This document shows positions 1 through 64,000 of a stretch of DNA of 64,000 bases, in pieces. Made by a program: the position numbers and the translations under genes. Location: contig JASSKH010000023.1 in assembly GCA_031763025.1 (NCBI GenBank), forward strand, positions 5,979,501 to 6,043,500, given 5' to 3'. The notes beneath the pieces are model-generated. The model did not search any database. It was given only the letters and a program-made list of their open reading frames with translations, and was not told the DNA's origin. Source of the DNA: Macrocystis pyrifera. Its lineage: Eukaryota > Sar > Phaeophyceae > Laminariales > Laminariaceae. Positions within the stretch are counted from its first letter, which is position 1. Each line of letters starts with the position of its first letter.

Positions 1-1530
1 CCCCCTCCAGCACAACTCAACAAGAAACAAACAAAACCTGCTAGACTTCAAGAGCTAGTCGAACCGATACCTACTGCTGTCGTCGCCACCCGATCTATAA
101 TTTCGTTTCTGCATTCGTCGACGTACGGCTGCCCCCCCCCCACCGCCCCCTCCCCCCCTCTCCTTGTCGCTACTCTTGGCTCCCTCTGCTGCGTGGCGCT
201 GCCGGCTTCTCTGTGCCTCGTCCCTGTGCCACCTCGCCATGAAACAGTCCGCAGCTTCGACGACACCCCAGTACCACTTCCCCCTCTTCTTAGCCGCCCT
301 CGGCCATAACACCATCTCTACTCCGAACAGCAAAGAGAAGCTTTCCGTGGACCCCTCGGTGGCTTGAAAAAACCTGAGGTCGTCTTCTAGACTCTGGGCT
401 ATTTTTTGTCCATATTGCTAATTTTGAGAACATAATTTTTCACCAAAAATCTTCAAATATCCATTATTTCTGACCCCAGTTTTTATTAAAAAAAACAAAA
501 AAATGCACGCCAGCGGTGAGTTCAACCGATCGGTCGATGCTCAACTTCGCAACCTGCGTGTAACCGTTCGTGCGTTTTCCATCATTTCCCCCGCGATTGA
601 CTACTAGCCGGTGACTCCCCTGGATGCTACCAGGGTCGACGAGACGATAATACTTACCAGTGCTTGCAGGCTCGACTTCCAATTGATTTCGGCCAGTACC
701 ATCTGTCTCGTGCACTGAAACAGCATTTTGCACGTGAGGGCTGGGGTGCATAAGACATTAGAAAGTTTGTGAACAGTATTAATAGATCACACGTGACAGG
801 CACACAAGACACTGGAAAGTTTGTATGGTACCTGGCAGACGCCATCCTATTATTGACAGGAACTCTCCCTGTAAATGTTGCACCAGGTCTGTCTTGACGT
901 ACTGTTTGTTGTCCTGTAGTCGTACCTCGTACGTTTTCGGTGAACTCAGCATCGTGCACGTTCTCTTGACCTCTTCTGCTCTTGATACATGAAAACACAC
1001 AGCAAGTAAGTATGCACACGCCGGTAAAATTGCAGAGGGTGTGCCAACACAGCGCAAGAGGAGGTTATGTTCGTTCCTGTTTTCTGCAGGCAGGCTAGCG
1101 AGTGGCGCACTTTGCTTCTGCAGCTCTTTGTTCCATCTCAGGTGTTTTACCAGGCAATACCATCACGAGGGTTGGATCCCAAAGCTCGCCCTGCACACCA
1201 TGCCAAGAAGATGTAAGCAACCTTTATCTTTTACATCGGCAGCTTCAGGGACGTGGCTGTTGACTTCATCGCCGGCCTCCTCGTGTCGGACTCCGTTAGA
1301 ATCGTCGTTGGCCAGGTATATAAAAGACTTATATCTATCGCTGCTGTACAGGGCGTACGCCGCGCATTGTTGTTTGTGAAGCATACGTGATATCAGGTAC
1401 ACAAACAGTAGTACTACGAGTATTGATAGTGTTGATGTAAATCGCGTTTTGCGATCACGATAATCGCGATAAAATAAAACAAAAAATCGCGATATGCTCT
1501 ATATATAGTCGAGGTCGCAAAAAAATCTCC
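1..1530. other. No recognisable gene
   Basis: I see no conserved domain, convincing exon or repeat family here. Short open frames exist on both strands, but they run through a C/G-rich tract near 130-160 and have no family resemblance. A short palindrome-like segment around 618-640 (CCCCTGGATGCTACCAGGG) recurs in similar form near 26549-26575, so small dispersed-repeat remnants are present. Confidence 0.4.
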
Positions 1531-1661
1531 CGCGATCACCATATATTTGAAATGAAAAAACGCCTCCGAAACCCTCTGTAAAATACCGCGATCACCATAT
1601 ATATACAAATATATGTGTGTATTTGAAATGAAAAAACGCCTCCAAAACCTCTGTAAAATAC
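1531..1661. repeat. Tandem duplication, ~60-70 bp, two copies
   Basis: Copy one (about 1531-1590) and copy two (about 1588-1661) share CGCGATCACCATATAT, TTTGAAATGAAAAAACGCC and CTCTGTAAAATAC. The second copy has extra TA-rich bases. It is a local duplication next to a run of palindromic GCGAT/ATCGC words at 1440-1490. Confidence 0.8.
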
Positions 1662-1935
1662 TACAGGGACAAAGTTACCAACAGTTTTTTTCTTGTTTTG
1701 TCTTCCCGCTGACAACATGGAGCCCATCTTCAAGCCAATGTTCACGAAATACTCGCATCTTCTGTACATTCTTACTTCAGACCCCGATTTTTTTCCATTT
1801 TTTCAGGGTCAACATTTTGTTGTTTTATCTTTCGAATTGGGGTTGTATTTATTCTTTTTCTCCGAGACGTGGGAGGTAGTTTTCCATTGTTCGGCACGCA
1901 ACCGATGTCTCTGACGGTTTTCCATGTTCGTACAG

Positions 1936-2070
1936 ACACCCTGTTACTCCGTGTAACAGCCTCTATTACTCCATGTAATAGTCCTCTCTATTACTCCATG
2001 CAATAGTCCTCTCTATTACTCCATGTAATAGTCCTCTCTATTACTCCATGTAATAGTCCTATTACTCCCT
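1936..2070. repeat. 26-bp tandem repeat, about four units
   Basis: The unit CTCTATTACTCCATGTAATAGTC is repeated four to five times with few changes. Each unit contains the near palindrome CTATTAC...GTAATAG. The array abuts the 3' terminal region of the decayed YR retroelement E1. Confidence 0.9.
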
Positions 2071-2107
2071 CCCTTGGGCCCCCCTCGACTGGGGCCTACT
2101 GTGAGGT

Positions 2108-2145
2108 CTCGGACGACCGAGTACCCCAAATGGTCTTCGACCATT
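2108..2145. other. Twin stem-loop at E1 3' end
   Basis: CTCGG-ACGA-CCGAG is followed after a short spacer by AATGGT-CTTCG-ACCATT. The same two hairpins, with the same spacing, occur in both copies of the E2 terminal repeat (10214-10250 and 10837-10873). Conservation in a decayed element points to a function in the RNA or in integration. Confidence 0.7.
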
Positions 2146-2179
2146 CCAACTCCCTCAAATCCGAGGTCCTTCCGCTACT

Positions 2180-3281
2180 TTACAGTTTTCCCCAGACGGT
2201 ATCCTGGCCTGGTTGTCTCTGAGACCCCTTTCCTGTGTCCGCCAATTTCCGCGACACTTGACTGATGCCCTCTTTATTGTTACGCGTGTATACTTTATAC
2301 GCCCCCGATTTCCATCTTTTTTCCCTCTGAATTACTCGCTCTGACACGGTTCCTCCCGCTGCGAGCGTCGAGCCCCCACCGATACGGAGCGAATGTAATG
2401 TGAACCCGTCAGGTTTCGCCCCTGACTCCGCGACGATCTCTTTAAGCGCCTGGGTTGCTTGGTCGTATCGCCATGTTACGACTTTACCCTTGCTACGGTA
2501 CGACGAAAGAGGTGCGTGTTCGGGCAGCATGGAGTGACACGACATCAGTTCCACCATAGGAGCGACGGCAGCACCGTCCGACTGCAGCCCCGACCGCGTG
2601 CCCTGCACGGTGTCCCGTGTTCCGAATACTACGCTACCCTCCCCTGCTTGGTCCCCTTTGTGTCCACGAAATCGGACTTCTACCCTGTCGGCCTGTCGCC
2701 AGAGTAAATACGACAGCTGTCTATTACCGCTAAAAAACGCAACGTCGGCCCGTGTTAGACAGTCGGGTGCACCCCGCCCCCGTCCCTGGCCCACATCTCG
2801 TCGGAACGGGCCATTAAAAAGTAACTCATAGCCAATCAAAGCCATAACACCCGACCCCCGGGCCCCCCCGAGGATATGCCCTGCTCTCCCTTGAGCAGCA
2901 TGTCCCATGACACCGGATGTCGCACCCCGACGAGCGGTACCCGCGTCGGCGTGCGCCCGAGCTATTCCTTTTCAATGCGTGTTTGACTGTTGGTGACTGC
3001 GTGGGGAGTTCCAACCTGTACTCTAGCCGGTGAAAATATTGCACTGCGGATATCTTACTCGCGATCGTTCCCGCTCGGTTCACCTGCGACGCGCTACACC
3101 AGGCGGCAAAGTCAACGATTGCCAACTCGCTGTCTTCGGCAGTCTCGTCTGCCCTCAGATATTGGTCCCTCCCCATTAGCTTGCGAAACCTGGACCAAGA
3201 TGCGAAACCTGACGCATAAGTATGTTCAGACGAGACCGCAGCTGCGTTTCGGAGATACTGGAGGCCAATGCCCCGGAACAA
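2180..3281 (-). pseudogene. Tyrosine recombinase of E1, frameshifted
   Basis: Two overlapping minus-strand frames (3281-2826 and 2908-2180) together cover a tyrosine recombinase/integrase. The N-terminal part matches the SAM-like core-binding region of the E2 protein (TYASGFASWSRF; RAGTIASKISAV). The C-terminal part keeps the lysine region (RFRGHKGDQ), the H-x-x-R box (LHSLRIGG) and the tyrosine context (VYTRNN). The frame changes near 2.9 kb, where the box I arginine region is poorly preserved. In the family this enzyme integrates a circular cDNA through a covalent phosphotyrosine. Here it must be inactive as one protein. Confidence 0.85.
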
Positions 3282-4412
3282 AACGCGTCTCCGGCGAATC
3301 CCAGCCTCTGTTCCTGCCAGTCAATACCGGGTCGGAATTCGCGGAGGGAATCGTTGATGGACGCGCGCTTCCATCGCGAGATACCATCGGCTAACGTGTT
3401 GGCGATTCCAGCGACATGCTTGGCGCGAAACGACCAACCTGAATCCATTTCTAGACATCCTAATATGCGCATCAATGCCCCCGATCGAGGCTCCGTGCCC
3501 CCCTTGCACCGATTCACCCAGTGAATTGCCGACATGCTGTCCCCTTTTTAGTAACAGACTTTTCCCCCCCATACTGCAGCCGCGTCCCGGCGGGCCCGAC
3601 AAATGCCCACGCCGTGAGTACCATACCCAACAGTTCCAACACGTTAATGGACAAGTCATCCTGATCCTGCTTGTGCACTATCAGGCGTTCTTGCACCTCG
3701 TCTGCCAAATCCATCCCCTACCACCGGCCCGATTCCAAGCAGTACCCGCCCATGGCGGTGCCAGAGGCGTCGGATACCAGGGTGTGAGTGCGGCTGAAGA
3801 TAAAAACTGTCTAAGGAAGCACCGAGCCTTCCCCCTGTTGAGCCGCGCGCGCGCTCTACAATCAACGCCCAAAACGCGACATCCGCGTGAAACTCCGGAG
3901 TAAGGGCAACACGCCTTGTTGGCGATCTTCCCGACGCTCCGTTTTTTTTTTTTTTTTTTTTTTTTACTTGTCCCGAGTTCAATGGGGGCAATCCCACGGC
4001 TAGCAGCATGCGACGCACAAAATACTTCCCCGGCCGCAATACTCCGCATACGTGCAGCAGTTTCCCAATTGACGTTCGAAGTTCGGACTCGGTTACGACG
4101 GTGCGCTCGGCCGGCCACGTGCCGAGCAGGTTTCGGAGCTGTGTGAGTTTTTCCGTCGGTAAAGAAATGGTCATTGCTACCGTGTCAACTTCCCAACCCA
4201 AGGTGTTGTCATATGCAAAACCGTCCCTCGTTACTTCGCAGAAACCTAATTCCCGCCTGGGCCATGTCGTCGAGAATACTTTCGACCTCCCCGCTACCCG
4301 CCCGTGTCGTGGAAAGTTTCTGCCATACGGCTAGACACTCGTCTCCATCGGATACAAATCTCGATGCCGACCCCGGCCGAACAACTTGTGGATCTCGAGC
4401 TGAGTCCACCAC
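3176..4412 (-). pseudogene. RT C-terminus and RNase H of E1, broken
   Basis: Frames at 4412-4209, 4201-3656, 3714-3514, 3659-3321 and 3535-3176 reproduce in order the E2 protein from the RT thumb onward. Landmarks are GWEVDTVAMTISLP, PGKYFVRRML, LSINVLELLGMVLTAW and HVAGIANTLADGISRW. These are DIRS-type RNase H blocks with acidic residues around NVLELLG and the final ADGISRW. An A-run makes a poly-Lys stretch that shifts the frame. The palm domain with YVDD is absent, so this copy cannot reverse transcribe. Confidence 0.8.
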
Positions 4413-5517
4413 GTGTTGGGGTCCCGGAGTTGGCCCCGCCGGCAGACGAGGCCCGCGTCCCTATTCGTCGTTGTCTTTCTCCGGTTTCTCCACCTCCTGT
4501 CTTGGGCCTGCTTAGATCCGTCGGCCCGTGTCTTCGCGTTCGGGCTGGAACCTCCTCCCAGCCCCGTCTTGGCGCGGTCTGCCTTGGTCTGCGCCCGGAA
4601 CTGCTTCCAGCGCGGATACCCCCTCGCGCCATTTCTTGCTTGCTGCGTGGGCAAACGTGCACGCTGTACCTTAGTCGCACCCCCGCGAGGACGCCCACCC
4701 CAAAACACGGCGACTCGGCCCGCGTCTTCGCTCGCTTGACCGATGGTGCGGGAGAGTGGCCTTGAGCCCCTGGCACGCTGAGCCTCCACGTTACAGAGGG
4801 AAGCTGCTCGATGCTTGGTGTTGAAGTCCACTTTCCCCCGATCGTCACGGATGCGTCTAGCAGAGCGGATGTTCATACCAATATATCTTCGTTGATGAGT
4901 TTCTCGATGCGCTTCTTGTTCGACGGAATCTGAATCGCCTTGGTGCATTGTCGCTTATGTTTCTTCACGGCGTCAACGCCTATCTTGCAGCCTTCGAGTA
5001 GGACCTCCACGCGCGGAATGCTCTCTACCGATTCGGCGCCCTTTCCACTTTGATAAACCATGTCGACGAGGAGTTCCGTCTGCTCTTGCACTTTAAGGTC
5101 GGTCGACGGATCTCCGGGGTCCCCGTGTGGCATGTGGTCCAATACGTCGAAGGCCGAAATTGCGCGACTTGGGAGGTAACCGCGGGTGTGACCAGTGCTA
5201 CGTTAGCCAATACGACTTGCAGCTCCTCCAGTTTCTCTCAAGCCACTGTCATTACGCCCGAAATACTCCAAATCCGCCGAGCGCTCAAGTTCTTCCTGGT
5301 CACGATGTTTTCCTTAAACTTGACCTTGGCTTCCTGCCCCCGTGACATAGACTCGAACGTCCCTGCGTCCTCGCCATTTTTCATCCTCTTCGTGTTCCCC
5401 GGCCTGTAATTCGGCGATGACATCTATAATCTCCGTCATCATGTCGCTCAACTGGGATACCGTGTCTTTCAATTGCGCGGTATCGGCGGTCTGCGCTTCC
5501 GCTGCCGCGCGTGCCAC
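4331..5517 (-). pseudogene. Gag-like region of E1
   Basis: Minus-strand fragments 5517-5314, 5142-4873 and 4948-4331 are charged and low in hydrophobic residues. The first has heptad-like Leu/Ile spacing (LKDTVSQLSDMMTEIIDVIAEL), suggesting a coiled coil. The last is rich in Arg/Lys/Gln, as expected for nucleic-acid binding. The position upstream of RT-RNase H corresponds to Gag in E2. No zinc knuckle is visible. Assignment rests on position and composition, not on a recognised domain. Confidence 0.4.
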
Positions 5518-5840
5518 CCGACGCCGTTCCTATGCCTTCGACCGCTCGTGCTGCCCCAGCATGCCCAGTGCTGGTTCAGTACCAGGTGAATTGATATCCC
5601 CTGAAGCGACATCCAGAACATCAGCCCCCGCTGAACCGCTTCCCCCTGAATCGGCTCCCGCGACGTTGGCCCCCCCCTGAACCAATCCCCTCAAAAACGG
5701 GACATCTGTATCGCTCGCCGATCCTTAGGGTTAGATCGTCTGCGACCTTAGTTCGCAAAAGCAGGATATGGCATTCGGTGACGAGAGGATTCGTTAATTG
5801 AGCCGTTCCGATACTACTGTATGTATGGTTCTCTCAACCG

Positions 5841-6575
5841 ACTCTCATTAGAGGTATCACTCGGCTTAAGACCATCCATACCTCATGGATTTACATCTCG
5901 CCGCAGCTCTCCAGAATACCAGGTAGCATTATGGATCATGTCAAACTCGCCAATCTGTGAGAGACGCTTTGCCTTTCCAGAGTCAACCGACGATATCCTG
6001 GTATGTATCTCGTCTTTGTTATCTCACTCCCCCCCCGGCGCGGCCCTCATCGGATGACGTGGATTTTTAATGTCGAGCCGGGTCTGTCTTTGATAACCTT
6101 GCGTAATTGTTACTGCGCACAAGCGTCCCATCAATACTTCATGGTTTGCTCTCTTTACCCGCCCTGTGTTGATGTTATCGCCCGGCTTGGGACCAGTCAT
6201 GCCTCGTGGAATTACCTCTCACCGAGCTTTCCATAATAACATTCCGAATGATTCACATTCCGTTTGTGAATCTGGGTGAATCTATGCACTACGCATCGCC
6301 TTCCCTCAGCCTATCTCTCTGGGATTCCGACACTTGATGTTATCACCCGGCGTGAGACCAGTCATGCCTCGTGGAATTACCTCTCACCGAGCTTTCCATA
6401 ATAACATTGGTATCGCCCGGCTTGAGACCAGTTATGCCTCGTGGAATTACCTCTCACCGAAAATCCATACTAACATTCCGAATGATTCACGTTCCGTTTG
6501 TGAATCTGGGCGAATCTTTGCGTTATGCTTCGCCTTCCTTCAGCCTAACTCTCTGGGATTACGACGATATACTAC
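5841..6575. repeat. Degenerate tandem repeat, ~75-165 bp units
   Basis: At least three good units (about 6171-6335, 6336-6404 and 6408-6570) share CCCGGCTTGAGACCAGT, ATGCCTCGTGGAATTACC and TCTCACCGA. Two longer units also share ATTCCGAATGATTCAC and CTCTGGGATT. A diverged unit lies at 5850-6050. The array sits just upstream of E1 on the minus strand, where E2 also has tandem repeats. Confidence 0.85.
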
Positions 6576-7029
6576 TGCTGTTAGTTATCCCGTTCTCGGC
6601 CTGCCTCCTAGTCATATTGGTTGACCTGGCTTGTGTTTTTCGGAATAATATATATATACCTCGCACAAGTAATCCATTAATCATGCTCAACATACCCAGA
6701 TAATATCAGTATGACCTCTCGTACTCGACTCTCCTGCGACTAAACAGCCGAAATAGACTGTACGCACGCAGTCCACCTTGGTGCGTTGTCTTGTGTAGTT
6801 ATCGGTCAAAGCGAAACATGACGGCTTTCTCTTACGAGCCGTGCGTACTTTCTCGTCGATGAACACACTTGTTAGTGACAACTGAGTGGTCCGTTCGTTG
6901 GACATCATATTACGTTCTGGCACTACTGCTGTTGTACCTGGTACGTATTACCGTGGCCTGGTCTTGTGTGTAGGTTATCTCTGTGCCTATGCACTGCGAT
7001 ACCAACGAACGTATAATATATGAAATAAA

Positions 7030-7935
7030 TACCCCTGGCATATGGTAGTACCTGTCAATTACTTGATGTACGACATACGCCCGACCCATTGATCACTTGC
7101 CCGAGCAAGTGTTCGATAAATGTTGAGTCTGCGCGTCCGACCAAATTCGTCACGCACGCAACTCCTGTTGGATGCATCGTGTGCTAACAGCAGAGTATAC
7201 CTTGACTTGATCCGTTTCGTCGATCTGTACACCTTAGAACAATCGGTTCTGTACGGGGTTTTGGAGCCCATGCCTATCTTCTGTATATATGCCTGGCTCC
7301 CGTTTGGTCCTGCTGCGCGAGACATTCGGTGGATAGGTGCTCGTACGATAAAGCTCAAGCTCCCATACTACGGCCATAAATATATTACGGTGAGTGTATT
7401 CGTCGTTGCAACATGAGCGCCGGCCGCAACTACCATGCACGTGAGTATGTCAACCGGACCAGATCCCCAAGAACATCAAGGGCATCAAGTGTGGTGGAGA
7501 TGGCCACCCAGGGAAGCCATATTCCCCCCAGGTAGTGTACTAAATGTCCCTGGCATTTGTATTAATAGTACCTGTTAATTTGGTTGATATTATATATACG
7601 CTCGATCCATCCATTTCTTGCCCACCTGTGCAAGGAGTCTGCGTGTCCGACCAAATTCAGCATTAACCCAACTCCTGTTGGAGACAGACGTGATGCATTA
7701 TTATTAACAATGGTGTATATATAAAAATGACTTGGTCTGTCTAGTCGATAGATATCCAAGCCACGAAGGCCTCCTGTATACCATGCCGGCCGTCTCTATA
7801 TCTCCTTTGAGCGCAGAACTGCCGGTCATCCACCAGGGTCGATCCGGACCGGACGCGTTAGACATCCCAGGCACGAACGATACCTGCTCGACATATCCTG
7901 CCCCCAACTACCATGCACACAAGGCGACTATGTAT
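7030..7935. repeat. Two diverged ~400-bp tandem copies
   Basis: Segments 7030-7445 and 7555-7935 share TAGTACCTGT(C/T)AATT, GCGTCCGACCAAATTC, CAACTCCTGTTGGA and, at the far end, CAACTACCATGCAC. Between them 7446-7554 is unrelated. This continues the repeat-rich stretch that may be the E1 leader. No coding sequence is recognisable in 6576-8600. Confidence 0.75.
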
Positions 7936-8604
7936 CTCTTGGTATGCAGAGTACTTGAGCCGCAACGACAATAAACAATGCTTTATATTTACCGGGTACG
8001 TACCACACGATTACACGAATTTATCAAATTGCATTGCGGACTTTTTATACCCACGTTTAACGTGAGCGCATTCGGCGGTCGTGGTGCAGCGAGCAAGACC
8101 GGCTCGTGTGTTGCTTGTCGTCACCTGGCGCGTGGTTGCATTTCACATGAAACTGCTGTCCCTCTACTCGCGGGAGTCCAGCAAACACATTAATTACTCG
8201 TGCTCGTGCTGATTCTTCACCCGAGAGAGAAACAAGCTCTGTGGTCGCGAAGACGCGTCGTGTGACCACACTCACCCACCGACCATTACTACCATTGACA
8301 TATCACCGAGGATTGATACGAGTACAGCATACCCCGCGTCGCCGTATAATAGTTCGTGCGCTATATCAATCATGTATGTGCACTTACACTCATTGGTTCG
8401 CTCATACAGTCAGTATCTTCCCGATACCATACAATACCAACATGAGTTAGTTCGCCGGCGAATCGGTCACGTAAAAACTTGCTCCCATACTATCAAGTGT
8501 ATAACTTGGGTTGGTTGTATCTCGTGACTCGGTTTCCGTTGTGTCATACCCAGTGCGCCTTCCCACGGGGTGAGCCTCTGTTACCTACCAGACGGCGTGA
8601 AATG

Positions 8605-8795
8605 CTAGAAACATTGCCATGTGTAATCCGTGACAATTGACACACCATGTAAAGACACTCTCACCGATTGATGCGGTGAATTGTCGTCCCGACCTTTTCC
8701 GAGGAGCGGGGGTGCCCCCCGGAATAACCACATGCGTAATCCATGGCTATTGATACCGTGTAAGGACACTCTCACCGATTGATGCGTTGAAGAAC
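8605..8795. repeat. Two ~70-bp direct repeats
   Basis: Both copies contain a GTAATCC(G/A)TG word followed by GACACTCTCACCGATTGATGCG. They lie about 115 bp apart, with a G/C-rich spacer between them. Confidence 0.8.
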
Positions 8796-9258
8796 AGAAA
8801 TCACAACAGCGGAGACGGACGGCCCAGGAACTAGAAACTACGGAAATTCTGGTAGATTGACCTTCAATTTTTCAGGAAGGTTTTGCTCTTTATCACGTAG
8901 TTCACTGGTCAGCTGAGGTCGCGCGCTTCCCGTTTGAGATTGCTGTGCTCGTCGAACTGTGTGAGAATGGTTTCGTGTGCGAGCTCTCTTCTTGTTCACC
9001 AGGTATCTAAATATTGGACTTATCAATTACATCGTATTTTTCGACGTCCGCTTAAACTGCTCAAGCTTAGTTTCGTTTCGGCTAGTCCCTGACCTCAGGG
9101 ATACACGTAAAGTATGCGTCGGTTTTCGCTCATCAATCATAGAATATTTCAACCTCTAAATTCGCAATTCGCCCGTTCACAACAAAACACGGATTGTTGC
9201 TCGATCTGTTCCAGAGTCTCCTCACAAGCCTTCCCTTTGTATTGGGCTGTGGCCAAAA
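8796..9258. other. No recognised feature
   Basis: There is a short open frame on the minus strand (9026-8838) with no family resemblance. I see nothing else in this stretch. Confidence 0.4.
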
Positions 9259-9410
9259 TCAGGTATACCTGGCCACTTTAGGCCCAAATCAGCTACATAC
9301 TAAATTCAAGTAAAAAACTCCCGCCACGAGCGGTGTTTTGTCCATGGAAATCCATTTGAAAAAATTGCGCCTGAACATAGCCTGTGGCCTCCAAAACCTG
9401 ACTTGTTTCG
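9259..9410 (+). repeat. Dispersed repeat, copy 1
   Basis: About 150 bp beginning GGTATACCTGGCCACTTT matches 22802-22954 in the same orientation. Shared words include CGCCACGAGCGGT, GCGCCTGAACATAGC and GTGTGGCCTCC-like sequence. No coding capacity or terminal repeats are visible. Confidence 0.85.
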
Positions 9411-9920
9411 TGTCAGGGTATTGTTGTGTGTTGTCTTCACATTAAATCGTCCTTTCTGCCCAGCTTCATCAGTACACCCAGTGTCCGTCCTGATTCCCTA
9501 TCCGAGAGAGATACTGATTCCGTGGTCACAGACTGTGATACAGAGGAAGACCAAAAAATAAATAAATAAGCGCAAATTCACGTGTCAAGCACGTGAAATG
9601 GCCGGCGTACCGGGTACGAGAACACAACAACACAAGCAGGACCAAAGAAATAAGAGCAAAAAGACAAATAAAAACAAAAAACAAAAAAATTGGGCCATAA
9701 AAAACAACAGACAGAGTACGTATCATAACAACTTCCGAAGTACATGGTACACCAAAGATATCAGGAGACCTGTCAAGCTAGGCAAAACGTGCGCTGTCGA
9801 GGGTGTAGGGCCGAGTGTTCCATACTAAAACCTAGTAGTTTAGTGTCAGTCTAGGAATGTCGAGGCAAAGTTGCTGTCCGTCAAGGGGTGGAAATGTGGT
9901 GACGTCTGTCGTACACCCGA
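9411..9920. other. AT-rich sequence without gene
   Basis: An A-rich stretch (9640-9700) resembles another at 22570-22600, both near GAGTACGTAT. No gene signal is seen. Confidence 0.4.
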
Positions 9921-9923
9921 AGC

Positions 9924-10026
9924 AGAAAAAGTGAAATCACCGTACGTATATAAGCTTAAATACGTACCTGGTACGTACTACATACGCAGTACGATCGTGC
10001 AAGTACAGACAGAGCGTACATATGTT
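9924..10026 (+). repeat. Left flank of E2; copy of repeat at 23832-23930
   Basis: Shared words are AGAAAAAGTGAAAT, CCGTACGTAT, AAATACGTACCTGG-like sequence and GTACAGACAGAGCGTAC. It ends exactly where the E2 terminal repeat begins, and the related copy continues into sequence found on the other side of E2. The repeat was therefore probably split by the E2 insertion. Confidence 0.75.
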
Positions 10027-10028
10027 AT

Positions 10029-10260
10029 TTTGTTGTATATCCTTCGAATTGTCATGTTATTATTATTCTCTCCGACGTCGGGGGGGGGAGTCTCCTGGCG
10101 TGGTACGAGAGCCGCGGCACCGGCCGCTGACTCTCGTTGCCTTATCGTACTGCCAGTACCCAGGAGTTCCCCCCCCCCCCCAGCCGACTGGCCGGGGCTC
10201 TAACAAACGCAGTCTCGGACGACCGAGACCCCCAATGGTAGAAAACCATTGACATACCCC
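10029..10260 (-). repeat. E2 terminal repeat B, distal copy
   Basis: It is nearly identical to 10643-10884 over about 230 bp, from TTTGTTGTATATCCTTCG to GACATACCCC. The only clear difference is the length of the internal C-run. It contains the twin stem-loop at 10214-10250. Confidence 0.95.
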
Positions 10261-10395
10261 GCTCTCCTGGTGAGAGCCCCGAATCGCTACCAGTTAATCG
10301 CAGACAATAATACAAGTATAATACGGTGTGGCCAACACCCTGTGGCCGCTCCGTTCCACCCACCTTCGAAAGAAGAAAGGGGCGGGTGGGCGGGA

Positions 10396-10642
10396 GAAAC
10401 CACAACAGTAGACCTAGCCTCTAGGCCTATCAATCGGCAGCGAGCAGTGCCGTGCTCTGCTTGTGCACCTATCACGAGAAGCTAGGCGGGGGCGCGGGAC
10501 GAGTGTGGCCGTTCTTCTCTTCTCTCTGCCTCTGGGCAACTTCAGCTATTAGTTTCCGTCGGTAGAGCCCATGACTATAAATGATTAATTCCGTCGGTTG
10601 TGAACCAAACATGCATCTCTCGTGAACGTAGAGATACTCCGC
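10396..10642 (-). repeat. E2 terminal repeat A, internal copy
   Basis: About 247 bp from GAAACCACAACAGTAGACC to GATACTCCGC, nearly identical to 18988-19236 at the other end of the element. It abuts repeat B at 10643 without a gap. Confidence 0.95.
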
Positions 10643-10884
10643 TTTGTTGTATATCCTTCGAATTGTCATGTTATTATTATTCTCTCCGACGTCGGGGGGG
10701 GGGAGTCTCCTGGCGTGGTACGAGAGCCGCGGCACCGGCCGCTGACTCTCGTTGCCTTATCGTACTGCCAATACCCAGGAGTTCCCCCCCCCCCCCCCCC
10801 CCCCAGCCGACTGGCCGGGGCTCTAACAAACGCAGTCTCGGACGACCGAGACCCCCAATGGTAGAAAACCATTGACATACCCCC
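10643..10884 (-). repeat. E2 terminal repeat B, proximal copy
   Basis: It matches 10029-10260 with a longer C-run (about 10785-10804). It lies directly downstream of the recombinase ORF and carries the second twin stem-loop (10837-10873). Confidence 0.95.
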
Positions 10885-10905
10885 CATACCGCGGTCGCGT
10901 CGATA

Positions 10906-12053
10906 CTACGGTGTTCGGCCCCAGACAGTACCCTGACCTGGCTGCCTCTGCCTTATGTTATCCGTCTCTGCTAGTTTACGAGATACGATACCCGCGTCCT
11001 CTGGGTTATTGCGGGTGTACGTCTTGGAAGACTCTGGGGACTTCCATCTACCTTCTCTCTGAATCACCCTCTGCGGTACTTCCCCCCCCGCCGCTAGAGT
11101 AGTGGTTGCGCCGATACGCAATGAGTGGAGGCCGACTTCGTTGGGATCGTCTCCTGCTTCGGCTACCACTTCGCGGAGTGCCCCGAGGGCCTCCGTGTAC
11201 CCCCACACTCTGACCTCATTACCGTACCGATACGACGACAGGGGGGCGCTTTCCGGCAACGTCGGATATCCCGACAACAACTCCACCATAAGAGCGACGG
11301 CACCGCCGCCTGCTCCTACCCCGGAACGCGCCCCGAAGGCGTCGTCCCGTGTTCGCACGATAACCGATCCTTGCTGAGCCTGGTCGCCTTTATGGCCTCG
11401 AAATAGAACCTCGATGCTGGTAGCCTGATGCCACTGCACCGAGTTCAACCGCCGTCCCCCCCCGCGAACAACGCTATGTCCCCCCTCGTCAAGCAATGCA
11501 CGGGGTGTACTACCCCGGACGAGGAGGCGAATATTTCGTCAGACCTCGCCATGAAAAAATAGCCCAACGCTAGCGACAGCCAAAGCACTCGGCCGCCCGG
11601 GCCCCACGACAGGGCCAGGCCCTGTCCTTCCAACAACGTGACCCACGATATAGGGCGCCGAATTCTTTTCGGGGTACCGGCGACAACGTGCGACCGTGAC
11701 ACCCCTTTCAAAGCGCGTTTGACAAGCGGCGACGACGTGGGCAACTCCATCTGCACATTCACGCGGTGAACGTGCAACACAGCTGATAATTTACTGGCTA
11801 TAGTACCGGCTTGATTGCCCTCCGACGCGCACCACGCTACGAACTCAAGTAACGCCTGAATCTTATCCGAATTGGAGGCTGACGTGTCGAAATACGGAGC
11901 CTCCCTTATCAACCCCCGAAAAGCGGTCCAAGACCGGAAACCTGACGTATAAGCTCGGTGAGACGACGGCGCAACCGACTGGCGGATGAGCTGGCTGCCA
12001 GCACTCCTGAGCATAGCGCGACGCCCGTTGGCCCCAAGACCTGTCGGCGCCAA
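10906..12053 (-). pseudogene. E2 tyrosine recombinase, one frameshift
   Basis: Frame one (12053-11445) gives the core-binding part (AYTSGFRSWTAFRGL; QAGTIASKLSAV) and the box I arginine (FFMARSDEI). Frame two (11496-10906) continues with the lysine region (LFRGHKGDQ), the H-S-L-R box, a Trp (GRWKS) and the nucleophile tyrosine (TYTRNN). All expected catalytic residues R, K, HxxR, W and Y are therefore present across the two frames. The switch falls in a C8 run at about 11457-11464, so a single-base homopolymer error or mutation explains it. The start overlaps the RT-RNase H ORF by 145 nt in another frame. The product would circularise or integrate element DNA. Confidence 0.85.
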
Positions 12054-14116
12054 GCAACATCGGGCCGGGACGCGCGGAGGTTACCGTCGATCACATCCGG
12101 CTTCCACCGTGATATACCGTCGGCAATGGTGTCCTCCACGCCTGCAACATGCAACGCGTCGAAACACCATCCACTGCCTACCTCCATGCACCCTAGAAGA
12201 CGCATGAGTGCCCCCGATCGGGGTTCCCTACCCCCCTTACACTTGGAGACCCAGTGCACAGCGGACGTGTTGTCTCCCCGCATCAGGATGGTATCCCGCG
12301 CGTAACTAGGCTGGGCGTCCGACTGGTGAACGAATATCCACGCTGTTACGACCATGCCCAGCAACTCGAGAACGTTAATCGACAGATCGTTCCAACCACT
12401 AACCTTCTCGCGCAGGCGAGCGCGAACGTCGGCGTTAAATTCGACACGCCACCATACGCCGGCCCCGGGAACGGGCCCCAAAAAATAACCCCCCATGGCG
12501 TCGCCGGAAGCGTCTGACCACAGTGTAAACGCCGGCGGCTGCCTGTAACTTCGGCACAGGGGGGCAGAGAGGCGACCCGCCACGGAGCCTAGCCCTCCTT
12601 CTACCAACAGACGCCAGAAGGATACGTCGGCGTGGAACTCAGGACCCAATTGGATCCGTGAGGACGACGCCGCGCGCGCGTGCGGCACGTGGAACTTCTC
12701 GCTCCACGCGCGCACCGGAGCCAGGCCTACTTGGTTGAGCATGCGTCGAACAAAGTATTTTCCTGGTCGCACGACTTCGCACAGGTGCAGTAATCGATCG
12801 GTCAGAGAGCGGAGCTCGCCCTCGGACGCGAACGCGCGGTCCGAAGGCCACTCGCTCAGCGTATCGCGGAGTTGCTCCAGCTTGGCTACGGGAACGGAAA
12901 CAGTCATTGCCACGGTATCAATTTCCCACCCCAGCACACACAACACGGTGTCCCACTGTGATATCTTTCGAGAAGACAGCAGAGGGGGGTCCCGTGAGGA
13001 TCTCTCCCCAAAAAGCCGAAAATGGTCCGACGCCAAAGATGCGGACGCGCGTCTACAGCGCCGACCGTCGGGCCACCATTGTACCTCCACTAGTATCCCG
13101 TCATCTACATAATACCGCGCGAAAAATTGGCTACGCCTCCCCCCTCCCTTCCCAACGGGGACCCGGCACCCAGGTGGCAAGGGGGTCGGCCGGTCGGTTG
13201 CCCTCGGCGGGGTGACCGCGACGTGCTGCGTCGCGATACGCCCCTGTTCCATCACCACAGCATCCTCGTACGACGTGTGGCCATGCGCGTGTTCGAGGGC
13301 TGCCGAAAACATACAAAAGAACCCCGGTGAACTGCGCCATCCGAACTGGAGCCGGCGGTCGGTCACAATCCACTCGCGAAATCTATATCCAAATACGGGC
13401 GCCCCTGCCCACTGTACGCTAACCTGACGGAACGCCTCAGTGACATCGATTTTGCTCAACACAATACGCGCGCTCGGTCCAAACCGCCGACGCAGGTACA
13501 AGATGCGCCAAATAACGTCTCGCAACACGTGGCCCAGCGCCACGGGGGGGGCTCGCTCGAAGTCAGTATCCGCGTTGACGCTGTGGGCGTACTGCGACGA
13601 CGAAAACGTCAGATCGTGGATGATCCGGGTTTTTGACGGGGATACAATCACGGCTAGCGGAGACAGCCGCAGGCCGGGAATGGTGTGCGCCTCGCTGCGC
13701 GGAAATATGACTGCCCGCCCAAACCGTACGTCGTCAAAAATCTTCGCGATTATAGTGTCAGAGTGTCGGGCTACGCTGCTATGGTTTGAGTATGCCAAGG
13801 CCGCCCCAATGTCTGTGCTCCCCTCCACGTGGACGGGCGCGCCGTGTTCGACGGTTTCCGCTAACTGCTCTACCCCAGGGAACCCTTTCTGTCGTCCGAA
13901 CCAAAAACGAATCCTAGCTGCTTTCACACGCGGGACGTTCAGGGATGTCTCGATGGCCGGCATACACCCAAAGTGGCTACCGCTCGCCCGAAAATACTGT
14001 ACATACTGTTGAGCTACGCGGTCCTCCATAATCTCCGACCGAAACGCGCTAGTAGGGGATGCGACGTGCTGCATATCGCGCAACAACACCACACAACGCT
14101 CAAACATACTCGTCAC
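11909..14116 (-). CDS. E2 reverse transcriptase-RNase H polyprotein
   Basis: An uninterrupted 735-residue frame. The first part (to about residue 130) is variable. The RT palm begins with LSKIDVTEAFRQVSV (first catalytic Asp), and the catalytic loop is RYYVDDGILVEVQ. The thumb and connection lead into RNase H: TLWSDASGDAMGGYF (Asp), LSINVLELLGMVVTAW (Glu), RGDNTSAVHW (Asp) and HVAGVEDTIADGISRW. This is the DIRS-order type of RNase H. It would copy element RNA and remove the template in a cytoplasmic particle. Gag lies 72 nt upstream and the recombinase ORF overlaps the 3' end. No separate protease is recognised. The intact frame suggests recent activity. The start codon is the first Met of the open frame. 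Confidence 0.93.
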   Translation of the reverse strand: MTSMFERCVVLLRDMQHVASPTSAFRSEIMEDRVAQQYVQYFRASGSHFGCMPAIETSLNVPRVKAARIRFWFGRQKGFPGVEQLAETVEHGAPVHVEGSTDIGAALAYSNHSSVARHSDTIIAKIFDDVRFGRAVIFPRSEAHTIPGLRLSPLAVIVSPSKTRIIHDLTFSSSQYAHSVNADTDFERAPPVALGHVLRDVIWRILYLRRRFGPSARIVLSKIDVTEAFRQVSVQWAGAPVFGYRFREWIVTDRRLQFGWRSSPGFFCMFSAALEHAHGHTSYEDAVVMEQGRIATQHVAVTPPRATDRPTPLPPGCRVPVGKGGGRRSQFFARYYVDDGILVEVQWWPDGRRCRRASASLASDHFRLFGERSSRDPPLLSSRKISQWDTVLCVLGWEIDTVAMTVSVPVAKLEQLRDTLSEWPSDRAFASEGELRSLTDRLLHLCEVVRPGKYFVRRMLNQVGLAPVRAWSEKFHVPHARAASSSRIQLGPEFHADVSFWRLLVEGGLGSVAGRLSAPLCRSYRQPPAFTLWSDASGDAMGGYFLGPVPGAGVWWRVEFNADVRARLREKVSGWNDLSINVLELLGMVVTAWIFVHQSDAQPSYARDTILMRGDNTSAVHWVSKCKGGREPRSGALMRLLGCMEVGSGWCFDALHVAGVEDTIADGISRWKPDVIDGNLRASRPDVAWRRQVLGPTGVALCSGVLAASSSASRLRRRLTELIRQVSGLGPLFGG

Positions 14117-14187
14117 ACCTGGTCCCCCAACGGACGCCGACCCCGGACGTGCAAGCTGTGCATCTCGCGCTGCTGCTTCCGTACGCC

Positions 14188-14345
14188 CTACGATCGGCCT
14201 CGCCCCTGCTGAGGGGCGAGGCCCGTCCCCCTATTCGTCAGCCCTGGCCGCCGCCGAGCGAGTGAAGGCCCCCCCGCTCGACGCCCCGTTGCCACTGCCG
14301 CTACCGCTGCCGCCGCCGCTGCCGCTGCCGCCGCTGCCGCCGCTG

Positions 14346-14376
<31 letters not shown>

Positions 14377-15315
14377 AACCACCGCCGCTACCACTGCCGC
14401 TGCTATTGCCGCCGCTGCCGCCGCCGCTGCTTCCGTTACTCGCGCCGCCGCCCCCCGCCCCCCCTTTTCCTTTTCCTTTGGCCCTCTTGGCCGGGGTTCC
14501 CCGGATGCCGCGCCGCTGGCTGCGACGCCGCTGTCGGCCGAGCCCCCGCCGGTAGCCGCCTTGCGCTTGTTGCCGCTGCTCGTCTTGCGAGCGGGGCCGA
14601 CGTGGGTGAACACGCAGGCGTCACCGAAGCGACACTTGCCGGTCTTCCCCCACTGCCGGCATTCACCGGCCCCGACCCCGGCCACCGTGGCGGAAGTGCG
14701 GCGAGGTTGCTGGACCTCGGCGTTGATCAGACCGCCGAGGGCCACGTATCCGGAAAGGCGGGGCCAACGGGGCCCCGGGATGGCGGGGAAGGACTCCACC
14801 GGCGGGGGGTAGGCCCACGCATGGCCGCAGGAGTCGGAGATGCAACGCAGGTCGAGCGCGAAGGTCTCGAGGTCCTTTGTCACCAGAGCCGCCAGCCTGG
14901 CCCGGTTTGCCGGGCGGTCGGCGACCGCAAAGTGCTCCATCACGTGATCGTTGAGGATCGTCGCCCCCGCGCTGAAGGCTCGGGCGAGCGCCTCCAAGCG
15001 GGCGCGCGCCACCTGGAGATGCGCACCACCTTGTGGGAGTCCGCGGGACGCGATGGTGACGATCGCGTGCCCCAAAATGCTCAGGTGTTGCGCCAGTGGG
15101 AGGGTGATGCCGGCCCCGCCGCGCGGTGTGAAGGCCAGAAAGTCGAGGTCGTCCAGCTCTTCCAACATGCCATGGACGCCGGCCGAGATGTTGACCGAGG
15201 CCCCCACGTACCCCTGCACGGCCGCCCTCTGCATCGATGCCGGGCGGCCGCCGCATAGTATCTGCCATAGCCGAGTCGCGGGGTTGCCCCACGAGGCCAC
15301 CGCGCGGTTGGTCAT
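14188..15315 (-). CDS. E2 Gag-like protein with CCCH zinc finger
   Basis: A 375-residue frame. Residues 1-190 are helical-looking, without a named domain, but consistent with a capsid-like region. Near residue 220 there is a single CCCH finger, CRQWGKTGKCRFGDACVFTH (C-x8-C-x5-C-x3-H), in place of the CCHC knuckle usual for retroelement Gag. A Lys/Arg-rich segment and a long Ala tract (GCC/GCT repeats at about 14300-14450) follow. The ATG overlaps the stop of the upstream Gly-rich frame as ATGA. I infer nucleic-acid binding and particle assembly from position and the finger. Identity as Gag is not proven by a family match. Confidence 0.7.
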
Positions 15316-16255
15316 GATTTTCCGACCTGTCTGCCCAGAGCGGTAAACGGGTTGCCGGCGCTGCCGTCCCCGTACATATCCGCACCGACCGCAAGCCCGC
15401 CCGGCCCGTCGTTGGCCACATGGCCGAGTGCAGCCGATGGAGCGCCGTTGGCTCCTGTCCCGCCCGGGGCGAAGCCGAGGCCCCGGGCCGAGCCAGCGGC
15501 GAGCCCGCCCGCTTGTCCGGAGAATGCGCCGGCGCCTCCGGTGCCGCCCGCATATGCCCCGTAGCCGAGCCCCCCCACCGGACCCACTACGAGCCCGCCC
15601 GCCTGGCCGAGGTGGACGCGGGCGGCTCCGGTACCGGCCAGAGCACCACCGTAGGTCGCCCTTCCAGCTGGGCCCGCGGTGGCCTCGATACCGCTGGAGA
15701 CGCTCCCGTAGCCCCGCCCTCCCGGTCCTACGGCGAACTGGCCTCCCTGTCCGAGAGGAGGGCCGGCAGTTCCGGCGCCGCCCAGAATACCGCCGTAGCC
15801 ACCCGGGCCTGCTTGTCCAAGAGGAGCTCCGGCGGCTCCGGCGCCGCCCGGAGTACCGCCGTAGTCACTCGCTCGCCCCGGGCCTATGGCGAGCCTGCTC
15901 TGTGCGGGGTTGAGGGACCCGCGCAGGCCCGCGCGGGCGCCCGCGGCTCCATCGACGGGTTGGTCGGCGATGCTGGAGTCTGGGGGGAGGACCCCGGCAG
16001 CGGGGCTCCCGAAGAGCTGTCCGGTCGGCGGTCCGAGTAGGGCGGTCCGGACCCGCTGGCGTCACCTCCCCTCCCTCCGTGGGCGGAGCGACGCGAGGCC
16101 TCGATGGCCTCGTCCCTCGATCGCTGGAGGGCCGCCTGGAGCTGGGCGACTTCGTTCGCCATCTCCTGCTTGAAGGTAGCAAAGTCCGCTAGCGACACGG
16201 GAGCCTCCTCGTCGCCGTCGCTACCGGGCGTTCTCCCGATTCCTTTCTCCGCCAT
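15312..16255 (-). CDS. E2 5' ORF: coiled-coil start and Gly-rich repeats
   Basis: From the ATG at 16255 (MAEKGIGRTPGSDGDEE...) the first ~120 residues include a possible coiled coil (FATFKQEMANEVAQLQAALQ) and a Pro/Ser-rich stretch, in a frame that ends at 15884. Another frame is open from about 15900 to 15312. It encodes degenerate Gly-rich units of the form GGxGxAGxxxGQAGG, about 20-25 residues long, and ends GRQVGKS. The two need a frame change near 15.9 kb, which may be programmed, a mutation or an error. The Gly-rich frame stops inside the ATG of the next ORF. No family is recognised. Confidence 0.5.
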
Positions 16256-16365
16256 CGTTCTTGCCGGGCCCCTGCGAAAACAAACAAATTGAGCGCGACA
16301 GTACGGCGCAGACGCAAGACAGGGCACAGGTGCGGCGACGACGGACAACGCGGACGCGAAACGGG

Positions 16366-16366
<1 letters not shown>

Positions 16367-16416
<50 letters not shown>
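16367..16416. repeat. G50 homopolymer
   Basis: An unbroken run of about 50 G on the plus strand (poly-C in the sense direction of E2), just upstream of the first E2 ORF. Its length is likely unreliable in the assembly. Confidence 0.95.
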
Positions 16417-16418
<2 letters not shown>

Positions 16419-16437
16419 GGGAACGAATTTTAGATAG

Positions 16438-16800
16438 AGGCGGTGAGCACTATCCATGCACCGGCCTGGACGAGGGTGGGGCTTACTTGTCCCCGTGCTC
16501 ATGTGCGCTGGCACTCCGTTCGTACGCGCCGGCGTTCGCCGCGGTTGTTGACATGCACCGGCATCTTCCTGTCAACGGGTGAGCAACTTGGTACTACGCA
16601 TCGCGCATCTCGTCCCCCAGCCGTTCCCTTGTGGGAATGACTTGCATAGAGGCGACGGTGAGTGCTACCCACGCACCGGCCTGGGCGAGGGTGGGGCTTA
16701 CTTGTCCCCGTGCTGATGTGCACTGCCCCCCCCCGTTTCTACGCGCCGGCGTTGTTTATAGCCGCGGTTGTTGACATGCACCGGCATCTTCCTATCAACG
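16438..16800 (-). repeat. E2 leader: two ~150-bp direct repeats
   Basis: Copies at about 16438-16580 and 16648-16800 share GCACCGGCCTGG, GAGGGTGGGGCTTACTTG, CCGCGGTTGTTGACATG and CACCGGCATCTTCCT. There is no credible protein in this leader stretch. Confidence 0.9.
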
Positions 16801-16929
16801 AGTTGGCTATCTGGTGCTATGCACCACGCATCTCGTGCCCCGGCCGAGAGCTTCCCTTATGGTGACACGCTCCTGTGTCTTTGGTACGAATGTATCGATA
16901 GTGGGGGGAGGTGGGGGGGGGGTGAAGAA

Positions 16930-17646
16930 GCATGCACCGGCATGCATTCCACTCGAACTCGACTTGTAAGCCGGTGCTCCGGTCCCGGGATGTGGACCGG
17001 CGCTTACTCCGCCACTATCGACCGCCTTCCGGTGCGCCGGCACCGCGGTACTGCTACATGCGTCGTTCCTTGTGTACTGCGGCGTTTCTGGTATGTATCT
17101 CAAGTGAGGGACGGGCCGGGAGCCGACGCGTTGGCGCCGGCCGCGCCGGCACCTAGTCCCTTCCGTGCCCCGGCACAGCGTCGTTAGCACATACAGCGTT
17201 ACGTTGTGTCTCTCAACGTGTGTGGTATGCATCGGTGGTGAGGGACGGGTCACCGGCCGACGCGGTGGCGCCGGCCACGAGACCTGCACCGGCACTTAGT
17301 CCTTCACCACCGCCGCTTTTTTCTCGTTTTTTTTTTTTTTTTTTTACAACGTTGTTGATATGAACAGTGGAATAGTGCACCGGCACCGCGTTGTTAATAT
17401 GAGCCGTGGGACATGGTATGTATCGGTGGTGAGGGACGGGTCACCGGCCGACGCGGTGGCGCCGGCCCCGAGACCTGCACCGGCACTTAGTCCTTCACCA
17501 CCGACCGCTTTCTAGTGCACCGGCACAGCGCTATTAATATGAACAGTGGAACATGGTATGTATCGGTGGTGAGGGACGGGTCACCGGCCGACGCGGTGGC
17601 GCCGGCCACGAGACCTGCACCGGCACTTGTTCCTTCACCACCGACC

Positions 17647-17683
<37 letters not shown>

Positions 17684-18460
17684 CGGCACACCGTTGTTGA
17701 TACGGACAGTAGAACATAGTGTCTCACTACTAGTATGGTCTACTCGTAGTAAGTTCCTGCGCGTCTTGACGCGTACGATAACGTCGATAGCGCTTAGGTG
17801 CACCGGCACAGCGTTGTTGATATGACCAGTAGAACGTACTAGTATGGTCTGTTCGTGGTGAGTTCCCGCGCATCGTGACGCCCTGTGTCTCGCGAGTTGT
17901 ATTCTCAGTGACACCGGCCCCAAGTCCCCCGCCATCGACCGCCTTGTATTAGAAGTGCACTGGCACATCGTTGTTGGTAGGTACGACAATACGATGTGTC
18001 TCCCGACGAGTATGGTATATATCGTTATGCATAGTATGATATATCGTTGTGCCTGTTGTGCGGCGTGATGTCGTTGGTGAGGGGGCAAGCACAGGCCGGC
18101 AGTCAAGGGCGGACGCCTCCTCGATCGCTTTTAAGTGCGCCGGCACCGCGTCGTTGGAGCTTACAGCAGTGCCTACAGCAGTCCACGTGTGTCGCTATGT
18201 GTATGGGATGTATCGTTAGTGGCCCCGGCCACAATTCCTTAGCCATCGACCCCGTAGTTGGGGCATACAGCAGTACAAATATGTCTCGCGATTTGTATTG
18301 TACGTATCGTTGGTGGCGCCGGCCACAATTCCTTGGCCATCGATCCTGTATATAGTTGGAGCATACAGCAGTACAGATGTGTCTCGCAACGTGTATGACA
18401 CAGCATTGTGGGACGTACAACAGTCCGTTGTGTCTCGCGATGTATACCAGTGTATGCGAG
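16930..18460 (-). repeat. E2 leader: tandem repeat array
   Basis: Units of about 120-160 bp at 17160-17320, 17380-17510 and 17515-17645 are very similar (GCACCGGCAC, GGTATGTATCGGTGGTGAGG, GACGGGTCACCGGCCGACG, GCGCCGGCC). Flanking units at 17029-17155 and 17700-18460 are more diverged. Poly-T tracts at 17330 and 17647 interrupt the array. It corresponds to the 5' untranslated leader of E2 on the minus strand. Confidence 0.9.
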
Positions 18461-18987
18461 AATGTATCGCGTTCCTGGGTACGGGGTCTGCGAGAAAGGC
18501 AAAGGAACCAACCTGGCATATACTCGTACACCACATATGCCCTCCGCTCCGGCGTCAACGGTGTTCCCATATTAATGCCCAGTACTCTAGGTCCGGGTAT
18601 GTATTTCTTTCCTAGGTATACAGCAGTATAGCCTTTCGTATAGCGTATTCGCGGGTTGGGAAAGGACGTGAGCTGCCTTCTACCCGTGCCAGCTATAATA
18701 ACTTCGTGCATGTACGACGAACCGGCCAAGACCAAACCACGTGGGAATCACGGCTGGCAGCCCCGAGCGAGCGAGTTAACGATGCTTGCTTGCGGACGTG
18801 TATCATTGTGTACCAGAGTCGACAGCCCCACGCCCCATTGTGATCGAGTTCGGGGTCTAGACCCACGAACGCCCGGGACCCCCGCTCGTTCGCGCGCCTC
18901 GCACACATACCGGGAAAGCGCTCGTTGCCCTTGCTCTTCCTCCTCCCGCTGCATGCTGTAGCCCGCCGACCTCCGCAGTTGCTGCTA

Positions 18988-19236
18988 GAAACCACAACAG
19001 TAGACCTAGCCTCTAGGCCTATCAATCGGCAACGAGCAGTGCCGTGCTCTGCTTGTGCACCTATCACGAGAAGCTAGGCGAGGGCGCGGGACGAGTGTGG
19101 CCGTTCTTCTCCTCTCTCTGCCTCTGGGCAACTTCAGCTATTAGTTTCCGTCGGTAGAGCCCATGACTATAAATGATTAATTCCGTCGGTTGTGAACAAA
19201 ACATGCATCTCTCGTGAACGTAGAGATACTCCGCTT
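18988..19236 (-). repeat. E2 terminal repeat A, 5' copy
   Basis: Matches 10396-10642 almost base for base and marks the 5' end of E2 in the sense direction. The segment 18461-18987, between the leader array and this repeat, holds no recognisable gene. Confidence 0.95.
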
Positions 19237-19314
19237 ATTTTTTTTATGCATGAATGCGTACGTACGTACCACGTACATAGTTTATTATTCATGAATGCGT
19301 ACGTACGCACTACC

Positions 19315-19636
19315 CTTTTTTTTTTTTTTATTCATCACTTTTACTTTCCAGCCCACTCGTAGGAGGTTTTACCCTCGACGATCTTCTGGACAAGCCGTGG
19401 TCACAGGTGTCGTCCCTTCTCCCCCCCGGTACGTGCCTTTTATTTTTGTCGCGCATAGGGTTCAGCATTCCCACTGCTCGTCGATTTTCATCGAATGTAG
19501 CCAACTCATGCTTTCGTGCTTTCCGCTTATCAATTTTTTATGCAAGAAAAAGTCCCTATGAGCATGTGCACTCGGTGGGACTCGAACCCACGAAATTGAT
19601 CTTGACAGGCACGCGGACCACCTACCAAGCCACCCT
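19315..19636 (-). mobile_element. tRNA-derived SINE, minus copy
   Basis: On the minus strand it starts with a tRNA-like head containing an A box (TGGCTTGGTAGGTGG) and a perfect B box (GGTTCGAGTCCC). A ~230-bp body follows and a T-run on the plus strand is its A tail. The body matches 23503-23828 in inverse orientation along its whole length. The boxes form an internal RNA polymerase III promoter. Such elements encode no protein and need a partner LINE. Confidence 0.88.
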
Positions 19637-19639
19637 GGA

Positions 19640-20110
19640 CAATAGACAATGGCCCCTGCAATAGCAAATATAGTTTGGTGCAATGGACGGGTCTGTTGTC
19701 GTCGGCAAAGGCTATCGATTGGCACGTTCCTCGATCCATTGTCGTCGGTAATGCCTATCGATAGGTTACGTCCCCAACATATTGTTCAGGCAGGAGTGTG
19801 CCGAAGTACCTGGGTTGGAAGCTGTTGTCACCGACAATGGCTATCGACGGATAGCTTGCAGAATCTACTGCGGTCCACAGTGGCTATCGATGAACACATT
19901 TCTTGATCTATTGTGGCCGGCAATGGCTATCGATAGGTGCTTTTCTTGATCTATTGTGACCGGTAATGGCTATCGATATATATGTTTCTGAATCTACTGT
20001 GACCAGCAATGGCTATCGATAGATACGTTTCTAATCTATTGTGGCCGGCAATTGCTATCGATGGACACCGTTGAGAATCGATTGTGGTGGACAATGTCTA
20101 TCGATGGACA
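19640..20110. repeat. Palindromic satellite, block 1
   Basis: About ten units of ~42 bp alternate a CTATTGT-spacer-ACAATGG-like palindrome with GGCTATCGATAG. It is related to blocks at 20520-20910, 21300-21415 and 22020-22490. Confidence 0.9.
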
Positions 20111-20170
20111 CCATCACCAGCCTGTTTCCACACCTACAATGCACTCTGATTTACTAAGCAACGCAATATT

Positions 20171-20521
20171 TTGTTCCGCAGCAATGTCATGTTTTCATCT
20201 TGTGATCACCACCAGTATGGAATGAGTGCATGGTGTATCGTGATGAGCAGCAATGTCGGTGCACGGCATAGCGTGAAGGAGGGCTGCAACGTTGTGTGTC
20301 TCAACAAGGCAGTGGGCATCATGGGGGTTAAGTGTGTTGCGTCGTCGGCTGTGTTGTTGTGGTTAGTACTCTGTGTTATTAGTAGTGATTCCAAATCGGT
20401 TACACTCTGTACGGATAAGATAGATGAGGTAAGATGTGCATATACCCTGGACAATAGAAAGGAAATAGAACATTGCCGCTACGGTAGCTTCGAAAATGCG
20501 TGTGTCAATGGATATTGTTAA
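20171..20521 (+). other. Cys-rich 116-codon open frame, doubtful gene
   Basis: The frame lies inside the satellite region. It has one hydrophobic segment (SSAVLLWLVLCVI, about residues 58-70) and a Cys-rich C-terminal third with seven Cys. No family is recognised. Part of its 3' end (CTGGACAATAGAAAG) resembles the satellite units, so it may be chance. The composition would suit a small membrane or secreted protein if it is expressed. Confidence 0.15.
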
Positions 20522-20910
20522 CGGCAATAGACTGGCAACGCTGGCTAACGATAGACATTGTGAACCACAATAGACCGGCAACACTCTCTATCGATAGACA
20601 CTGCTCACCACAACGGACTGGCAACGCTGTCTATCGATAGATGTTGTTAACGACAATAGACTGGCAACGCTGTCTATCGATAGATAGTGTCAGGGAACAA
20701 GACATTTTCGGTAATGGAGGCAATATGCCTCTGCCCCAACAATGGAGTCACAAGGTTGTCCATTGATGGCCATTGTCCTGAACAATAGATGTTGGGGAAG
20801 CAACCGTGATAGATATTGTTCGAACAATAGACCAAAACGTTTGCCTATCGATCGCTATTGCCGCCAACAATATACACGCAATTGTATCCATCAATAGCCA
20901 TCGTCACCCA
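20520..20910. repeat. Palindromic satellite, block 2
   Basis: Longer units (~60 bp) contain ACAATAGAC(T/C)GGCAAC and CTCTATCGATAGA. The same two palindromic words as in block 1 occur with a different spacer. Confidence 0.88.
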
Positions 20911-20943
20911 CAACAGACTGTCGGGCGTGTTTTCGTAATAGAC

Positions 20944-21023
20944 TATGTTAAGGTCTTAGTCCGTTGGGCTAAAGGTAAAAGGTTAACCAATCGCCTACCC
21001 AATCTAAGCCTCATAACACTCTC
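20944..21023 (-). repeat. Direct repeat, copy 1 (tRNA-like fragment)
   Basis: TATGTTAAGGTCTTAGTCC through CTAAGCCTCATAAC is repeated almost exactly at 21205-21284, about 261 bp away. Confidence 0.9.
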
Positions 21024-21142
21024 CCCCCCTGGAACGGACCGTATATACGGGTCGACGCGTGCGGTTCCAATTTCTGGGGATCCAGAAGTATTTTATCAGG
21101 TTCTTGACATGAGGAAATTCACTTTTCTTTAAAAAGCGATTT

Positions 21143-21290
21143 CATGGTGGACGTGAGATTCGAACTCACGACCAACGACCCGTGTCTTGCCGGCGACGCC
21201 ATATGTTAAGGTCTTAGTCCATTGGGCTAAAGGTAAAAGGTTAACCAATCGCCTACCCAATCTAAGCCTCATAACTACCTAAACCTAGTG
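21143..21290 (-). other. tRNA-like sequence (SINE head or pseudo-tRNA)
   Basis: On the minus strand it contains an A-box-like TTTAGCCCAATGGAC and a B box GAGTTCGAATCTC inside a good T-arm (CGTGAG...CTCACG), ending GTCCACCA. The acceptor and anticodon stems do not form a normal 72-nt tRNA because of extra bases between the boxes. I therefore do not call a functional tRNA gene. The 5' part (21205-21284) is a duplicated segment. Confidence 0.5.
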
Positions 21291-21419
21291 TATACCGTGG
21301 AATGATGTATGTCGATGGCCATTCTTGACGACCGCTGAAGCTTCTATTGCCGCTAACAGTAGGTACGCGATTGTGTCCAACAATAGCCATCGCCACCCAC
21401 AACAGATTGTTGACCGGGC

Positions 21420-21822
21420 TCCGAAAAATATGAATCTGACTTTACTTCATTTCAGTACGAGACAAAAATCTCGAGTTAAGAAACGGAAAGCTGATAATTT
21501 TCTTGTCAAGGTGGTTTTGTTTTTAGTATCTAGATTATTTTTGATAGTGCAGTTAATCGAGGACAATGTGAGGGTAACAAATCGAATTTATTTCCGAACA
21601 AAAAAATAATCTAAAATGTAGATGACCAGCATCCGAAAAAATAACTCTTACTTTCTTGGTTTCAGTATGGGACAAACAAACTCTAGATGAGAAACGGAAA
21701 GATTAGAATTTTCAGCGTAAGGTGGTTTGAGTTTAATGATCCACGTTTTATTCAAAGTGGAGCTAATAGACAGTATTATAGGACAAAGCAAGGGTAGTAA
21801 ATCGAGTCAATTTCCGAAACTA
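21420..21822. repeat. Two diverged ~190-bp tandem copies
   Basis: Copies at about 21420-21600 and 21632-21822 share CCGAAAAA, TTTCAGTA, GAGAAACGGAAAG-like sequence, AAGGTGGTTT and AAATCGA...TTTCCGAA. AT-rich and non-coding. Confidence 0.75.
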
Positions 21823-22019
21823 AGAGCGCACACAAGTTGATGAGAGTTACCAATATCTTGGTGCGCGAGTTTCTATTAATGGCGACATATATAATGTATT
21901 CTTCAAATGAGTGCGAGAGCGTATGGTGTCCACAACATGACGACGTCGGTTCAAATTACCACATACATACAGAACATGACATACCTCGTATATCGTGGGA
22001 TGAGTGCAAAATATCCACG

Positions 22020-22490
22020 AGATGGTTATCGATGGATAGCTTGTACAATCTATTATGGCCGGCAATGGCCATCGATAGGCATCTCGTACAATCTATTGTG
22101 GCCGGCAACGGCCATCGATAGACATATCACACAATCTATTGTGGTCGACAATGGCCGTCGATAGACCTCTCGCACAATCTATCGTGGCCCGCAATGGCCA
22201 TCGATAGACCTCTCCCACAATCTATTGTGGTCACCGATGGCTATCGATAGACATCTCCCACAATCTATCGTGGCCGGCAATGGCGATCGATCGACATCTC
22301 GCACATTCTATTGTGGCCTGCAATGGCCATCGATGGACGAAGTTCACCATCTATTGTGTTGGACAATGTCTATCGATAGACAATATCATGAGTCTATTGT
22401 CGCCGACAATATCTATCGCTAGATAAATTCCACAATCTATTGTCGCAGACAATATACATCGATAGATTACCCCCCTCGTCTATTGTCGAA
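22020..22490. repeat. Palindromic satellite, block 3
   Basis: About eleven units of 42-43 bp with consensus CAATCTATTGTGGCCGGC followed by AATGGCCATCGATAGAC. Each unit carries CTATCGATAG-type and CTATTGT...ACAATAG-type palindromes. Confidence 0.93.
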
Positions 22491-22801
22491 GCAATAGACT
22501 ATTGTTGTGTCCATTGTCCAGAGTGTGCTACGTTTGTACGCAAGAATCGGGCAACCGAGGGACCGCACACGCATACGCAGAAAAAAAACAAAACAGAGTA
22601 CGTATGGCCTCTCTGATTGGTTCAAAATTGGCCAAAGTCGGTTGAAAGCTAGGCAGAGTAGACAAAATAAGGTATACCCTGGCCAATTCGAGCCTAAATC
22701 AGTTACGATGTCAGTCTGACCAATAGCAGGGCTCCTGGCGTGTGATTTGTACTTGTTTCTAGTATTCAACTGATTTTGACCAAAAACGTGTTTCCAATGT
22801 A

Positions 22802-22954
22802 AGGTATACCTGGCCACTTTTGGGGCAAAATCAGTTACACACTAAACCCAAGAAAAAAACGCGCGCCACGAGCGGTTTTTTGTGCATAGAAATCCTTTAA
22901 AGAAAAACTGCGCCTGAACATAGCGTGTGGCCTCCTAAATCTGAATTGTTTTGT
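22802..22954 (+). repeat. Dispersed repeat, copy 2
   Basis: Same family as 9259-9410, same orientation. The copy here begins GGTATACCTGGCCACTTTTG and ends near GTGTGGCCTCCTAAATCTG. Confidence 0.85.
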
Positions 22955-23039
22955 TTTCCTTAGGCTACTTCTTATGCCGTCGGATTTGCAGTCAGTTGAA
23001 AAACAAAAATTTCCGCACGTTCGCATGAGCTTTTGCCCT

Positions 23040-23413
23040 GCAAATGTTGGAAATTGGTCTTTCTCGCCTCAGCAGAATGTGTCGGACGGATCTCTCTCCA
23101 AGATCTATCTGGGGGTGTTCCCCGCTTCTCCAGGCACCCAGACACAGGAAATTGCCGTTCGCACTTTTTCGATCCAACTGGGTCAAACACGATCAAAACG
23201 CGCGATCGGATCGAACACAACGTATTTTTCGATTCGGCGATCCCCGATCGCAATCAATCATATTCACCTCATTTGGATCGAAAAAGTGCCGACGGTGATT
23301 TTTTTCTTGCAACCGGGCCCCTCGCGAAGCGGGAAACACCCCCCTGATAGATCTCGCAGAAAACTCCGACACATTCTGAGGCAAGAAAGACCAATTTTCA
23401 ATTTTCAACATTC
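23040..23413. mobile_element. Foldback (inverted-repeat) element, ~375 bp
   Basis: Left arm (about 23040-23215) and right arm (about 23240-23413) are inverted copies. AAATTGGTCTTTCTCGCCTC pairs with GAGGCAAGAAAGACCAATTT, and GCACTTTTTCGATCCAA pairs with TTGGATCGAAAAAGTGC. The centre is GATCG-rich. No ORF spans it credibly. It is a MITE- or foldback-like non-autonomous DNA element, or a hairpin RNA source. Confidence 0.85.
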
Positions 23414-23502
23414 ATTCCCGGGGCCAGACCTTATCATGCAAACGTCCTGAAAAGGAGTTTTTCAACTGAATTCGAATCCGATGGCATACAATACCGGCGT
23501 CC

Positions 23503-23828
23503 CCGGTGGCTTGTTAGGTGGTCCGCGAGCCTATCAAGATCAATTTCGTGAGTTCGAGTCTCACCGAGTGCATGCTCGTAGGGACTTTTTCTTGCATAAA
23601 ATTGAATAGCGGAAAGCGCGAGAGCGTGAGTTAGCTGTACATTCGATGAAAATCGACGAGCATTGGGAATGCTGAACCCTATGCGCGATAAAAACCAAAG
23701 GCACGTACCGGGGGGGGAGAAGGGACGACACCTGTGACCACGGCTTGTCCAGAAGATCGTCGAGGGTAAAACCTCCTACGAGTGGGCTGGAAAGTAAAAG
23801 TGATGATGAAAAAAAAAAAAAAGAAGAA
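23503..23828 (+). mobile_element. tRNA-derived SINE, plus copy
   Basis: The head has an A box (TGGCTTGTTAGGTGG) and B box (AGTTCGAGTCTC). The body matches the minus copy at 19315-19636, and an A-rich tail lies at 23808-23828. The two copies form an inverted pair about 3.9 kb apart. Confidence 0.9.
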
Positions 23829-23831
23829 GAA

Positions 23832-23945
23832 AAAGTGAAAAAGTGAAATACCGTACGTATGTAAGCGTAAATACGTACGTACCACATACATACGAGTGTG
23901 CAAGTACAGACAGAGCGTACGTATGTATGCATGAAAGCGTACGCA
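23832..23945 (+). repeat. TACG-rich repeat; candidate empty site of E2
   Basis: The left half matches 9924-10026 and the right half (ATGCATGAAAGCGTACG) matches the sequence directly right of E2 at 19246. The junction is at about 23926/23927. Confidence 0.7.
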
Positions 23946-24030
23946 CGTATGAGAACAGAATTTATACACACACGAGTATTGGGCAACCGAAGGATCACTA
24001 AAGGCACGTATACCGGGGGGGAGAAGGGAC

Positions 24031-24095
24031 CAAGTTTTCCTGCCTGCCTTTTGACCACGGGCTGGATTAGGGCAATTAGTTATTTGATGTGTGTG
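24031..24095 (+). repeat. Dispersed ~65-bp repeat, copy 1
   Basis: CAAGTTTTCCTGCCTGCC through GATTAGGGCAATTAGTTA recurs at 29540-29608 in the same orientation. The stretch 24100-24455 that follows is non-coding. Its word ATGCCCGAAAACCA is also found at 25523. Confidence 0.85.
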
Positions 24096-24455
24096 TGTGT
24101 GCTTGCTCGACTCCGGAAGGCGTGCTGCTCGAATGCGATAGATCGATGCCTGAGTACATGCCCGAAAACCACTTGACGAAGTGTGCGTTTATATGGGCAT
24201 CCAAAGACGTTATTTTTTAGCCTGCGACGACGAACTTTTCGCCTAATATGTTTTGCGGCGGCGGAGGTGAAAAGGTACCTTGAAGAGAAAAAAACACCCC
24301 CCCCACAGGCGGAGTTTTTTTTTGCCTGCGGCGACAATAATCGCTGTACGCCACACGCCTTTTCGGCGCCTGTAGTGCACAACCGATATTATTTCGCCCG
24401 CGCAACAGCTGTTGTCATCAATTAATAATTAGTTTCCTGGTTGCGGGTCGGCTAT

Positions 24456-24564
24456 TATTACGGGGGACCATAGTATATGGGACCAAATTTTGTTAGTAAA
24501 AGCAGGGAAATATATAGGTTTTTGTCTGTACCGTAGGTCCTGTTAACTATGGTCCTCTGTAATA
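24456..24564 (-). mobile_element. MITE-108 copy 1
   Basis: Terminal inverted repeats TATTACGGGGGACCATAGT / mirror, ~108 bp, A/T-rich centre with AAATTTTGTTAGTAAAA. Its internal orientation is opposite to most other copies. TA at both ends may be the target duplication. Confidence 0.9.
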
Positions 24565-24596
24565 GTGGGCTTCGCGGCTACAGCAGCTGTAAGGTG

Positions 24597-24705
24597 TATT
24601 ACGGGGGTCCATAGTTAACAGGACCTATGGTGTACATAAAAACCTACATATTTTCCTATTTTTACCAACAAAATTTGGTCCCGTTAACTATGGACCCCCG
24701 TAATA
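24597..24705 (+). mobile_element. MITE-108 copy 2
   Basis: TIR TATTACGGGGGTCCATAGT and its exact inverse at the right end; centre TTTTTACCAACAAAATTTGG. Confidence 0.93.
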
Positions 24706-24826
24706 GTAGGTGGCGAAATAAGCCAACGAATCGACTTGTTTATTCTTTGGCCTGTGAGCTGGCTGACCATGAAGTCGACGTCTGCTTATCAGGTGGCTAC
24801 TACGTAGGTTCAACAGTCATTCACAA

Positions 24827-24931
24827 TATTGCGGGGGTCCATAGTTAACAGGACCTATGGTATACATAAAAACCTATGTATACTTACCTATTTTTACTAA
24901 CGAAATTTGGTCCCGTTAACTATGGACCCCC

Positions 24932-24937
<6 letters not shown>
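24827..24937 (+). mobile_element. MITE-108 copy 3
   Basis: Same ends with one change (TATTGCGGGGGTCC). A GTA microsatellite follows at 24933-24958. Confidence 0.92.
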
Positions 24938-24939
<2 letters not shown>

Positions 24940-24966
<27 letters not shown>

Positions 24967-26310
24967 TGCGTGCGATAGTTTGCGGTAATTTGCGGTAACT
25001 TTGCTGTTTTCTGGCGGGGGGGGGGGTTTGTACATGACTGGCGTGTTTTGCGACTCTTCGGGTGTTGTTTTCTGACGTTAGGAAATACGACAAAAATTAC
25101 GGTTTTCGTAGTCGGCTCACACGTCTTCACGCCCGACTGTTTCAAGAAAAGGTGATTTCCCGAAATTTCCCGCAGCAATTCCCCCAAATCTGCGGCAACG
25201 TACATCCCTGGTATCATCTGCAGCAGTAGCCGTGAAATCCGGCTTTACTCATTTTTGTTTACCCCCAAAAAAAACAGGAGTAGAGCAAACGCGCCAGTCA
25301 GACACAAATATATAGCTACGCGGGTTCTGCAAGTTACCGCACGTAACTATGTAGTTTATCGTAGCGCCAGCTAATACCTACCAGGGATATAAATAGTGGT
25401 CCGGTGTCTGTTGCGCGCTGCAGGCGCGCAAACCCCCCGCAGGGGCCCCCCGGGAGGGCCCGGAGCCCCCCCCCGGGAGGGCCGCCTGAGGCAAAACAAT
25501 TGTGATATATTCTCGAATAGATGCCCGAAAACCAAGTAGCAAAGTGCATTTAAACGCCTCCCGAACCTCGAAAAGGCGTGTATCGGGATCAGAACCTAAA
25601 TTTCTTTTGTTCTACTGTAGAAAAAGTGCCTAAAAATAAAATAAAAAAAATCGCCCGCGGCGAATTCGAAAAGGGGGCCCATTTTTTTTTCCTCCAAAGG
25701 CGAATTTGAAAAACAGTGTTTTTCAAAAAAAAAAAAAATGTACACGGCGAACAAAAAAGCCCGCAACATTTTTTTGGGCCTGCAAAACCTTGCGCGCCCA
25801 AAATCGCTTGTTGCGCTGCGCGCAACCAGGCCCTCCGCGGCTGTTGCGCAAAACGGTAGTTTTGACCAAAATGTTGCGCCAGCGCAACAGCGCAACAGCT
25901 AATTATATCCCTGATACCTACTCGGTAATCGCCGACTTTTAGCCAGACAGCTCACGGCCCATTCCTGCGTACTGCTTGTAGTTTTAATTTAGTATGCGGG
26001 GTAGTTGTGTCAGACGGGACGGTGTCAGTATATATCGTACACTTTTTTCTGTAAGGCACTTCGTAAGACAGCTGAATATATGTGTGTATATCGTGCTCTG
26101 CTCTGTCGGGCGCCAAGCTGATTCGAAAACACTCGACCGAAGCAGGCACGAGTGAGTACCTGTGGTATAATTTTGGGTTTTGAACGGACTTGAAAACGCC
26201 CCTGAGCTGTGCGGGCGATAGATCGAGGAAGTCGTCGAATCTCTTACGTGCAAGCTGCGTGTGATGCTTCGGTTGCGCTTGCTACGAGGTGGATGGCTCC
26301 TTCTAAGGCA
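24940..26310. other. No recognisable gene; GC palindrome cluster
   Basis: There are no credible exons. A short G/C island at 25415-25495 holds repeated CCCGGGAGGGCC words. Word matches with 24150-24330 (ATGCCCGAAAACCA, GCGCAAC-rich runs) suggest pieces of an unnamed repeat at 25500-25905. Confidence 0.4.
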
Positions 26311-26313
26311 CCC

Positions 26314-26428
26314 TAGTACGGGGGACCATAGTATATAGGACCTATGGCACACACTAAAACCTATACACTTACCTATTTTTTGCTAACAATATTTGGTCCT
26401 ATTTACTATGCCCCCCCCCCCCTTACTA
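26314..26428 (+). mobile_element. MITE-108 copy 4
   Basis: TAGTACGGGGGACCATAGT at the left. The right end is altered by a C14 run in place of the normal CCCCC. Confidence 0.8.
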
Positions 26429-26770
26429 GTGCGTTCGGGATTATTGGAGGTCCCTCCTATGCCGCAGTCCATAGTGGAAAAAAAAATGGTGGGCAGCAAT
26501 TCGAGGAACTTTATATACCTGCTGCTTGTAGTAGAGGTCGGTGCGCCTCCCCTGGATGATAGCACCAGGGTCGACGAAGCGATTTTGGAAGGAAGGCACA
26601 GCTCCTGACCATCCAGCGCACTGCTAATTTTACGGGAGGGCATACTGCTGTACTGCAATAGAAATCAGCACCTAATGTGGTGTGGAAACACAGGGGGATG
26701 CATGGTTTTTGGGGTCCATCGTGGGCTCTGCCTCACTATGCCCCCCCCCCCCCCCCCCCCCCCCCGTAAC

Positions 26771-27010
26771 AGCAAAAACGCCTCATTGAGGGGGGCAAGT
26801 CTGGCAGCTGTGGAACCCCAGAATGTCCTCGTGGCCTTTCTGGCTGCCGTGCGCTTTGCGTTCCGTATCATGTTGAACTGTAGGTAGTGGTCTACAAAAT
26901 CCTGCACTGGTACGAACTCGCAAGCTACCCACTTTTTCGTAAGCAATGCATACTGACTGTAATTGTGATACCTAACTCCCTGTGTTTCCATCTTATATAC
27001 CGTAATATTC
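26771..27010 (-). other. Unrecognised coding-like fragment
   Basis: The minus frame encodes about 80 residues of balanced composition (YHNYSQYALLTKKWVACEFV; DFVDHYLQFNMIRNAKRTA; FWGSTAARLAPLNEAFLLL). This differs from the low-complexity shadow frames around it. It is bounded by a C26 run on the left and a poly(C)-SINE on the right. It could be an exon, a transposase piece or part of another element; I do not recognise it. Confidence 0.3.
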
Positions 27011-27016
27011 TCCGTC

Positions 27017-27113
27017 AACGCCCCCTGTCCAGGCATTGTAGGGATGCAAGGAACTATGGTCATACGACTACGGCCATGCATGACATCGAGTACCCCCCCC
27101 CCCCCCCCCCCCC
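27017..27113 (+). mobile_element. Poly(C)-tailed SINE, truncated (S1)
   Basis: Only the last ~75 bp plus the C21 tail are present: GGCATTGTAGGGATGC, ATGGTCATACGACTACGGCC and GAGTACC(n). It starts in a short C-run (GCCCCCTGTCC). The LINE fragment L1 follows the tail directly. Confidence 0.85.
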
Positions 27114-28645
27114 GCCTACGACGGGGAAATATCGAAGTATGTTGATATTTTACAAGGAGTTGCACAGGGATGTACGTTGTCACCTAACTTATTCAAGATA
27201 TATATTAACGACCTGATAGTAGCAGTCGAGGCAGCAAGGCAGGGAGTCAAGGTAGGGGAAGATACGGTGTCGGGATTGATGTTTGCGGATGACTTCGTGG
27301 GGATGTCAGAAACACGCGAAGGATTGCAGAAACAAACAGAGAAGGCGGTAGAATACACCAGGAAAAGAGGAGGGTGACGGCGAACTTCAAGAAATGCGCA
27401 GTAGTTGTTTGCAACGAAGATAGGGTAAACCCGGTAAATTTCAGTTGGAAGTGGGGATAAAATGAATTGCCGATCGCACACCAGTATACATACCTTGGCG
27501 TAGAGATCTCAAAAGACTGCTCTTGGGATATACATATAGCAAAAGTAATAGGAAAGGGCAAGGCACAAGTAGGCAAGATGGATGCGATCCTAACAGACTC
27601 GAACCTAGACACAAGGATTAAGATATGTATCTTGATGAATGTGATAGTACCAAAGCTAGAATATGCAGGATAAGTATTTAAAGGGAACGCGAAACTCGTA
27701 AAACAGTTGGAAACGGTACAAATGACAGCAGCTAAAAAAATCCTAAGATGTTCAAGTACGGTTAGTAATACTGTATTAAGAGCAGAACTGGGAATGCGCC
27801 CACTCAAGACAAATAGAGACATGATAAAGTTGAACTGGCAATATAAAGTAAGGAACATGCCAAAAAAGAGGTTACCAGCCATAGTTGATAGAGCTGTATG
27901 GGAGAAAGTAACAAAAGGGCGAGCTGGAAGAAGGTGGGATGGCGTAGTTGAGAAAGTATGGAAGGAAAAAGGGGAAACCAAGACGAGATGATGTCCGCCG
28001 GGAAGTTTGGGAGGTACAGGGCAGAAGTAGAAAAAATGATAGAAAGAAGGGAAGGCTAGCGCTAAAAAACAAGGTGGAACCGGAAAAACACTTAGAGATA
28101 TACGGGGGATTGAGGGAAGGAATAGGAATGAAAAGGTATTTGCATGGCCCAATAGACTTCGCGAAAACGCTGAAACTGCACTTTAAGTGTAGGGGACCTG
28201 GATCTGCCAGAAAGAAGAAAGAGGTACACCAGTAGCCGGGAGGAGGAGGAAGTAGACGCACAGATGTACCCGTGTGGCAAAGCAATAGAGAGTAGAATTC
28301 ACATGGTGGGAGAATGTGAAATATACAAGGAAGAACGGGATGTGTTAGAAGAGGAGATGAGGAAAATAGACAAATGTGACATGGAGGAGTTTGATACAAT
28401 AAAAAGCAGCGAGAAAACGATCGCTATCCTAGGAGATAGATGGTGGCCACAGGAGGCCAAGCAGGAAGGGGATAAGATTAGCAAAAAGTTTCTATGTAAT
28501 ATATGGAAACAACGTAATGAGCGCCCAATTGTTGGAGGTGTCTCTATTAGGAGTAGGAACGGTGCTCCGTCTCGAAAGGGATGCGTGGTCAATGGTCAAA
28601 TGACTAAGGCAAGCAGCAAATGAGTACGCCCCCCCCCCCCCCCCC
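27114..28645 (+). mobile_element. Poly(C)-tailed non-LTR retrotransposon, 5' truncated (L1)
   Basis: It begins inside the reverse transcriptase: QGVAQGCTLSPNLFKIYIND, then GLMFADDFVGMSETREGL (catalytic FADD), then YTYLGVEISKDCSWD. Frameshifts or stops split it into frames at 27177-27377, 27467-27673, 27707-27991 and 28264-28623. The last carries a C-terminal zinc-like motif C-x8-H-x3-C ([15 protein letters not shown]; the first Cys is Tyr here but Cys in copy L4). The stop codon TGA in AAATGAGTACGC(n) lies six bases before a C17 tail. No endonuclease part is present. In this family such proteins nick target DNA and prime cDNA on the 3' end of their RNA. Confidence 0.9.
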
Positions 28646-29695
28646 GCCTAATGGCCGGAAAAGTGATAAAAGCATAGTGTTATCCCTGGTTGGAATGAGT
28701 TTTTGTTTTTTTACGAAATGCCCTCTACCTCTTTGGTATCCCCGGGGACAAATTTAGCGTCAAGATAAATTGCCCGACCCTGGGGGACAGCACGAAGATC
28801 AAACAGGGGCTTAGGGTACTCTGAAGTCTCTGGACCCTTTCGTTTGGTGTCCTTTTGCCCCCCTGCTCCTCGTCACGACTACCCCCGATGAAGGGTGCAA
28901 GCATCCCCAAGTATTGTCCGTCCTTTACTTCTTATGCGCTTACTCGTAGATGCTGTGTTGAGACCCGGCATTACGGGTTATCGAGCGCGAGGTACGGGGC
29001 GGCGGCGGCGAAGCGAGCTACACACCAGTCTGTGGCGGATGTGTCGAGAAAGCTGTTTCTTGGAAGAAACCCCCCCTGCGCGTTTTCTCCCCGGGACCTT
29101 TTTCTGGTTATATTTACGAAGTCCCCCCTGCCTCTTTGTTCTCCCCGAGGACAACGTTTCATCGAAAAAAAAAAAAACGCTCGCCCCCCAGGGGGCGGCG
29201 GTATGTTGGTACATGTTCCTATGTACTTTATGCTCTCTGTATGTGATATCACTGATTCATATTAATATGTGTTTTATACTCTGTGTGATATCACCTGGTA
29301 CCAGGTGTACGGTAGCAGGATACCCTGGTATACGCCCAGGGCAGCTGTACTACGTACTCGCATATAGGTATCCCACCTTTACACCTGATCATGAGGGCAA
29401 AGGAGGGTGCCGGGAAATGAAAAAAAAAAACGAACACGAGCCGCCTGCAAATATCATCATACAAAATATAACACACACACATGAACTTGGCAGCTTGTGT
29501 ACGTATGTGAAAACCCTGTGTTGGGGGTCAGGGTTGACTTTTCAAGTTTTTCCTGCCTGCCTTTTGACCACGGGCTGGATTATGGCAATTCGTTACTTGA
29601 TGTGTGATCCAGCAACAACAGCACAAGGCTTAGAACACGCGAGTAGCAACAAAAACAACCCAAACTAAAGATCCCGGCGACCACGTTGTACGGGG
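28646..29695. other. No recognisable gene
   Basis: Contains the second copy of the 65-bp repeat (29540-29608) and a pair of similar ~46-bp C-rich words at 28708-28755 and 29108-29160. No coding family is seen. Confidence 0.4.
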
Positions 29696-30012
29696 TGGTC
29701 GTAGAGTCTAAGCCTGGGTGCCCTGACCACCACGCCGTCTGATGAGATTCTTTCAAGTCGTTGTATCATTTCGAAGGACGATAGTAAATAGGACCTACGG
29801 TACAAACAAAAACCTATATATTCCCTTAATTTTTACTAAAAATCTTTGGTCCTATTTACTATGGTCCCCCTAAATAGAGGACGGAGAAGGAAAGGGAGGA
29901 GTGCTCGAACTCTCCCCATAAGTGCACGGCAAAGTTCATATTAACGCCTGCGAATATATACGCAACCCTCTGCAACTTGTAACCTCCGCTGCTGGAACGA
30001 TCCGAACGAACT
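29696..30012 (-). repeat. Copia 3' LTR with inserted MITE
   Basis: It matches the right LTR (TCGTAGAGTC(T/C)AAGCCTGG; GATTCTTT; ACTTGTAACC). It is interrupted at 29774-29876 by a MITE. A purine-rich tract follows on the minus strand just outside (plus 30012-30030, CCCTCCCTGG). Confidence 0.85.
29774..29876 (+). mobile_element. MITE-108 copy 5, inside copia LTR
   Basis: The left TIR is eroded (GGACGATAGTAAATAGGACC). The right end ATTTACTATGGTCCCCC is intact. The LTR sequence resumes on both sides, so the MITE inserted after the copia element. Confidence 0.85.
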
Positions 30013-30213
30013 CCCTCCCTGGCTCCTCACGGCAGTGACGAGGCCGGAGAGACGTTCGAGACATGCTAGGACCTGAGACCAGCCAACGACAGTCCCGCAG
30101 GAGTGAACCCGGCCACAGGGTCAGAACCCCCTGAATAATACATTTATTCTAAACCATTGCATTTGAAACAACGGCCGCATTCTAAACGATGACATGGCCA
30201 GAAAATAATATGC

Positions 30214-30321
30214 TATTACGGGGGTACATAGTTAATAGGACCCATGGTATACATAAAAACCTATATATTACCTATTTTTACTATCAAAATTTGGTCCCGT
30301 TAACTATGGACCCCCGTAATA
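30214..30321 (+). mobile_element. MITE-108 copy 6
   Basis: Both TIRs are good (TATTACGGGGGTACATAGT / ACTATGGACCCCCGTAATA). It lies in the copia 3' untranslated part, between RNase H and the 3' LTR. Confidence 0.93.
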
Positions 30322-30510
30322 AGTGGTGCCCTACTCCCCCATGCCCCTCAAAGTAGTAGCGCAGGGTGGCGAACTGACAAATTATTACTTGCATCACTCA
30401 AAACATGGTACTCATGGAATAATGCCCGCATCCCCTCACCTTCCAAAGACAGATGCAACAAGAACCTGCGGTGAGACTTAAAAGGGGTCCCGGCAAGGGA
30501 TTTCGTCGAA

Positions 30511-31095
30511 TTATTCCGCGTGCTGCTCTTCCGAAGCTACGGACCGAATGTCGATCTTCTTAGCACGAATTAGCCCTCTAACGAAATGAAAGTGCACGTC
30601 GATATGCTTGCGTCGAGCAGAACTAAGAGGGTTCTCAGCCAACGCTATGGCCCCCTGGTTATCCTCGAAAACCCGGACACACGGTCCGCTTAGCTCTTGG
30701 CAAACAGACGACAATACGGCGCCCGTAATCAAAGCTTCCTTCGCCCCTTCACCCAGGGCGACATGCTCTGCTTCTGCTGTCGATAACGTAACACACGTCT
30801 GCGTGCTACATGCCCAACTGACGGCCGCACCCCCCAGGGTGATTACCGTCCCCGATACCGAGCCTCTATCGTTCGACTTATCAGCAGAATCAGCATCACT
30901 AGACACAGTCAAATCCAATCCCGGGCGCTGCACAAAAGTCAATCCCCAAAACCCGGTCCCGTGAAGGTATGCAATAATCTTCAAAACTACCTTCCAGTGC
31001 TTTTTCGTAGGGTTGTAGGAGTGGTGCGCCACTGCACGCACAGCGTTCGAGATGTCCGGCCTCGTCATGGTCGACAGCCACATCAAGCTGCCCAC
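30511..31095 (-). pseudogene. Copia RNase H domain
   Basis: A 194-residue open frame with typical Ty1/copia blocks: WLSTMTRPDISNAV, then SSDADSADKSNDRGSVSG (Asp), SWACSTQTCVTLSTAEAEHV (Glu), FEDNQGAIALAENP (Asp) and RRKHIDVHFHFVRGLI. The domain itself looks intact. It is separated from the RT by frame changes. Confidence 0.92.
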
Positions 31096-31222
31096 AGCTT
31101 CCCTGCATGGCCAGTATTCTCCAAGTTCGCCCTCCTATCTTGGACCAAGTTCCACACCGAGGGTCGCGGGGATGTCAGAGGACGAGATAACGCCAAAACG
31201 ATTCAACATGCTCTCAATGAAC

Positions 31223-32069
31223 TCATTTTGCGTAATCTCCAGCGTCCCCAATTCCCAGTCGCGTTTGAAAGCACAACCAGTCTACCAAGTCAGTTTGCCG
31301 AGGTCTATTCGTCGGGAATTTCGTAACTAGCGCGGAATGGAAGTCCCGGCATGTCTCGTCCGATCCTTCGATCACGATGTCATCTACATGTATGTACGGC
31401 CACAGTTCTACCTTGCCTTCCACAACCATGCGAAACATACAAGGGTCAGACCTACACTGCTCCATTCCGTACTGGTACCACGGTCTCTACCAATAATCCG
31501 ACCCACTGCCGTCCGCTCTGCTTTAAACCATACAGTGATCCGTTTAGGCGGACGATCTTTCCGACATGTTGCCACCACCCACCGGGTAATTTCATGTACA
31601 TCTCGACGTCGAGTTTCGCGCGAACAAAAAACTTGTGCGACTTCTAGATGGAAATACTTAAACCACGTTCGTTGGCATCAGCCGCCAGAATTTTAACTGG
31701 CGCTGACGAGGGAGTTGCTGCGAACGTGTGGGAGCAATCTACATCCTGCACCTGGCTAAAACCCTTAGCCACATGTCTGGCCTTAGTCTTTACTATCAGG
31801 CCATCCTCATCCGTTTTGTAGGTGAACAACCACTTCGCACCTACAGGTTTTCGCCCTTGTGACGGTGTCACGGCTTCGTACGTACCGGTCGTTTTGTGAC
31901 CGACCAACCCAATTGTCGTGGCCTCGTGCCACGCCCCTTTATATTGGGAACGCTCTACATCTGCTACGGACTGCGGGGGCGGTTTAAAGTCTTCCGCGAA
32001 GCCACGCGGCATGCACACGCTCAACTCCCCTTTATTCTCCACAGCAGGTCCTCCGGCCATCAAGGCCAC
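31223..32069 (-). pseudogene. Copia reverse transcriptase, broken
   Basis: The frame at 32069-31644 holds the start of the copia RT (VGAKWLFTYKTDEDGLIVK; ARHVAKGFSQVQDVD). The frame at 31465-31223 holds the catalytic loop (WPYIHVDDIVIEGSD). The part between is shifted or has stops. The protein would copy the element RNA into DNA. Confidence 0.88.
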
Positions 32070-32599
32070 TGCGTCCTCCGCCGTTCAGGATGTACGCTTC
32101 AGGATACTCCCAGGCTTCGTCCACCACTCGCACGCTGCCGCAAGCAGCGCGCCTGCGACTTCAGGGTTAATCCTTACCTGGTACACAGCAGGTTCACCCT
32201 CCAGGCGTTGGCTCTGACCCCGGGTCAGGCCCCGTACTGTCGGGGGGAGCCGTCCCCAGCTGCTGAGTTTGTGTGCTGGCCTCCCCGACAGGACCGCGGA
32301 GAGATCCTCACCGTTCCCTTGGCCGGTGTCGGAGGCTGATGCTGCGCCCGGGTCGCTTTCGGCTTTCCTGCCGGGACCGAGTAGGCGTCCACGGCGCCCC
32401 CTTGAGACGAACCCATCGTCTCGGCTGTTCCGGCCCTCCCTAACGGGGTCGTCGAGGCGTCAACCGCACACCCCCGAGACGAGTCCATCGTCGCGGCTGT
32501 CCCGTCGCTGGCGTGGCCGGCGGCAGGTGCCTGCTGTGCGCGCTTCTGCAGAAACGCGTCCAGATCTAAACCCCACGTCAGTGGGACGTTGCCGCCCAC

Positions 32600-33610
32600 A
32601 ACGGCGCAGTGACCAGGAGTTGCGCGCCGGGAAAAAGTTCAGGAGCCTGGATTCGACCCGCCATTACGGCCGTCTTAATCAAACGTAGCGCGCGCTCTGC
32701 CTCCCCATTGAATTGGGGTCTGTCGGCCGTCGTGAATTCCTGTTTGATATCTCGTGATCTACACAGGTGCCCAAACTTCCCTCCGCGGAATTCACCACCA
32801 TCAGATCAGCTGAGCACTATTACGGGAGTCCATAGTTAATAGGACCTGTGGAATACATAAAACCTATATATTTACCTATTTTTACTAACAATATTTGGTC
32901 CTATTTACTATGCTCCCCCGTAATACCAGATACCTTGGAAGGGACATCGTCTGCACAAGAATCCGCGAAGAACTGGCCGAACAATTCCGCGGCGTCCGAC
33001 CTGTGCATAGAGTACACCCACCTAATCCGTACAAAATCGTCGCGCACGATGAGCGTATACCGATTCCTCTGCTAAAGACTCTACCACCGTAGATCCACTC
33101 GAATCCACAAAAATCAACCCGAGCTTCTTATCCGCTCGTGTGTGCGTGGAGCTGGCATAGTAGCTCAGTGGTTTATCCTTTATAAACGAACATGGGCTGC
33201 TCGATTCCTTTGCGGAGACCCTTCGCCATGGAGCACCCTCTGCACTCCAGCAGCTCTGCCTCGAGAACAATCCCTTGCTGCTCCGCGGCCTTGCGGAGTA
33301 GTACCTCGTGGGAGTGTCCAGCCGCGCAGTGGAAGTTTTTGTTGATGTCAATTGCAGAGGTATTGGGCAGTTTGCCCCGGGGCGAGTACAGCACAAGCAT
33401 TTTCCCTACTACTGCAGTCGATCCGGTAGCCGTAGAGGCTGTAGAGGGTCTCAACTCAAGGGAAACACGGTCGAACGCTCTGTCTTGAGCCTGCCTGACT
33501 ACAACCCCCGTGGAGCACCCTTCGAAAGTGTGGCCGTTTTCGACGAGATTGGGCAGGGAAAATAAGTGGTAACGGAGGTCCGGCACGTGCGCAACGCTAA
33601 TTTTCAGCAC
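32600..33610 (-). pseudogene. Copia integrase, interrupted by MITE
   Basis: The pre-integrase zinc region (NKNFHCAAGHSHEVLL; ECRGCSMAKGL) is in the frame at 33610-33173. Catalytic-core pieces continue toward 32926, with DDFVRIRWVYSMH in another frame. A MITE sits at 32818-32925. Immediately beyond it come a TGA, then SDGGEFRGGKFGH and FNGEAERALRLIKTAV, which carry the second Asp and the Glu of the DD-E triad. Frameshifts, the MITE and a stop destroy it. Confidence 0.85.
32818..32925 (+). mobile_element. MITE-108 copy 7, inside copia integrase
   Basis: TATTACGGGAGTCCATAGT at the left; ACTATGCTCCCCCGTAATA at the right. Integrase coding sequence lies directly on both sides. Confidence 0.93.
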
Positions 33611-33737
33611 TGGCGCGAGAGCGTTTCCGGACCGAAAAGACAGCGTTTACGTCACCGTGTCCTTCGATCGATTGAGTGGGTCCATCAGCGATGCGCAGTT
33701 AGAGGTTGCATTCTCGATAATTGAGCATGCAGTCTGC

Positions 33738-35235
33738 TTAGGGCGTCATGTGAGTAGACGCACCACTGTCGCATATCCAGGCCTCGTATCCTATCTGCCA
33801 AGCCGACTCCCCTTCCCTCGAACCATCACTGCACCCGCCTGTCTCTTCGGCCTGGAAAGCTGAGACCTGGACCGTACCTCCCTCTTGGTCGTCGTCCCTT
33901 GCCGCAACGTCGCTCGCCACCGCCAGCACAGCCTCTTTTTTCGACGTGGGGCAAGCATCGGCAGTGTGTCCCCGTCCTTGGCATCGGCTGCATAGATTCG
34001 CCGTGCAGTCGCTCTTCCAATGGCCCCCCTTGCTGCACCTATGGCACTTGCCCACTGGGGTACTTTCGCTGGTGGCTTTGGCGCTGCTGCCATCGCCACC
34101 AGCAGCCGCGACCGAGCCACCACCACCCTCGTTGGTACCTCTACCACCTCGTCCGTACTGTCCCCGACGTCAGCCTTTTTCCCTGCAACTGCCTTTACCT
34201 TTCCAGCGGCCACCGCCACTGCCACCGCCACCGCCGCCGGCGTACATAGCATGGCCTGCGCGGCCAACGTTGGACCCCTTCTTCCTGTTTCCAGAAAGTC
34301 GGTGATGCCGCTCTCGAACAGCCTTGATGATGTCATCGCGGCCGATGCTGTCACGAGAAGCCAGGTTCCGTGCCTCCACCTCGTACTCGGCGGGCGGAGC
34401 GTCAATGAAGATGGTGTATATATAGCATGTGGTCGTCAAGTGACAGTCCTGCTGTACGCACCTCCGCGGCAAAATCCTCGATCCTACGCGTCTCCGGGTT
34501 GCTCCCCGGCGCTATCTTGAAACTATTAAGGCGTCCAGAGAGGTCGCATTTGGCCCTCGTCGTTTGTGGGGGCCGTACCACGCAAGGAGAGCGTCCCACG
34601 CTTGCCTCGGCGAGGTACACCTGCGCAATGTGCTCTTATCACTCTCACTCTTGGAGAGCCGTCGACAGGAAATTCCACGCCAGTGTATACATGTGCATAA
34701 AATCGCGGCTATACCCCCTAGCGACCAGTACCGAGTTTTCTGTTTCCGATTCTCCTACGGAAATGTACTGCGATGGACCCGACACGAAGGCAGACAATAA
34801 GCCAACTCCTTTTGGCGCAATCCCGAGCGTCTCTTGTCCAGGGGTTGAACTCAGGTTTCAACCCACTAAACGATGGTACAGCAGTGTGCTTAAACGCCGA
34901 ATGGCGCGAGAGAGGCAGATCTAATCCGCTACGCAACTCATCGCCAGGGTATGCACCCCATTCTCCAGCCCTCCCTGGCTGGTCTGGCTGACCCTTCGGT
35001 GGACCAACCTCGACGGGTAACGCAGTTCCTCCGCGTTCCGTTGCCCCCGAATTCCGCGAGGCGCCCTCACGCAATTTTTCATCTCTCTCACAGAAGTGGG
35101 TACTATCCCGCGCGGGATCTGCTCAACAGCAGCGCTGCCCTCAGCGCTGCCAGACCCCGACCGGCCGGTGTCCCTCGTGAACCCGACCGTCATGTCCCTC
35201 ATGGCGTTCATCATCAACGCCTGACTATGCTCCAA
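33738..35235 (-). pseudogene. Copia Gag and protease
   Basis: The frame at 34055-33738 has two CCHC knuckles (CHRCSKGGHWKSDC and CSRCQGRGHTADAC, both C-x2-C-x4-H-x4-C) and the protease active site WICDSGASTHMTP at its end. Upstream frames (34405-33791, 34620-34402, 35074-34718, 35235-34921) make up a broken Gag. Gag packages the RNA, and the aspartic protease would cleave the polyprotein. Confidence 0.85.
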
Positions 35236-35320
35236 CGCCAGCTTGACCTCGCGTCTCAGCTCTTAAACTTCACCCGAAGAATCGCGCTCTTCTTGAGCCG
35301 ACCCCTTCGAAGACGTCCTT

Positions 35321-35334
35321 GGCTTCTGGTACCA
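35321..35334 (-). other. Primer-binding site of copia element
   Basis: The minus strand reads TGGTACCAGAAGCC, one or two changes from the TGGTATCAGAGCC that is complementary to initiator Met tRNA in many copia elements. It lies about 30 bp inside the right LTR boundary I could define, so that LTR may extend a little further left. Confidence 0.7.
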
Positions 35335-35363
35335 CCAGACCTCAAACGTTCAAGCTACTGGTG

Positions 35364-35599
35364 TGTTCGTAGAGTCCAAGCCTGGATGCCCTGACCATCA
35401 CGTGGTCTGATGGGATTCTTTATGGTCGTTGTACTTGAGGACAGAGGAGGAGAGAAGAGAGAGCGGAGTGCTCAAACTCTCCTTATGAGCACCAAACTCT
35501 CCTTATGAGCACCCCGCACAAATCATACTAGCGCCTGCGAAGATATCCGCAACCCTCCACGACTTGTAACCGTCCCTGCTGGAACTATCCAAACGAACA
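35364..35599 (-). repeat. Copia 5' LTR
   Basis: Begins TGTTCGTAGAGTCC and ends CGAACA on plus, so it has TG...CA ends. It contains a short tandem duplication (CAAACTCTCCTTATGAGCAC twice, about 35472-35516) that the left LTR lacks. Confidence 0.82.
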
Positions 35600-36198
35600 C
35601 AAGGCAAGAGGTAGAAGGAGCTTGGACACGCTCCCGTCCCCCCTTTACATAACGCACCATATAGATATCGTAACATGTGTCGGTAGCATCAACTATGGTT
35701 GTCTGCATAGACTATGTTTTTCAATACAACCAAACTTCTTATTTTTCATGCTCCCTCTGGTTCGACCTTTTATTCCTGCTCGGTACATTGACATACATCT
35801 GACTTTAATTCTAAGTAAGCTGTCCCCCAAACGGGAGTGCAGTCCTAAAGGGGTATTAAGTACAGCAACACACGGGATTGCTAAGGTTTTGGGTATAATG
35901 GTTCCTTAGCTAAAGAACCCTGTCTGTCAAATGTGTTTCGGGACCAGAAGTACCCCCCCCCCCACCATGCGGTGTGACTCGTTTTTTTTTTTTTTTTTTT
36001 TTTCGGCTGCTGTGTACTGGCATATACCTGGTAAAAAGTACGAAGTACTGCAAAACGTTTCCAAGTCGACACTGTGTTCCCAAAATGCAAGTGCACTTGT
36101 GCGCAATCAGGGGTTTGAACATTCGAAGCCGCGGCTCACGTTAAAATGCATCCTTTTTCTTTCTTTCTTTATTTCGTTGATTTTGTTTTCGCGCTCAG

Positions 36199-36391
36199 CC
36201 GTTTGACACCGTCAAGGTTCGCCTGCAAACCCAGGACGTCCCGACGATGGCATCATCGACGGTAGCAGCAACGTCCCCATCGTCTTCGGCAGCAGCAACA
36301 GGACCGCCTGGTTCATCCTACAGAAGGCCGCCACCGCAGACGCCGTACAAGGGCACCATTGGGTGCACTATGGAGACAGTGTCCAAAGAAG
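36199..36391 (+). CDS. SLC25 exon a (first visible)
   Basis: Acceptor CGCTCAG before CCG; donor GTGACA after AAAGAAG. Encodes carrier motif 1 (PFDTVKVRLQTQ), a Ser/Ala/Pro-rich insertion of about 30 residues unusual for the family, and YKGTIGCTMETVSKEG. Ends in phase 1. A read-through frame continues into the intron. Confidence 0.85.
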
Positions 36392-39300
36392 GTGACAAAG
36401 TGTTCACGCTGGCGTCCCTGCTGCCCCCGCCCCCCCTCATCCTCCCGCCCACATACCCACCCACACCCCTACTCCCGACCCTGACCCTGCGTTCACCCCC
36501 GACGCCCACCCCGACCAACCCCGAAACCGACTGTGTCGGACCCCGCCCCTCCCCCCACTCTTGCTGCATCGTTTTGTGTGTTTTTTGTGAGCATGCGTGT
36601 CTGTGTGTCTGTGTGTTGGCGTGTGTTTTGTGTGTTTGTGTGTGTATATGCGCGTGTGTGGAGAGTCAAATCCGATCGGAGGCGGTTTTTCTCCTTCTGC
36701 CTGTTCTCCTGCTCTTTCCCGTCGCCACCGTGACTCTTGCGCTGCGCTGCTCGTTCCGCGTGTGTGCGCGTGTGTGCTTGCTGTATACGCGTTCGTGCAC
36801 TGCCCCGTGTGCGTGCGTGTGTGTATGTGTGTGTTGCCCACGCGTCTCCGGAGAGTGCAGGCTTCCTGGCTTTGTTTAAGGGCATGGCGGCTCCCCTGGT
36901 CTCCGCCTCTTTAGTGAACGCCATCACCTTCGGAGCCTACGCTCAGTCGCAAAGGGTAAGTTTCACGAGTTTTTTTTTGTATGTAGCATCATTTGCCGTC
37001 TGTACAGCATTGCTCGCTTGCGTAACCTCGCTTGCGAATTTTTCTAGAAACCCTTTTTTTACCGACTGGATGTCGGAACGATCTCCCGACCGACGGTTCG
37101 AGTGACTTACCGACCGATCGACCCACCGACCGACTTTCTGACTTACCGATCGACCGTATCGATCAATGGAACTCGCCGTTAGATCGTCTCCACCGACGGA
37201 CGGACGGACGAACCGTACGGGTACCGACCGGTCGTACCGATTGACCGTGCCGACATGCCGACCGATTGGTCGACCGACCAACGCCACTTACTGACCGACG
37301 AATCGTACCGACGGATCGCACGGCCGGAACATGCGGGCTGATTGGCTGACCGATCGTGTCGACTTACTGGCCGACCCCTTACCGACTAACTGGCCAATCC
37401 CCCGATGGTACCAATGGACCGGCTAATCGACCGACCGACCGACCTTCTTGAATGGCCCTCTTGTTTGTTCGCGTTGTATTTTTTAGCGTCCAATCACCCC
37501 TCCGAGTTAGATCGGAAACCCCATTGCCGTACAGTTCGTGAGTCATGCGAAGTACTTATTTATGGTTTCCTTCTACACCCCCTTCGAGACCTGCGATTGC
37601 GACTGGTTCGGGCAGCGAGCAAGCAATCACGACGCACAAGATCGCTTGTTGAATGAACGAACAAGTACACCCTGTCCCTGTCGGCAAGGCGCCGCCTGGA
37701 CAACATGGTAGGCGGCATTGGTGCTTGTGTTTGTGTTGGTGTTGGTGTCGGTATTGGTGTCGGTGAAAGTGGCCGGTGCTGATGTTGGTGGTGGCGGTGG
37801 TGTGGTATTACTGTTGGTGTTGGTGTTGGTGTTGGGTCAACAATGCTGATGTTGGTGGTGTTGGTGTTGGTGTTAGTTTCCGTGTCGGCGTTGATACAGG
37901 TGTTGCTCTTAATGTTGGCGTCGGGGTTAGTGTTGGTGTTAGTGGTGGTTCCGGTGTAGGTGCTGTTATTGTCGTTGGCGCCAGCGTTGGCGTGGGTGTT
38001 AGTGTTGGCGTTAGTCTTGGTGTTGGTGCTGTTTTTGTTCGTGTGTGGTGTTCGCGGAGGTGTCGATATTGGTGTAGGCGTAGGTGTCGGTGTTGATGTT
38101 GGCTTTAGTGTTCGTATTGGTGTAGGCGATGGTGTCGGGGTTGGTGTTGGTGTTGGTGCTAGGGTTGGCGATCGTGTTAGTGTAGGTGTTCGTAACGGCG
38201 TTGTAAGTCGGTGTTGGTGTTGATGTTGTTTTCATCTGTGAAGGTGTCTATATTGGTGTAGGTGCTGCTGCTGGAGTTGGCGTTGATGTCACGGTCGATG
38301 TCACGAGGTTTCCATGGACCTTTTTAGTGGCTATGTTGCTGTTGTTTTTGTTGTTTTGGTGATATTGGAGATGTTGCTGTTTCTCTGGTAGTGGTAGTGG
38401 TGAAGGTGGTGTCGCTCCTGCGTGCCTATTCTCCCGCAGCTCTTTTCCAATTTTTCTAGTAAGAATCTCTCTAATTTCTGAATGGCACGACAGTCAAAAA
38501 TACCCCGCCCGACCCCCCGGCCAAAGGAATCGCCCATTCTATTTCAATGTGGTTATCTCGCACATGCTCACATGCATACACTTTCATGCTCTCACGGCCT
38601 CCCTGTGCCCCGAATGTCTGCGCACACGGGGATGACGATAAACTTAACCCTATTCCGTGCCGCGCTCGCGGCAGGCGCTGGCCGCTTATGGTTTCAGCGA
38701 TGACATGAACGGACAGGGGGGGGACGGTCGCAGTAACGGCGGCGACGGCAGCGTCAACAGTGGCAACCGAACAGAAAGTACACTGGAAGCTGCAGGGCGC
38801 AAGGACGTTTTTCGAAGTTTCTTGGGAGGATCGTTCGCGGGACTGTGCCAGGCGGTGGTGGTGATTCCAACCGACAACGTCAAGGTTAAGCTGCAGGTGG
38901 GTAGAGGTTGTCGGTATGGACCCATACGGTACGGTATGACACGGTACTGGCCCATACGGTACGGTACGGTATGAACTGGTGCTGTACGGTAAGGTACGGT
39001 ACGGCCCGGCAATGTATGAAACTGTACGGTAATATACGGTGCAGTTTAACGTACGGTAAGGTAAGATGCGTACGGCAAGATGAGGTGCGGTACGGTAACG
39101 TACGACGCGGTACGGTATGGTACGGTACGGTACGCTGTACAGTAAGGTACGGTACGGCGCGGTAATGTACGAAACTGTACGGTAATGTACGGCGCAGTTT
39201 AACGTACGGTAAGGTAAGATTCGTAGGACAAGATGAGATGCGGTACGGTAAGGTACGACGCGGTACGGTATGGTACGGTACGGTACGTTGCAGCACTATA

Positions 39301-42229
39301 CAGTTTAGTAGTGTACGGTACGGTACGTTTCGGGGAAGTGCTGGGTTGAAGAAACGAACGGGGGGGTCAGAGCTATTTTCATACGCCTGCAAAAATCGAA
39401 CCGAGTGTTGCCCGTGCTGCTTTTTTTCGCAAGTCTCGTTTCTACCCGTATATAATACGGTACTTTTGTACGAAATCCCTCATACATACAAAAGGTGTGT
39501 CGCTGTTGTACGTTGTCTTGCTCAGTTCTTGTGTTTCGTCTTTTGTGTTCGTTTTCTGTGTTCGCTCACGGCGGTGACGCCCGCGGGGAGCGATTGGTTG
39601 CGTGTGTTTGGAAGGCGATCTTCTCTTCGCTGTAGAAAACATCGCTGCCTCTGGTTTGGCGCGGGTCCACCGCATTCCGTCCTGGCGAAAGCTTCCGCCC
39701 GCAAGGCGCGAGGTTGAGGTTGGCGTATTTTGTTGTTGATTACGGCTGTCTCACGACAATCTTGGCCACTTAACGGAGTGGGTGTTGATTTGAATCGTGA
39801 AACGTCTTCCCCTCCTCCCCCCCCCCCCCCCGCCCATGCGTACACTCCCCCCCCCCCCCCCATCCTATTCTTCCACACACACCCTATCTCTCCCCCCCCC
39901 CCCCCCCCCATTTAACAGGTCCAAGTAGGGGCTCGGGGGTCAAGCAATCTTCGCTACGCTGGCCCGGTGGACTGCGCCTTCCAACTCATGAAGGCTGACG
40001 GTATCGGCGCCCTGTTTCGAGGCACCTCGGCGACACTGGCCAGAGATACGCCTTCCCTAGGCATCTACTTCGCGTCCTATGAGGGCACCAAGGGGTGGCT
40101 GGAGCGGCGGTGGGGCCTGGGAGAGCACGCATCCTCGTTCGGGGCCGGGGGCTTCGCGGGAGCGGCAAGCTGGTTGTCGATCTATCCGCTTGACGTGGTC
40201 AAGTCCGTGCAAATGGTGAGATTATGTTTTGTTTTTTTTGGAGATTGTTTTGGAGATTGCAGTGGTGGGGGGGGGAGGGAAAAGGGGAGGGGGGTGGTGG
40301 GGTAGGGAGGGGGGGGGGTGTACTTATTATCATGCATGGCCGTAGTCGTATGACCATAGACCCTCGTATCCCTACAATGCCGGGACGGAGGGGGGGGAGG
40401 AGGGTGCTTGGTCTGGGTGGTGATCTGCGACCGGTGATGTGTTTTTGTTTCTGGAGGAGGTGGCTGTAGTGATGGGGATAGTGGTGGGGGGTGGTGGGGT
40501 GCGATTGGGGGGGGGGGGGGGGGGGGGGGGGAGAGGGTGTGCGGAGGGGGGAGGGAGGGATTCTAGCAGGTGCATCTGGTTGTCGAAGGCCTACATCACC
40601 GGTTTTGTCGGACGGCAAATGCCGCGTGCTCTCTTCCCGTGTCGATGCTCACCTCAACCAATGGTACCAATTGGCCTTGTCCTGATGTCCTCTGGCGTGC
40701 CAGTTCTCATCTAACTCCCCCTGATGTCCTCTGGCGTGCCAGTTCTCATCTAACCCCCCCTGATGTCCTCTGGCGTGCCAGTTCTCATCTAACCCCCCTC
40801 CCCCCCCCGCAACTTGCAAATATATATATGTCATATACAGTAGGTAGCCCCTTTCAAGGGCCTCCACGATAAAGAAAAACGGTGTGCAAGGGACGTCAAT
40901 TTTCTGCCCACCATGTTCGTCCACTACCGACTGCAAGCGGCCGGTACTAACCCTGACAAGGGACTACGGTACATAGTTCCAATCCCGGACGCACTATCTA
41001 TTAGTAGGGTCCCTCTTCACAGGGGCTGCGCCTACCGTATATATTAAGGTTGGGTTGGCGTCGGTTGGCGACGATGCTGTAAAACACGCCTCTCACTGCG
41101 TGAGCTAGACAACCAGCAGAGTACCGTGTTTTTTGTTTTTTGGTGTGGTCACCACGGCTGGCGGCCGAGATAGGTCATTTGTGCAGGGTGGAGAACCTTA
41201 ACTCCGCGTAAGGGGGATGATCGTGCCACGTGTGTGTATACCCACGAGGCAGTTACATAGCAAGCCCGTAGCTGTCTCTGGAAGTGGGCACACCAGAAAA
41301 CAAATAAATTAATTCGACGCGTTCAGCGACGTGCAAGTCCGGTTCTTTGGGCGATGCTGCTCGCCTTTCATGCGACTCGCCGAAAACCTCACGGCGATTC
41401 GCAAGCTTGGTGCAAACAATGTTGGTCTGGTCGGTAAAAACTCGACATGCTCCGTCCCGGCATTGCAGGGCTGCGAGGGTCTATGGTTGTACGACTACGG
41501 CCATGCATGACATGAGTACACCCCCCCCCCGAATGTGACCTGGAGGAGTTTGGTACACTAGATAGCAGCGAGAAAACGATATCTATTCTGGGAGATAGAT
41601 GGTGCCCACAGGCGGCGAAACAGGAAGGATATAAGAATAGCGAAATGTTTCTGTGTAATATACTGTATGGAAAAAACGTAGTGAGCGCTCAAATGCTGGA
41701 GGTGTCTCTATTAGGAGTAGGAACGGGGATGCATGGTGAATGGTGAATGACTAAGGCAAGCAACAAATGAGTACGCCCCCCCCCCCCCCCCCCCCCCTAA
41801 ATGTTGGAGGTGCCTCTTTTAGTTGTAGGAATTGTCCTCTGTCTCGAAAGAGACGGTCAATGGCCAAACGACTGAGGCGAGCAATAAATGAGTACGCCCC
41901 CCTCTCCCCACGCCCTCACCCTCCTGTTCCCCCCCTAACCCCTTTGCCTTCCCCTTCCCTCCCTTAATATCCCAAACGCGATTAACAAAACACGTCAACA
42001 AAACACGGCATAAGGCTTCTACGGACCCTCTGGACCCCTCGATTCGGACCATGGCTTCCTGCTTCCGCCACGTCTACAAATCCGCCGGCGGCGGCGTTCC
42101 CGGTGTGCGCCGCTTTTTTTTCGGGGAGCCGGGACCACGGTGTGCCGCGCCGTGCCCGTTAACGCTACCATTTTTCCGGCGTTCGAGTGGACGACTAAGT
42201 TTTTGAACCAAGCCTTCCCCCCCGAGTGA
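36199..42229 (+). CDS. Mitochondrial carrier protein (SLC25 family), five exons visible
   Basis: Joined exons 36199-36391, 36861-36955, 38675-38896, 39919-40215 and 42015-42229 give about 340 residues in compatible phases with GT-AG borders. Three carrier repeats are marked by PFDTVKVRLQ, PTDNVKVKLQ and PLDVVKSVQM. Other family blocks are LFKGMAAPLVSASLVNA, LFRGTSATLARDTPSLG and TVCRAVPVNATIFPAFEW. The RDTPSLGIYFASYE and RAVPVNA types resemble the carnitine/acylcarnitine and amino-acid subgroup (SLC25A20/29/45/47-like); the substrate is an inference. The product should exchange metabolites across the inner mitochondrial membrane. The first transmembrane helix and start codon are missing, probably on an exon further left, beyond or before the copia insertion. 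The last exon needs one extra base in its T8 run to stay in frame. Introns are packed with simple repeats and poly(C) retroposons. Confidence 0.9.
36861..36955 (+). CDS. SLC25 exon b
   Basis: Acceptor GAGAGTGCAG, donor GTAAGT. Encodes GFLALFKGMAAPLVSASL and NAITFGAYAQSQR, i.e. the end of carrier repeat 1 and helix 2. Phases fit exon a (1) and exon c (0). Confidence 0.9.
36956..38674. repeat. SLC25 intron with CCGA and GGTGTT microsatellites
   Basis: 37075-37440 is rich in (ACCG)n words and 37730-38240 in (GGTGTT)n. Open frames across them are repetitive shadows and are not genes. Confidence 0.85.
38675..38896 (+). CDS. SLC25 exon c
   Basis: Acceptor CTCGCGGCAG, donor GTGGGT, 74 codons. Encodes ALAAYGFSDD, a Gly/Asn-rich linker (an insertion relative to typical carriers), then FRSFLGGSFAGLCQAVVVIP and motif 2 TDNVKVKLQ. 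Confidence 0.92.
38897..39918. repeat. SLC25 intron with GGTAC-type minisatellite
   Basis: 38905-39320 consists of GTACGGTACGGTAAGG-like words arranged in two larger copies of ~180 bp (TGAAACTGTACGGTAAT and the equivalent downstream). C/CCA-rich runs precede the acceptor of exon d. Confidence 0.88.
39919..40215 (+). CDS. SLC25 exon d
   Basis: Acceptor CATTTAACAG, donor GTGAGA, 99 codons, phase 0 at both ends. Encodes YAGPVDCAFQLMKADGIGAL, GTSATLARDTPSLGIYFAS, the matrix-helix region and motif 3 YPLDVVKSVQM. Confidence 0.95.
40302..40391 (-). mobile_element. Poly(C)-tailed SINE, truncated (S2)
   Basis: The minus strand gives TCCCGGCATTGTAGGG, CTATGGTCATACGACTACGG and a tail ending in GTACACCCCCCCC. 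It starts at a C-rich run (plus G-run at 40388-40397). It lies antisense in an SLC25 intron. Confidence 0.85.
40679..40797. repeat. 39-bp tandem repeat, three units
   Basis: CCTGATGTCCTCTGGCGTGC followed by CAGTTCTCATCTAAC is repeated three times, ending in a C-run. Confidence 0.95.
41046..41530 (+). mobile_element. Poly(C)-tailed SINE, full-length (S3)
   Basis: About 485 bp, colinear with S6 over its full length, from AAGGTTGGGTTGGCGTCGG to ATGAGTACAC(n). The 5' end can fold (GGTTG...CAACC around GTCGG...CGAC). No tRNA A/B boxes are obvious. The LINE fragment L2 is joined directly to its C10 tail. Sense orientation in an SLC25 intron. Confidence 0.9.
41531..41798 (+). mobile_element. Poly(C)-tailed LINE 3' fragment (L2)
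   Basis: Matches the last ~240 bp of L1 (GAGTTTGGTACACTAGATAG; CTGGGAGATAGATGG) with deletions, ending AAATGAGTACGC(n) with about 22 C. Confidence 0.92.
41799..41902 (+). mobile_element. Poly(C)-tailed LINE 3' fragment (L2b)
   Basis: About 100 bp, from AATGTTGGAGGTGCCTC to AATGAGTACGCCCCCC. It begins at the last C of the L2 tail, so this is a second insertion onto the first. Confidence 0.9.
42015..42229 (+). CDS. SLC25 last exon, with apparent 1-base deletion
   Basis: Acceptor GGCATAAG, phase 0. It encodes DPLDPSIRTMASCFRHVYKS AGG and VPGVRRFF in one frame. After a T8 run (42114-42121) it continues in another frame as RGAGTTVCRAVPVNATIF, PAFEWTTKFLNQAF and a TGA. One additional T would restore the normal carrier end. 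This is either an assembly error in a homopolymer or a mutation that truncates the last helix. Confidence 0.85.
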
Positions 42230-42469
42230 TCGTTGGGCTCGGCTGGGACTCGCGTTGGCAACCCCGAGCAAAAGGCGCAATGCAACGCACGCCGTTTTGT
42301 TTTTTTTCTTTGTTTTCGTTTGGATATTTAATATGCCGCTTTCAAAATGAGGCAACAAGACCGAGCACGAAGAGAACGAAGTGCGAGGACGTCCTTTTTT
42401 TTCTTGATTGTGGTTGCTTTGAACCTGTTGTACAGCATGGATGCGAACAGGCGTAAAGTATTCAATGCA

Positions 42470-42502
<33 letters not shown>

Positions 42503-43010
42503 GTGTTCCGGCACAACAGCGGCACGCAAATACATGTTGGGCGGTTCCGAAGGATGGCGACATTTTCTCGCCCCCCCCATACCATCGCCAGTCACTCTGC
42601 TCGTCGATCGCCCGTCCGTGCCGCCTCCGGGTTGGTATGTAAGACACCCACAGCCTTGTGTAGCGCACGGCGTGCCGCTTGGAGTGGTTTGGTGTTTTGA
42701 TTAACGTTATGTTAGCGTTGGGTAAGGTAAGGTGTGGGGGGTGCAAGGTTGGGGGAGGGGGGGGGGGGGGGGTGGGAGAATGTGTGACCCGTGACCTTCC
42801 CCCCCTCCTACGCTCCACTCCTCTTTTTGAACGGTTTGCAAGAAAATCGTTTATTTCCGGCAAGAGCTGAAAAGTTCAGTTTCAGTGAGTTGACTTTGGG
42901 TCAAGTCGACGACTCATTTGCCCAACCCCCGTTTGGTACTTTTGATTAACTTCATAATAGCACTGGGAGACACTTGATGAAACTAAAATGACTGCTGCAG
43001 AATTTTCCAC
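42230..43010. other. No gene recognised; 3' flank of SLC25
   Basis: It may include the 3' UTR of the carrier gene. A (TCTG)n run lies at 42472-42500 and a G-run at 42755-42772. Confidence 0.4.
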
Positions 43011-43014
43011 ACGA

Positions 43015-43290
43015 AGGTGCCCGGGCTGCTGAGGTGGGAAGAATTGGAGGGGTGTTCTAACATCCCGGGCTGCTGGGGTAGGAGGGATGTCCGAACGACA
43101 GGAGGGGTGTTTGAGCTCCCGGACCGTGGGGATAGGAGTGGTGTTCAAACTATAGGGGGGATGTTCGAGCATCCCGGGCTGCTGGGGCAGGAAGGGTTTT
43201 CGAACTATAGGAGGGGTGTTTTAAACTCCCGGGCTACTGGGGTAGGAGAGGTGTTCGAACTATACGACGGGTGTTCGGGTGTTCGAAATA
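43015..43290. repeat. Minisatellite, ~45-60 bp units
   Basis: Repeated ATCCCGGGCTGCTGGGG, TAGGAG(G/T)G(G/A)TGTTCGAAC and TATAGGAGGGGTGTT. About six degenerate units. Confidence 0.85.
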
Positions 43291-43794
43291 TTCTTGTGAG
43301 GAGATGTACGACGCGCGCAGCATGACACCACTCATCCTGCTGCGAGTTCAGTTTACTTCTGGTCAATAGACGGTTTCACAAGAGACCTATGTTGCCCTTT
43401 TGTTTTCGTTGCCATACAGCAGTACCTCGGTCCCAAACGGGTTGATATACATGCCGCTCTATCCGTGAAAATAGTAACCGTTTAGTGTCCACATCAGATT
43501 TCGATTGGGATTTTTGTTACCGGCCAAAGAGGACCAACTAATTGGAAATAGAGTCTGATATCTTTCGAAGCAGTCCATGGGAGTTGGAATAATGTCGTGG
43601 CGGTAGCCCAAGGGACGGAAAGGGGACGGGGGGGGGAGGGTATATGAGAGCTGATATTTTTCCATCCCCCCAAGGTTGTTTGCGGCGCAGCGGCGACGGC
43701 GGCGGTGGCGGTGGTGCGGCGCGGCGCGCGCGCGTTTTGTTCCTCGCACACACGCAACACACCTGAGCTAGACGTACGATGTACAGCAACAGTA

Positions 43795-44190
<396 letters not shown>

Positions 44191-44471
44191 AGCCGTGCTC
44201 GTGGCATGCTTTTAGCACGCCCACGCCTACAAGCGACGCTCCTTTTGGTGCCCTTCCCGACGCATCGCAGAGGTTGAGGGACGGTGGCGGGAGGGGTTGA
44301 GGGGTGGTGGAGGAGGGGAGTGGAACGGGGGAGTGGGAGGGGGAGAAGGGTATGAGGGAGGGAGGGGGGGGAGGGAGAGAGACTCTGGCCTGTATAATAT
44401 TTGGCGACTCATCGCGGATACATCCTCTAGAGAAAGGTTGGGCGGGGAGAGAGGGGTAAGGAGGGATGGAG

Positions 44472-44778
44472 AGGGGGGGGGGGGGGGTGTACTCAATAGG
44501 AGAGATGTACTCGATCTCAGGCATGGCCGTAGTCGTATGACCATAGACCCTCGCATCCCTACAATGCCGGGAAGGAGCATGTCGGGTTTCCACCGACCAG
44601 GCAGACATTGCTTACACCAAGCGCGAAGCGCCGTGAGGTGTCCGGCGAGTCGCATGAAGGGTGAGCTGCATCCTACTAAGAACCGCTTGTGAGGCGGACT
44701 TGCATATCGATAACAGCTTCAATGAGTTGATTTAACTTCCGGTGTGGCCACTTCCAGAGACAGCAATGGGAGTACTAT
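44472..44778 (-). mobile_element. Poly(C)-tailed SINE, 5' truncated (S4)
   Basis: About 290 bp of the 3' half, from the GTGGCCACTTCCAGAGAC region to the C-tail (plus G16 at 44472-44487). There is a small duplication of the GAGTAC end (GTACTCAATAGGAGAGATGTACTCGATC) at the tail. Confidence 0.88.
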
Positions 44779-45107
44779 GATGGAGAGGGGGGAGGAGGGG
44801 AAATGGGAGGGGTGAAGTGGTGAGAGAAGGGTGGGGGGTGAGAGAGAGTCTCCCGTGTTGTGCTTTTTTTGCCTTTCCTCGTCGCAGCTCAGCTGAGAGG
44901 GACTCGGGCCGGCTCAGCTAGGAGCTGTACTGATTACCTTCGCTGCATGCCTTTTGATGATTTAGAGGGTCTTGTTACTGTGTTTGACAATCTTATTTAC
45001 TTCTTTTTTCTCGGGAGCTTGATGTGTATGATGGTTGGTTCTGATGACTTTGTGGATAGTTTGGTGAGTTGAGTAGCTTGGTGAGCTTGACGAGTGTCGG
45101 GATTTGG

Positions 45108-45306
45108 TTGGGGGTGTGTATCCTCATGTCATGCATGACCGTAGTCGTGTGACCATAATCCCTCGCACCCCTTCAATGCCGGGACGGAGCACGTCGTGTC
45201 GGTCGAAGCGCCGTGAGGTGTTCGGCGAGTAGCATGAAGGGTGGGCTGCACCCTACTAGGAGCCGCTTGTGAGGGGAACTTTCTTGCATAGGATGACAGC
45301 GTCGAA
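45108..45306 (-). mobile_element. Poly(C)-tailed SINE, 5' truncated (S5)
   Basis: About 200 bp, colinear with S4 and S6: ATGCATGACCGTAGTCGTG, CCGGGACGGAGCACGTC, GCGCCGTGAGGTGTTCGGCG. The tail is short (GGGGGTGTGTATCC on plus). Confidence 0.85.
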
Positions 45307-45430
45307 TCTATCTTTGGTTGGGACGGTGGGGCTTGAGAGATAACTTTTTTGTTGTTGTTGTTTTCGCCGCGACACGGGCTGTGCGGGACTTGGGTCGGGT
45401 CGAGTCGGATTAGGGCGTAGAGTATGGTGA

Positions 45431-45478
45431 GATAGGGTAGGGTAGGGTAGGGTAGGGTAGGGTAGAGTAGGGTAGGGC
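45431..45478. repeat. (TAGGG)n microsatellite
   Basis: About nine units with one change. It is not the usual TTAGGG telomere repeat and is not at a chromosome end here. Confidence 0.95.
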
Positions 45479-45539
45479 AAGAAAGCGAAGGGTCGGCGCC
45501 TTTTCTTCCCCACCCGTATTTTTGGCGTCGATTGACTAT

Positions 45540-47190
45540 CGCGACGATGAAGTGGTCAGGTTTGAGACGGGCGTGGGGGGCTCTACTAGCCTCCTCGAGC
45601 GCCACTGGGGTGGTGGTGATGGTAGGGGCTGTGATAATGATGGTGGTGGTGGTGCTGGAAAAATTGTTTCGGCGGCGGCGGCGGGGTGTCCAGACTGTAG
45701 TACAAAGCACGCGTGGCGGTTCCTTTTCACTCTGTGTAGGTGGCTACTGCTGCTATCACCGATTCTTCGTGTTTCTTTCCAACGCGTTTCGTTTTCAAGT
45801 ATTTTACTCTGGTACCATGTGTTGCCATGAGTTTGGGCGTGTGCGTGAGTGCGTGTTGTCGTTTTATTCGGACGAGTGCCAGGTAAGCCTATAAGGGATT
45901 TGGTGCCCGCAGTTTTCCCATTGGTTACTTTTTTTCCAAGTGTACATTTTCGGCTGGTGGAAATTCCCTGGTCGACCGGTGTGATCGTGAAGTCACATTT
46001 AGGAAAAAATGGAAAGTTCACAGTTGGTCGTGTAAGATATCGTCTTTGCAAGCTCCGAGTGATACCTCGATCACGCGTACTGCGTGGTGTGTACGGTACC
46101 ATGACACCTTTTACTTTTTACAGTGCTGCGGTTTGGGCGGCTGGCGGCGCAGGCCGTGATTATGCGTGCGAGTTCGGTCGGGGCATTATTTAGTAGTGTC
46201 GCGCGTACTACGGTGTGTGTATGATACCATGATACCTGGTGCCTATTACAATGCTTCGTAAGGTTTGAGCGGCTCGAAGCGGAGGCTGTGGGTGGACCTT
46301 AGCAGCATCCGCTTTCGTAGATCAATGGTCTTGGTGGCGTCGAAAACAGCCAGACCCTCCGTCTCTTGTCTTCGTGTCTGTCTGAAGTGCCTGCCGTGGG
46401 AGGCAAGGGACCCCCCCGTCGGGAGGAGAGTGGGCGGTTTGAGGCGGTAAACAAACGCCGCTGAAAGTAGAGCCACGAAGCCCGACTGTTGGGCTGTTAG
46501 GCTGGTACCGCTGCATGGCATGGCGTTTTGGTTGGGTAGGGGCTGGCTGGCGTGATGGAATCGTACCAGTCCCAGTGTGGATTATTTGACAGACCCCGGG
46601 GTCCTCGATAATCGTTAAGATCTTCTCCTCAAACTTATCTAGTGCCGACGGCAACCCTAAACGTAAACTCACACGAGAAAAAAAATGTTTTCAGGTATAC
46701 ACTACGAATCGGACAATTCGAGTTCCTACCCTGCCCAACCCGAAGCATGGGTGCCGGCAAGGAGTCCTTAATGGCAGTGCCAGAAAAATTGAGAAGATCA
46801 TCAAGTTGCAAATTGTGTGTGTTCATCCCTCCATCGTAATCACAACATAAAAACGAGATGTAATTCGCATCGTTCTCGAGTTCGCAGCACCCCCATCGAT
46901 CCCGGCAACTGCAGCAACAGTGGCACCAGCCCTAAAATCGCCACCCTTTGCGACGATAAAACGGTCCAGGAACAGACAAAATGCCTTATATTGGAAAACA
47001 CAAAACCCGTGACGTACGCGAAAAAACAGGAAAAAACAAAAAAAAAGGTTCTCTACTATTAACACTGCATACCAGGTACTTTACCACTACTTGCTGATGA
47101 TGTGTGCCCGTTTCGTTGTTTTCATGAACAAGACTTCTACTGCGCTAACCCCCGTCCCCCCCTCTCCTCTCCCCTCCCCCCCCCCCCCCC
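45540..47190. other. No recognisable gene
   Basis: Several short open frames on both strands have no family match. A duplicated GTACGGTACCATGACACC / TGATACCATGATACCTGG motif occurs at about 46093 and 46222. Confidence 0.4.
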
Positions 47191-47213
47191 CGCCTATATA
47201 TACACTATATATG

Positions 47214-47708
47214 TAGGTTGGGCTGGTGTCGGTTGGCAACGACACTGTAAAACACGCCGCTCACTACTTCAGCTCGACAACCAGGGTACCTTTTCTTGTG
47301 GGGGTCGGTCACAGCTGGTGGTCGAGTTAGATCATTTGTACGGGGTGGAGAACCTTTACTCCGCACAAGAGGAATGATCGTATCACGTAGTGCTTATAGG
47401 GTCAGGCACCCACGAGGCAGTTACATAGTACTCCCATTGCTTGTCTCTGGAAGTGGCCACATCGGAAAATAAATCAACTCATTGAAGCTGTCATCCATAT
47501 GCAAGTCCGCCTCACAAGCGGTTCTGAGTATGATGCAGCTCACCCTTCATGCGGCTCGCTGGACACCTCACGGCGCTCCGCGCTTGGTGCAAGCAATGTC
47601 TGTCTGGTCGGTGAAAACCCGACATGCTCCTTCCCGGCATTGCAAGGAGGCGAGGGTCTATGGCCATACGACTACGGCCATGCATGATATCAAGTACACC
47701 CCCCCCCC
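47214..47708 (+). mobile_element. Poly(C)-tailed SINE, full-length (S6)
   Basis: 495 bp. It starts TAGGTTGGGCTGGTGTCGG, directly after a CGCCTATATATACACTATAT segment and a long C-run. The 3' end folds as ATGGCC-ATACGACTAC-GGCCAT, then GATATCAAGTACAC(n). An internal hairpin CCGC-CTCACAA-GCGG lies at about 47505-47521. With S3 it defines the family. Confidence 0.92.
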
Positions 47709-48240
47709 GCCCGCCCTAGCTACCCCCGCTCCGTGTGCATGGTGTGTCAAAATAATTAGTTTGTTGCTGTCAGCCCTGAGCTGAGTGTGGTCATGCTCGC
47801 CGCTGGCCTTACTAACCCTTCGCTATTTTGTCGAGCACCACAAGGTACAGTAGTAAAGCCCGATGCTTCCCCCCCCCCACCCCCCTCCGCTCCCCATACA
47901 AAAAAACAGCCCACACAGCCATCGCGCGAGCTGTGAATGCACTGTCCAATCTCTAGAACGGGTGCAATAGTGTTGATAGTACATACAGTAGCAGTTTCTG
48001 GAGCACAGCATTGCACAGCGCCGACACGACGCCATCTGCAGTAGCAGTAGTACTGTAGTGTTCGCAGTGCTCCGAGAAACACGGTGTGCTGCGGCAACCA
48101 ATCGAAACCTTTACCGATACCTAAGCCGCTTCACCGCAAAAGTGCACAAAAATGCGAGGGGCAGAATAAAAGGTGAAAGAGAGAGGGATCACGGGGAAAA
48201 AAGAGAATTAAAAGGAAACTAAACAAAAAAGCTGAAGCTG
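47709..48240. other. No recognisable gene
   Basis: Short shadow frames only. C-runs occur near 47870. Confidence 0.4.
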
Positions 48241-48244
48241 AAGC

Positions 48245-48310
48245 CAACGGCAAGGCAAGGCGAGGCGAGGCAAGGCAAGGCAAGGCAAGGCAAGGCAATG
48301 CAGGGCAAGG
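48245..48310. repeat. (CAAGG)n microsatellite
   Basis: Repeated AAGGC units with GAGGC variants. Confidence 0.9.
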
Positions 48311-48424
48311 CAACGCCAACCCAAGCCCAGCAAAACCAAGGAAAGCCAAGCCAAGTCAAAGCCAAGCAACAGCAAACAAGCCGTCTTATCTCGTCCGGTT
48401 CGCCCTCTGTCTCTTTTTCGCCGC

Positions 48425-48660
48425 CTCTTTTACCCTTGTGCACCCGAAGCAACCACACCGTACTACACCCAAGGCGTTGCGCCGTAGCGATAAGCGCTTC
48501 ACTCCGGTCTACCCCCCTTTCGACAAAAATCGTGATGCCCCGGGCACTCTCTTTCCTCCACGTTTCCTCCACCACCGCCAAACGCCGGCAAGCTCGGGGG
48601 TTCATAAAAAGCCAGACCGTCCATGCTTCGTGAGAATTGCACAACCCCCCCCCCCCTCCC
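48425..48660 (-). other. Unrecognised coding-like segment (possible exon)
   Basis: The minus frame reads HEAWTVWLFMNPRACRRL, AVVEETWRKESARGITIFVE and RSEALIATAQRLGCSTVWLL, a balanced sequence unlike neighbouring low-complexity frames. A possible donor (AAGG-GTAAAAG) lies near 48440 and an acceptor-like ACGAAG near 48640. The W..RE/EETW pattern is loosely reminiscent of some glycosyltransferases, but this is too weak to name it. Confidence 0.3.
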
Positions 48661-49876
48661 TCGATATCGACTACACCCCCCTCCCCCTCCCGCCGCCCCG
48701 CCCCCCCCCTGTTTTTCTGCACATATCGTGACACGGGGAGGGAGGCTTTTGTCCTGTGCCTTTTTCTGGTAAACCAGCCCTTCCCTCCCCGAGAATGGTA
48801 GGCATGCGAAAAAAAGTATGCAAATGTAGATATGTACGTACCATGGTACCAGTCTAATGTCTAAAATGAGGTATGTATACGTAGGGGTGTACACCTTGTG
48901 TCTCGAGCAGTTCTTTGTCAGCCCGTCTGTCTTCTTGCCTCACAGTAAGAAGGGGCCAGACAAGAACACGTCCATCTCTGCCTTTACACACAGTAGGAAA
49001 AAAAACAAGACGTGAGAAGCACAACACACAAATATCTCCCCAAGGCGAAGAGTAAAAATACAAAAAAGTAAACATCTTAACCCCCCTTCTCTCTGTCCCA
49101 CTTTTTCGTGTCTCTTCCTCTCTCTGCCTGTTCGTTTGCCACGGAGCAAAAGCAAAGAGTAAACCAAAACTGCCTTTGTCTCGTCTAGTCTCTCTCTTTT
49201 TTCGCTCTCTCTGGAGTTTCTCTCTGTCTGCTCGGCACCCAGTGCAAAAAAAATGAAATAATGAAGCATATATATATATCTATGTCTCGCTTTCTCTCAA
49301 AATTCTGGCCCGCAGTGATAAGCAAAAACAAATAGAAGCACACAAAAAAGCGAAAAAAGAAAAGAATACAGCAACGAAATGAAACCAATACTGATCAGCG
49401 AAAAAGCAAAAAAAAAAAAAAACAGAAATCACGCCACATTCCCCCAAGAACTCCGAAAAAGACAGGGCGCCAAGGGAAGAGGGGGGGCGGGGTGAGGGGG
49501 CAGAGGATATGGCCACGTCCCCGTCACAGTCCCTTGCCAAGGCTTCGGATGATATTTCTCGCCTCTGTGTCGTCATTTGAGGGAGTGTTCCAAGACCTGC
49601 TCGCGTGATAGTCGGAGGCGATAGCATGGCTTAGATTGAGTTGGGTGGGGTTGGTCTGGGATGGGGACAGGTTGGGTTGGGTTCGCTTGGGTTGGCTTGG
49701 GTTGTTATACGCTCGGGTTGGATCCGTCTTTGTCGTTGTCTCGACTCGGCTTCAACTTGGCTTTGGCTTGCGTGTTATTTGCGACGCACCGCAAAAATAA
49801 AACGGTTGGCTTAACAAAGTGGAGTCCACACAAAAAAGAAGCGCATGAAAAACGAGGGCCATGGAATCCCCCCTCT
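48661..49876. other. No recognisable gene; TTGGG-rich tract
   Basis: 49637-49700 contains GGTTGGG-type repeats. The remainder is A/T- and CT-rich without domain signals. Confidence 0.4.
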
Positions 49877-49977
49877 GTCTGGTCGGTGAGTCCCGACGTG
49901 CTCCATCCCGGCATTGAATGGATGCGAGGGTCTATGGTCATACGACGACGGTCCTGCATGGCGTGAGTACACCCCCT
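49877..49977 (+). mobile_element. Poly(C)-tailed SINE, truncated (S7)
   Basis: CTGTCTGGTCGGTGAG, CCCGGCATTGAATGG, ATGGTCATACGACGACGG and GTGAGTACACCCCC. It starts immediately after a CCCCCC run. Confidence 0.87.
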
Positions 49978-51234
49978 TACTGCCTCTCCGTGTCTCTTTC
50001 ACTCCCTCCCTTCCCCTCTGTCCCACTCTCTAAAATCTCCTCTGTATGTCTCTCCGGTTCCTGACCCCCAAGGCTTAACCCCCCATTTTCTTTCCGTGAA
50101 AATAGTCTACCTTGAAGAATTGGCGTTCACGCGTCCATCGTCCGCCATGTCGCGCAACGTCTCCTCCAGTGAAATGGGTAGAAGCTCCTCCGAGTTCGTC
50201 TTGAGCCTGCGCGGCCGCAGCGCCGAAGCAGCAGCAAACAGCAGTGTCAGCAGCACCAACAATAGCAGCAGCAGCAACAACAAAGAGCTATACATTGTGC
50301 AGGATTCATACGCTGCTAACGTATCATCCAGATGATACGGCTTCCACCCGGCAACATGGCAACACAAGCTGCACTGGACCATACAGATCAGGGACGTATC
50401 TTCCCCGAGATATCTGCAGTAGATCATCAAGTGGGGATCGATTATCTGCCTGAGGTGTGGAATGGTTGAGATGCGGCTGTCTTCGAAATGCGTCCAGCAG
50501 TGAATAGGATTGCCTGGGTATTTAACTAAAACCTAAAAGTTCCTTATGTTTCCGGATAAAGCGCTGTTGTTTGGGTTCAGGTGGTTTACGGTGTATTCCG
50601 TGCCATTGGTGGTATGGCGATGGCTTTCGTTGACGATTTATTCCTGTCCCTCACGGCTGGGCCTTCCTTTCTCATTTCGTTTTTTGGCGTACCTTGCCGG
50701 CTTCGCAACCTTGCCGTTCAGAGGTGCGGGAGTGGGCTTTGAGAAGCCGCATCTTCGACTCATGTTCTAGCTCGTGGAATCGGGTTTCCATGAATTTCCC
50801 ATAATTCTGCATATGCGGCTCATCAGAGTGGGCTGGTGCTATGTTACTGATTTGGATGAGGCCGAGAGGCCGGTAATTACCTGGGTTCAGGTATTGGGAT
50901 CGTACTTGTAGTACTTGGGAGGCGTATCTTAGATGGAAAGCACGAGCCTTGCTCTCAGTCACTCATCGTGCACGAAAGGAATAAAGCTGCTCTTCTTCTA
51001 TCTCTCAAGCAAACATCACACGTGAGTCCCAACGAGTACCTGCTCGATAGGCAAAAAGCTAACAAGGGATTCAAGGTGTCCCGACCTTCAACTTAACAGC
51101 GTCCATCAGTCAAAAGAAAAGAGTTGGCCAAAAAGTGCTCTCACGGTCACAAACGCTTTTGGACGAAAAGTGCTCCAACCCCTGTCGTCGAGAGCGGCAC
51201 GTCGGGATGACGGTGGTTTCGACACGCGGCCGCT
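49978..51234. other. No named gene; one open frame of unknown nature
   Basis: A minus frame at 50962-50672 (NYRPLGLIQISNIAPAHSDE; MQNYGKFMETRFHELEHESK) has ordinary composition but no family I recognise. 50330-50465 shares scattered words (CACCCGGCA, CTG(C/T)C(T/C)GAGGTGTGG) with 57985-58130. If the PDK gene has a further 3' exon it would lie at about 51105-51180. Confidence 0.35.
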
Positions 51235-51425
51235 TCACCTGTGCAAGTGTATGTACGCGTCCGTCCCGTACCCTTCCATGGGTCTCAGCTTCAGGCTGCC
51301 GCCGAAGTACCTCGCGTAGAGCCGGCTCAGGGGCAGGCCCATCCCGTACCCGGCGAACGCGAAGGTTGTCCCTCCCTCGGGCTTGGGGGCTCTCAGCAGC
51401 GACGCCTCTTCCTTCAGCCTCATGC
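51235..51425 (-). CDS. PDK exon 8 (Z): G2 box, C-terminus
   Basis: Acceptor GATGATGCAG (preceded by a G-rich, not pyrimidine-rich, tract), phase 1 in. Encodes [38 protein letters not shown] and [12 protein letters not shown] then TGA. The final AGG-TGA is within CACAG-GTGAAG, a good donor, so the stop may be intronic. A possible next piece begins after CTCGACGACAG at about 51178. Confidence 0.88.
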
Positions 51426-54400
51426 CTGCATCATCCCCCATCCCCCCCCCCCCCAAAAAAAACACGCCCAATACGCACCCCGGAGGTATGACATGTATAC
51501 GGAAGAAAATAGGGGGTGGCGGGGGGGAGGGGGGGGGGGGGGGAGAAGGACGCGGCGAAGGAGGACAAGGACAAGGGCGAGAACGAAAACGAGAAAGAGA
51601 AAGATAAAGTTGAGCAAAAAATAAAACGGGATCAAGGCGGAGCGGCATACCGACGCCGGTGCTAACGTGACCAATACGAGCGTTACCACAACCACCACCA
51701 TCATCAGCACAACCACTACTAAACTGACGCAACATAAACTAAGGAACATGCCAAAAAAAGAGGTTGCCAGCCATAGTTGATAGAGCTGTATGGGAGAAAG
51801 TAACAAAAGGACGAGAGTTGGAGTAAGGTGGGATGGCGTAGTTGAGAAAGTATGGAAGGATATGGGCGGAAACCAAGAAGAGGTGATGTCCGCCGGGAAG
51901 TTTGGGAGGTACAAGGCAACAGTAGAAGAAAATACAGAAAGAAGGGAAAGGCTAGCGCTAAGAAACAAGTTGGAATCGGCAAAACATTTATGAGATATAC
52001 GGGGGATTGAGCGAAGGGATAGGAATGAAAACGTATTCGCACGACCCAATGGACTTCGCGAAAACGCTGAAACTGCGATTTCGTGTAGGTGATCTGGACC
52101 TGCTAGAAAGCAGAAAGAGGTATACCAGTAGCCGGGAGGAGGAGGAAGTAGATGCACAGATGTGCCCGTGTGGCAAAGCAATAGAGTAGAACTCACATAG
52201 TAGGAGAATGTGAAAAGTACAAGGAGGAACGGGATGTGTTAGAAGAGAAGAGGGAAATAGACGAATGTGACATGGAGGAGTTTGATACACTAGATAGCAG
52301 CGAGAAAACGATCCCTATCCGATTAATAGGAGATAGATGGTGGCCACAGGCGGCCAAACAGGAAGGGGATAAGACTAGTAAAACTAAACTATGTAACATA
52401 TAGAAACAACGTAATGAGCGCCAAATTATTGGAGGTGTCTTTATTAGGGGTAAACACGGTACTCCGTCTCGAAAGGGATGCGTGGTCAATGGTAAAAAAT
52501 GACCAAGGCAAGAAACAAATGAGTACGCCCCTCCCCCCCCCCCCCCCCTAACCACCGCCTACACCTCACCCGACATGTGGTCCAGTGGCACTCCATTCAG
52601 CTGGGCGGCGGTCGGTTTCGGCGCCGTGGAGTACATGTAGGACCACACGTGCTGCAGCTCCGAGCGACGGATACCGCCTCCCTCATCGACAATCTTGATC
52701 GTCATGTCCTCCTTGCCGCGTGCCACGATTATCTGGTCGTATACACGGTTTCACAAATTAGTAAGATGTACATACAAGTACAGCTCAAGGAAGATGTGTG
52801 CAACAAAACAGAAAAAAGAACCGAAAAAAACGAACAAAATAAAATAAAAACCAGTGTTAGAACCAAAAAAAAGAAAATAAACATAACAAGAACACCAAGA
52901 GGGGTGCCGGGGGTGTCCACAACTACTGTAGAAAGGGCGTTTCCACGACCAGAAAGGGATAATGTTCTCTATGCTATGCGATACATCATGCACCGCGAAG
53001 CCTGCCGCAGCTGTGGCCACCGCCGCGCTATCTCCGCCCCGCACCCCACCCAAACGCTGCAACACAACACCGCGTGCCCAGCTGTAACTGACCATTGCTG
53101 TGCGCCATACTATTAATATCTCGCTCGTTCCGCCAACAAAAGCGGGCCAGGGGGTTTCCACACCGAGAAAAGGGATGCCCTTCGCTCGCACCTTTACCGG
53201 GGGTAGCTTCTCGCCGGGCCTCGTAAGGCGGCCGTGCTCCACCGTGGCCCTGCAGCTGTTCTTGAGCACCTCCCTCATCATGTAGTACAGGTGGCTTGGC
53301 ACGGCCGTGAAGGTATCTTCCTCTCGCCCGAACACCTGGGGGTGTGTGCGTGTGTAGGAAACAATCGACGAAAATCGGTCAAAGCATCGATCGAGAAACA
53401 GACCAAAAGAGGTCGAAAAGTTATTAAAATACCGTAGGTGAAAACAGATCAAAACAGCTAAAAAACAGATCACAACATGTTTTGATCGACACTTGAGATA
53501 AATCGATGTATCACTGAATCGATCCACCCGTGAATCGACGAGTCGACGGCGAAAGCTACCGGGTGCCGTTCACAGAAAAGCGAGGTTGAAGGACCACGAA
53601 ACGTACCAAGCGAACATGCCAACAACGATATCAAAACCGACACCGGTATCAATACCATTGCAGGCACCGAAAACGACGCCGCGACCAACAACGGTATCAA
53701 ACCGGCGCAAAACCCAGTCATCATTCAACACCAGCGCCAATACCAATGGTAACACCAGCACTGGTATCAACATCACACTTAAACGCCAACGTCACCATCA
53801 ACACCACCACCAACACCCCCACTAGCACCATCACCACCACCACCATCGACACCACCACCACCACCACCACCACCACCACCACCACTTCGAACAACAACAC
53901 CGCCAACGTCCTCACCAACACCAACACCGCCAACATCACCACCCATACCACAGCAGTAACACCAACACGGCCGTAACCCCGAATCGCTACTCCCACTGCG
54001 CACCACCACCGTCACACACCAGCAGCACCAACAGCACATCGCCACCGGGCCCAACGGCCACCACCAACACCATATACCATACCAGGTACCCACCAACACC
54101 ACCACACCAGACAGGGGAGTCATACCTCGATCGGAGGGGCTGTACCCATATGGAACCGGCATAGGCGGTCGACGTCAGCGGCCGCCGTCCAGGCGACCTT
54201 AACGCGGGATATGTCAATAGTTGCAAACGAAACAAAACACGGCCGTGAACAGTTTCAGTGGTCGCATGCACCCTCTGGAGACAAGCAAAACAGACACGCA
54301 AAAACACACGTGTCGGTCAGAGCGTACAATAATTTCATAGCAGCAGCAGCAACAGCAGCAGCAGCCGCAACAACAGCAGCAACAGCAGCAACAGCACCAG

Positions 54401-57400
54401 CAGCAGCAACAGCAGCAATAACAGCAGCAGCAATAGCAGCAGCAATAGCAGCAGTACTACAGTAATAACAGCAGCAACAACAACAACAACAACAGTAGCA
54501 GCAGCACAGAAGCAGCTACAACAGTAGCAGCATCAACAGTACCATAATCAACAGCAGTAACATCAGTAGCAGCGGCAGCGACAAGCACACAGAAAAAAGC
54601 CAGGGCAAGCCTCGGCGCCAAAAGTGGCAAACGACAACTTCTACCGTTGCTGTCTGATTGGACCCTCCACAACAGCCCCCCCCCCCCGCCCTCCCCACCA
54701 CCCCGCCGAAAAAAAGCCTCTTTTCAATACCCTACCGCTCTCTCACCAGCACGGGCGAGCACTTTGACTGGATTACCCCGGAAAATCCCGGCTTGTTATT
54801 CTTGCTGCTGATGTACGTATCCACCAGGAATCGGAGGCTAATCCTGGAGATGAAGAAATTGTCGAGGATGCGGTCGATGCGGTGTCGCTGGATGACTCCG
54901 ACCTTCCCCCTGTGTCGTTCCGTCCGCCAACCAACGTACACAGCGTGTCCGCAGATAGGTATAAAGCATGGTGTAAGCAAACATCGGTAGGTTGGTTGGT
55001 TGGTAAATACTTGACTTGAGTTCATTGGTGTGATTGATAGGGTGGTTTCGGTGTCATTTGTTGACAGGATTGGTTCGTTGGTTGATTGATTGGATTGGTG
55101 TCATCTGTTGATAGGATCGGTTAGTCGGTTGATTGATTGATTGATTGGTTGGTTGATCGGTTGCTCGGTCGGTTGGTTAATCGATTGATAAATTACTGCA
55201 TCGATTAGTCGACTTGATTGGCTGGTCGGGAGATTGTCGTCTAGCTTAATATTTTGATCGAGTGGACAGTCTCTCCCCCCCCCCCCCTTCCCCACTCACG
55301 GCAATCCGGTCCCTGTACTTAAAATACCACGTGCATCATTCCTTTCTATCTCTGAGGAACAGGGAGGAGGGGGGGAGGGCGGGCGGGGGGGGGGGGGTAC
55401 TCGTTTGTTGGTTGCCTTAGTCATTTGACCGTTGACCACGCATCCCTTTCGAGACGGAGACGGAGCACAGGGGGGGGGGGGGCGTACTCATTTGTTACTT
55501 GCCTTAGTCATTTGACCATTGACCACGCATCCCTTTCGAGACGGAGCACCGTTCCTACTCCTAATAGAGACACCTCCAACAATTGGGCGCTCATTACGTT
55601 GTTTCCATGTATTACATATAAACTTTTTGCTAATCTTATCCCCTTCCTGTTTGGCCTCCTGTGGCCACCATCTATCTCCTAGGATAGCGATCGTTTTCTC
55701 GCTGCTATTCATTGTATCAAACTCCTCCATGTCACATTCGTCTATTTTCCTCATCTCCTCTTCTAACACATCCCGTTCCTCCTTGTATATTTCACGTTCT
55801 CCTACTATGTGAGTTCTACTCTCTATTGCTTTGCCACACGGGCACATCTGTGCGTCTACTTCCTCCTCCTCTCGGCTACTGGTGTACCTCTTTCTTCTTT
55901 CTGGCAGGTCCAGGTCCCCTACAAGAAAGCGCAGTTTCAGCGTTTTCGCGAAGTCCATTGGGCCATGCAAATACGTTTTCATTCCTATTCCTTCCCTCAA
56001 TCCCCCGTATATCTCCAAGTGTTTTTCCGATTCCACCTTGTTTCTTAGCGCTAGCCTTTCCCTTCTTTCTATCCTTTCTTTTACTTCTGCCTTGTACCTC
56101 CCAAACTTCCCGGCGGACATCATCTCTTCTTGGTTTCCCCCTAGATCCTTCATACTTTCTCAATTATGTCATCTCACCAGGGGGGGGGGGGGGGGGGGGG
56201 GGGTCAAAGACACCAAAAAGAAACAAGTCCTGGTACTATATGTACGACTTTCAGAGGCAAAAATGTTAGAGAAAAGAAAACACAAGCGCGTCTCGTTAGC
56301 TTTGGCTCGACTCTTGACTATTCTCACAAAGCCCAGTCACCTCTGTCGCAGTTCCAGCACGCCGCGGCTCAACGCCTGCGGCACGCTCGTGTGGTTCATC
56401 AGCAGCGACGACAAAAACCTCGAGAACTCCTCGTCCCCGTCGCTCCCCGTCGGTACGGGGTACTCCACCAGCTGCCGCATGATGCGAGCGTACCACCTGT
56501 TCTCGTGCGTCAAGAGAGGGGGAGAGAAATATCGGGGAAGGAGGCGGGGGGAAGGGAGGAGCGGGGTGCACTCGATAGCATGCATGGCCGCAGTCGTATG
56601 ACCATAGACGGGGGGGTTGTATGGTTGTATGTACGTTGCGCTCTGTGTAATATGTGTCTCTGTGTCTCCCTCTCTCTGACTGTGCCACCGTTCTTCTTCT
56701 ATCTCTGTCTCCTGTCTCTTTCCCCTCCTCTCTGTTGGACAGCTTCTAAGCTACCGGTATATTTTACCTGGTTCCGTCGAAATCATACCCTGTTCCTGGT
56801 GTACACGTGGAACCAATATGTGTCTCGCATGTCTTATCGGTCTTTCTGTCTGTCCGCCTGACGAGACTATCTATTACCAATACCTGTCGGTCTACCTGTT
56901 TCCTACCTATGATACCTGACTATCTTAACTGTCCATTTGTCTGTCTGTACCTCCCCCTCCCTCCCTCCCTCCCTCCCTCCCTCTCTCCCTCACTTCCCGC
57001 CATACCCCCCCCCAAGTCCGCCTCGCAAGCGGTTCTTAGTAGGATGCAGCTCAACCTTAATGGGACTCGCCAAATACTTCACGGCGCCTCGCGCATTGTG
57101 CAAGCAAATGTCTGCCTGGTCGGTGACAACTTGAAGTGCTCCGTCGCTTTGTAGGGGTGCGAGGGTCTATGGTCATGCGACTACGGCCATGCATGACACG
57201 AGTACCCCCCGCCCCACACCCTTCCCTCCCTCCTCCTCGCTTCCCCCTTATCTCCCCTCCCTTCCCACTATCTCTCTTCCCCTTCCCATGTCTCACCCAG
57301 CCGCCTCGATGACCGGGGCGGTCTCCGACAGGCCGTACGGTAGATGCCGGAGCTCCAGCGCTCTCTTGGCGAACCGAATGGGAACCTGTCAGGCGGACGA

Positions 57401-60400
57401 ATGACCGAACGAAAAGAGATACCCACGAAGATAGATACCGAACCATGAACCGGATAGGACACCGATCGATAGAGATAACACATGAGAAACCGACGGAGGA
57501 ATCAACGGAGATGCCGAATGAGAAACCGAATTTAAAAACGCCTAAGAGAACGAAATATAAACCGACGGGCTTGCTATACGTACAGAGATATCAAAATATA
57601 AGCAAAAGGAGAGATCGACGCAGAAAATGGATGATAAACCGACGGAGTTTTTGACGGGGATACCGAAGGAGAAACCGAATGGAAAAATGACGAAGAACCT
57701 GAATGAGGAACCGACGGACATACCTACGGAGATACCCAACCATAAACCGACGGAGAAACGGTCGGAGACACCGAATGATAAACCGAATGAAAAAATAACG
57801 AGGAAACCGAATGCCACACCGATGGCCATACACACCGAGATACCGAACGATAAACCGAATGATAAAACCACACGTCTGACCAGACAGATCATCTAGATCC
57901 TAACCTTCCGCTATGAGACGTTGTGCAGGATCTGCCTTATAGGGCAGATCCAACCCAGGAAACACGTCCTACAGTAGATCATGCAGGTCACACGGGTCCC
58001 ACCCGGCAGCATGAGCTAGGTTATACAGATCATACAGATCATACAAATCATACAGATTCAGGATCTATCTGCCTTGAAAGATCTAGATCATGAGGTAGGA
58101 ATGAATGACTGATCTGTCCGAGGTGTGGGCCGTTCAGGTACGGCCACTAAGTTCACGTCGGCAGCTGATATTCTGTATATATTCACAAAACTAAGCGGGG
58201 GTCATCCTTGAAACATAAAACCTCGAACCTATTTAGGGTTGCCAGTATATATGCCTGGCATATATTTAGTGTTTAGTCGTAAGACCTGAGTGTGATATGA
58301 CACAGTATCGGGCTATAGACGTAGTTATGAGACAGCCCGTAGTGTCAAAGCCCTGAATACCCTCAAGAGTATTCCTGGGGCTCTGAAGTTCCCCTTGGTA
58401 AGCAAGAATCAAAGCCCAAGAATACTCCATGATTATTCCTGGGGCTCTGAAGTTTCTCTCGGTAAATAAGACAGCCAGCAGTGTTACGGCTTTCGTAAGG
58501 GCGCAGGGAATGTTCCTACAGCAGTAACACAGACCTCCCTCAAAAAGACAGGATGACCCGTAGAACTGGGCTTTAGTAGACTACAGAAGTAGCCTAGGGT
58601 TCGGCTACTCCTTTGGTTAGGAGCACCGACAGGAGAAGAGAAGAGTAGACCAGAGCGTCCGAGGGAAGTTCCTCAGGCAAACGCATTCACCCGTCTAGCG
58701 GGGTTAATCGAAGTGAGCAGAGTGGGCTTGATACCTCGAATCAAGCCCCAATCGAATCATTCTCAAACTGCCCCCCTTTTCAAAAGAAAGAAGTCTCCTG
58801 AACAAGAGAAGCTGCCTTCCGAGCCAGTTCCTGCACCCCACTTCCCTTACCTCTAACTTCGGGCTCTGCTACACTTGGCGTCGACGGCAGGACACGAGCC
58901 TGTGCGGTCTCTACGTACTCCTACGGGGGACCATAGTAAATAGGACCTACGGTACAAACAAAAACCTATATATTTCGATATTTTTACTGACAATATTTGG
59001 TCCTATTTACTGCGGTCCCCCGTAATACATTGAGTCCACAAAAACACTTGGGAACCGGCTTGAGGTGTTGAACTCACGGATGCTGACGTCACTATCATAG
59101 TGTCAAGCTTTATGCAACACTGTCTGCCGTTCATACCCCACCTTGCAAACCAGCCGAACATTCGTAGTAATACCAAGTTGACGACAGAAATATCGCAGTC
59201 AGTACATATGTAGAGCTGAAGTGCAGCAGCATTTTTTTGTACATGACTACCTGTATCAACACTACGGCAGACACCGCTCAGTACATTCTTTGGCGGGCCG
59301 GGCTCAACTAATTACGCACTTCAGGGTGTGTCCTGTACCTAATTTCAGCACTAAAAAACGGTTTGCTTGCGTACAGGACGTTCGTAAAAAAAAAAAGTCG
59401 GCCAGAAATAATTTTCAAGCTTAAAAAAATTTCGCTCACACCGTCGCTTACTACCTAGTGTCAACCTTTCTACAACTCCAAAGCACGAGCAAATTAGAAA
59501 TTGGGTTTCTAATTTGCACGGCGCTTTTTTTTTCATGGACCGGTTTCGAGCTGGTTGAAGCCGATTCTTCTGAGGCGTCGGACGTCCACCTACTACGGGG
59601 GCCCATAGTAAATAGGAACCAATATTGTTATTAAAAATAGGTAATATATAAGTTTTTATGCATACCATAGGCCCTACCGGTACTAACTATGGACCCCCGT
59701 AATAGCAGGTATATCGTTTTTTGGCTTTTTTTTTTCACGGGCGCACAAATTTGACACCATCGCAACAACGCCACAAAACGCGCGCACAAGTTGACGACAG
59801 TTACAAATGTGCTGTTGTGCGAGTTCCTATTACGGGGAACCATAGTAAATATAAATAGGACCAAGTATTGTTAGTAAAAATAAGTAAATATACCTGGTAC
59901 AGGTTTTTGTGTCTACCATAGGTCTTGTTTACTATGGTCCCCCGTAATAGTTTTTTCTTTTCTTTTAATCCATCCCGTTCATTAGCCTCGCCCGTCTCTT
60001 CTCTCTGCGTCCTATTGTAGTAGAAAATCAGATCCGGGGTCGACATATACAGCAGGCTCTTTCTTTATCCCTCCTCCCCGCGACGCTTCCTGCCCTGCAT
60101 TTTTATCGCGACAAGGACTGTAGTATTTTCTTCCCTCGCCGACTCGCGTCTAATTCCGCCTACCCACGCTACGAAGGCGCTCTCAGCAACTGTTTCCTTT
60201 TTCTTTATGCAAAAAAAGCGTTTGTATAAAATCTCACCACGGCGGTGGGATTCGAACTCCGGCGTACCAGCGCTATTAATGGTAGCATTCAAGGGTAACC
60301 AACCACTATGAACACGACCACCGGGAAGACCGGCAGCTATACATTACCATATTTATTTCTGATTCTAATTCCAAGTGTTTTTTCCAGGCAAGACGGGAGT

Positions 60401-62954
60401 GCGTTGCTGAAAGGGTAACAGCCCGCCTACTTCGGAGACTCCCTAGACAGCGGCTTAAACAACTGACTGCTGTGGTAACTTCAACTTTTGGTGAAACAGC
60501 GTGAGTGCCAGCCAGCATTATGGGCAACATTGTTCATGTTGAACCCTTTGCCGCACGACTGACTCCTGACATTGAAACTCGGGACACCTGCTGTTTCGTA
60601 TCGCCCCCTTCACTTGCGTGGTGGCCGCTGCTGTAATCGTCACCGCCGTGTACTGCTGCTGTAGGTCAAGTTTTCCCCTCTAAAAAAAAGTCTCAAATAA
60701 AAGGTCGCAACACGCAGTGGTAATATCGCTTGCTGTGCGGTATCGTATCAATACGTCAGCAGAGAGATGACGTCAGAGAGATGACGTCAGCACCTCTTAG
60801 TACTAACTTGTATAGGCATGTCGTATATATATATTGTTCGTCCTGCAGAGGAGGGTAAGTTCGTCCGAATGAAACCGAATAGCAGAACCAGCGAAACAGA
60901 GGTAGGAACAAGAACCAGCGACTAAGCATCAACAACATCAACACAACAGCAAAAAGCAGCAACAGACACCAACACACCACGACCACAACGAACTGGATTT
61001 TATAACTTGAGAAAAAGACAAGCAGTAGTGGAGAAAAAACGTCTAAGCGGCTGACTTCTTCAATTCGTAAAATGATTCAAGTCTCACAGGTTCAAAAACT
61101 ATGTGCTCTTCAACAGCAACCGGACGCACTTACTCTTGATAAAATCGAACGAGCACACAGCCGGAGTTACAGCGAAAACAGTATATTTACCGCGGATTCT
61201 TCATTTTTCGCTTCAAACGATTGTTTTTGGCGTACCTCCGGCTGTACTGGTTCGATTTTATTAAAAAAAAAGTAAATGCGTTCGGTTGCTGTTGAGGAGT
61301 ACATAGTTTTTGAGCCTATCAGACTTGAAATATTTTACAAATTGAAGAAGTTAGTCGCTTAGACGTTCTTTTCTCAACTACTCGTCATTTTCTCAAGTTA
61401 TATAAAATCCGGTGTTTGTAATATCAACCAAGACGAAGGAAAACCCAACAGCGCGGGAAAGATTATCAATACTCGGTACAAGCAGTGATCTGTTATTAAT
61501 AAAAACAGCACCAACCAACAATGCAATTTGTGACGGGGCAAGGTTGCGGAGCATTTCCCTTTCGCCGCCGCTGCTGCTGTTATTGCTGCTGCTGTTGCGG
61601 GAGGACAGCATCAAGCAAGAAACGCCTCTTCTTATCACAAAAAAACAAGACTTGCAGGATCGCCCCCGCCCTCTCTCCCCCCCTCCTCCCCCGGCTTTTC
61701 ATTTTTCTCTTTTCTGATCCGTGTGTTTGAACCAGCTGTTGGATTGAGCCGTTTCTTTGACTCGTGGGTTCGTTGGTCAATCCGTGGGTTTGATCCGTTG
61801 CGGTTTGGTTCCGGCCCAAGGCAGAAAAAAATATCCTTCATCTCCGCCCAACAACAAGATGGACTCAATGGATGGACTCCCATGAAAGAAGCCAAAGTAA
61901 GAACAAGCACGAGCACAAAAACAAGAATAAACCAGAACAGCTATTAATAACAAGAACACAGAGCAATGGAGAATACATAAAAAGCTTCGGTGTTTGGTGT
62001 TCTCACCTCTCGATGCAAGAACCGCGCTTGCACTATCCTGGAAGACATGCTCGTCGACTGGCAGAAGGCGTGTATATCCCTCAGGGACAGCGGGGTGGCC
62101 CCTTTCGCCGCCAGCGACTTCAGAAGCCCCTCATCGCCCAAAGATGGTCGCTGCTGCTGTTGCTGCTGCTGCTGCTGATTGACGCCGTCGGTAGGCACCG
62201 ACGAAAACACGCCCTGGTTTTTCTGGAAACCCAACCCGTCGCCGCTTGAACCGCCCCCTCCCCTCCCCCCGCCACCAACACCACCGCCGCCGAAACTGCC
62301 GGTAATCCCCGAGGTGCCCGTTGCGGACCCCGAAGCGGACTCGCGGGAGGCACTGCCACGCTTTAACCTCGTCGCAAGAGGTGGTGCTAGCGCTGCTTCT
62401 GCTCCTGATGCCGTTGTTGTTGCTTTTGTCGTCTTCGTCGGTGGGGCTGATGATAGCGGCGCTCGCGCCGTTGTTGGCACCTGAACACCCGAGGCGGTGG
62501 AGAAAAAGAGAGGCGCGTTTTTTTGGAGCGACGGGGATGGTTCTCGTGCTTCCCCTACCCGCCCCCCGCCTCCCCCCGTTTCTCTCCCCGCCCCCCCTGC
62601 TCCTCCCTCTCTTTTCCGCCCTCGTGCTGCTGCGGCTGCGACTGCGGCTGCGGCTGCGGCTGCGGCTGGTGTTGCTGTTGCCGCTGTTGCTGCTGTGTTG
62701 CGTGCACTGTTCAGAGAGAAAAGCGGGGCTCCACTGCGGGGTAGCTCGGCACTACCACCACCACCACCACCGCCGCCGCCGCCGCCGCCAACGACGTCGT
62801 CAAAGCGAATGCCATTTCGGTGCAGCAGTTGATGTTGATGTTGCTGTCGCTGCAGCTCGACTAGCGTGGCCACATTCTGTACGTGTATAGCCGAGAAAAC
62901 CCCCCCAGCAAGTTGTTGTTGGCCGGCGGAGGACGGACAAGATAGAGCAACCAA
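51235..62954 (-). CDS. Mitochondrial pyruvate dehydrogenase kinase (PDK family), eight exons visible
   Basis: Minus-strand exons 62954(or 62876)-62007, 57385-57297, 56501-56341, 54909-54747, 54197-54126, 53335-53192, 52732-52570 and 51425-51235. The order matches the PDK/BCKDK family: [11 protein letters not shown] and [13 protein letters not shown], then [39 protein letters not shown], the N box [13 protein letters not shown], the G1 box KIVDEGGGI, the ATP lid [10 protein letters not shown] and the G2 box [18 protein letters not shown] with [11 protein letters not shown]. The LPYGLS and YSTAP words favour PDK over branched-chain kinase. It would phosphorylate E1-alpha of pyruvate dehydrogenase in the matrix using a GHKL fold. 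An unusual Gly/Ala/Gln-rich segment precedes the core. The N-terminal targeting exon is not certain. The U-V junction does not fit in phase, and the C-terminus is short or continues after a donor-like CAG-GTGAAG. Introns hold LINE and SINE copies. Confidence 0.92.
51426..51736. other. PDK intron part, simple sequence
   Basis: Contains C/G-runs (51440-51462, 51520-51543) and an A/G-rich tract that gives misleading open frames. No feature beyond the intron. Confidence 0.6.
51737..52548 (+). mobile_element. Poly(C)-tailed LINE 3' fragment (L3), antisense in PDK intron
   Basis: About 810 bp matching L1 from AAGGAACATGCCAAAAAA through GGCTAGCGCTAAGAAAC and CCCGTGTGGCAAAGCAATA to AAATGAGTACGC(n) with about 17 C. 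Small indels break the frame. The 5' side is not a C-run. Confidence 0.92.
52570..52732 (-). CDS. PDK exon 7 (Y): G1 box and ATP lid
   Basis: Acceptor TACGACCAG, donor GTGAGG. Encodes [40 protein letters not shown] and [15 protein letters not shown]. The Asp and glycines of DEGGGI bind Mg-ATP in the GHKL fold. Phase 0 in, phase 1 out. Confidence 0.95.
53192..53335 (-). CDS. PDK exon 6 (X): N box
   Basis: Acceptor ACACACCCCCAG, donor GTGCGA, 48 codons, phase 0 both sides. Encodes [20 protein letters not shown] and [15 protein letters not shown], with the Glu and Asn of the N box expected to coordinate Mg-ATP. Confidence 0.95.
53730..53990. repeat. CAC/ACC microsatellite in PDK intron
   Basis: Dense (CAC)n with ACCAACACC words at 53805-53885 and beyond. 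Confidence 0.9.
54126..54197 (-). CDS. PDK exon 5 (24 codons)
   Basis: Acceptor ATCCCGCGTTAAG, donor GTATGA, phase 0 both sides. Encodes [24 protein letters not shown], the segment preceding the nucleotide-binding domain (family pattern with a basic/Cys residue and an acidic end before the N-box exon). It is too small to stand out as an ORF. Confidence 0.88.
54335..54575. repeat. CAG/CAA microsatellite in PDK intron
   Basis: (CAGCAR)n with interruptions. Open frames rich in Ala, Gln or Leu here are not genes. Confidence 0.9.
54747..54909 (-). CDS. PDK exon 4 (W): four-helix bundle
   Basis: Acceptor GAACGACACAG, donor GTGAGA. Encodes [40 protein letters not shown] and [14 protein letters not shown]. 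The family block is FLDxFxxSRISxRxL. Phase completes the Arg begun in exon V. Confidence 0.93.
55060..55240. repeat. GATT/GGTT microsatellite in PDK intron
   Basis: (TTGGTTGATTGA)-like words. Confidence 0.88.
55385..55469 (-). mobile_element. Poly(C)-tailed LINE 3' fragment (L4b)
   Basis: The minus strand has CGAAAGGGATGCGTGGTC, AACGGTCAAATGACTAAGGC and AACGAGTACC(n). It starts exactly at the C-tail of L4. Confidence 0.9.
55470..56180 (-). mobile_element. Poly(C)-tailed LINE 3' fragment (L4), longest intact C-terminal frame
   Basis: An open frame of 221 codons (56153-55488) encodes the C-terminal end of the LINE protein: basic helices ([16 protein letters not shown]), the motif [20 protein letters not shown] (C-x-C-x8-H, last Cys position Glu) and [20 protein letters not shown]. 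Its TGA lies 6 bases before the C13 tail. The fragment starts directly after a 24-base C-run (plus G-run 56180-56203). Sense orientation in a PDK intron. Confidence 0.93.
56341..56501 (-). CDS. PDK exon 3 (V)
   Basis: Acceptor CTCTTGACGCACGAG, donor GTGACT. Encodes [40 protein letters not shown] and [11 protein letters not shown], the WY and H-x-x-V-x-x-x-A-x-G-V-E-L blocks of the family. Phase 0 in, 2 out. Confidence 0.92.
56562..56611 (-). mobile_element. Poly(C)-tailed SINE, 3' end only (S8)
   Basis: About 50 bp: GTCTATGGTCATACGACTGC, GGCCATGCATGC and GAGTGCACCCC. It starts right after a C7 run (plus G-run at 56611-56617). Confidence 0.8.
57014..57210 (+). mobile_element. Poly(C)-tailed SINE, truncated (S9)
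   Basis: About 195 bp from AAGTCCGCCTCGCAAGCGG, placed directly after a C10 run, to ACACGAGTACC(n). Antisense in the PDK intron between exons U and V. Confidence 0.9.
57297..57385 (-). CDS. PDK exon 2 (U)
   Basis: Acceptor CGCCTGACAG, likely donor GTGAGA. Encodes [29 protein letters not shown]. The first residues join FLHRE of exon T in phase 0. The donor leaves phase 2, which does not match exon V (phase 0). Confidence 0.9.
57470..57890. repeat. ~24-36 bp degenerate tandem repeat
   Basis: Repeated ACCGAATGA(A/T)AAAC, CCGACGGAGA-like words encode a Lys/Pro/Asn/Glu-rich repeat ([10 protein letters not shown]) on plus. It is intronic to PDK and I regard the frame as non-genic. Confidence 0.8.
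57900..58917. other. Unrecognised intronic sequence with short direct repeats
   Basis: 58372-58397 and 58431-58457 share ATTCCTGGGGCTCTGAAGTT. CATACAGAT is repeated at 58020-58060. It could be an LTR or another non-autonomous element, but no coding part is seen. Confidence 0.4.
58919..59027 (+). mobile_element. MITE-108 copy 8
   Basis: TCCTACGGGGGACCATAGT at the left, ACTGCGGTCCCCCGTAATA at the right. Confidence 0.9.
59028..59590. other. No recognisable gene
   Basis: Intronic to PDK. Words such as AAATTAGAAATTGGGTTTC form a small inverted pair near 59490-59510. Confidence 0.35.
59591..59704 (-). mobile_element. MITE-108 copy 9
   Basis: TACTACGGGGGCCCATAGT at the left and ACTATGGACCCCCGTAATA at the right. 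The centre is in reverse orientation. Confidence 0.88.
59828..59949 (-). mobile_element. MITE-108 copy 10
   Basis: TATTACGGGGAACCATAGT at the left and ACTATGGTCCCCCGTAATA at the right. Slightly longer because of a duplicated AAATA segment. Confidence 0.9.
60060..60305 (-). mobile_element. Possible tRNA-derived SINE
   Basis: The minus strand has a B box in AGTTCGAATCCCACCGCC (60238-60258). Upstream is a tRNA-like segment (GGTTGGTTACCCTTGAATGC) and downstream TTTGCATAAAGAAAAAGG, reminiscent of the body of the SINEs at 19.3 and 23.5 kb. No A tail is clear. Confidence 0.4.
60995..61410. mobile_element. Foldback (inverted-repeat) element, ~415 bp
   Basis: The left arm (GGATTTTATAACTTGAGAAA; AACGTCTAAGCGGCTGACTT; TCAACAGCAACCGGACGCA) is mirrored on the right (AAGTTAGTCGCTTAGACGTT; TGCGTTCGGTTGCTGTTGA; TTTCTCAAGTTATATAAAAT). 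Arms are ~170-190 bp and ~85-90% alike by eye. The open frame inside is part of the arms. Intronic to PDK. Confidence 0.88.
61411..62006. other. PDK intron, no other feature
   Basis: Contains CTG/CCG-rich and CCT-rich low-complexity stretches only. Confidence 0.5.
62007..62954 (-). CDS. PDK exon 1 visible (T): low-complexity N-terminal part and start of kinase core
   Basis: A 316-codon open frame up to the donor GTGAGA. The last ~45 residues ([46 protein letters not shown]) match the start of the PDK core. Before it are Gly, Ala, Gln (Q9) and Ser/Thr-rich stretches. The first Met is at 62954, but an acceptor (ATACACGTACAG) at 62877 could start the exon at 62876 in the same phase with an upstream exon. 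No clear mitochondrial presequence is seen, which favours an unseen first exon. Confidence 0.75.
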
Positions 62955-64000
62955 AAATGAGATTGTAGATAAACAAACAGGAAAAAGAAAGAAGGAAAGA
63001 ACAGACCGCCGTTAGAGCCCATCTTAAACGGGGAACACTAAATTTCGTTATTTGGAAATAAAATTTCAATTCAAATGAATTTTAATTTTGATTTCGGAAA
63101 AAAAACGTGTTTGTATCCTATATCGGGAAACGGCGCATTCATTGTCAAACAAAAAGGAATCCGAAACAACCTGGAATAACGCGCCGCGTCACACAACGCC
63201 CAGTCGACCAGCAGCGACGAGCGTAGACGAGAGCGAAGGTTGCGTTGTCGCGTGCGCACCACCGCCAGCTTTTTTTTCTTTTTGGTGGCGCAGGAAAGGA
63301 AGCTATCACTCTCAGGGTGTCTTGTGTGGGCGGAGGAAGCCCTCAAGCGCCACGTACGGAACAGCAACGGTGACGCAGCTATCGAGGTCTCGAGCGTATC
63401 CTCTGTTTTTTTGCACGTTTGCTCGGTTTTCGTGATGGTTGGCCGATCGAGCAGGCAGAAAAATTGGGCTCGCGGCCGCCGTGATTTCTTGTGAGGCGCC
63501 ACCGCCGGGGTACGATGTGCTATGGTCTGTGGCCGTGGGCGCGGCTATTGCTCCGGTCGCCTGTCGTTGAGGTTCGCGTTTTATCGCCTCGACGGTGGTC
63601 ACCGAAGCGGCCAAGCATCACCCCAGACTCCACCGGGGGTGTTGACCCACCATGAACATGCTACATCAAGGCTGATCAACTCCCAAATTCGAAATTGAAA
63701 TAAAAAAATCGCACGAAAAAAGTCCCTAAAGACTTTTCACTAAAATTGATTTTTTCTATGTGCCCCTTCGAATCCTGCCTGGTCATTCGCTCTTCGGCCA
63801 ATCAGATGCAAATTAAATTAGAAAACAAAAAAATCAAAACGAAATAAAAGGATCAAAAGGCCTCGATAAGATGGGCCCTTAAAAAATTACCCTCTTCACA
63901 CCCACAGAGTAACAGGTACACCCCCTCTGGCCGGGAATATAACGACCGTTTAGCACCCATATCAAATTCCAAATGTGTCTTACATCACCGGCCAGGGTGA
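62955..64000. other. No gene assigned; possible PDK 5' region
   Basis: Minus-strand frames at 63614-63312 and 63502-63071 (the latter with Arg/Ser/Ala-rich SIAASPLLFRTWRLRASSAH, presequence-like) are candidates for an upstream exon, but no splice join is convincing. 63931-64000 resembles 43464-43520, a dispersed repeat cut by the window edge. Confidence 0.35.

Follow-up and report, generated by a model that had tools for sequence, protein, structure and literature searches.

We found in the brown alga Macrocystis pyrifera an RTE-like LINE and a non-coding passenger that have their 3' tail in common, and it is quite likely that the two share this tail as RNA and insert mainly into poly(C). In the LINE the tail lies within the reading frame. 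C-runs stand at most 5' junctions, some copies are flanked by direct repeats that start in a C-run, and copies are joined in head-to-tail chains.

Copies of the two elements in the window

The window is the whole stretch analysed, 64,000 nt of assembly GCA_031763025.1 (contig JASSKH010000023.1, positions 5,979,501-6,043,500, forward strand), and the evidence comes from 15 copies in this single window and from protein databases. Poly(C) is abundant across it. A non-coding repeat of about 490 bp had been predicted in nine copies, and blastn recovered nine SINE-like copies of a repeat of about 500 bp. The LINE is represented by six copies, all 5'-truncated and none with an intact frame. The copies and their features are the following.

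27024..27113, plus strand, SINE copy S27 (blastn, tail search): 5'-truncated, C5 at the 5' junction, tail C21
27114..28645, plus strand, LINE copy L27 (tail named L28 in alignments): begins within the RT domain, LINE homology starting near 27119; inserted where the S27 poly(C) ends; tail C17; flanked on both sides by the 22-nt direct repeat C17GCCTA
28593..28606, plus strand, hairpin UGGUC-AAAU-GACUA in L27, common to both element types
28621..28623, plus strand, TGA stop of the LINE frame in L27 (in-frame translation), 5 nt ahead of the C17 tail
40309..40389, minus strand, SINE copy S40: 5'-truncated, preceded by C8 and ending in C10, with the direct repeat C8TCC
41029..41530, plus strand, SINE copy S41: almost complete, with some uncertainty about the exact 5' end; neither C-run nor direct repeat on the 5' side
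41531..41797, plus strand, LINE copy L41a: adjoins the C10 of S41, tail C22
41798..41902, plus strand, LINE copy L41b: adjoins the C22 of L41a
44473..44779, minus strand, SINE copy S44: surrounded by a polypyrimidine tract, with C6 7 nt before the start and the 14-nt direct repeat CCCCCCTCTCCATC
45110..45303, minus strand, SINE copy S45: degenerate, 5' side without C-run
47192..47708, plus strand, SINE copy S47: almost complete, preceded by C16; the direct repeat C10GCC places the probable start of the element at 47195
47661..47674, plus strand, hairpin region UGGCC-AUAC-GACUA of S47
49874..49976, plus strand, SINE copy S49: 5'-truncated, behind C6
51727..52548, plus strand, LINE copy L51 (tail named L52 in alignments): 5' side without C-run
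55385..55469, minus strand, LINE copy L55b: 3' stub adjoining the C13 tail of L56
55470..56179, minus strand, LINE copy L56 (tail named L55a in alignments): preceded by C24 and ending in C13, with the direct repeat C13TG; open C-terminal frame of 223 codons with protein homologues
56563..56609, minus strand, SINE copy S56: 3' stub behind C7
57014..57210, plus strand, SINE copy S57: 5'-truncated, behind C9

A search for DNA relatives in viral_contigs gave no match and no confirmed relative, and the only hit in genome_contigs, 21 nt long in a contig of a Firmicutes MAG (E 0.0095 under the 15-copy model), was taken as chance.

The shared 3' tail and its hairpin

The consensus 3' ends of SINE and LINE align from TGCTCCGTC to GAGTAC over 73 columns, with a score of 44. 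When the SINE consensus was shuffled 5000 times, the mean score was 13.1 and the maximum 27, none of the shuffles reaching the real value. The common stretch, previously put at about 40 nt, is thus longer than proposed. Run over the whole window, a model trained on the nine SINE tails alone reported those nine and then three LINE 3' ends (E 0.0016, 0.0024, and 0.026), the other three of the six LINE tails not being reported. Both element types end in poly(C), also as predicted. On these comparisons, a LINE/SINE-type pair with a common 3' tail is well supported.

The perfect 6-bp stem ATGGCC/GGCCAT described in the original prediction did not hold up. It is fully Watson-Crick in only one of the nine SINE copies (S47, at 47660), while the other eight contain a U-G wobble and the one at 49934 also a broken pair. 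Of its six pairs, two are broken in every one of the six LINE copies, and at none of the six pairs did we find a change on both sides. The stem is therefore absent from the LINE and without covariation, which is half of what had been named in advance as evidence against the proposal, and it was rejected as a common signal, being a SINE-only feature. Of the stringent partnership that had been proposed, the pair with its common tail stands, but the structural argument does not.

For both elements RNAalifold chose another inner helix, UGGUC-N4-GACUA, in which 93% of the cells are paired; the stem letters of the hairpin are identical in the two consensus tails and the loop differs. This stem contains no compensatory pairs and its pairing does not beat shuffles, and both bases of one pair outside it are different in SINE and LINE. 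For two SINE tails and one LINE tail, folding was no more stable than that of shuffled sequences (z -0.44, -0.58, and -1.02).

The tail lies inside the LINE reading frame

The common 3' tail is present as predicted, but in the LINE it is coding sequence and no separate tail: it corresponds to the final ~20 RT codons, followed by TGA, 5 nt, and poly(C), which make a very short simple-repeat 3' UTR. Protein homologues were taken from the best 120 of 519 matches and from further searches (37, and 120 listed of 414). The residue before an invariant G was N, Y, D, or H, all of them NAY codons, in 63 of 64 LINE tails, drawn from 261 proteins by a filter that was blind to the scored residue and left out proteins ending elsewhere (fragments, frameshifts). 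The same held for 20 of 20 hand-chosen divergent relatives.

This C-terminal peptide might be kept for the function of the protein, the likeness of the RNA simply following from it. Such an explanation, compatible with the main one, would fit the conservation of the block as protein among aligned close relatives and the columns in which the innermost pair of the hairpin would lie, which have no common base across families; we nevertheless consider it rather unlikely. The AlphaFold model of P0121 has low pLDDT over residues 621-655 (blocks of 48, 32, 41, and 42, against a model mean of 82.5), a value that can be lowered by the smaller number of aligned sequences reaching the C-terminus. Among the 20 hand-chosen relatives identity is 45% in the last ten residues and 12% in the preceding 30, figures that favour the motif since these relatives were picked by eye as motif-bearing ends. 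Moreover, several columns vary only within a codon class (N/Y/D/H before G and, further on, K/T/S/M/R), as a constraint on the RNA predicts, and the same bases are kept by the passenger, which is non-coding.

C-runs at the 5' junctions and head-to-tail chains

The insertion target, too, appears to be poly(C), a point absent from the original prediction. A C-run of 5-24 nt was found within 15 nt upstream of 12 of the 15 copies, directly abutting 11 of them (the exceptions to the 12 are S41, S45, and L51). Compared with a background of 3.6% for a run of at least five C within 15 nt, this gives a binomial P of 1.7e-15, and leaving out the four copies that stand behind another copy still gives 8 of 11 (P 3.8e-10); both P values assume independent copies, several start positions were set by inspecting alignments, and in a window so rich in poly(C) part of the association could reflect where copies survive. 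The sense-strand C fraction was 0.50 in 11 5' flanks and 0.64 in 11 3' flanks, as compared to 0.26, and was matched by none of 20000 random sets.

Direct repeats that are not C alone and start in the C-run were present at six of the 15 copies (L27, 22 nt; L56, 15; S44, 14; S47, 13; S40, 11; S49, 6). The short ones of S49 and S40 could be micro-homology. The junction C-runs, together with the direct repeats, indicate that insertion occurred mainly into poly(C) tracts, in four cases behind another copy's tail; with three of 15 copies lacking a C-run, this is a preference and not a strict specificity. In being drawn to one simple repeat, the pair agrees with microsatellite-targeted LINEs. Addition of non-templated C by the RT was rejected as a source of the 5' runs, because C added to the end of the cDNA would appear as G in the sense strand, whereas the junction runs are always C there and none of the 15 junctions had a run of at least five G.

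One chain in the window has the order SINE-C10-LINE-C22-LINE (S41, L41a, and L41b). Similar arrangements were observed in predicted proteins of other sequences: P0037 and P0078 contain the LINE, seven prolines, and then the SINE; the SINE is followed by the LINE in P0066 and P0102 and, more weakly, in P0024; and proline runs precede LINE pieces in P0036, P0114, and P0062 (Sphacelaria). Seven prolines are what poly(C) would code. Speaking against the proposal, a count made by eye gave only three (P0024, P0036, and P0062) with at least three prolines within two residues of the junction, out of 17 proteins in which additional residues precede the LINE part.

The four of 15 copies directly behind another's tail, and the LINE-C-SINE chains of other sequences, would also be produced if the pair had a common tail but poly(C) were no target, the chains arising by a jump of the RT from the 5' end of one RNA onto the C tail of the next or by recombination between C-tracts. 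We consider this improbable, given that eight of the 11 copies that are not behind another listed copy start at C-runs all the same, and that C17GCCTA, C6TCTCCATC, and C13TG resemble target-site duplications, which are expected from neither process.

Class of the LINE and identity of the passenger

The RT domain of the LINE matched PF00078 (E 2.3e-32), the NCBIfam matches were distant RT models only, and the nearest solved folds were those of LINE-1 ORF2p and R2, several of them in target-primed complexes. An Ectocarpus relative, 62% identical over 284 aligned residues, contains part of PF03372. The APE endonuclease was seen only in relatives of the LINE, namely P0207 (partial), P0157, and P0192, and was not detected in the 973-aa Ectocarpus protein P0147. 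The LINE is probably of the RTE kind, RTE-X with an APE-type endonuclease as judged by its relatives.

As head of the passenger, an intact tRNA gene or another Rfam family was rejected: no intact tRNA gene was recognised, no Rfam family reached the gathering score, and at a lax threshold S47 gave chance-level matches only. With no Pol III head recognised, "SINE" is used here as a working name. S41 has T6 runs at 41129-41141, which would be expected to stop Pol III, and S47 has T4. A LINE coding origin of the passenger body was also rejected, as the tblastn matches outside the tail were short, of low identity, and chance-like (the weak ones judged among those listed, the strong ones complete).

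Divergence between S41 and S47 amounts to about 23% of positions, so that the passenger is not a young burst. This divergence, like the lack of covariation in the hairpin, would agree with common descent only, that is, with a passenger that is an old, dead derivative of the LINE 3' end and has no present recognition by the LINE protein. This is quite improbable in our opinion, considering that stem letters have stayed the same while the loop differs, that the passenger keeps the tail without any coding use for it, and that LINE and passenger use the same unusual target, sometimes at the same locus.

A possible mechanism

The preferred explanation, an RTE-like LINE and a passenger with a common RNA tail and a shared preference for poly(C), can be put in the following terms. 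Both RNAs would end in one element of ~70 nt, with the UGGUC-N4-GACUA hairpin and then GAGUAC, to which C residues are attached. This element may be bound by the LINE protein in its own RNA or in that of the passenger, which would in this way be mobilised in trans. At a poly(C).poly(G) tract the protein would introduce a nick in the G strand, and target-primed reverse transcription would be primed by the G-ended strand, base-paired to the RNA's C tail. As the target run would be kept on both sides, each insertion would leave poly(C) as a landing site for later ones, whose insertion into it would build head-to-tail chains.

A more demanding joint reading is put forward tentatively, as a real possibility. 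It holds that poly(C).poly(G) specificity comes from pairing of the C tail with the nicked G strand, every insertion creating the next target, and that, in addition, an RNA signal is overprinted on the last ~12 RT codons across divergent LINE families and kept as RNA under a disordered peptide. The landing model would offer a simple account of nested, head-to-tail retroelement chains, and the tail may be a case in which one sequence is both RNA signal and protein-coding sequence.

Comparison with known systems

LINE/SINE pairs are published, 58 of them having been surveyed (PMC3747384), and the unusual part here is a poly(C) tail that matches a poly(C) target. None of the titles and abstract openings listed in literature searches describes a poly(C) or microsatellite target, or a tail or structure at the end of an ORF.

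A LINE/SINE-type partnership is already known for brown algae: in Ectocarpus, the main text of PMC12477816 describes RTEX-N1_Ec32, a non-autonomous element of ~600 bp whose 3' end is conserved with RTE-X LINEs. Judged by that main-text description alone, RTEX-1/RTEX-2 with RTEX-N1_Ec32 resemble the present pair in occurring in a brown alga, in the short non-autonomous element (~500 bp here), and in its 5' part of unknown origin; a poly(C) tail or target, chains, and an in-frame tail are not described in that text.

RTE-clade LINEs, as presented in PMC2887409, likewise have a short simple repeat immediately after the stop codon, together with abundant 3' pieces holding the C-terminal coding end, but their insertion sites are apparently not sequence-specific, whereas here most copies lie in poly(C). 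In zebrafish ZfL2 a common 3' tail with a small hairpin is the proposed recognition signal, as here; according to PMC4176376, however, that hairpin lies in the 3' UTR and was assayed for retrotransposition, while the present one lies in coding sequence and is a candidate signal. The Bov-B LINE and Sauria SINE, in the account of PMC13295347, also combine an RTE-type LINE and a SINE partner with microsatellite-like 3' repeats and an insertion signature; that signature is Tn-TA and the targets are rarely like the 3' repeat, whereas in the present pair poly(C) is the tail as well as the target. The same source states that there is no general consensus on the role of 3' simple repeats in LINEs and SINEs, and the Macrocystis pair, whose tail matches its target, provides a natural setting for testing whether the two pair with each other.

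Copies of the two elements and their host

A blast search of the window recovered nine copies of the non-coding SINE-like repeat (SINE; copies labelled S) on both strands between 27024 and 57210, the number originally predicted. Six LINE copies (labelled L), all 5'-truncated and on mixed strands, lie in the same interval. S41 and S47 are near full length and share 76.6% identity over the blast alignment. A model built from all 15 tails gave no further copies in the window, where ARAGORN detected no tRNA and no Rfam family reached its gathering score.

Among the listed matches to the window LINE, named organisms include Ectocarpus sp. CCAP 1310/34 and Sphacelaria rigidula, and on this basis the window is most likely nuclear brown-alga DNA. 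The third named source, that of P0001 (P-numbers denote predicted proteins matched in database searches), is filed under a Parasphingorhabdus MAG. P0001, P0240 and P0247, LINE proteins assigned to bacterial MAGs (Parasphingorhabdus, Thiodiazotropha), are probably eukaryotic DNA binned with bacteria, P0001 being probably algal.

P0121 (655 aa) is 85% identical to the conceptual LINE protein of the window and contains RVT_1 (E 2.3e-32); among solved structures it is closest in fold to human LINE-1 ORF2p and R2, several of them in target-primed complexes. An endonuclease was seen in relatives only: P0207 (Ectocarpus), which matches P0121 at 62% identity across 284 aligned residues, carries part of PF03372, and P0147 (Ectocarpus, 973 aa) gave no endonuclease match.

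Other features observed in the window
11909-14230, 2180-2971 and 10906-12080, minus: long RT/RNase H frame, together with recombinase-like fragments; by eye these resemble DIRS/Ngaro elements
16367-16416: 50 consecutive G, longer than any other homopolymer listed for the window; no LINE or SINE copies found nearby
26323-26417, 29776-29870 and 32825-32919: repeat of ~95 bp, palindromic at its ends (GGACCATAGTA...TACTATG) in the manner of MITE-like elements; C12 comes after the first copy
30511-31134, minus: Copia-type RNase H-like fragment by eye; no Pfam match at E 0.001
39817-39861, plus: C15, GCCC, ATGCGTACACT, C15; looks like a ten-base leftover of a GAGTACAC tail flanked by C15 runs

The shared 3' end

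When the consensus of the nine SINE tails was aligned with that of the six LINE tails, the best local alignment spanned 73 columns, from TGCTCCGTC to GAGTAC, longer than the shared ~40 nt initially proposed. Its score of 44 exceeded that of every one of 5000 shuffles that preserved the dinucleotides of the SINE consensus (mean 13.1, sd 2.1, maximum 27). As a LINE-independent test, a sequence model made from the nine SINE tails alone was scanned on both strands of the window. Besides its source copies, it matched solely 28576-28610 (plus), 55501-55535 (minus) and 55414-55448 (minus), with E values from 0.0016 to 0.026, and all three are LINE 3' ends; the other three LINE tails in the window gave no match. 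The LINE/SINE pair is real, and pairs of this kind are published.

The candidate tail hairpin

The original prediction drew a perfect 6-bp ATGGCC/GGCCAT stem in the SINE. This stem (columns 7-14 with 25-30 of the 15-tail alignment) is paired in 83% of cells, two of its pairs are open in all six LINE rows, and no pair is changed on both sides, the kind of covariation that had been named as its check. As first drawn, it is wrong for the LINE. The hairpin UGGUC-N4-GACUA, which is the inner helix found by RNAalifold, is paired in 93% of cells and shows no compensatory changes; an outer pair varies, with G-C found in eight rows, U-A in four and C-G in a single row. Shuffles discriminated neither stem because the columns hardly vary, and the fold energies of individual tails fell inside the shuffle range. 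When the pairing was slid by 1-3 columns, UGGUC-N4-GACUA reached at most 57% and the 6-bp stem at most 46%. Judged from the alignment, UGGUC-N4-GACUA is a plausible, not proven, structure common to SINE and LINE.

Coding and possible RNA constraint at the LINE end

The tails of L27 and L56 are read in frame, the peptide ending in (S/N)K before a TGA stop, which in L27 occupies 28621-28623 (plus). The C17 tail of that copy starts at 28629, so that its 3' UTR consists of GTACG plus C. By the filter applied, C-termini of this kind close 64 of the 261 collected proteins. In the SINE the same stretch is non-coding; translated in the LINE phase, the S47 tail gives RVYGHTTTAMHD, near the C-termini of some distant LINE proteins, for instance P0167 (EVYGHMTTAPN) and P0136 (EVYGQLTTAGN). 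The SINE-shared tail of Bov-B likewise overlaps the last part of the ORF, and this overlap, taken alone, may not be new. In P0133, from a second Ectocarpus LINE family, read-through past the end gives KACKTEEYVPPTIF, for which GAGTAC followed by several C could be the coding source.

Evidence on RNA constraint in relatives comes from protein sequences, the divergent ones being from the third search (best 120 of 414 matches). Some of these divergent relatives have an APE-type endonuclease, and the long ENA proteins among them, P0152-P0172, are mostly 38-42% identical to P0136. Eleven divergent relatives (P0152-P0154, P0156, P0159-P0163, P0166 and P0177) end in V-V-[NYD]-G-x-x-[AV]-[MTR]-A-A-x. 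In the 64 tails, chosen without use of the residue preceding G, this residue is N in 53, D in 4, Y in 4, H in 2 and K in 1, and NAY codons account for 63. By BLOSUM62, a substituted N becomes D, H or Y with probability 0.17. In 20 divergent tails picked by eye the residue preceding G is N (12), Y (5), D (2) or H (1), and the residue five positions later is K, T, S, M or R, whose codons can start with A. Mean identity of these 20 is 45% over the last ten residues and 12% over the preceding 30; the two columns where the innermost pair and the loop would fall have no common base. AlphaFold predicts an unstructured C-terminal end for P0121 (mean pLDDT 82.5; blocks from residue 621 at 48, 32, 41 and 42). 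Taken together, residue classes, identity profile and predicted disorder fit conservation of the RNA rather than the peptide, though the tails do not count as independent events.

Poly(C) at insertion sites and head-to-tail chains

We measured the longest sense-strand C-run within 15 nt of each 5' junction, several start positions being set by inspection. At least five C were present at 12 of 15 junctions (C5, C8, C6, C16, C6, C7, C9, C21, C10, C22, C13 and C24), as compared to 3.56% of positions across the window (binomial P 1.7e-15); S41, S45 and L51 had no such run. Eleven of the 12 runs adjoin the element, and that of S44 is 7 nt off. With the four copies directly behind another copy's tail removed, 8 of 11 retained a run (P 3.8e-10). 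Where a flank was not itself the product of another copy, mean sense-strand C was 0.50 (11 5' flanks) and 0.64 (11 3' flanks) against a background of 0.26, values reached by none of 20000 random sets. Six of the 15 copies have direct repeats that start in the C-run and extend beyond it (mixed repeats away from the junction were left uncounted), a pattern that fits the G strand of the run being nicked first.

Direct repeats
L27: C17GCCTA
L56: C13TG
S44: C6TCTCCATC
S47: C10GCC
S40: C8TCC
S49: C5T

Chains in the window
S27-C21-L27
S41-C10-L41a-C22-L41b
C24-L56-C13-L55b, minus strand

Similar arrangements appear in proteins predicted from other sequences. In P0037 and P0078, which may be one locus from two sources, a LINE end is followed by seven prolines, codable by poly(C), and then by SINE sequence (recognised by eye in P0037). 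SINE is read into LINE in P0066, with 22 residues intervening, in P0102, and in P0024, where the SINE match is weak (E 1.7e-5, 29% identity). Proline runs precede LINE pieces in P0036, P0114 and P0062; in the last of these (Sphacelaria; PF01764, a lipase family) the LINE part starts behind PPPC. Among 17 proteins with extra residues ahead of the LINE part, a list that does not include P0114, three (P0024, P0036, P0062) have at least three prolines no more than two residues from the junction.

Proposed mechanism and comparison with known systems

Most likely, the pair consists of an RTE-like LINE with a passenger that exploits the LINE machinery by way of the common RNA end. The LINE protein would bind the tail hairpin and introduce a nick into the G strand at a C/G tract; cDNA synthesis would be primed at the site of pairing between the C tail and the nicked strand, and each insertion, retaining poly(C) on either side, would supply the next target.

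LINE/SINE pairs are widespread (58 are counted in PMC3747384), and in zebrafish L2 elements the LINE protein was shown to recognise a hairpin in the tail (PMC4176376). The finding of note is the apparent C-tract targeting, together with the chains. In having a very short 3' UTR built from simple repeats this LINE is like known RTE elements (PMC2887409). RTE targets are described in the same paper as not sequence-specific, and in PMC13295347 as Tn-TA, seldom resembling the 3' repeat; the match between poly(C) tail and poly(C) target therefore stands out.
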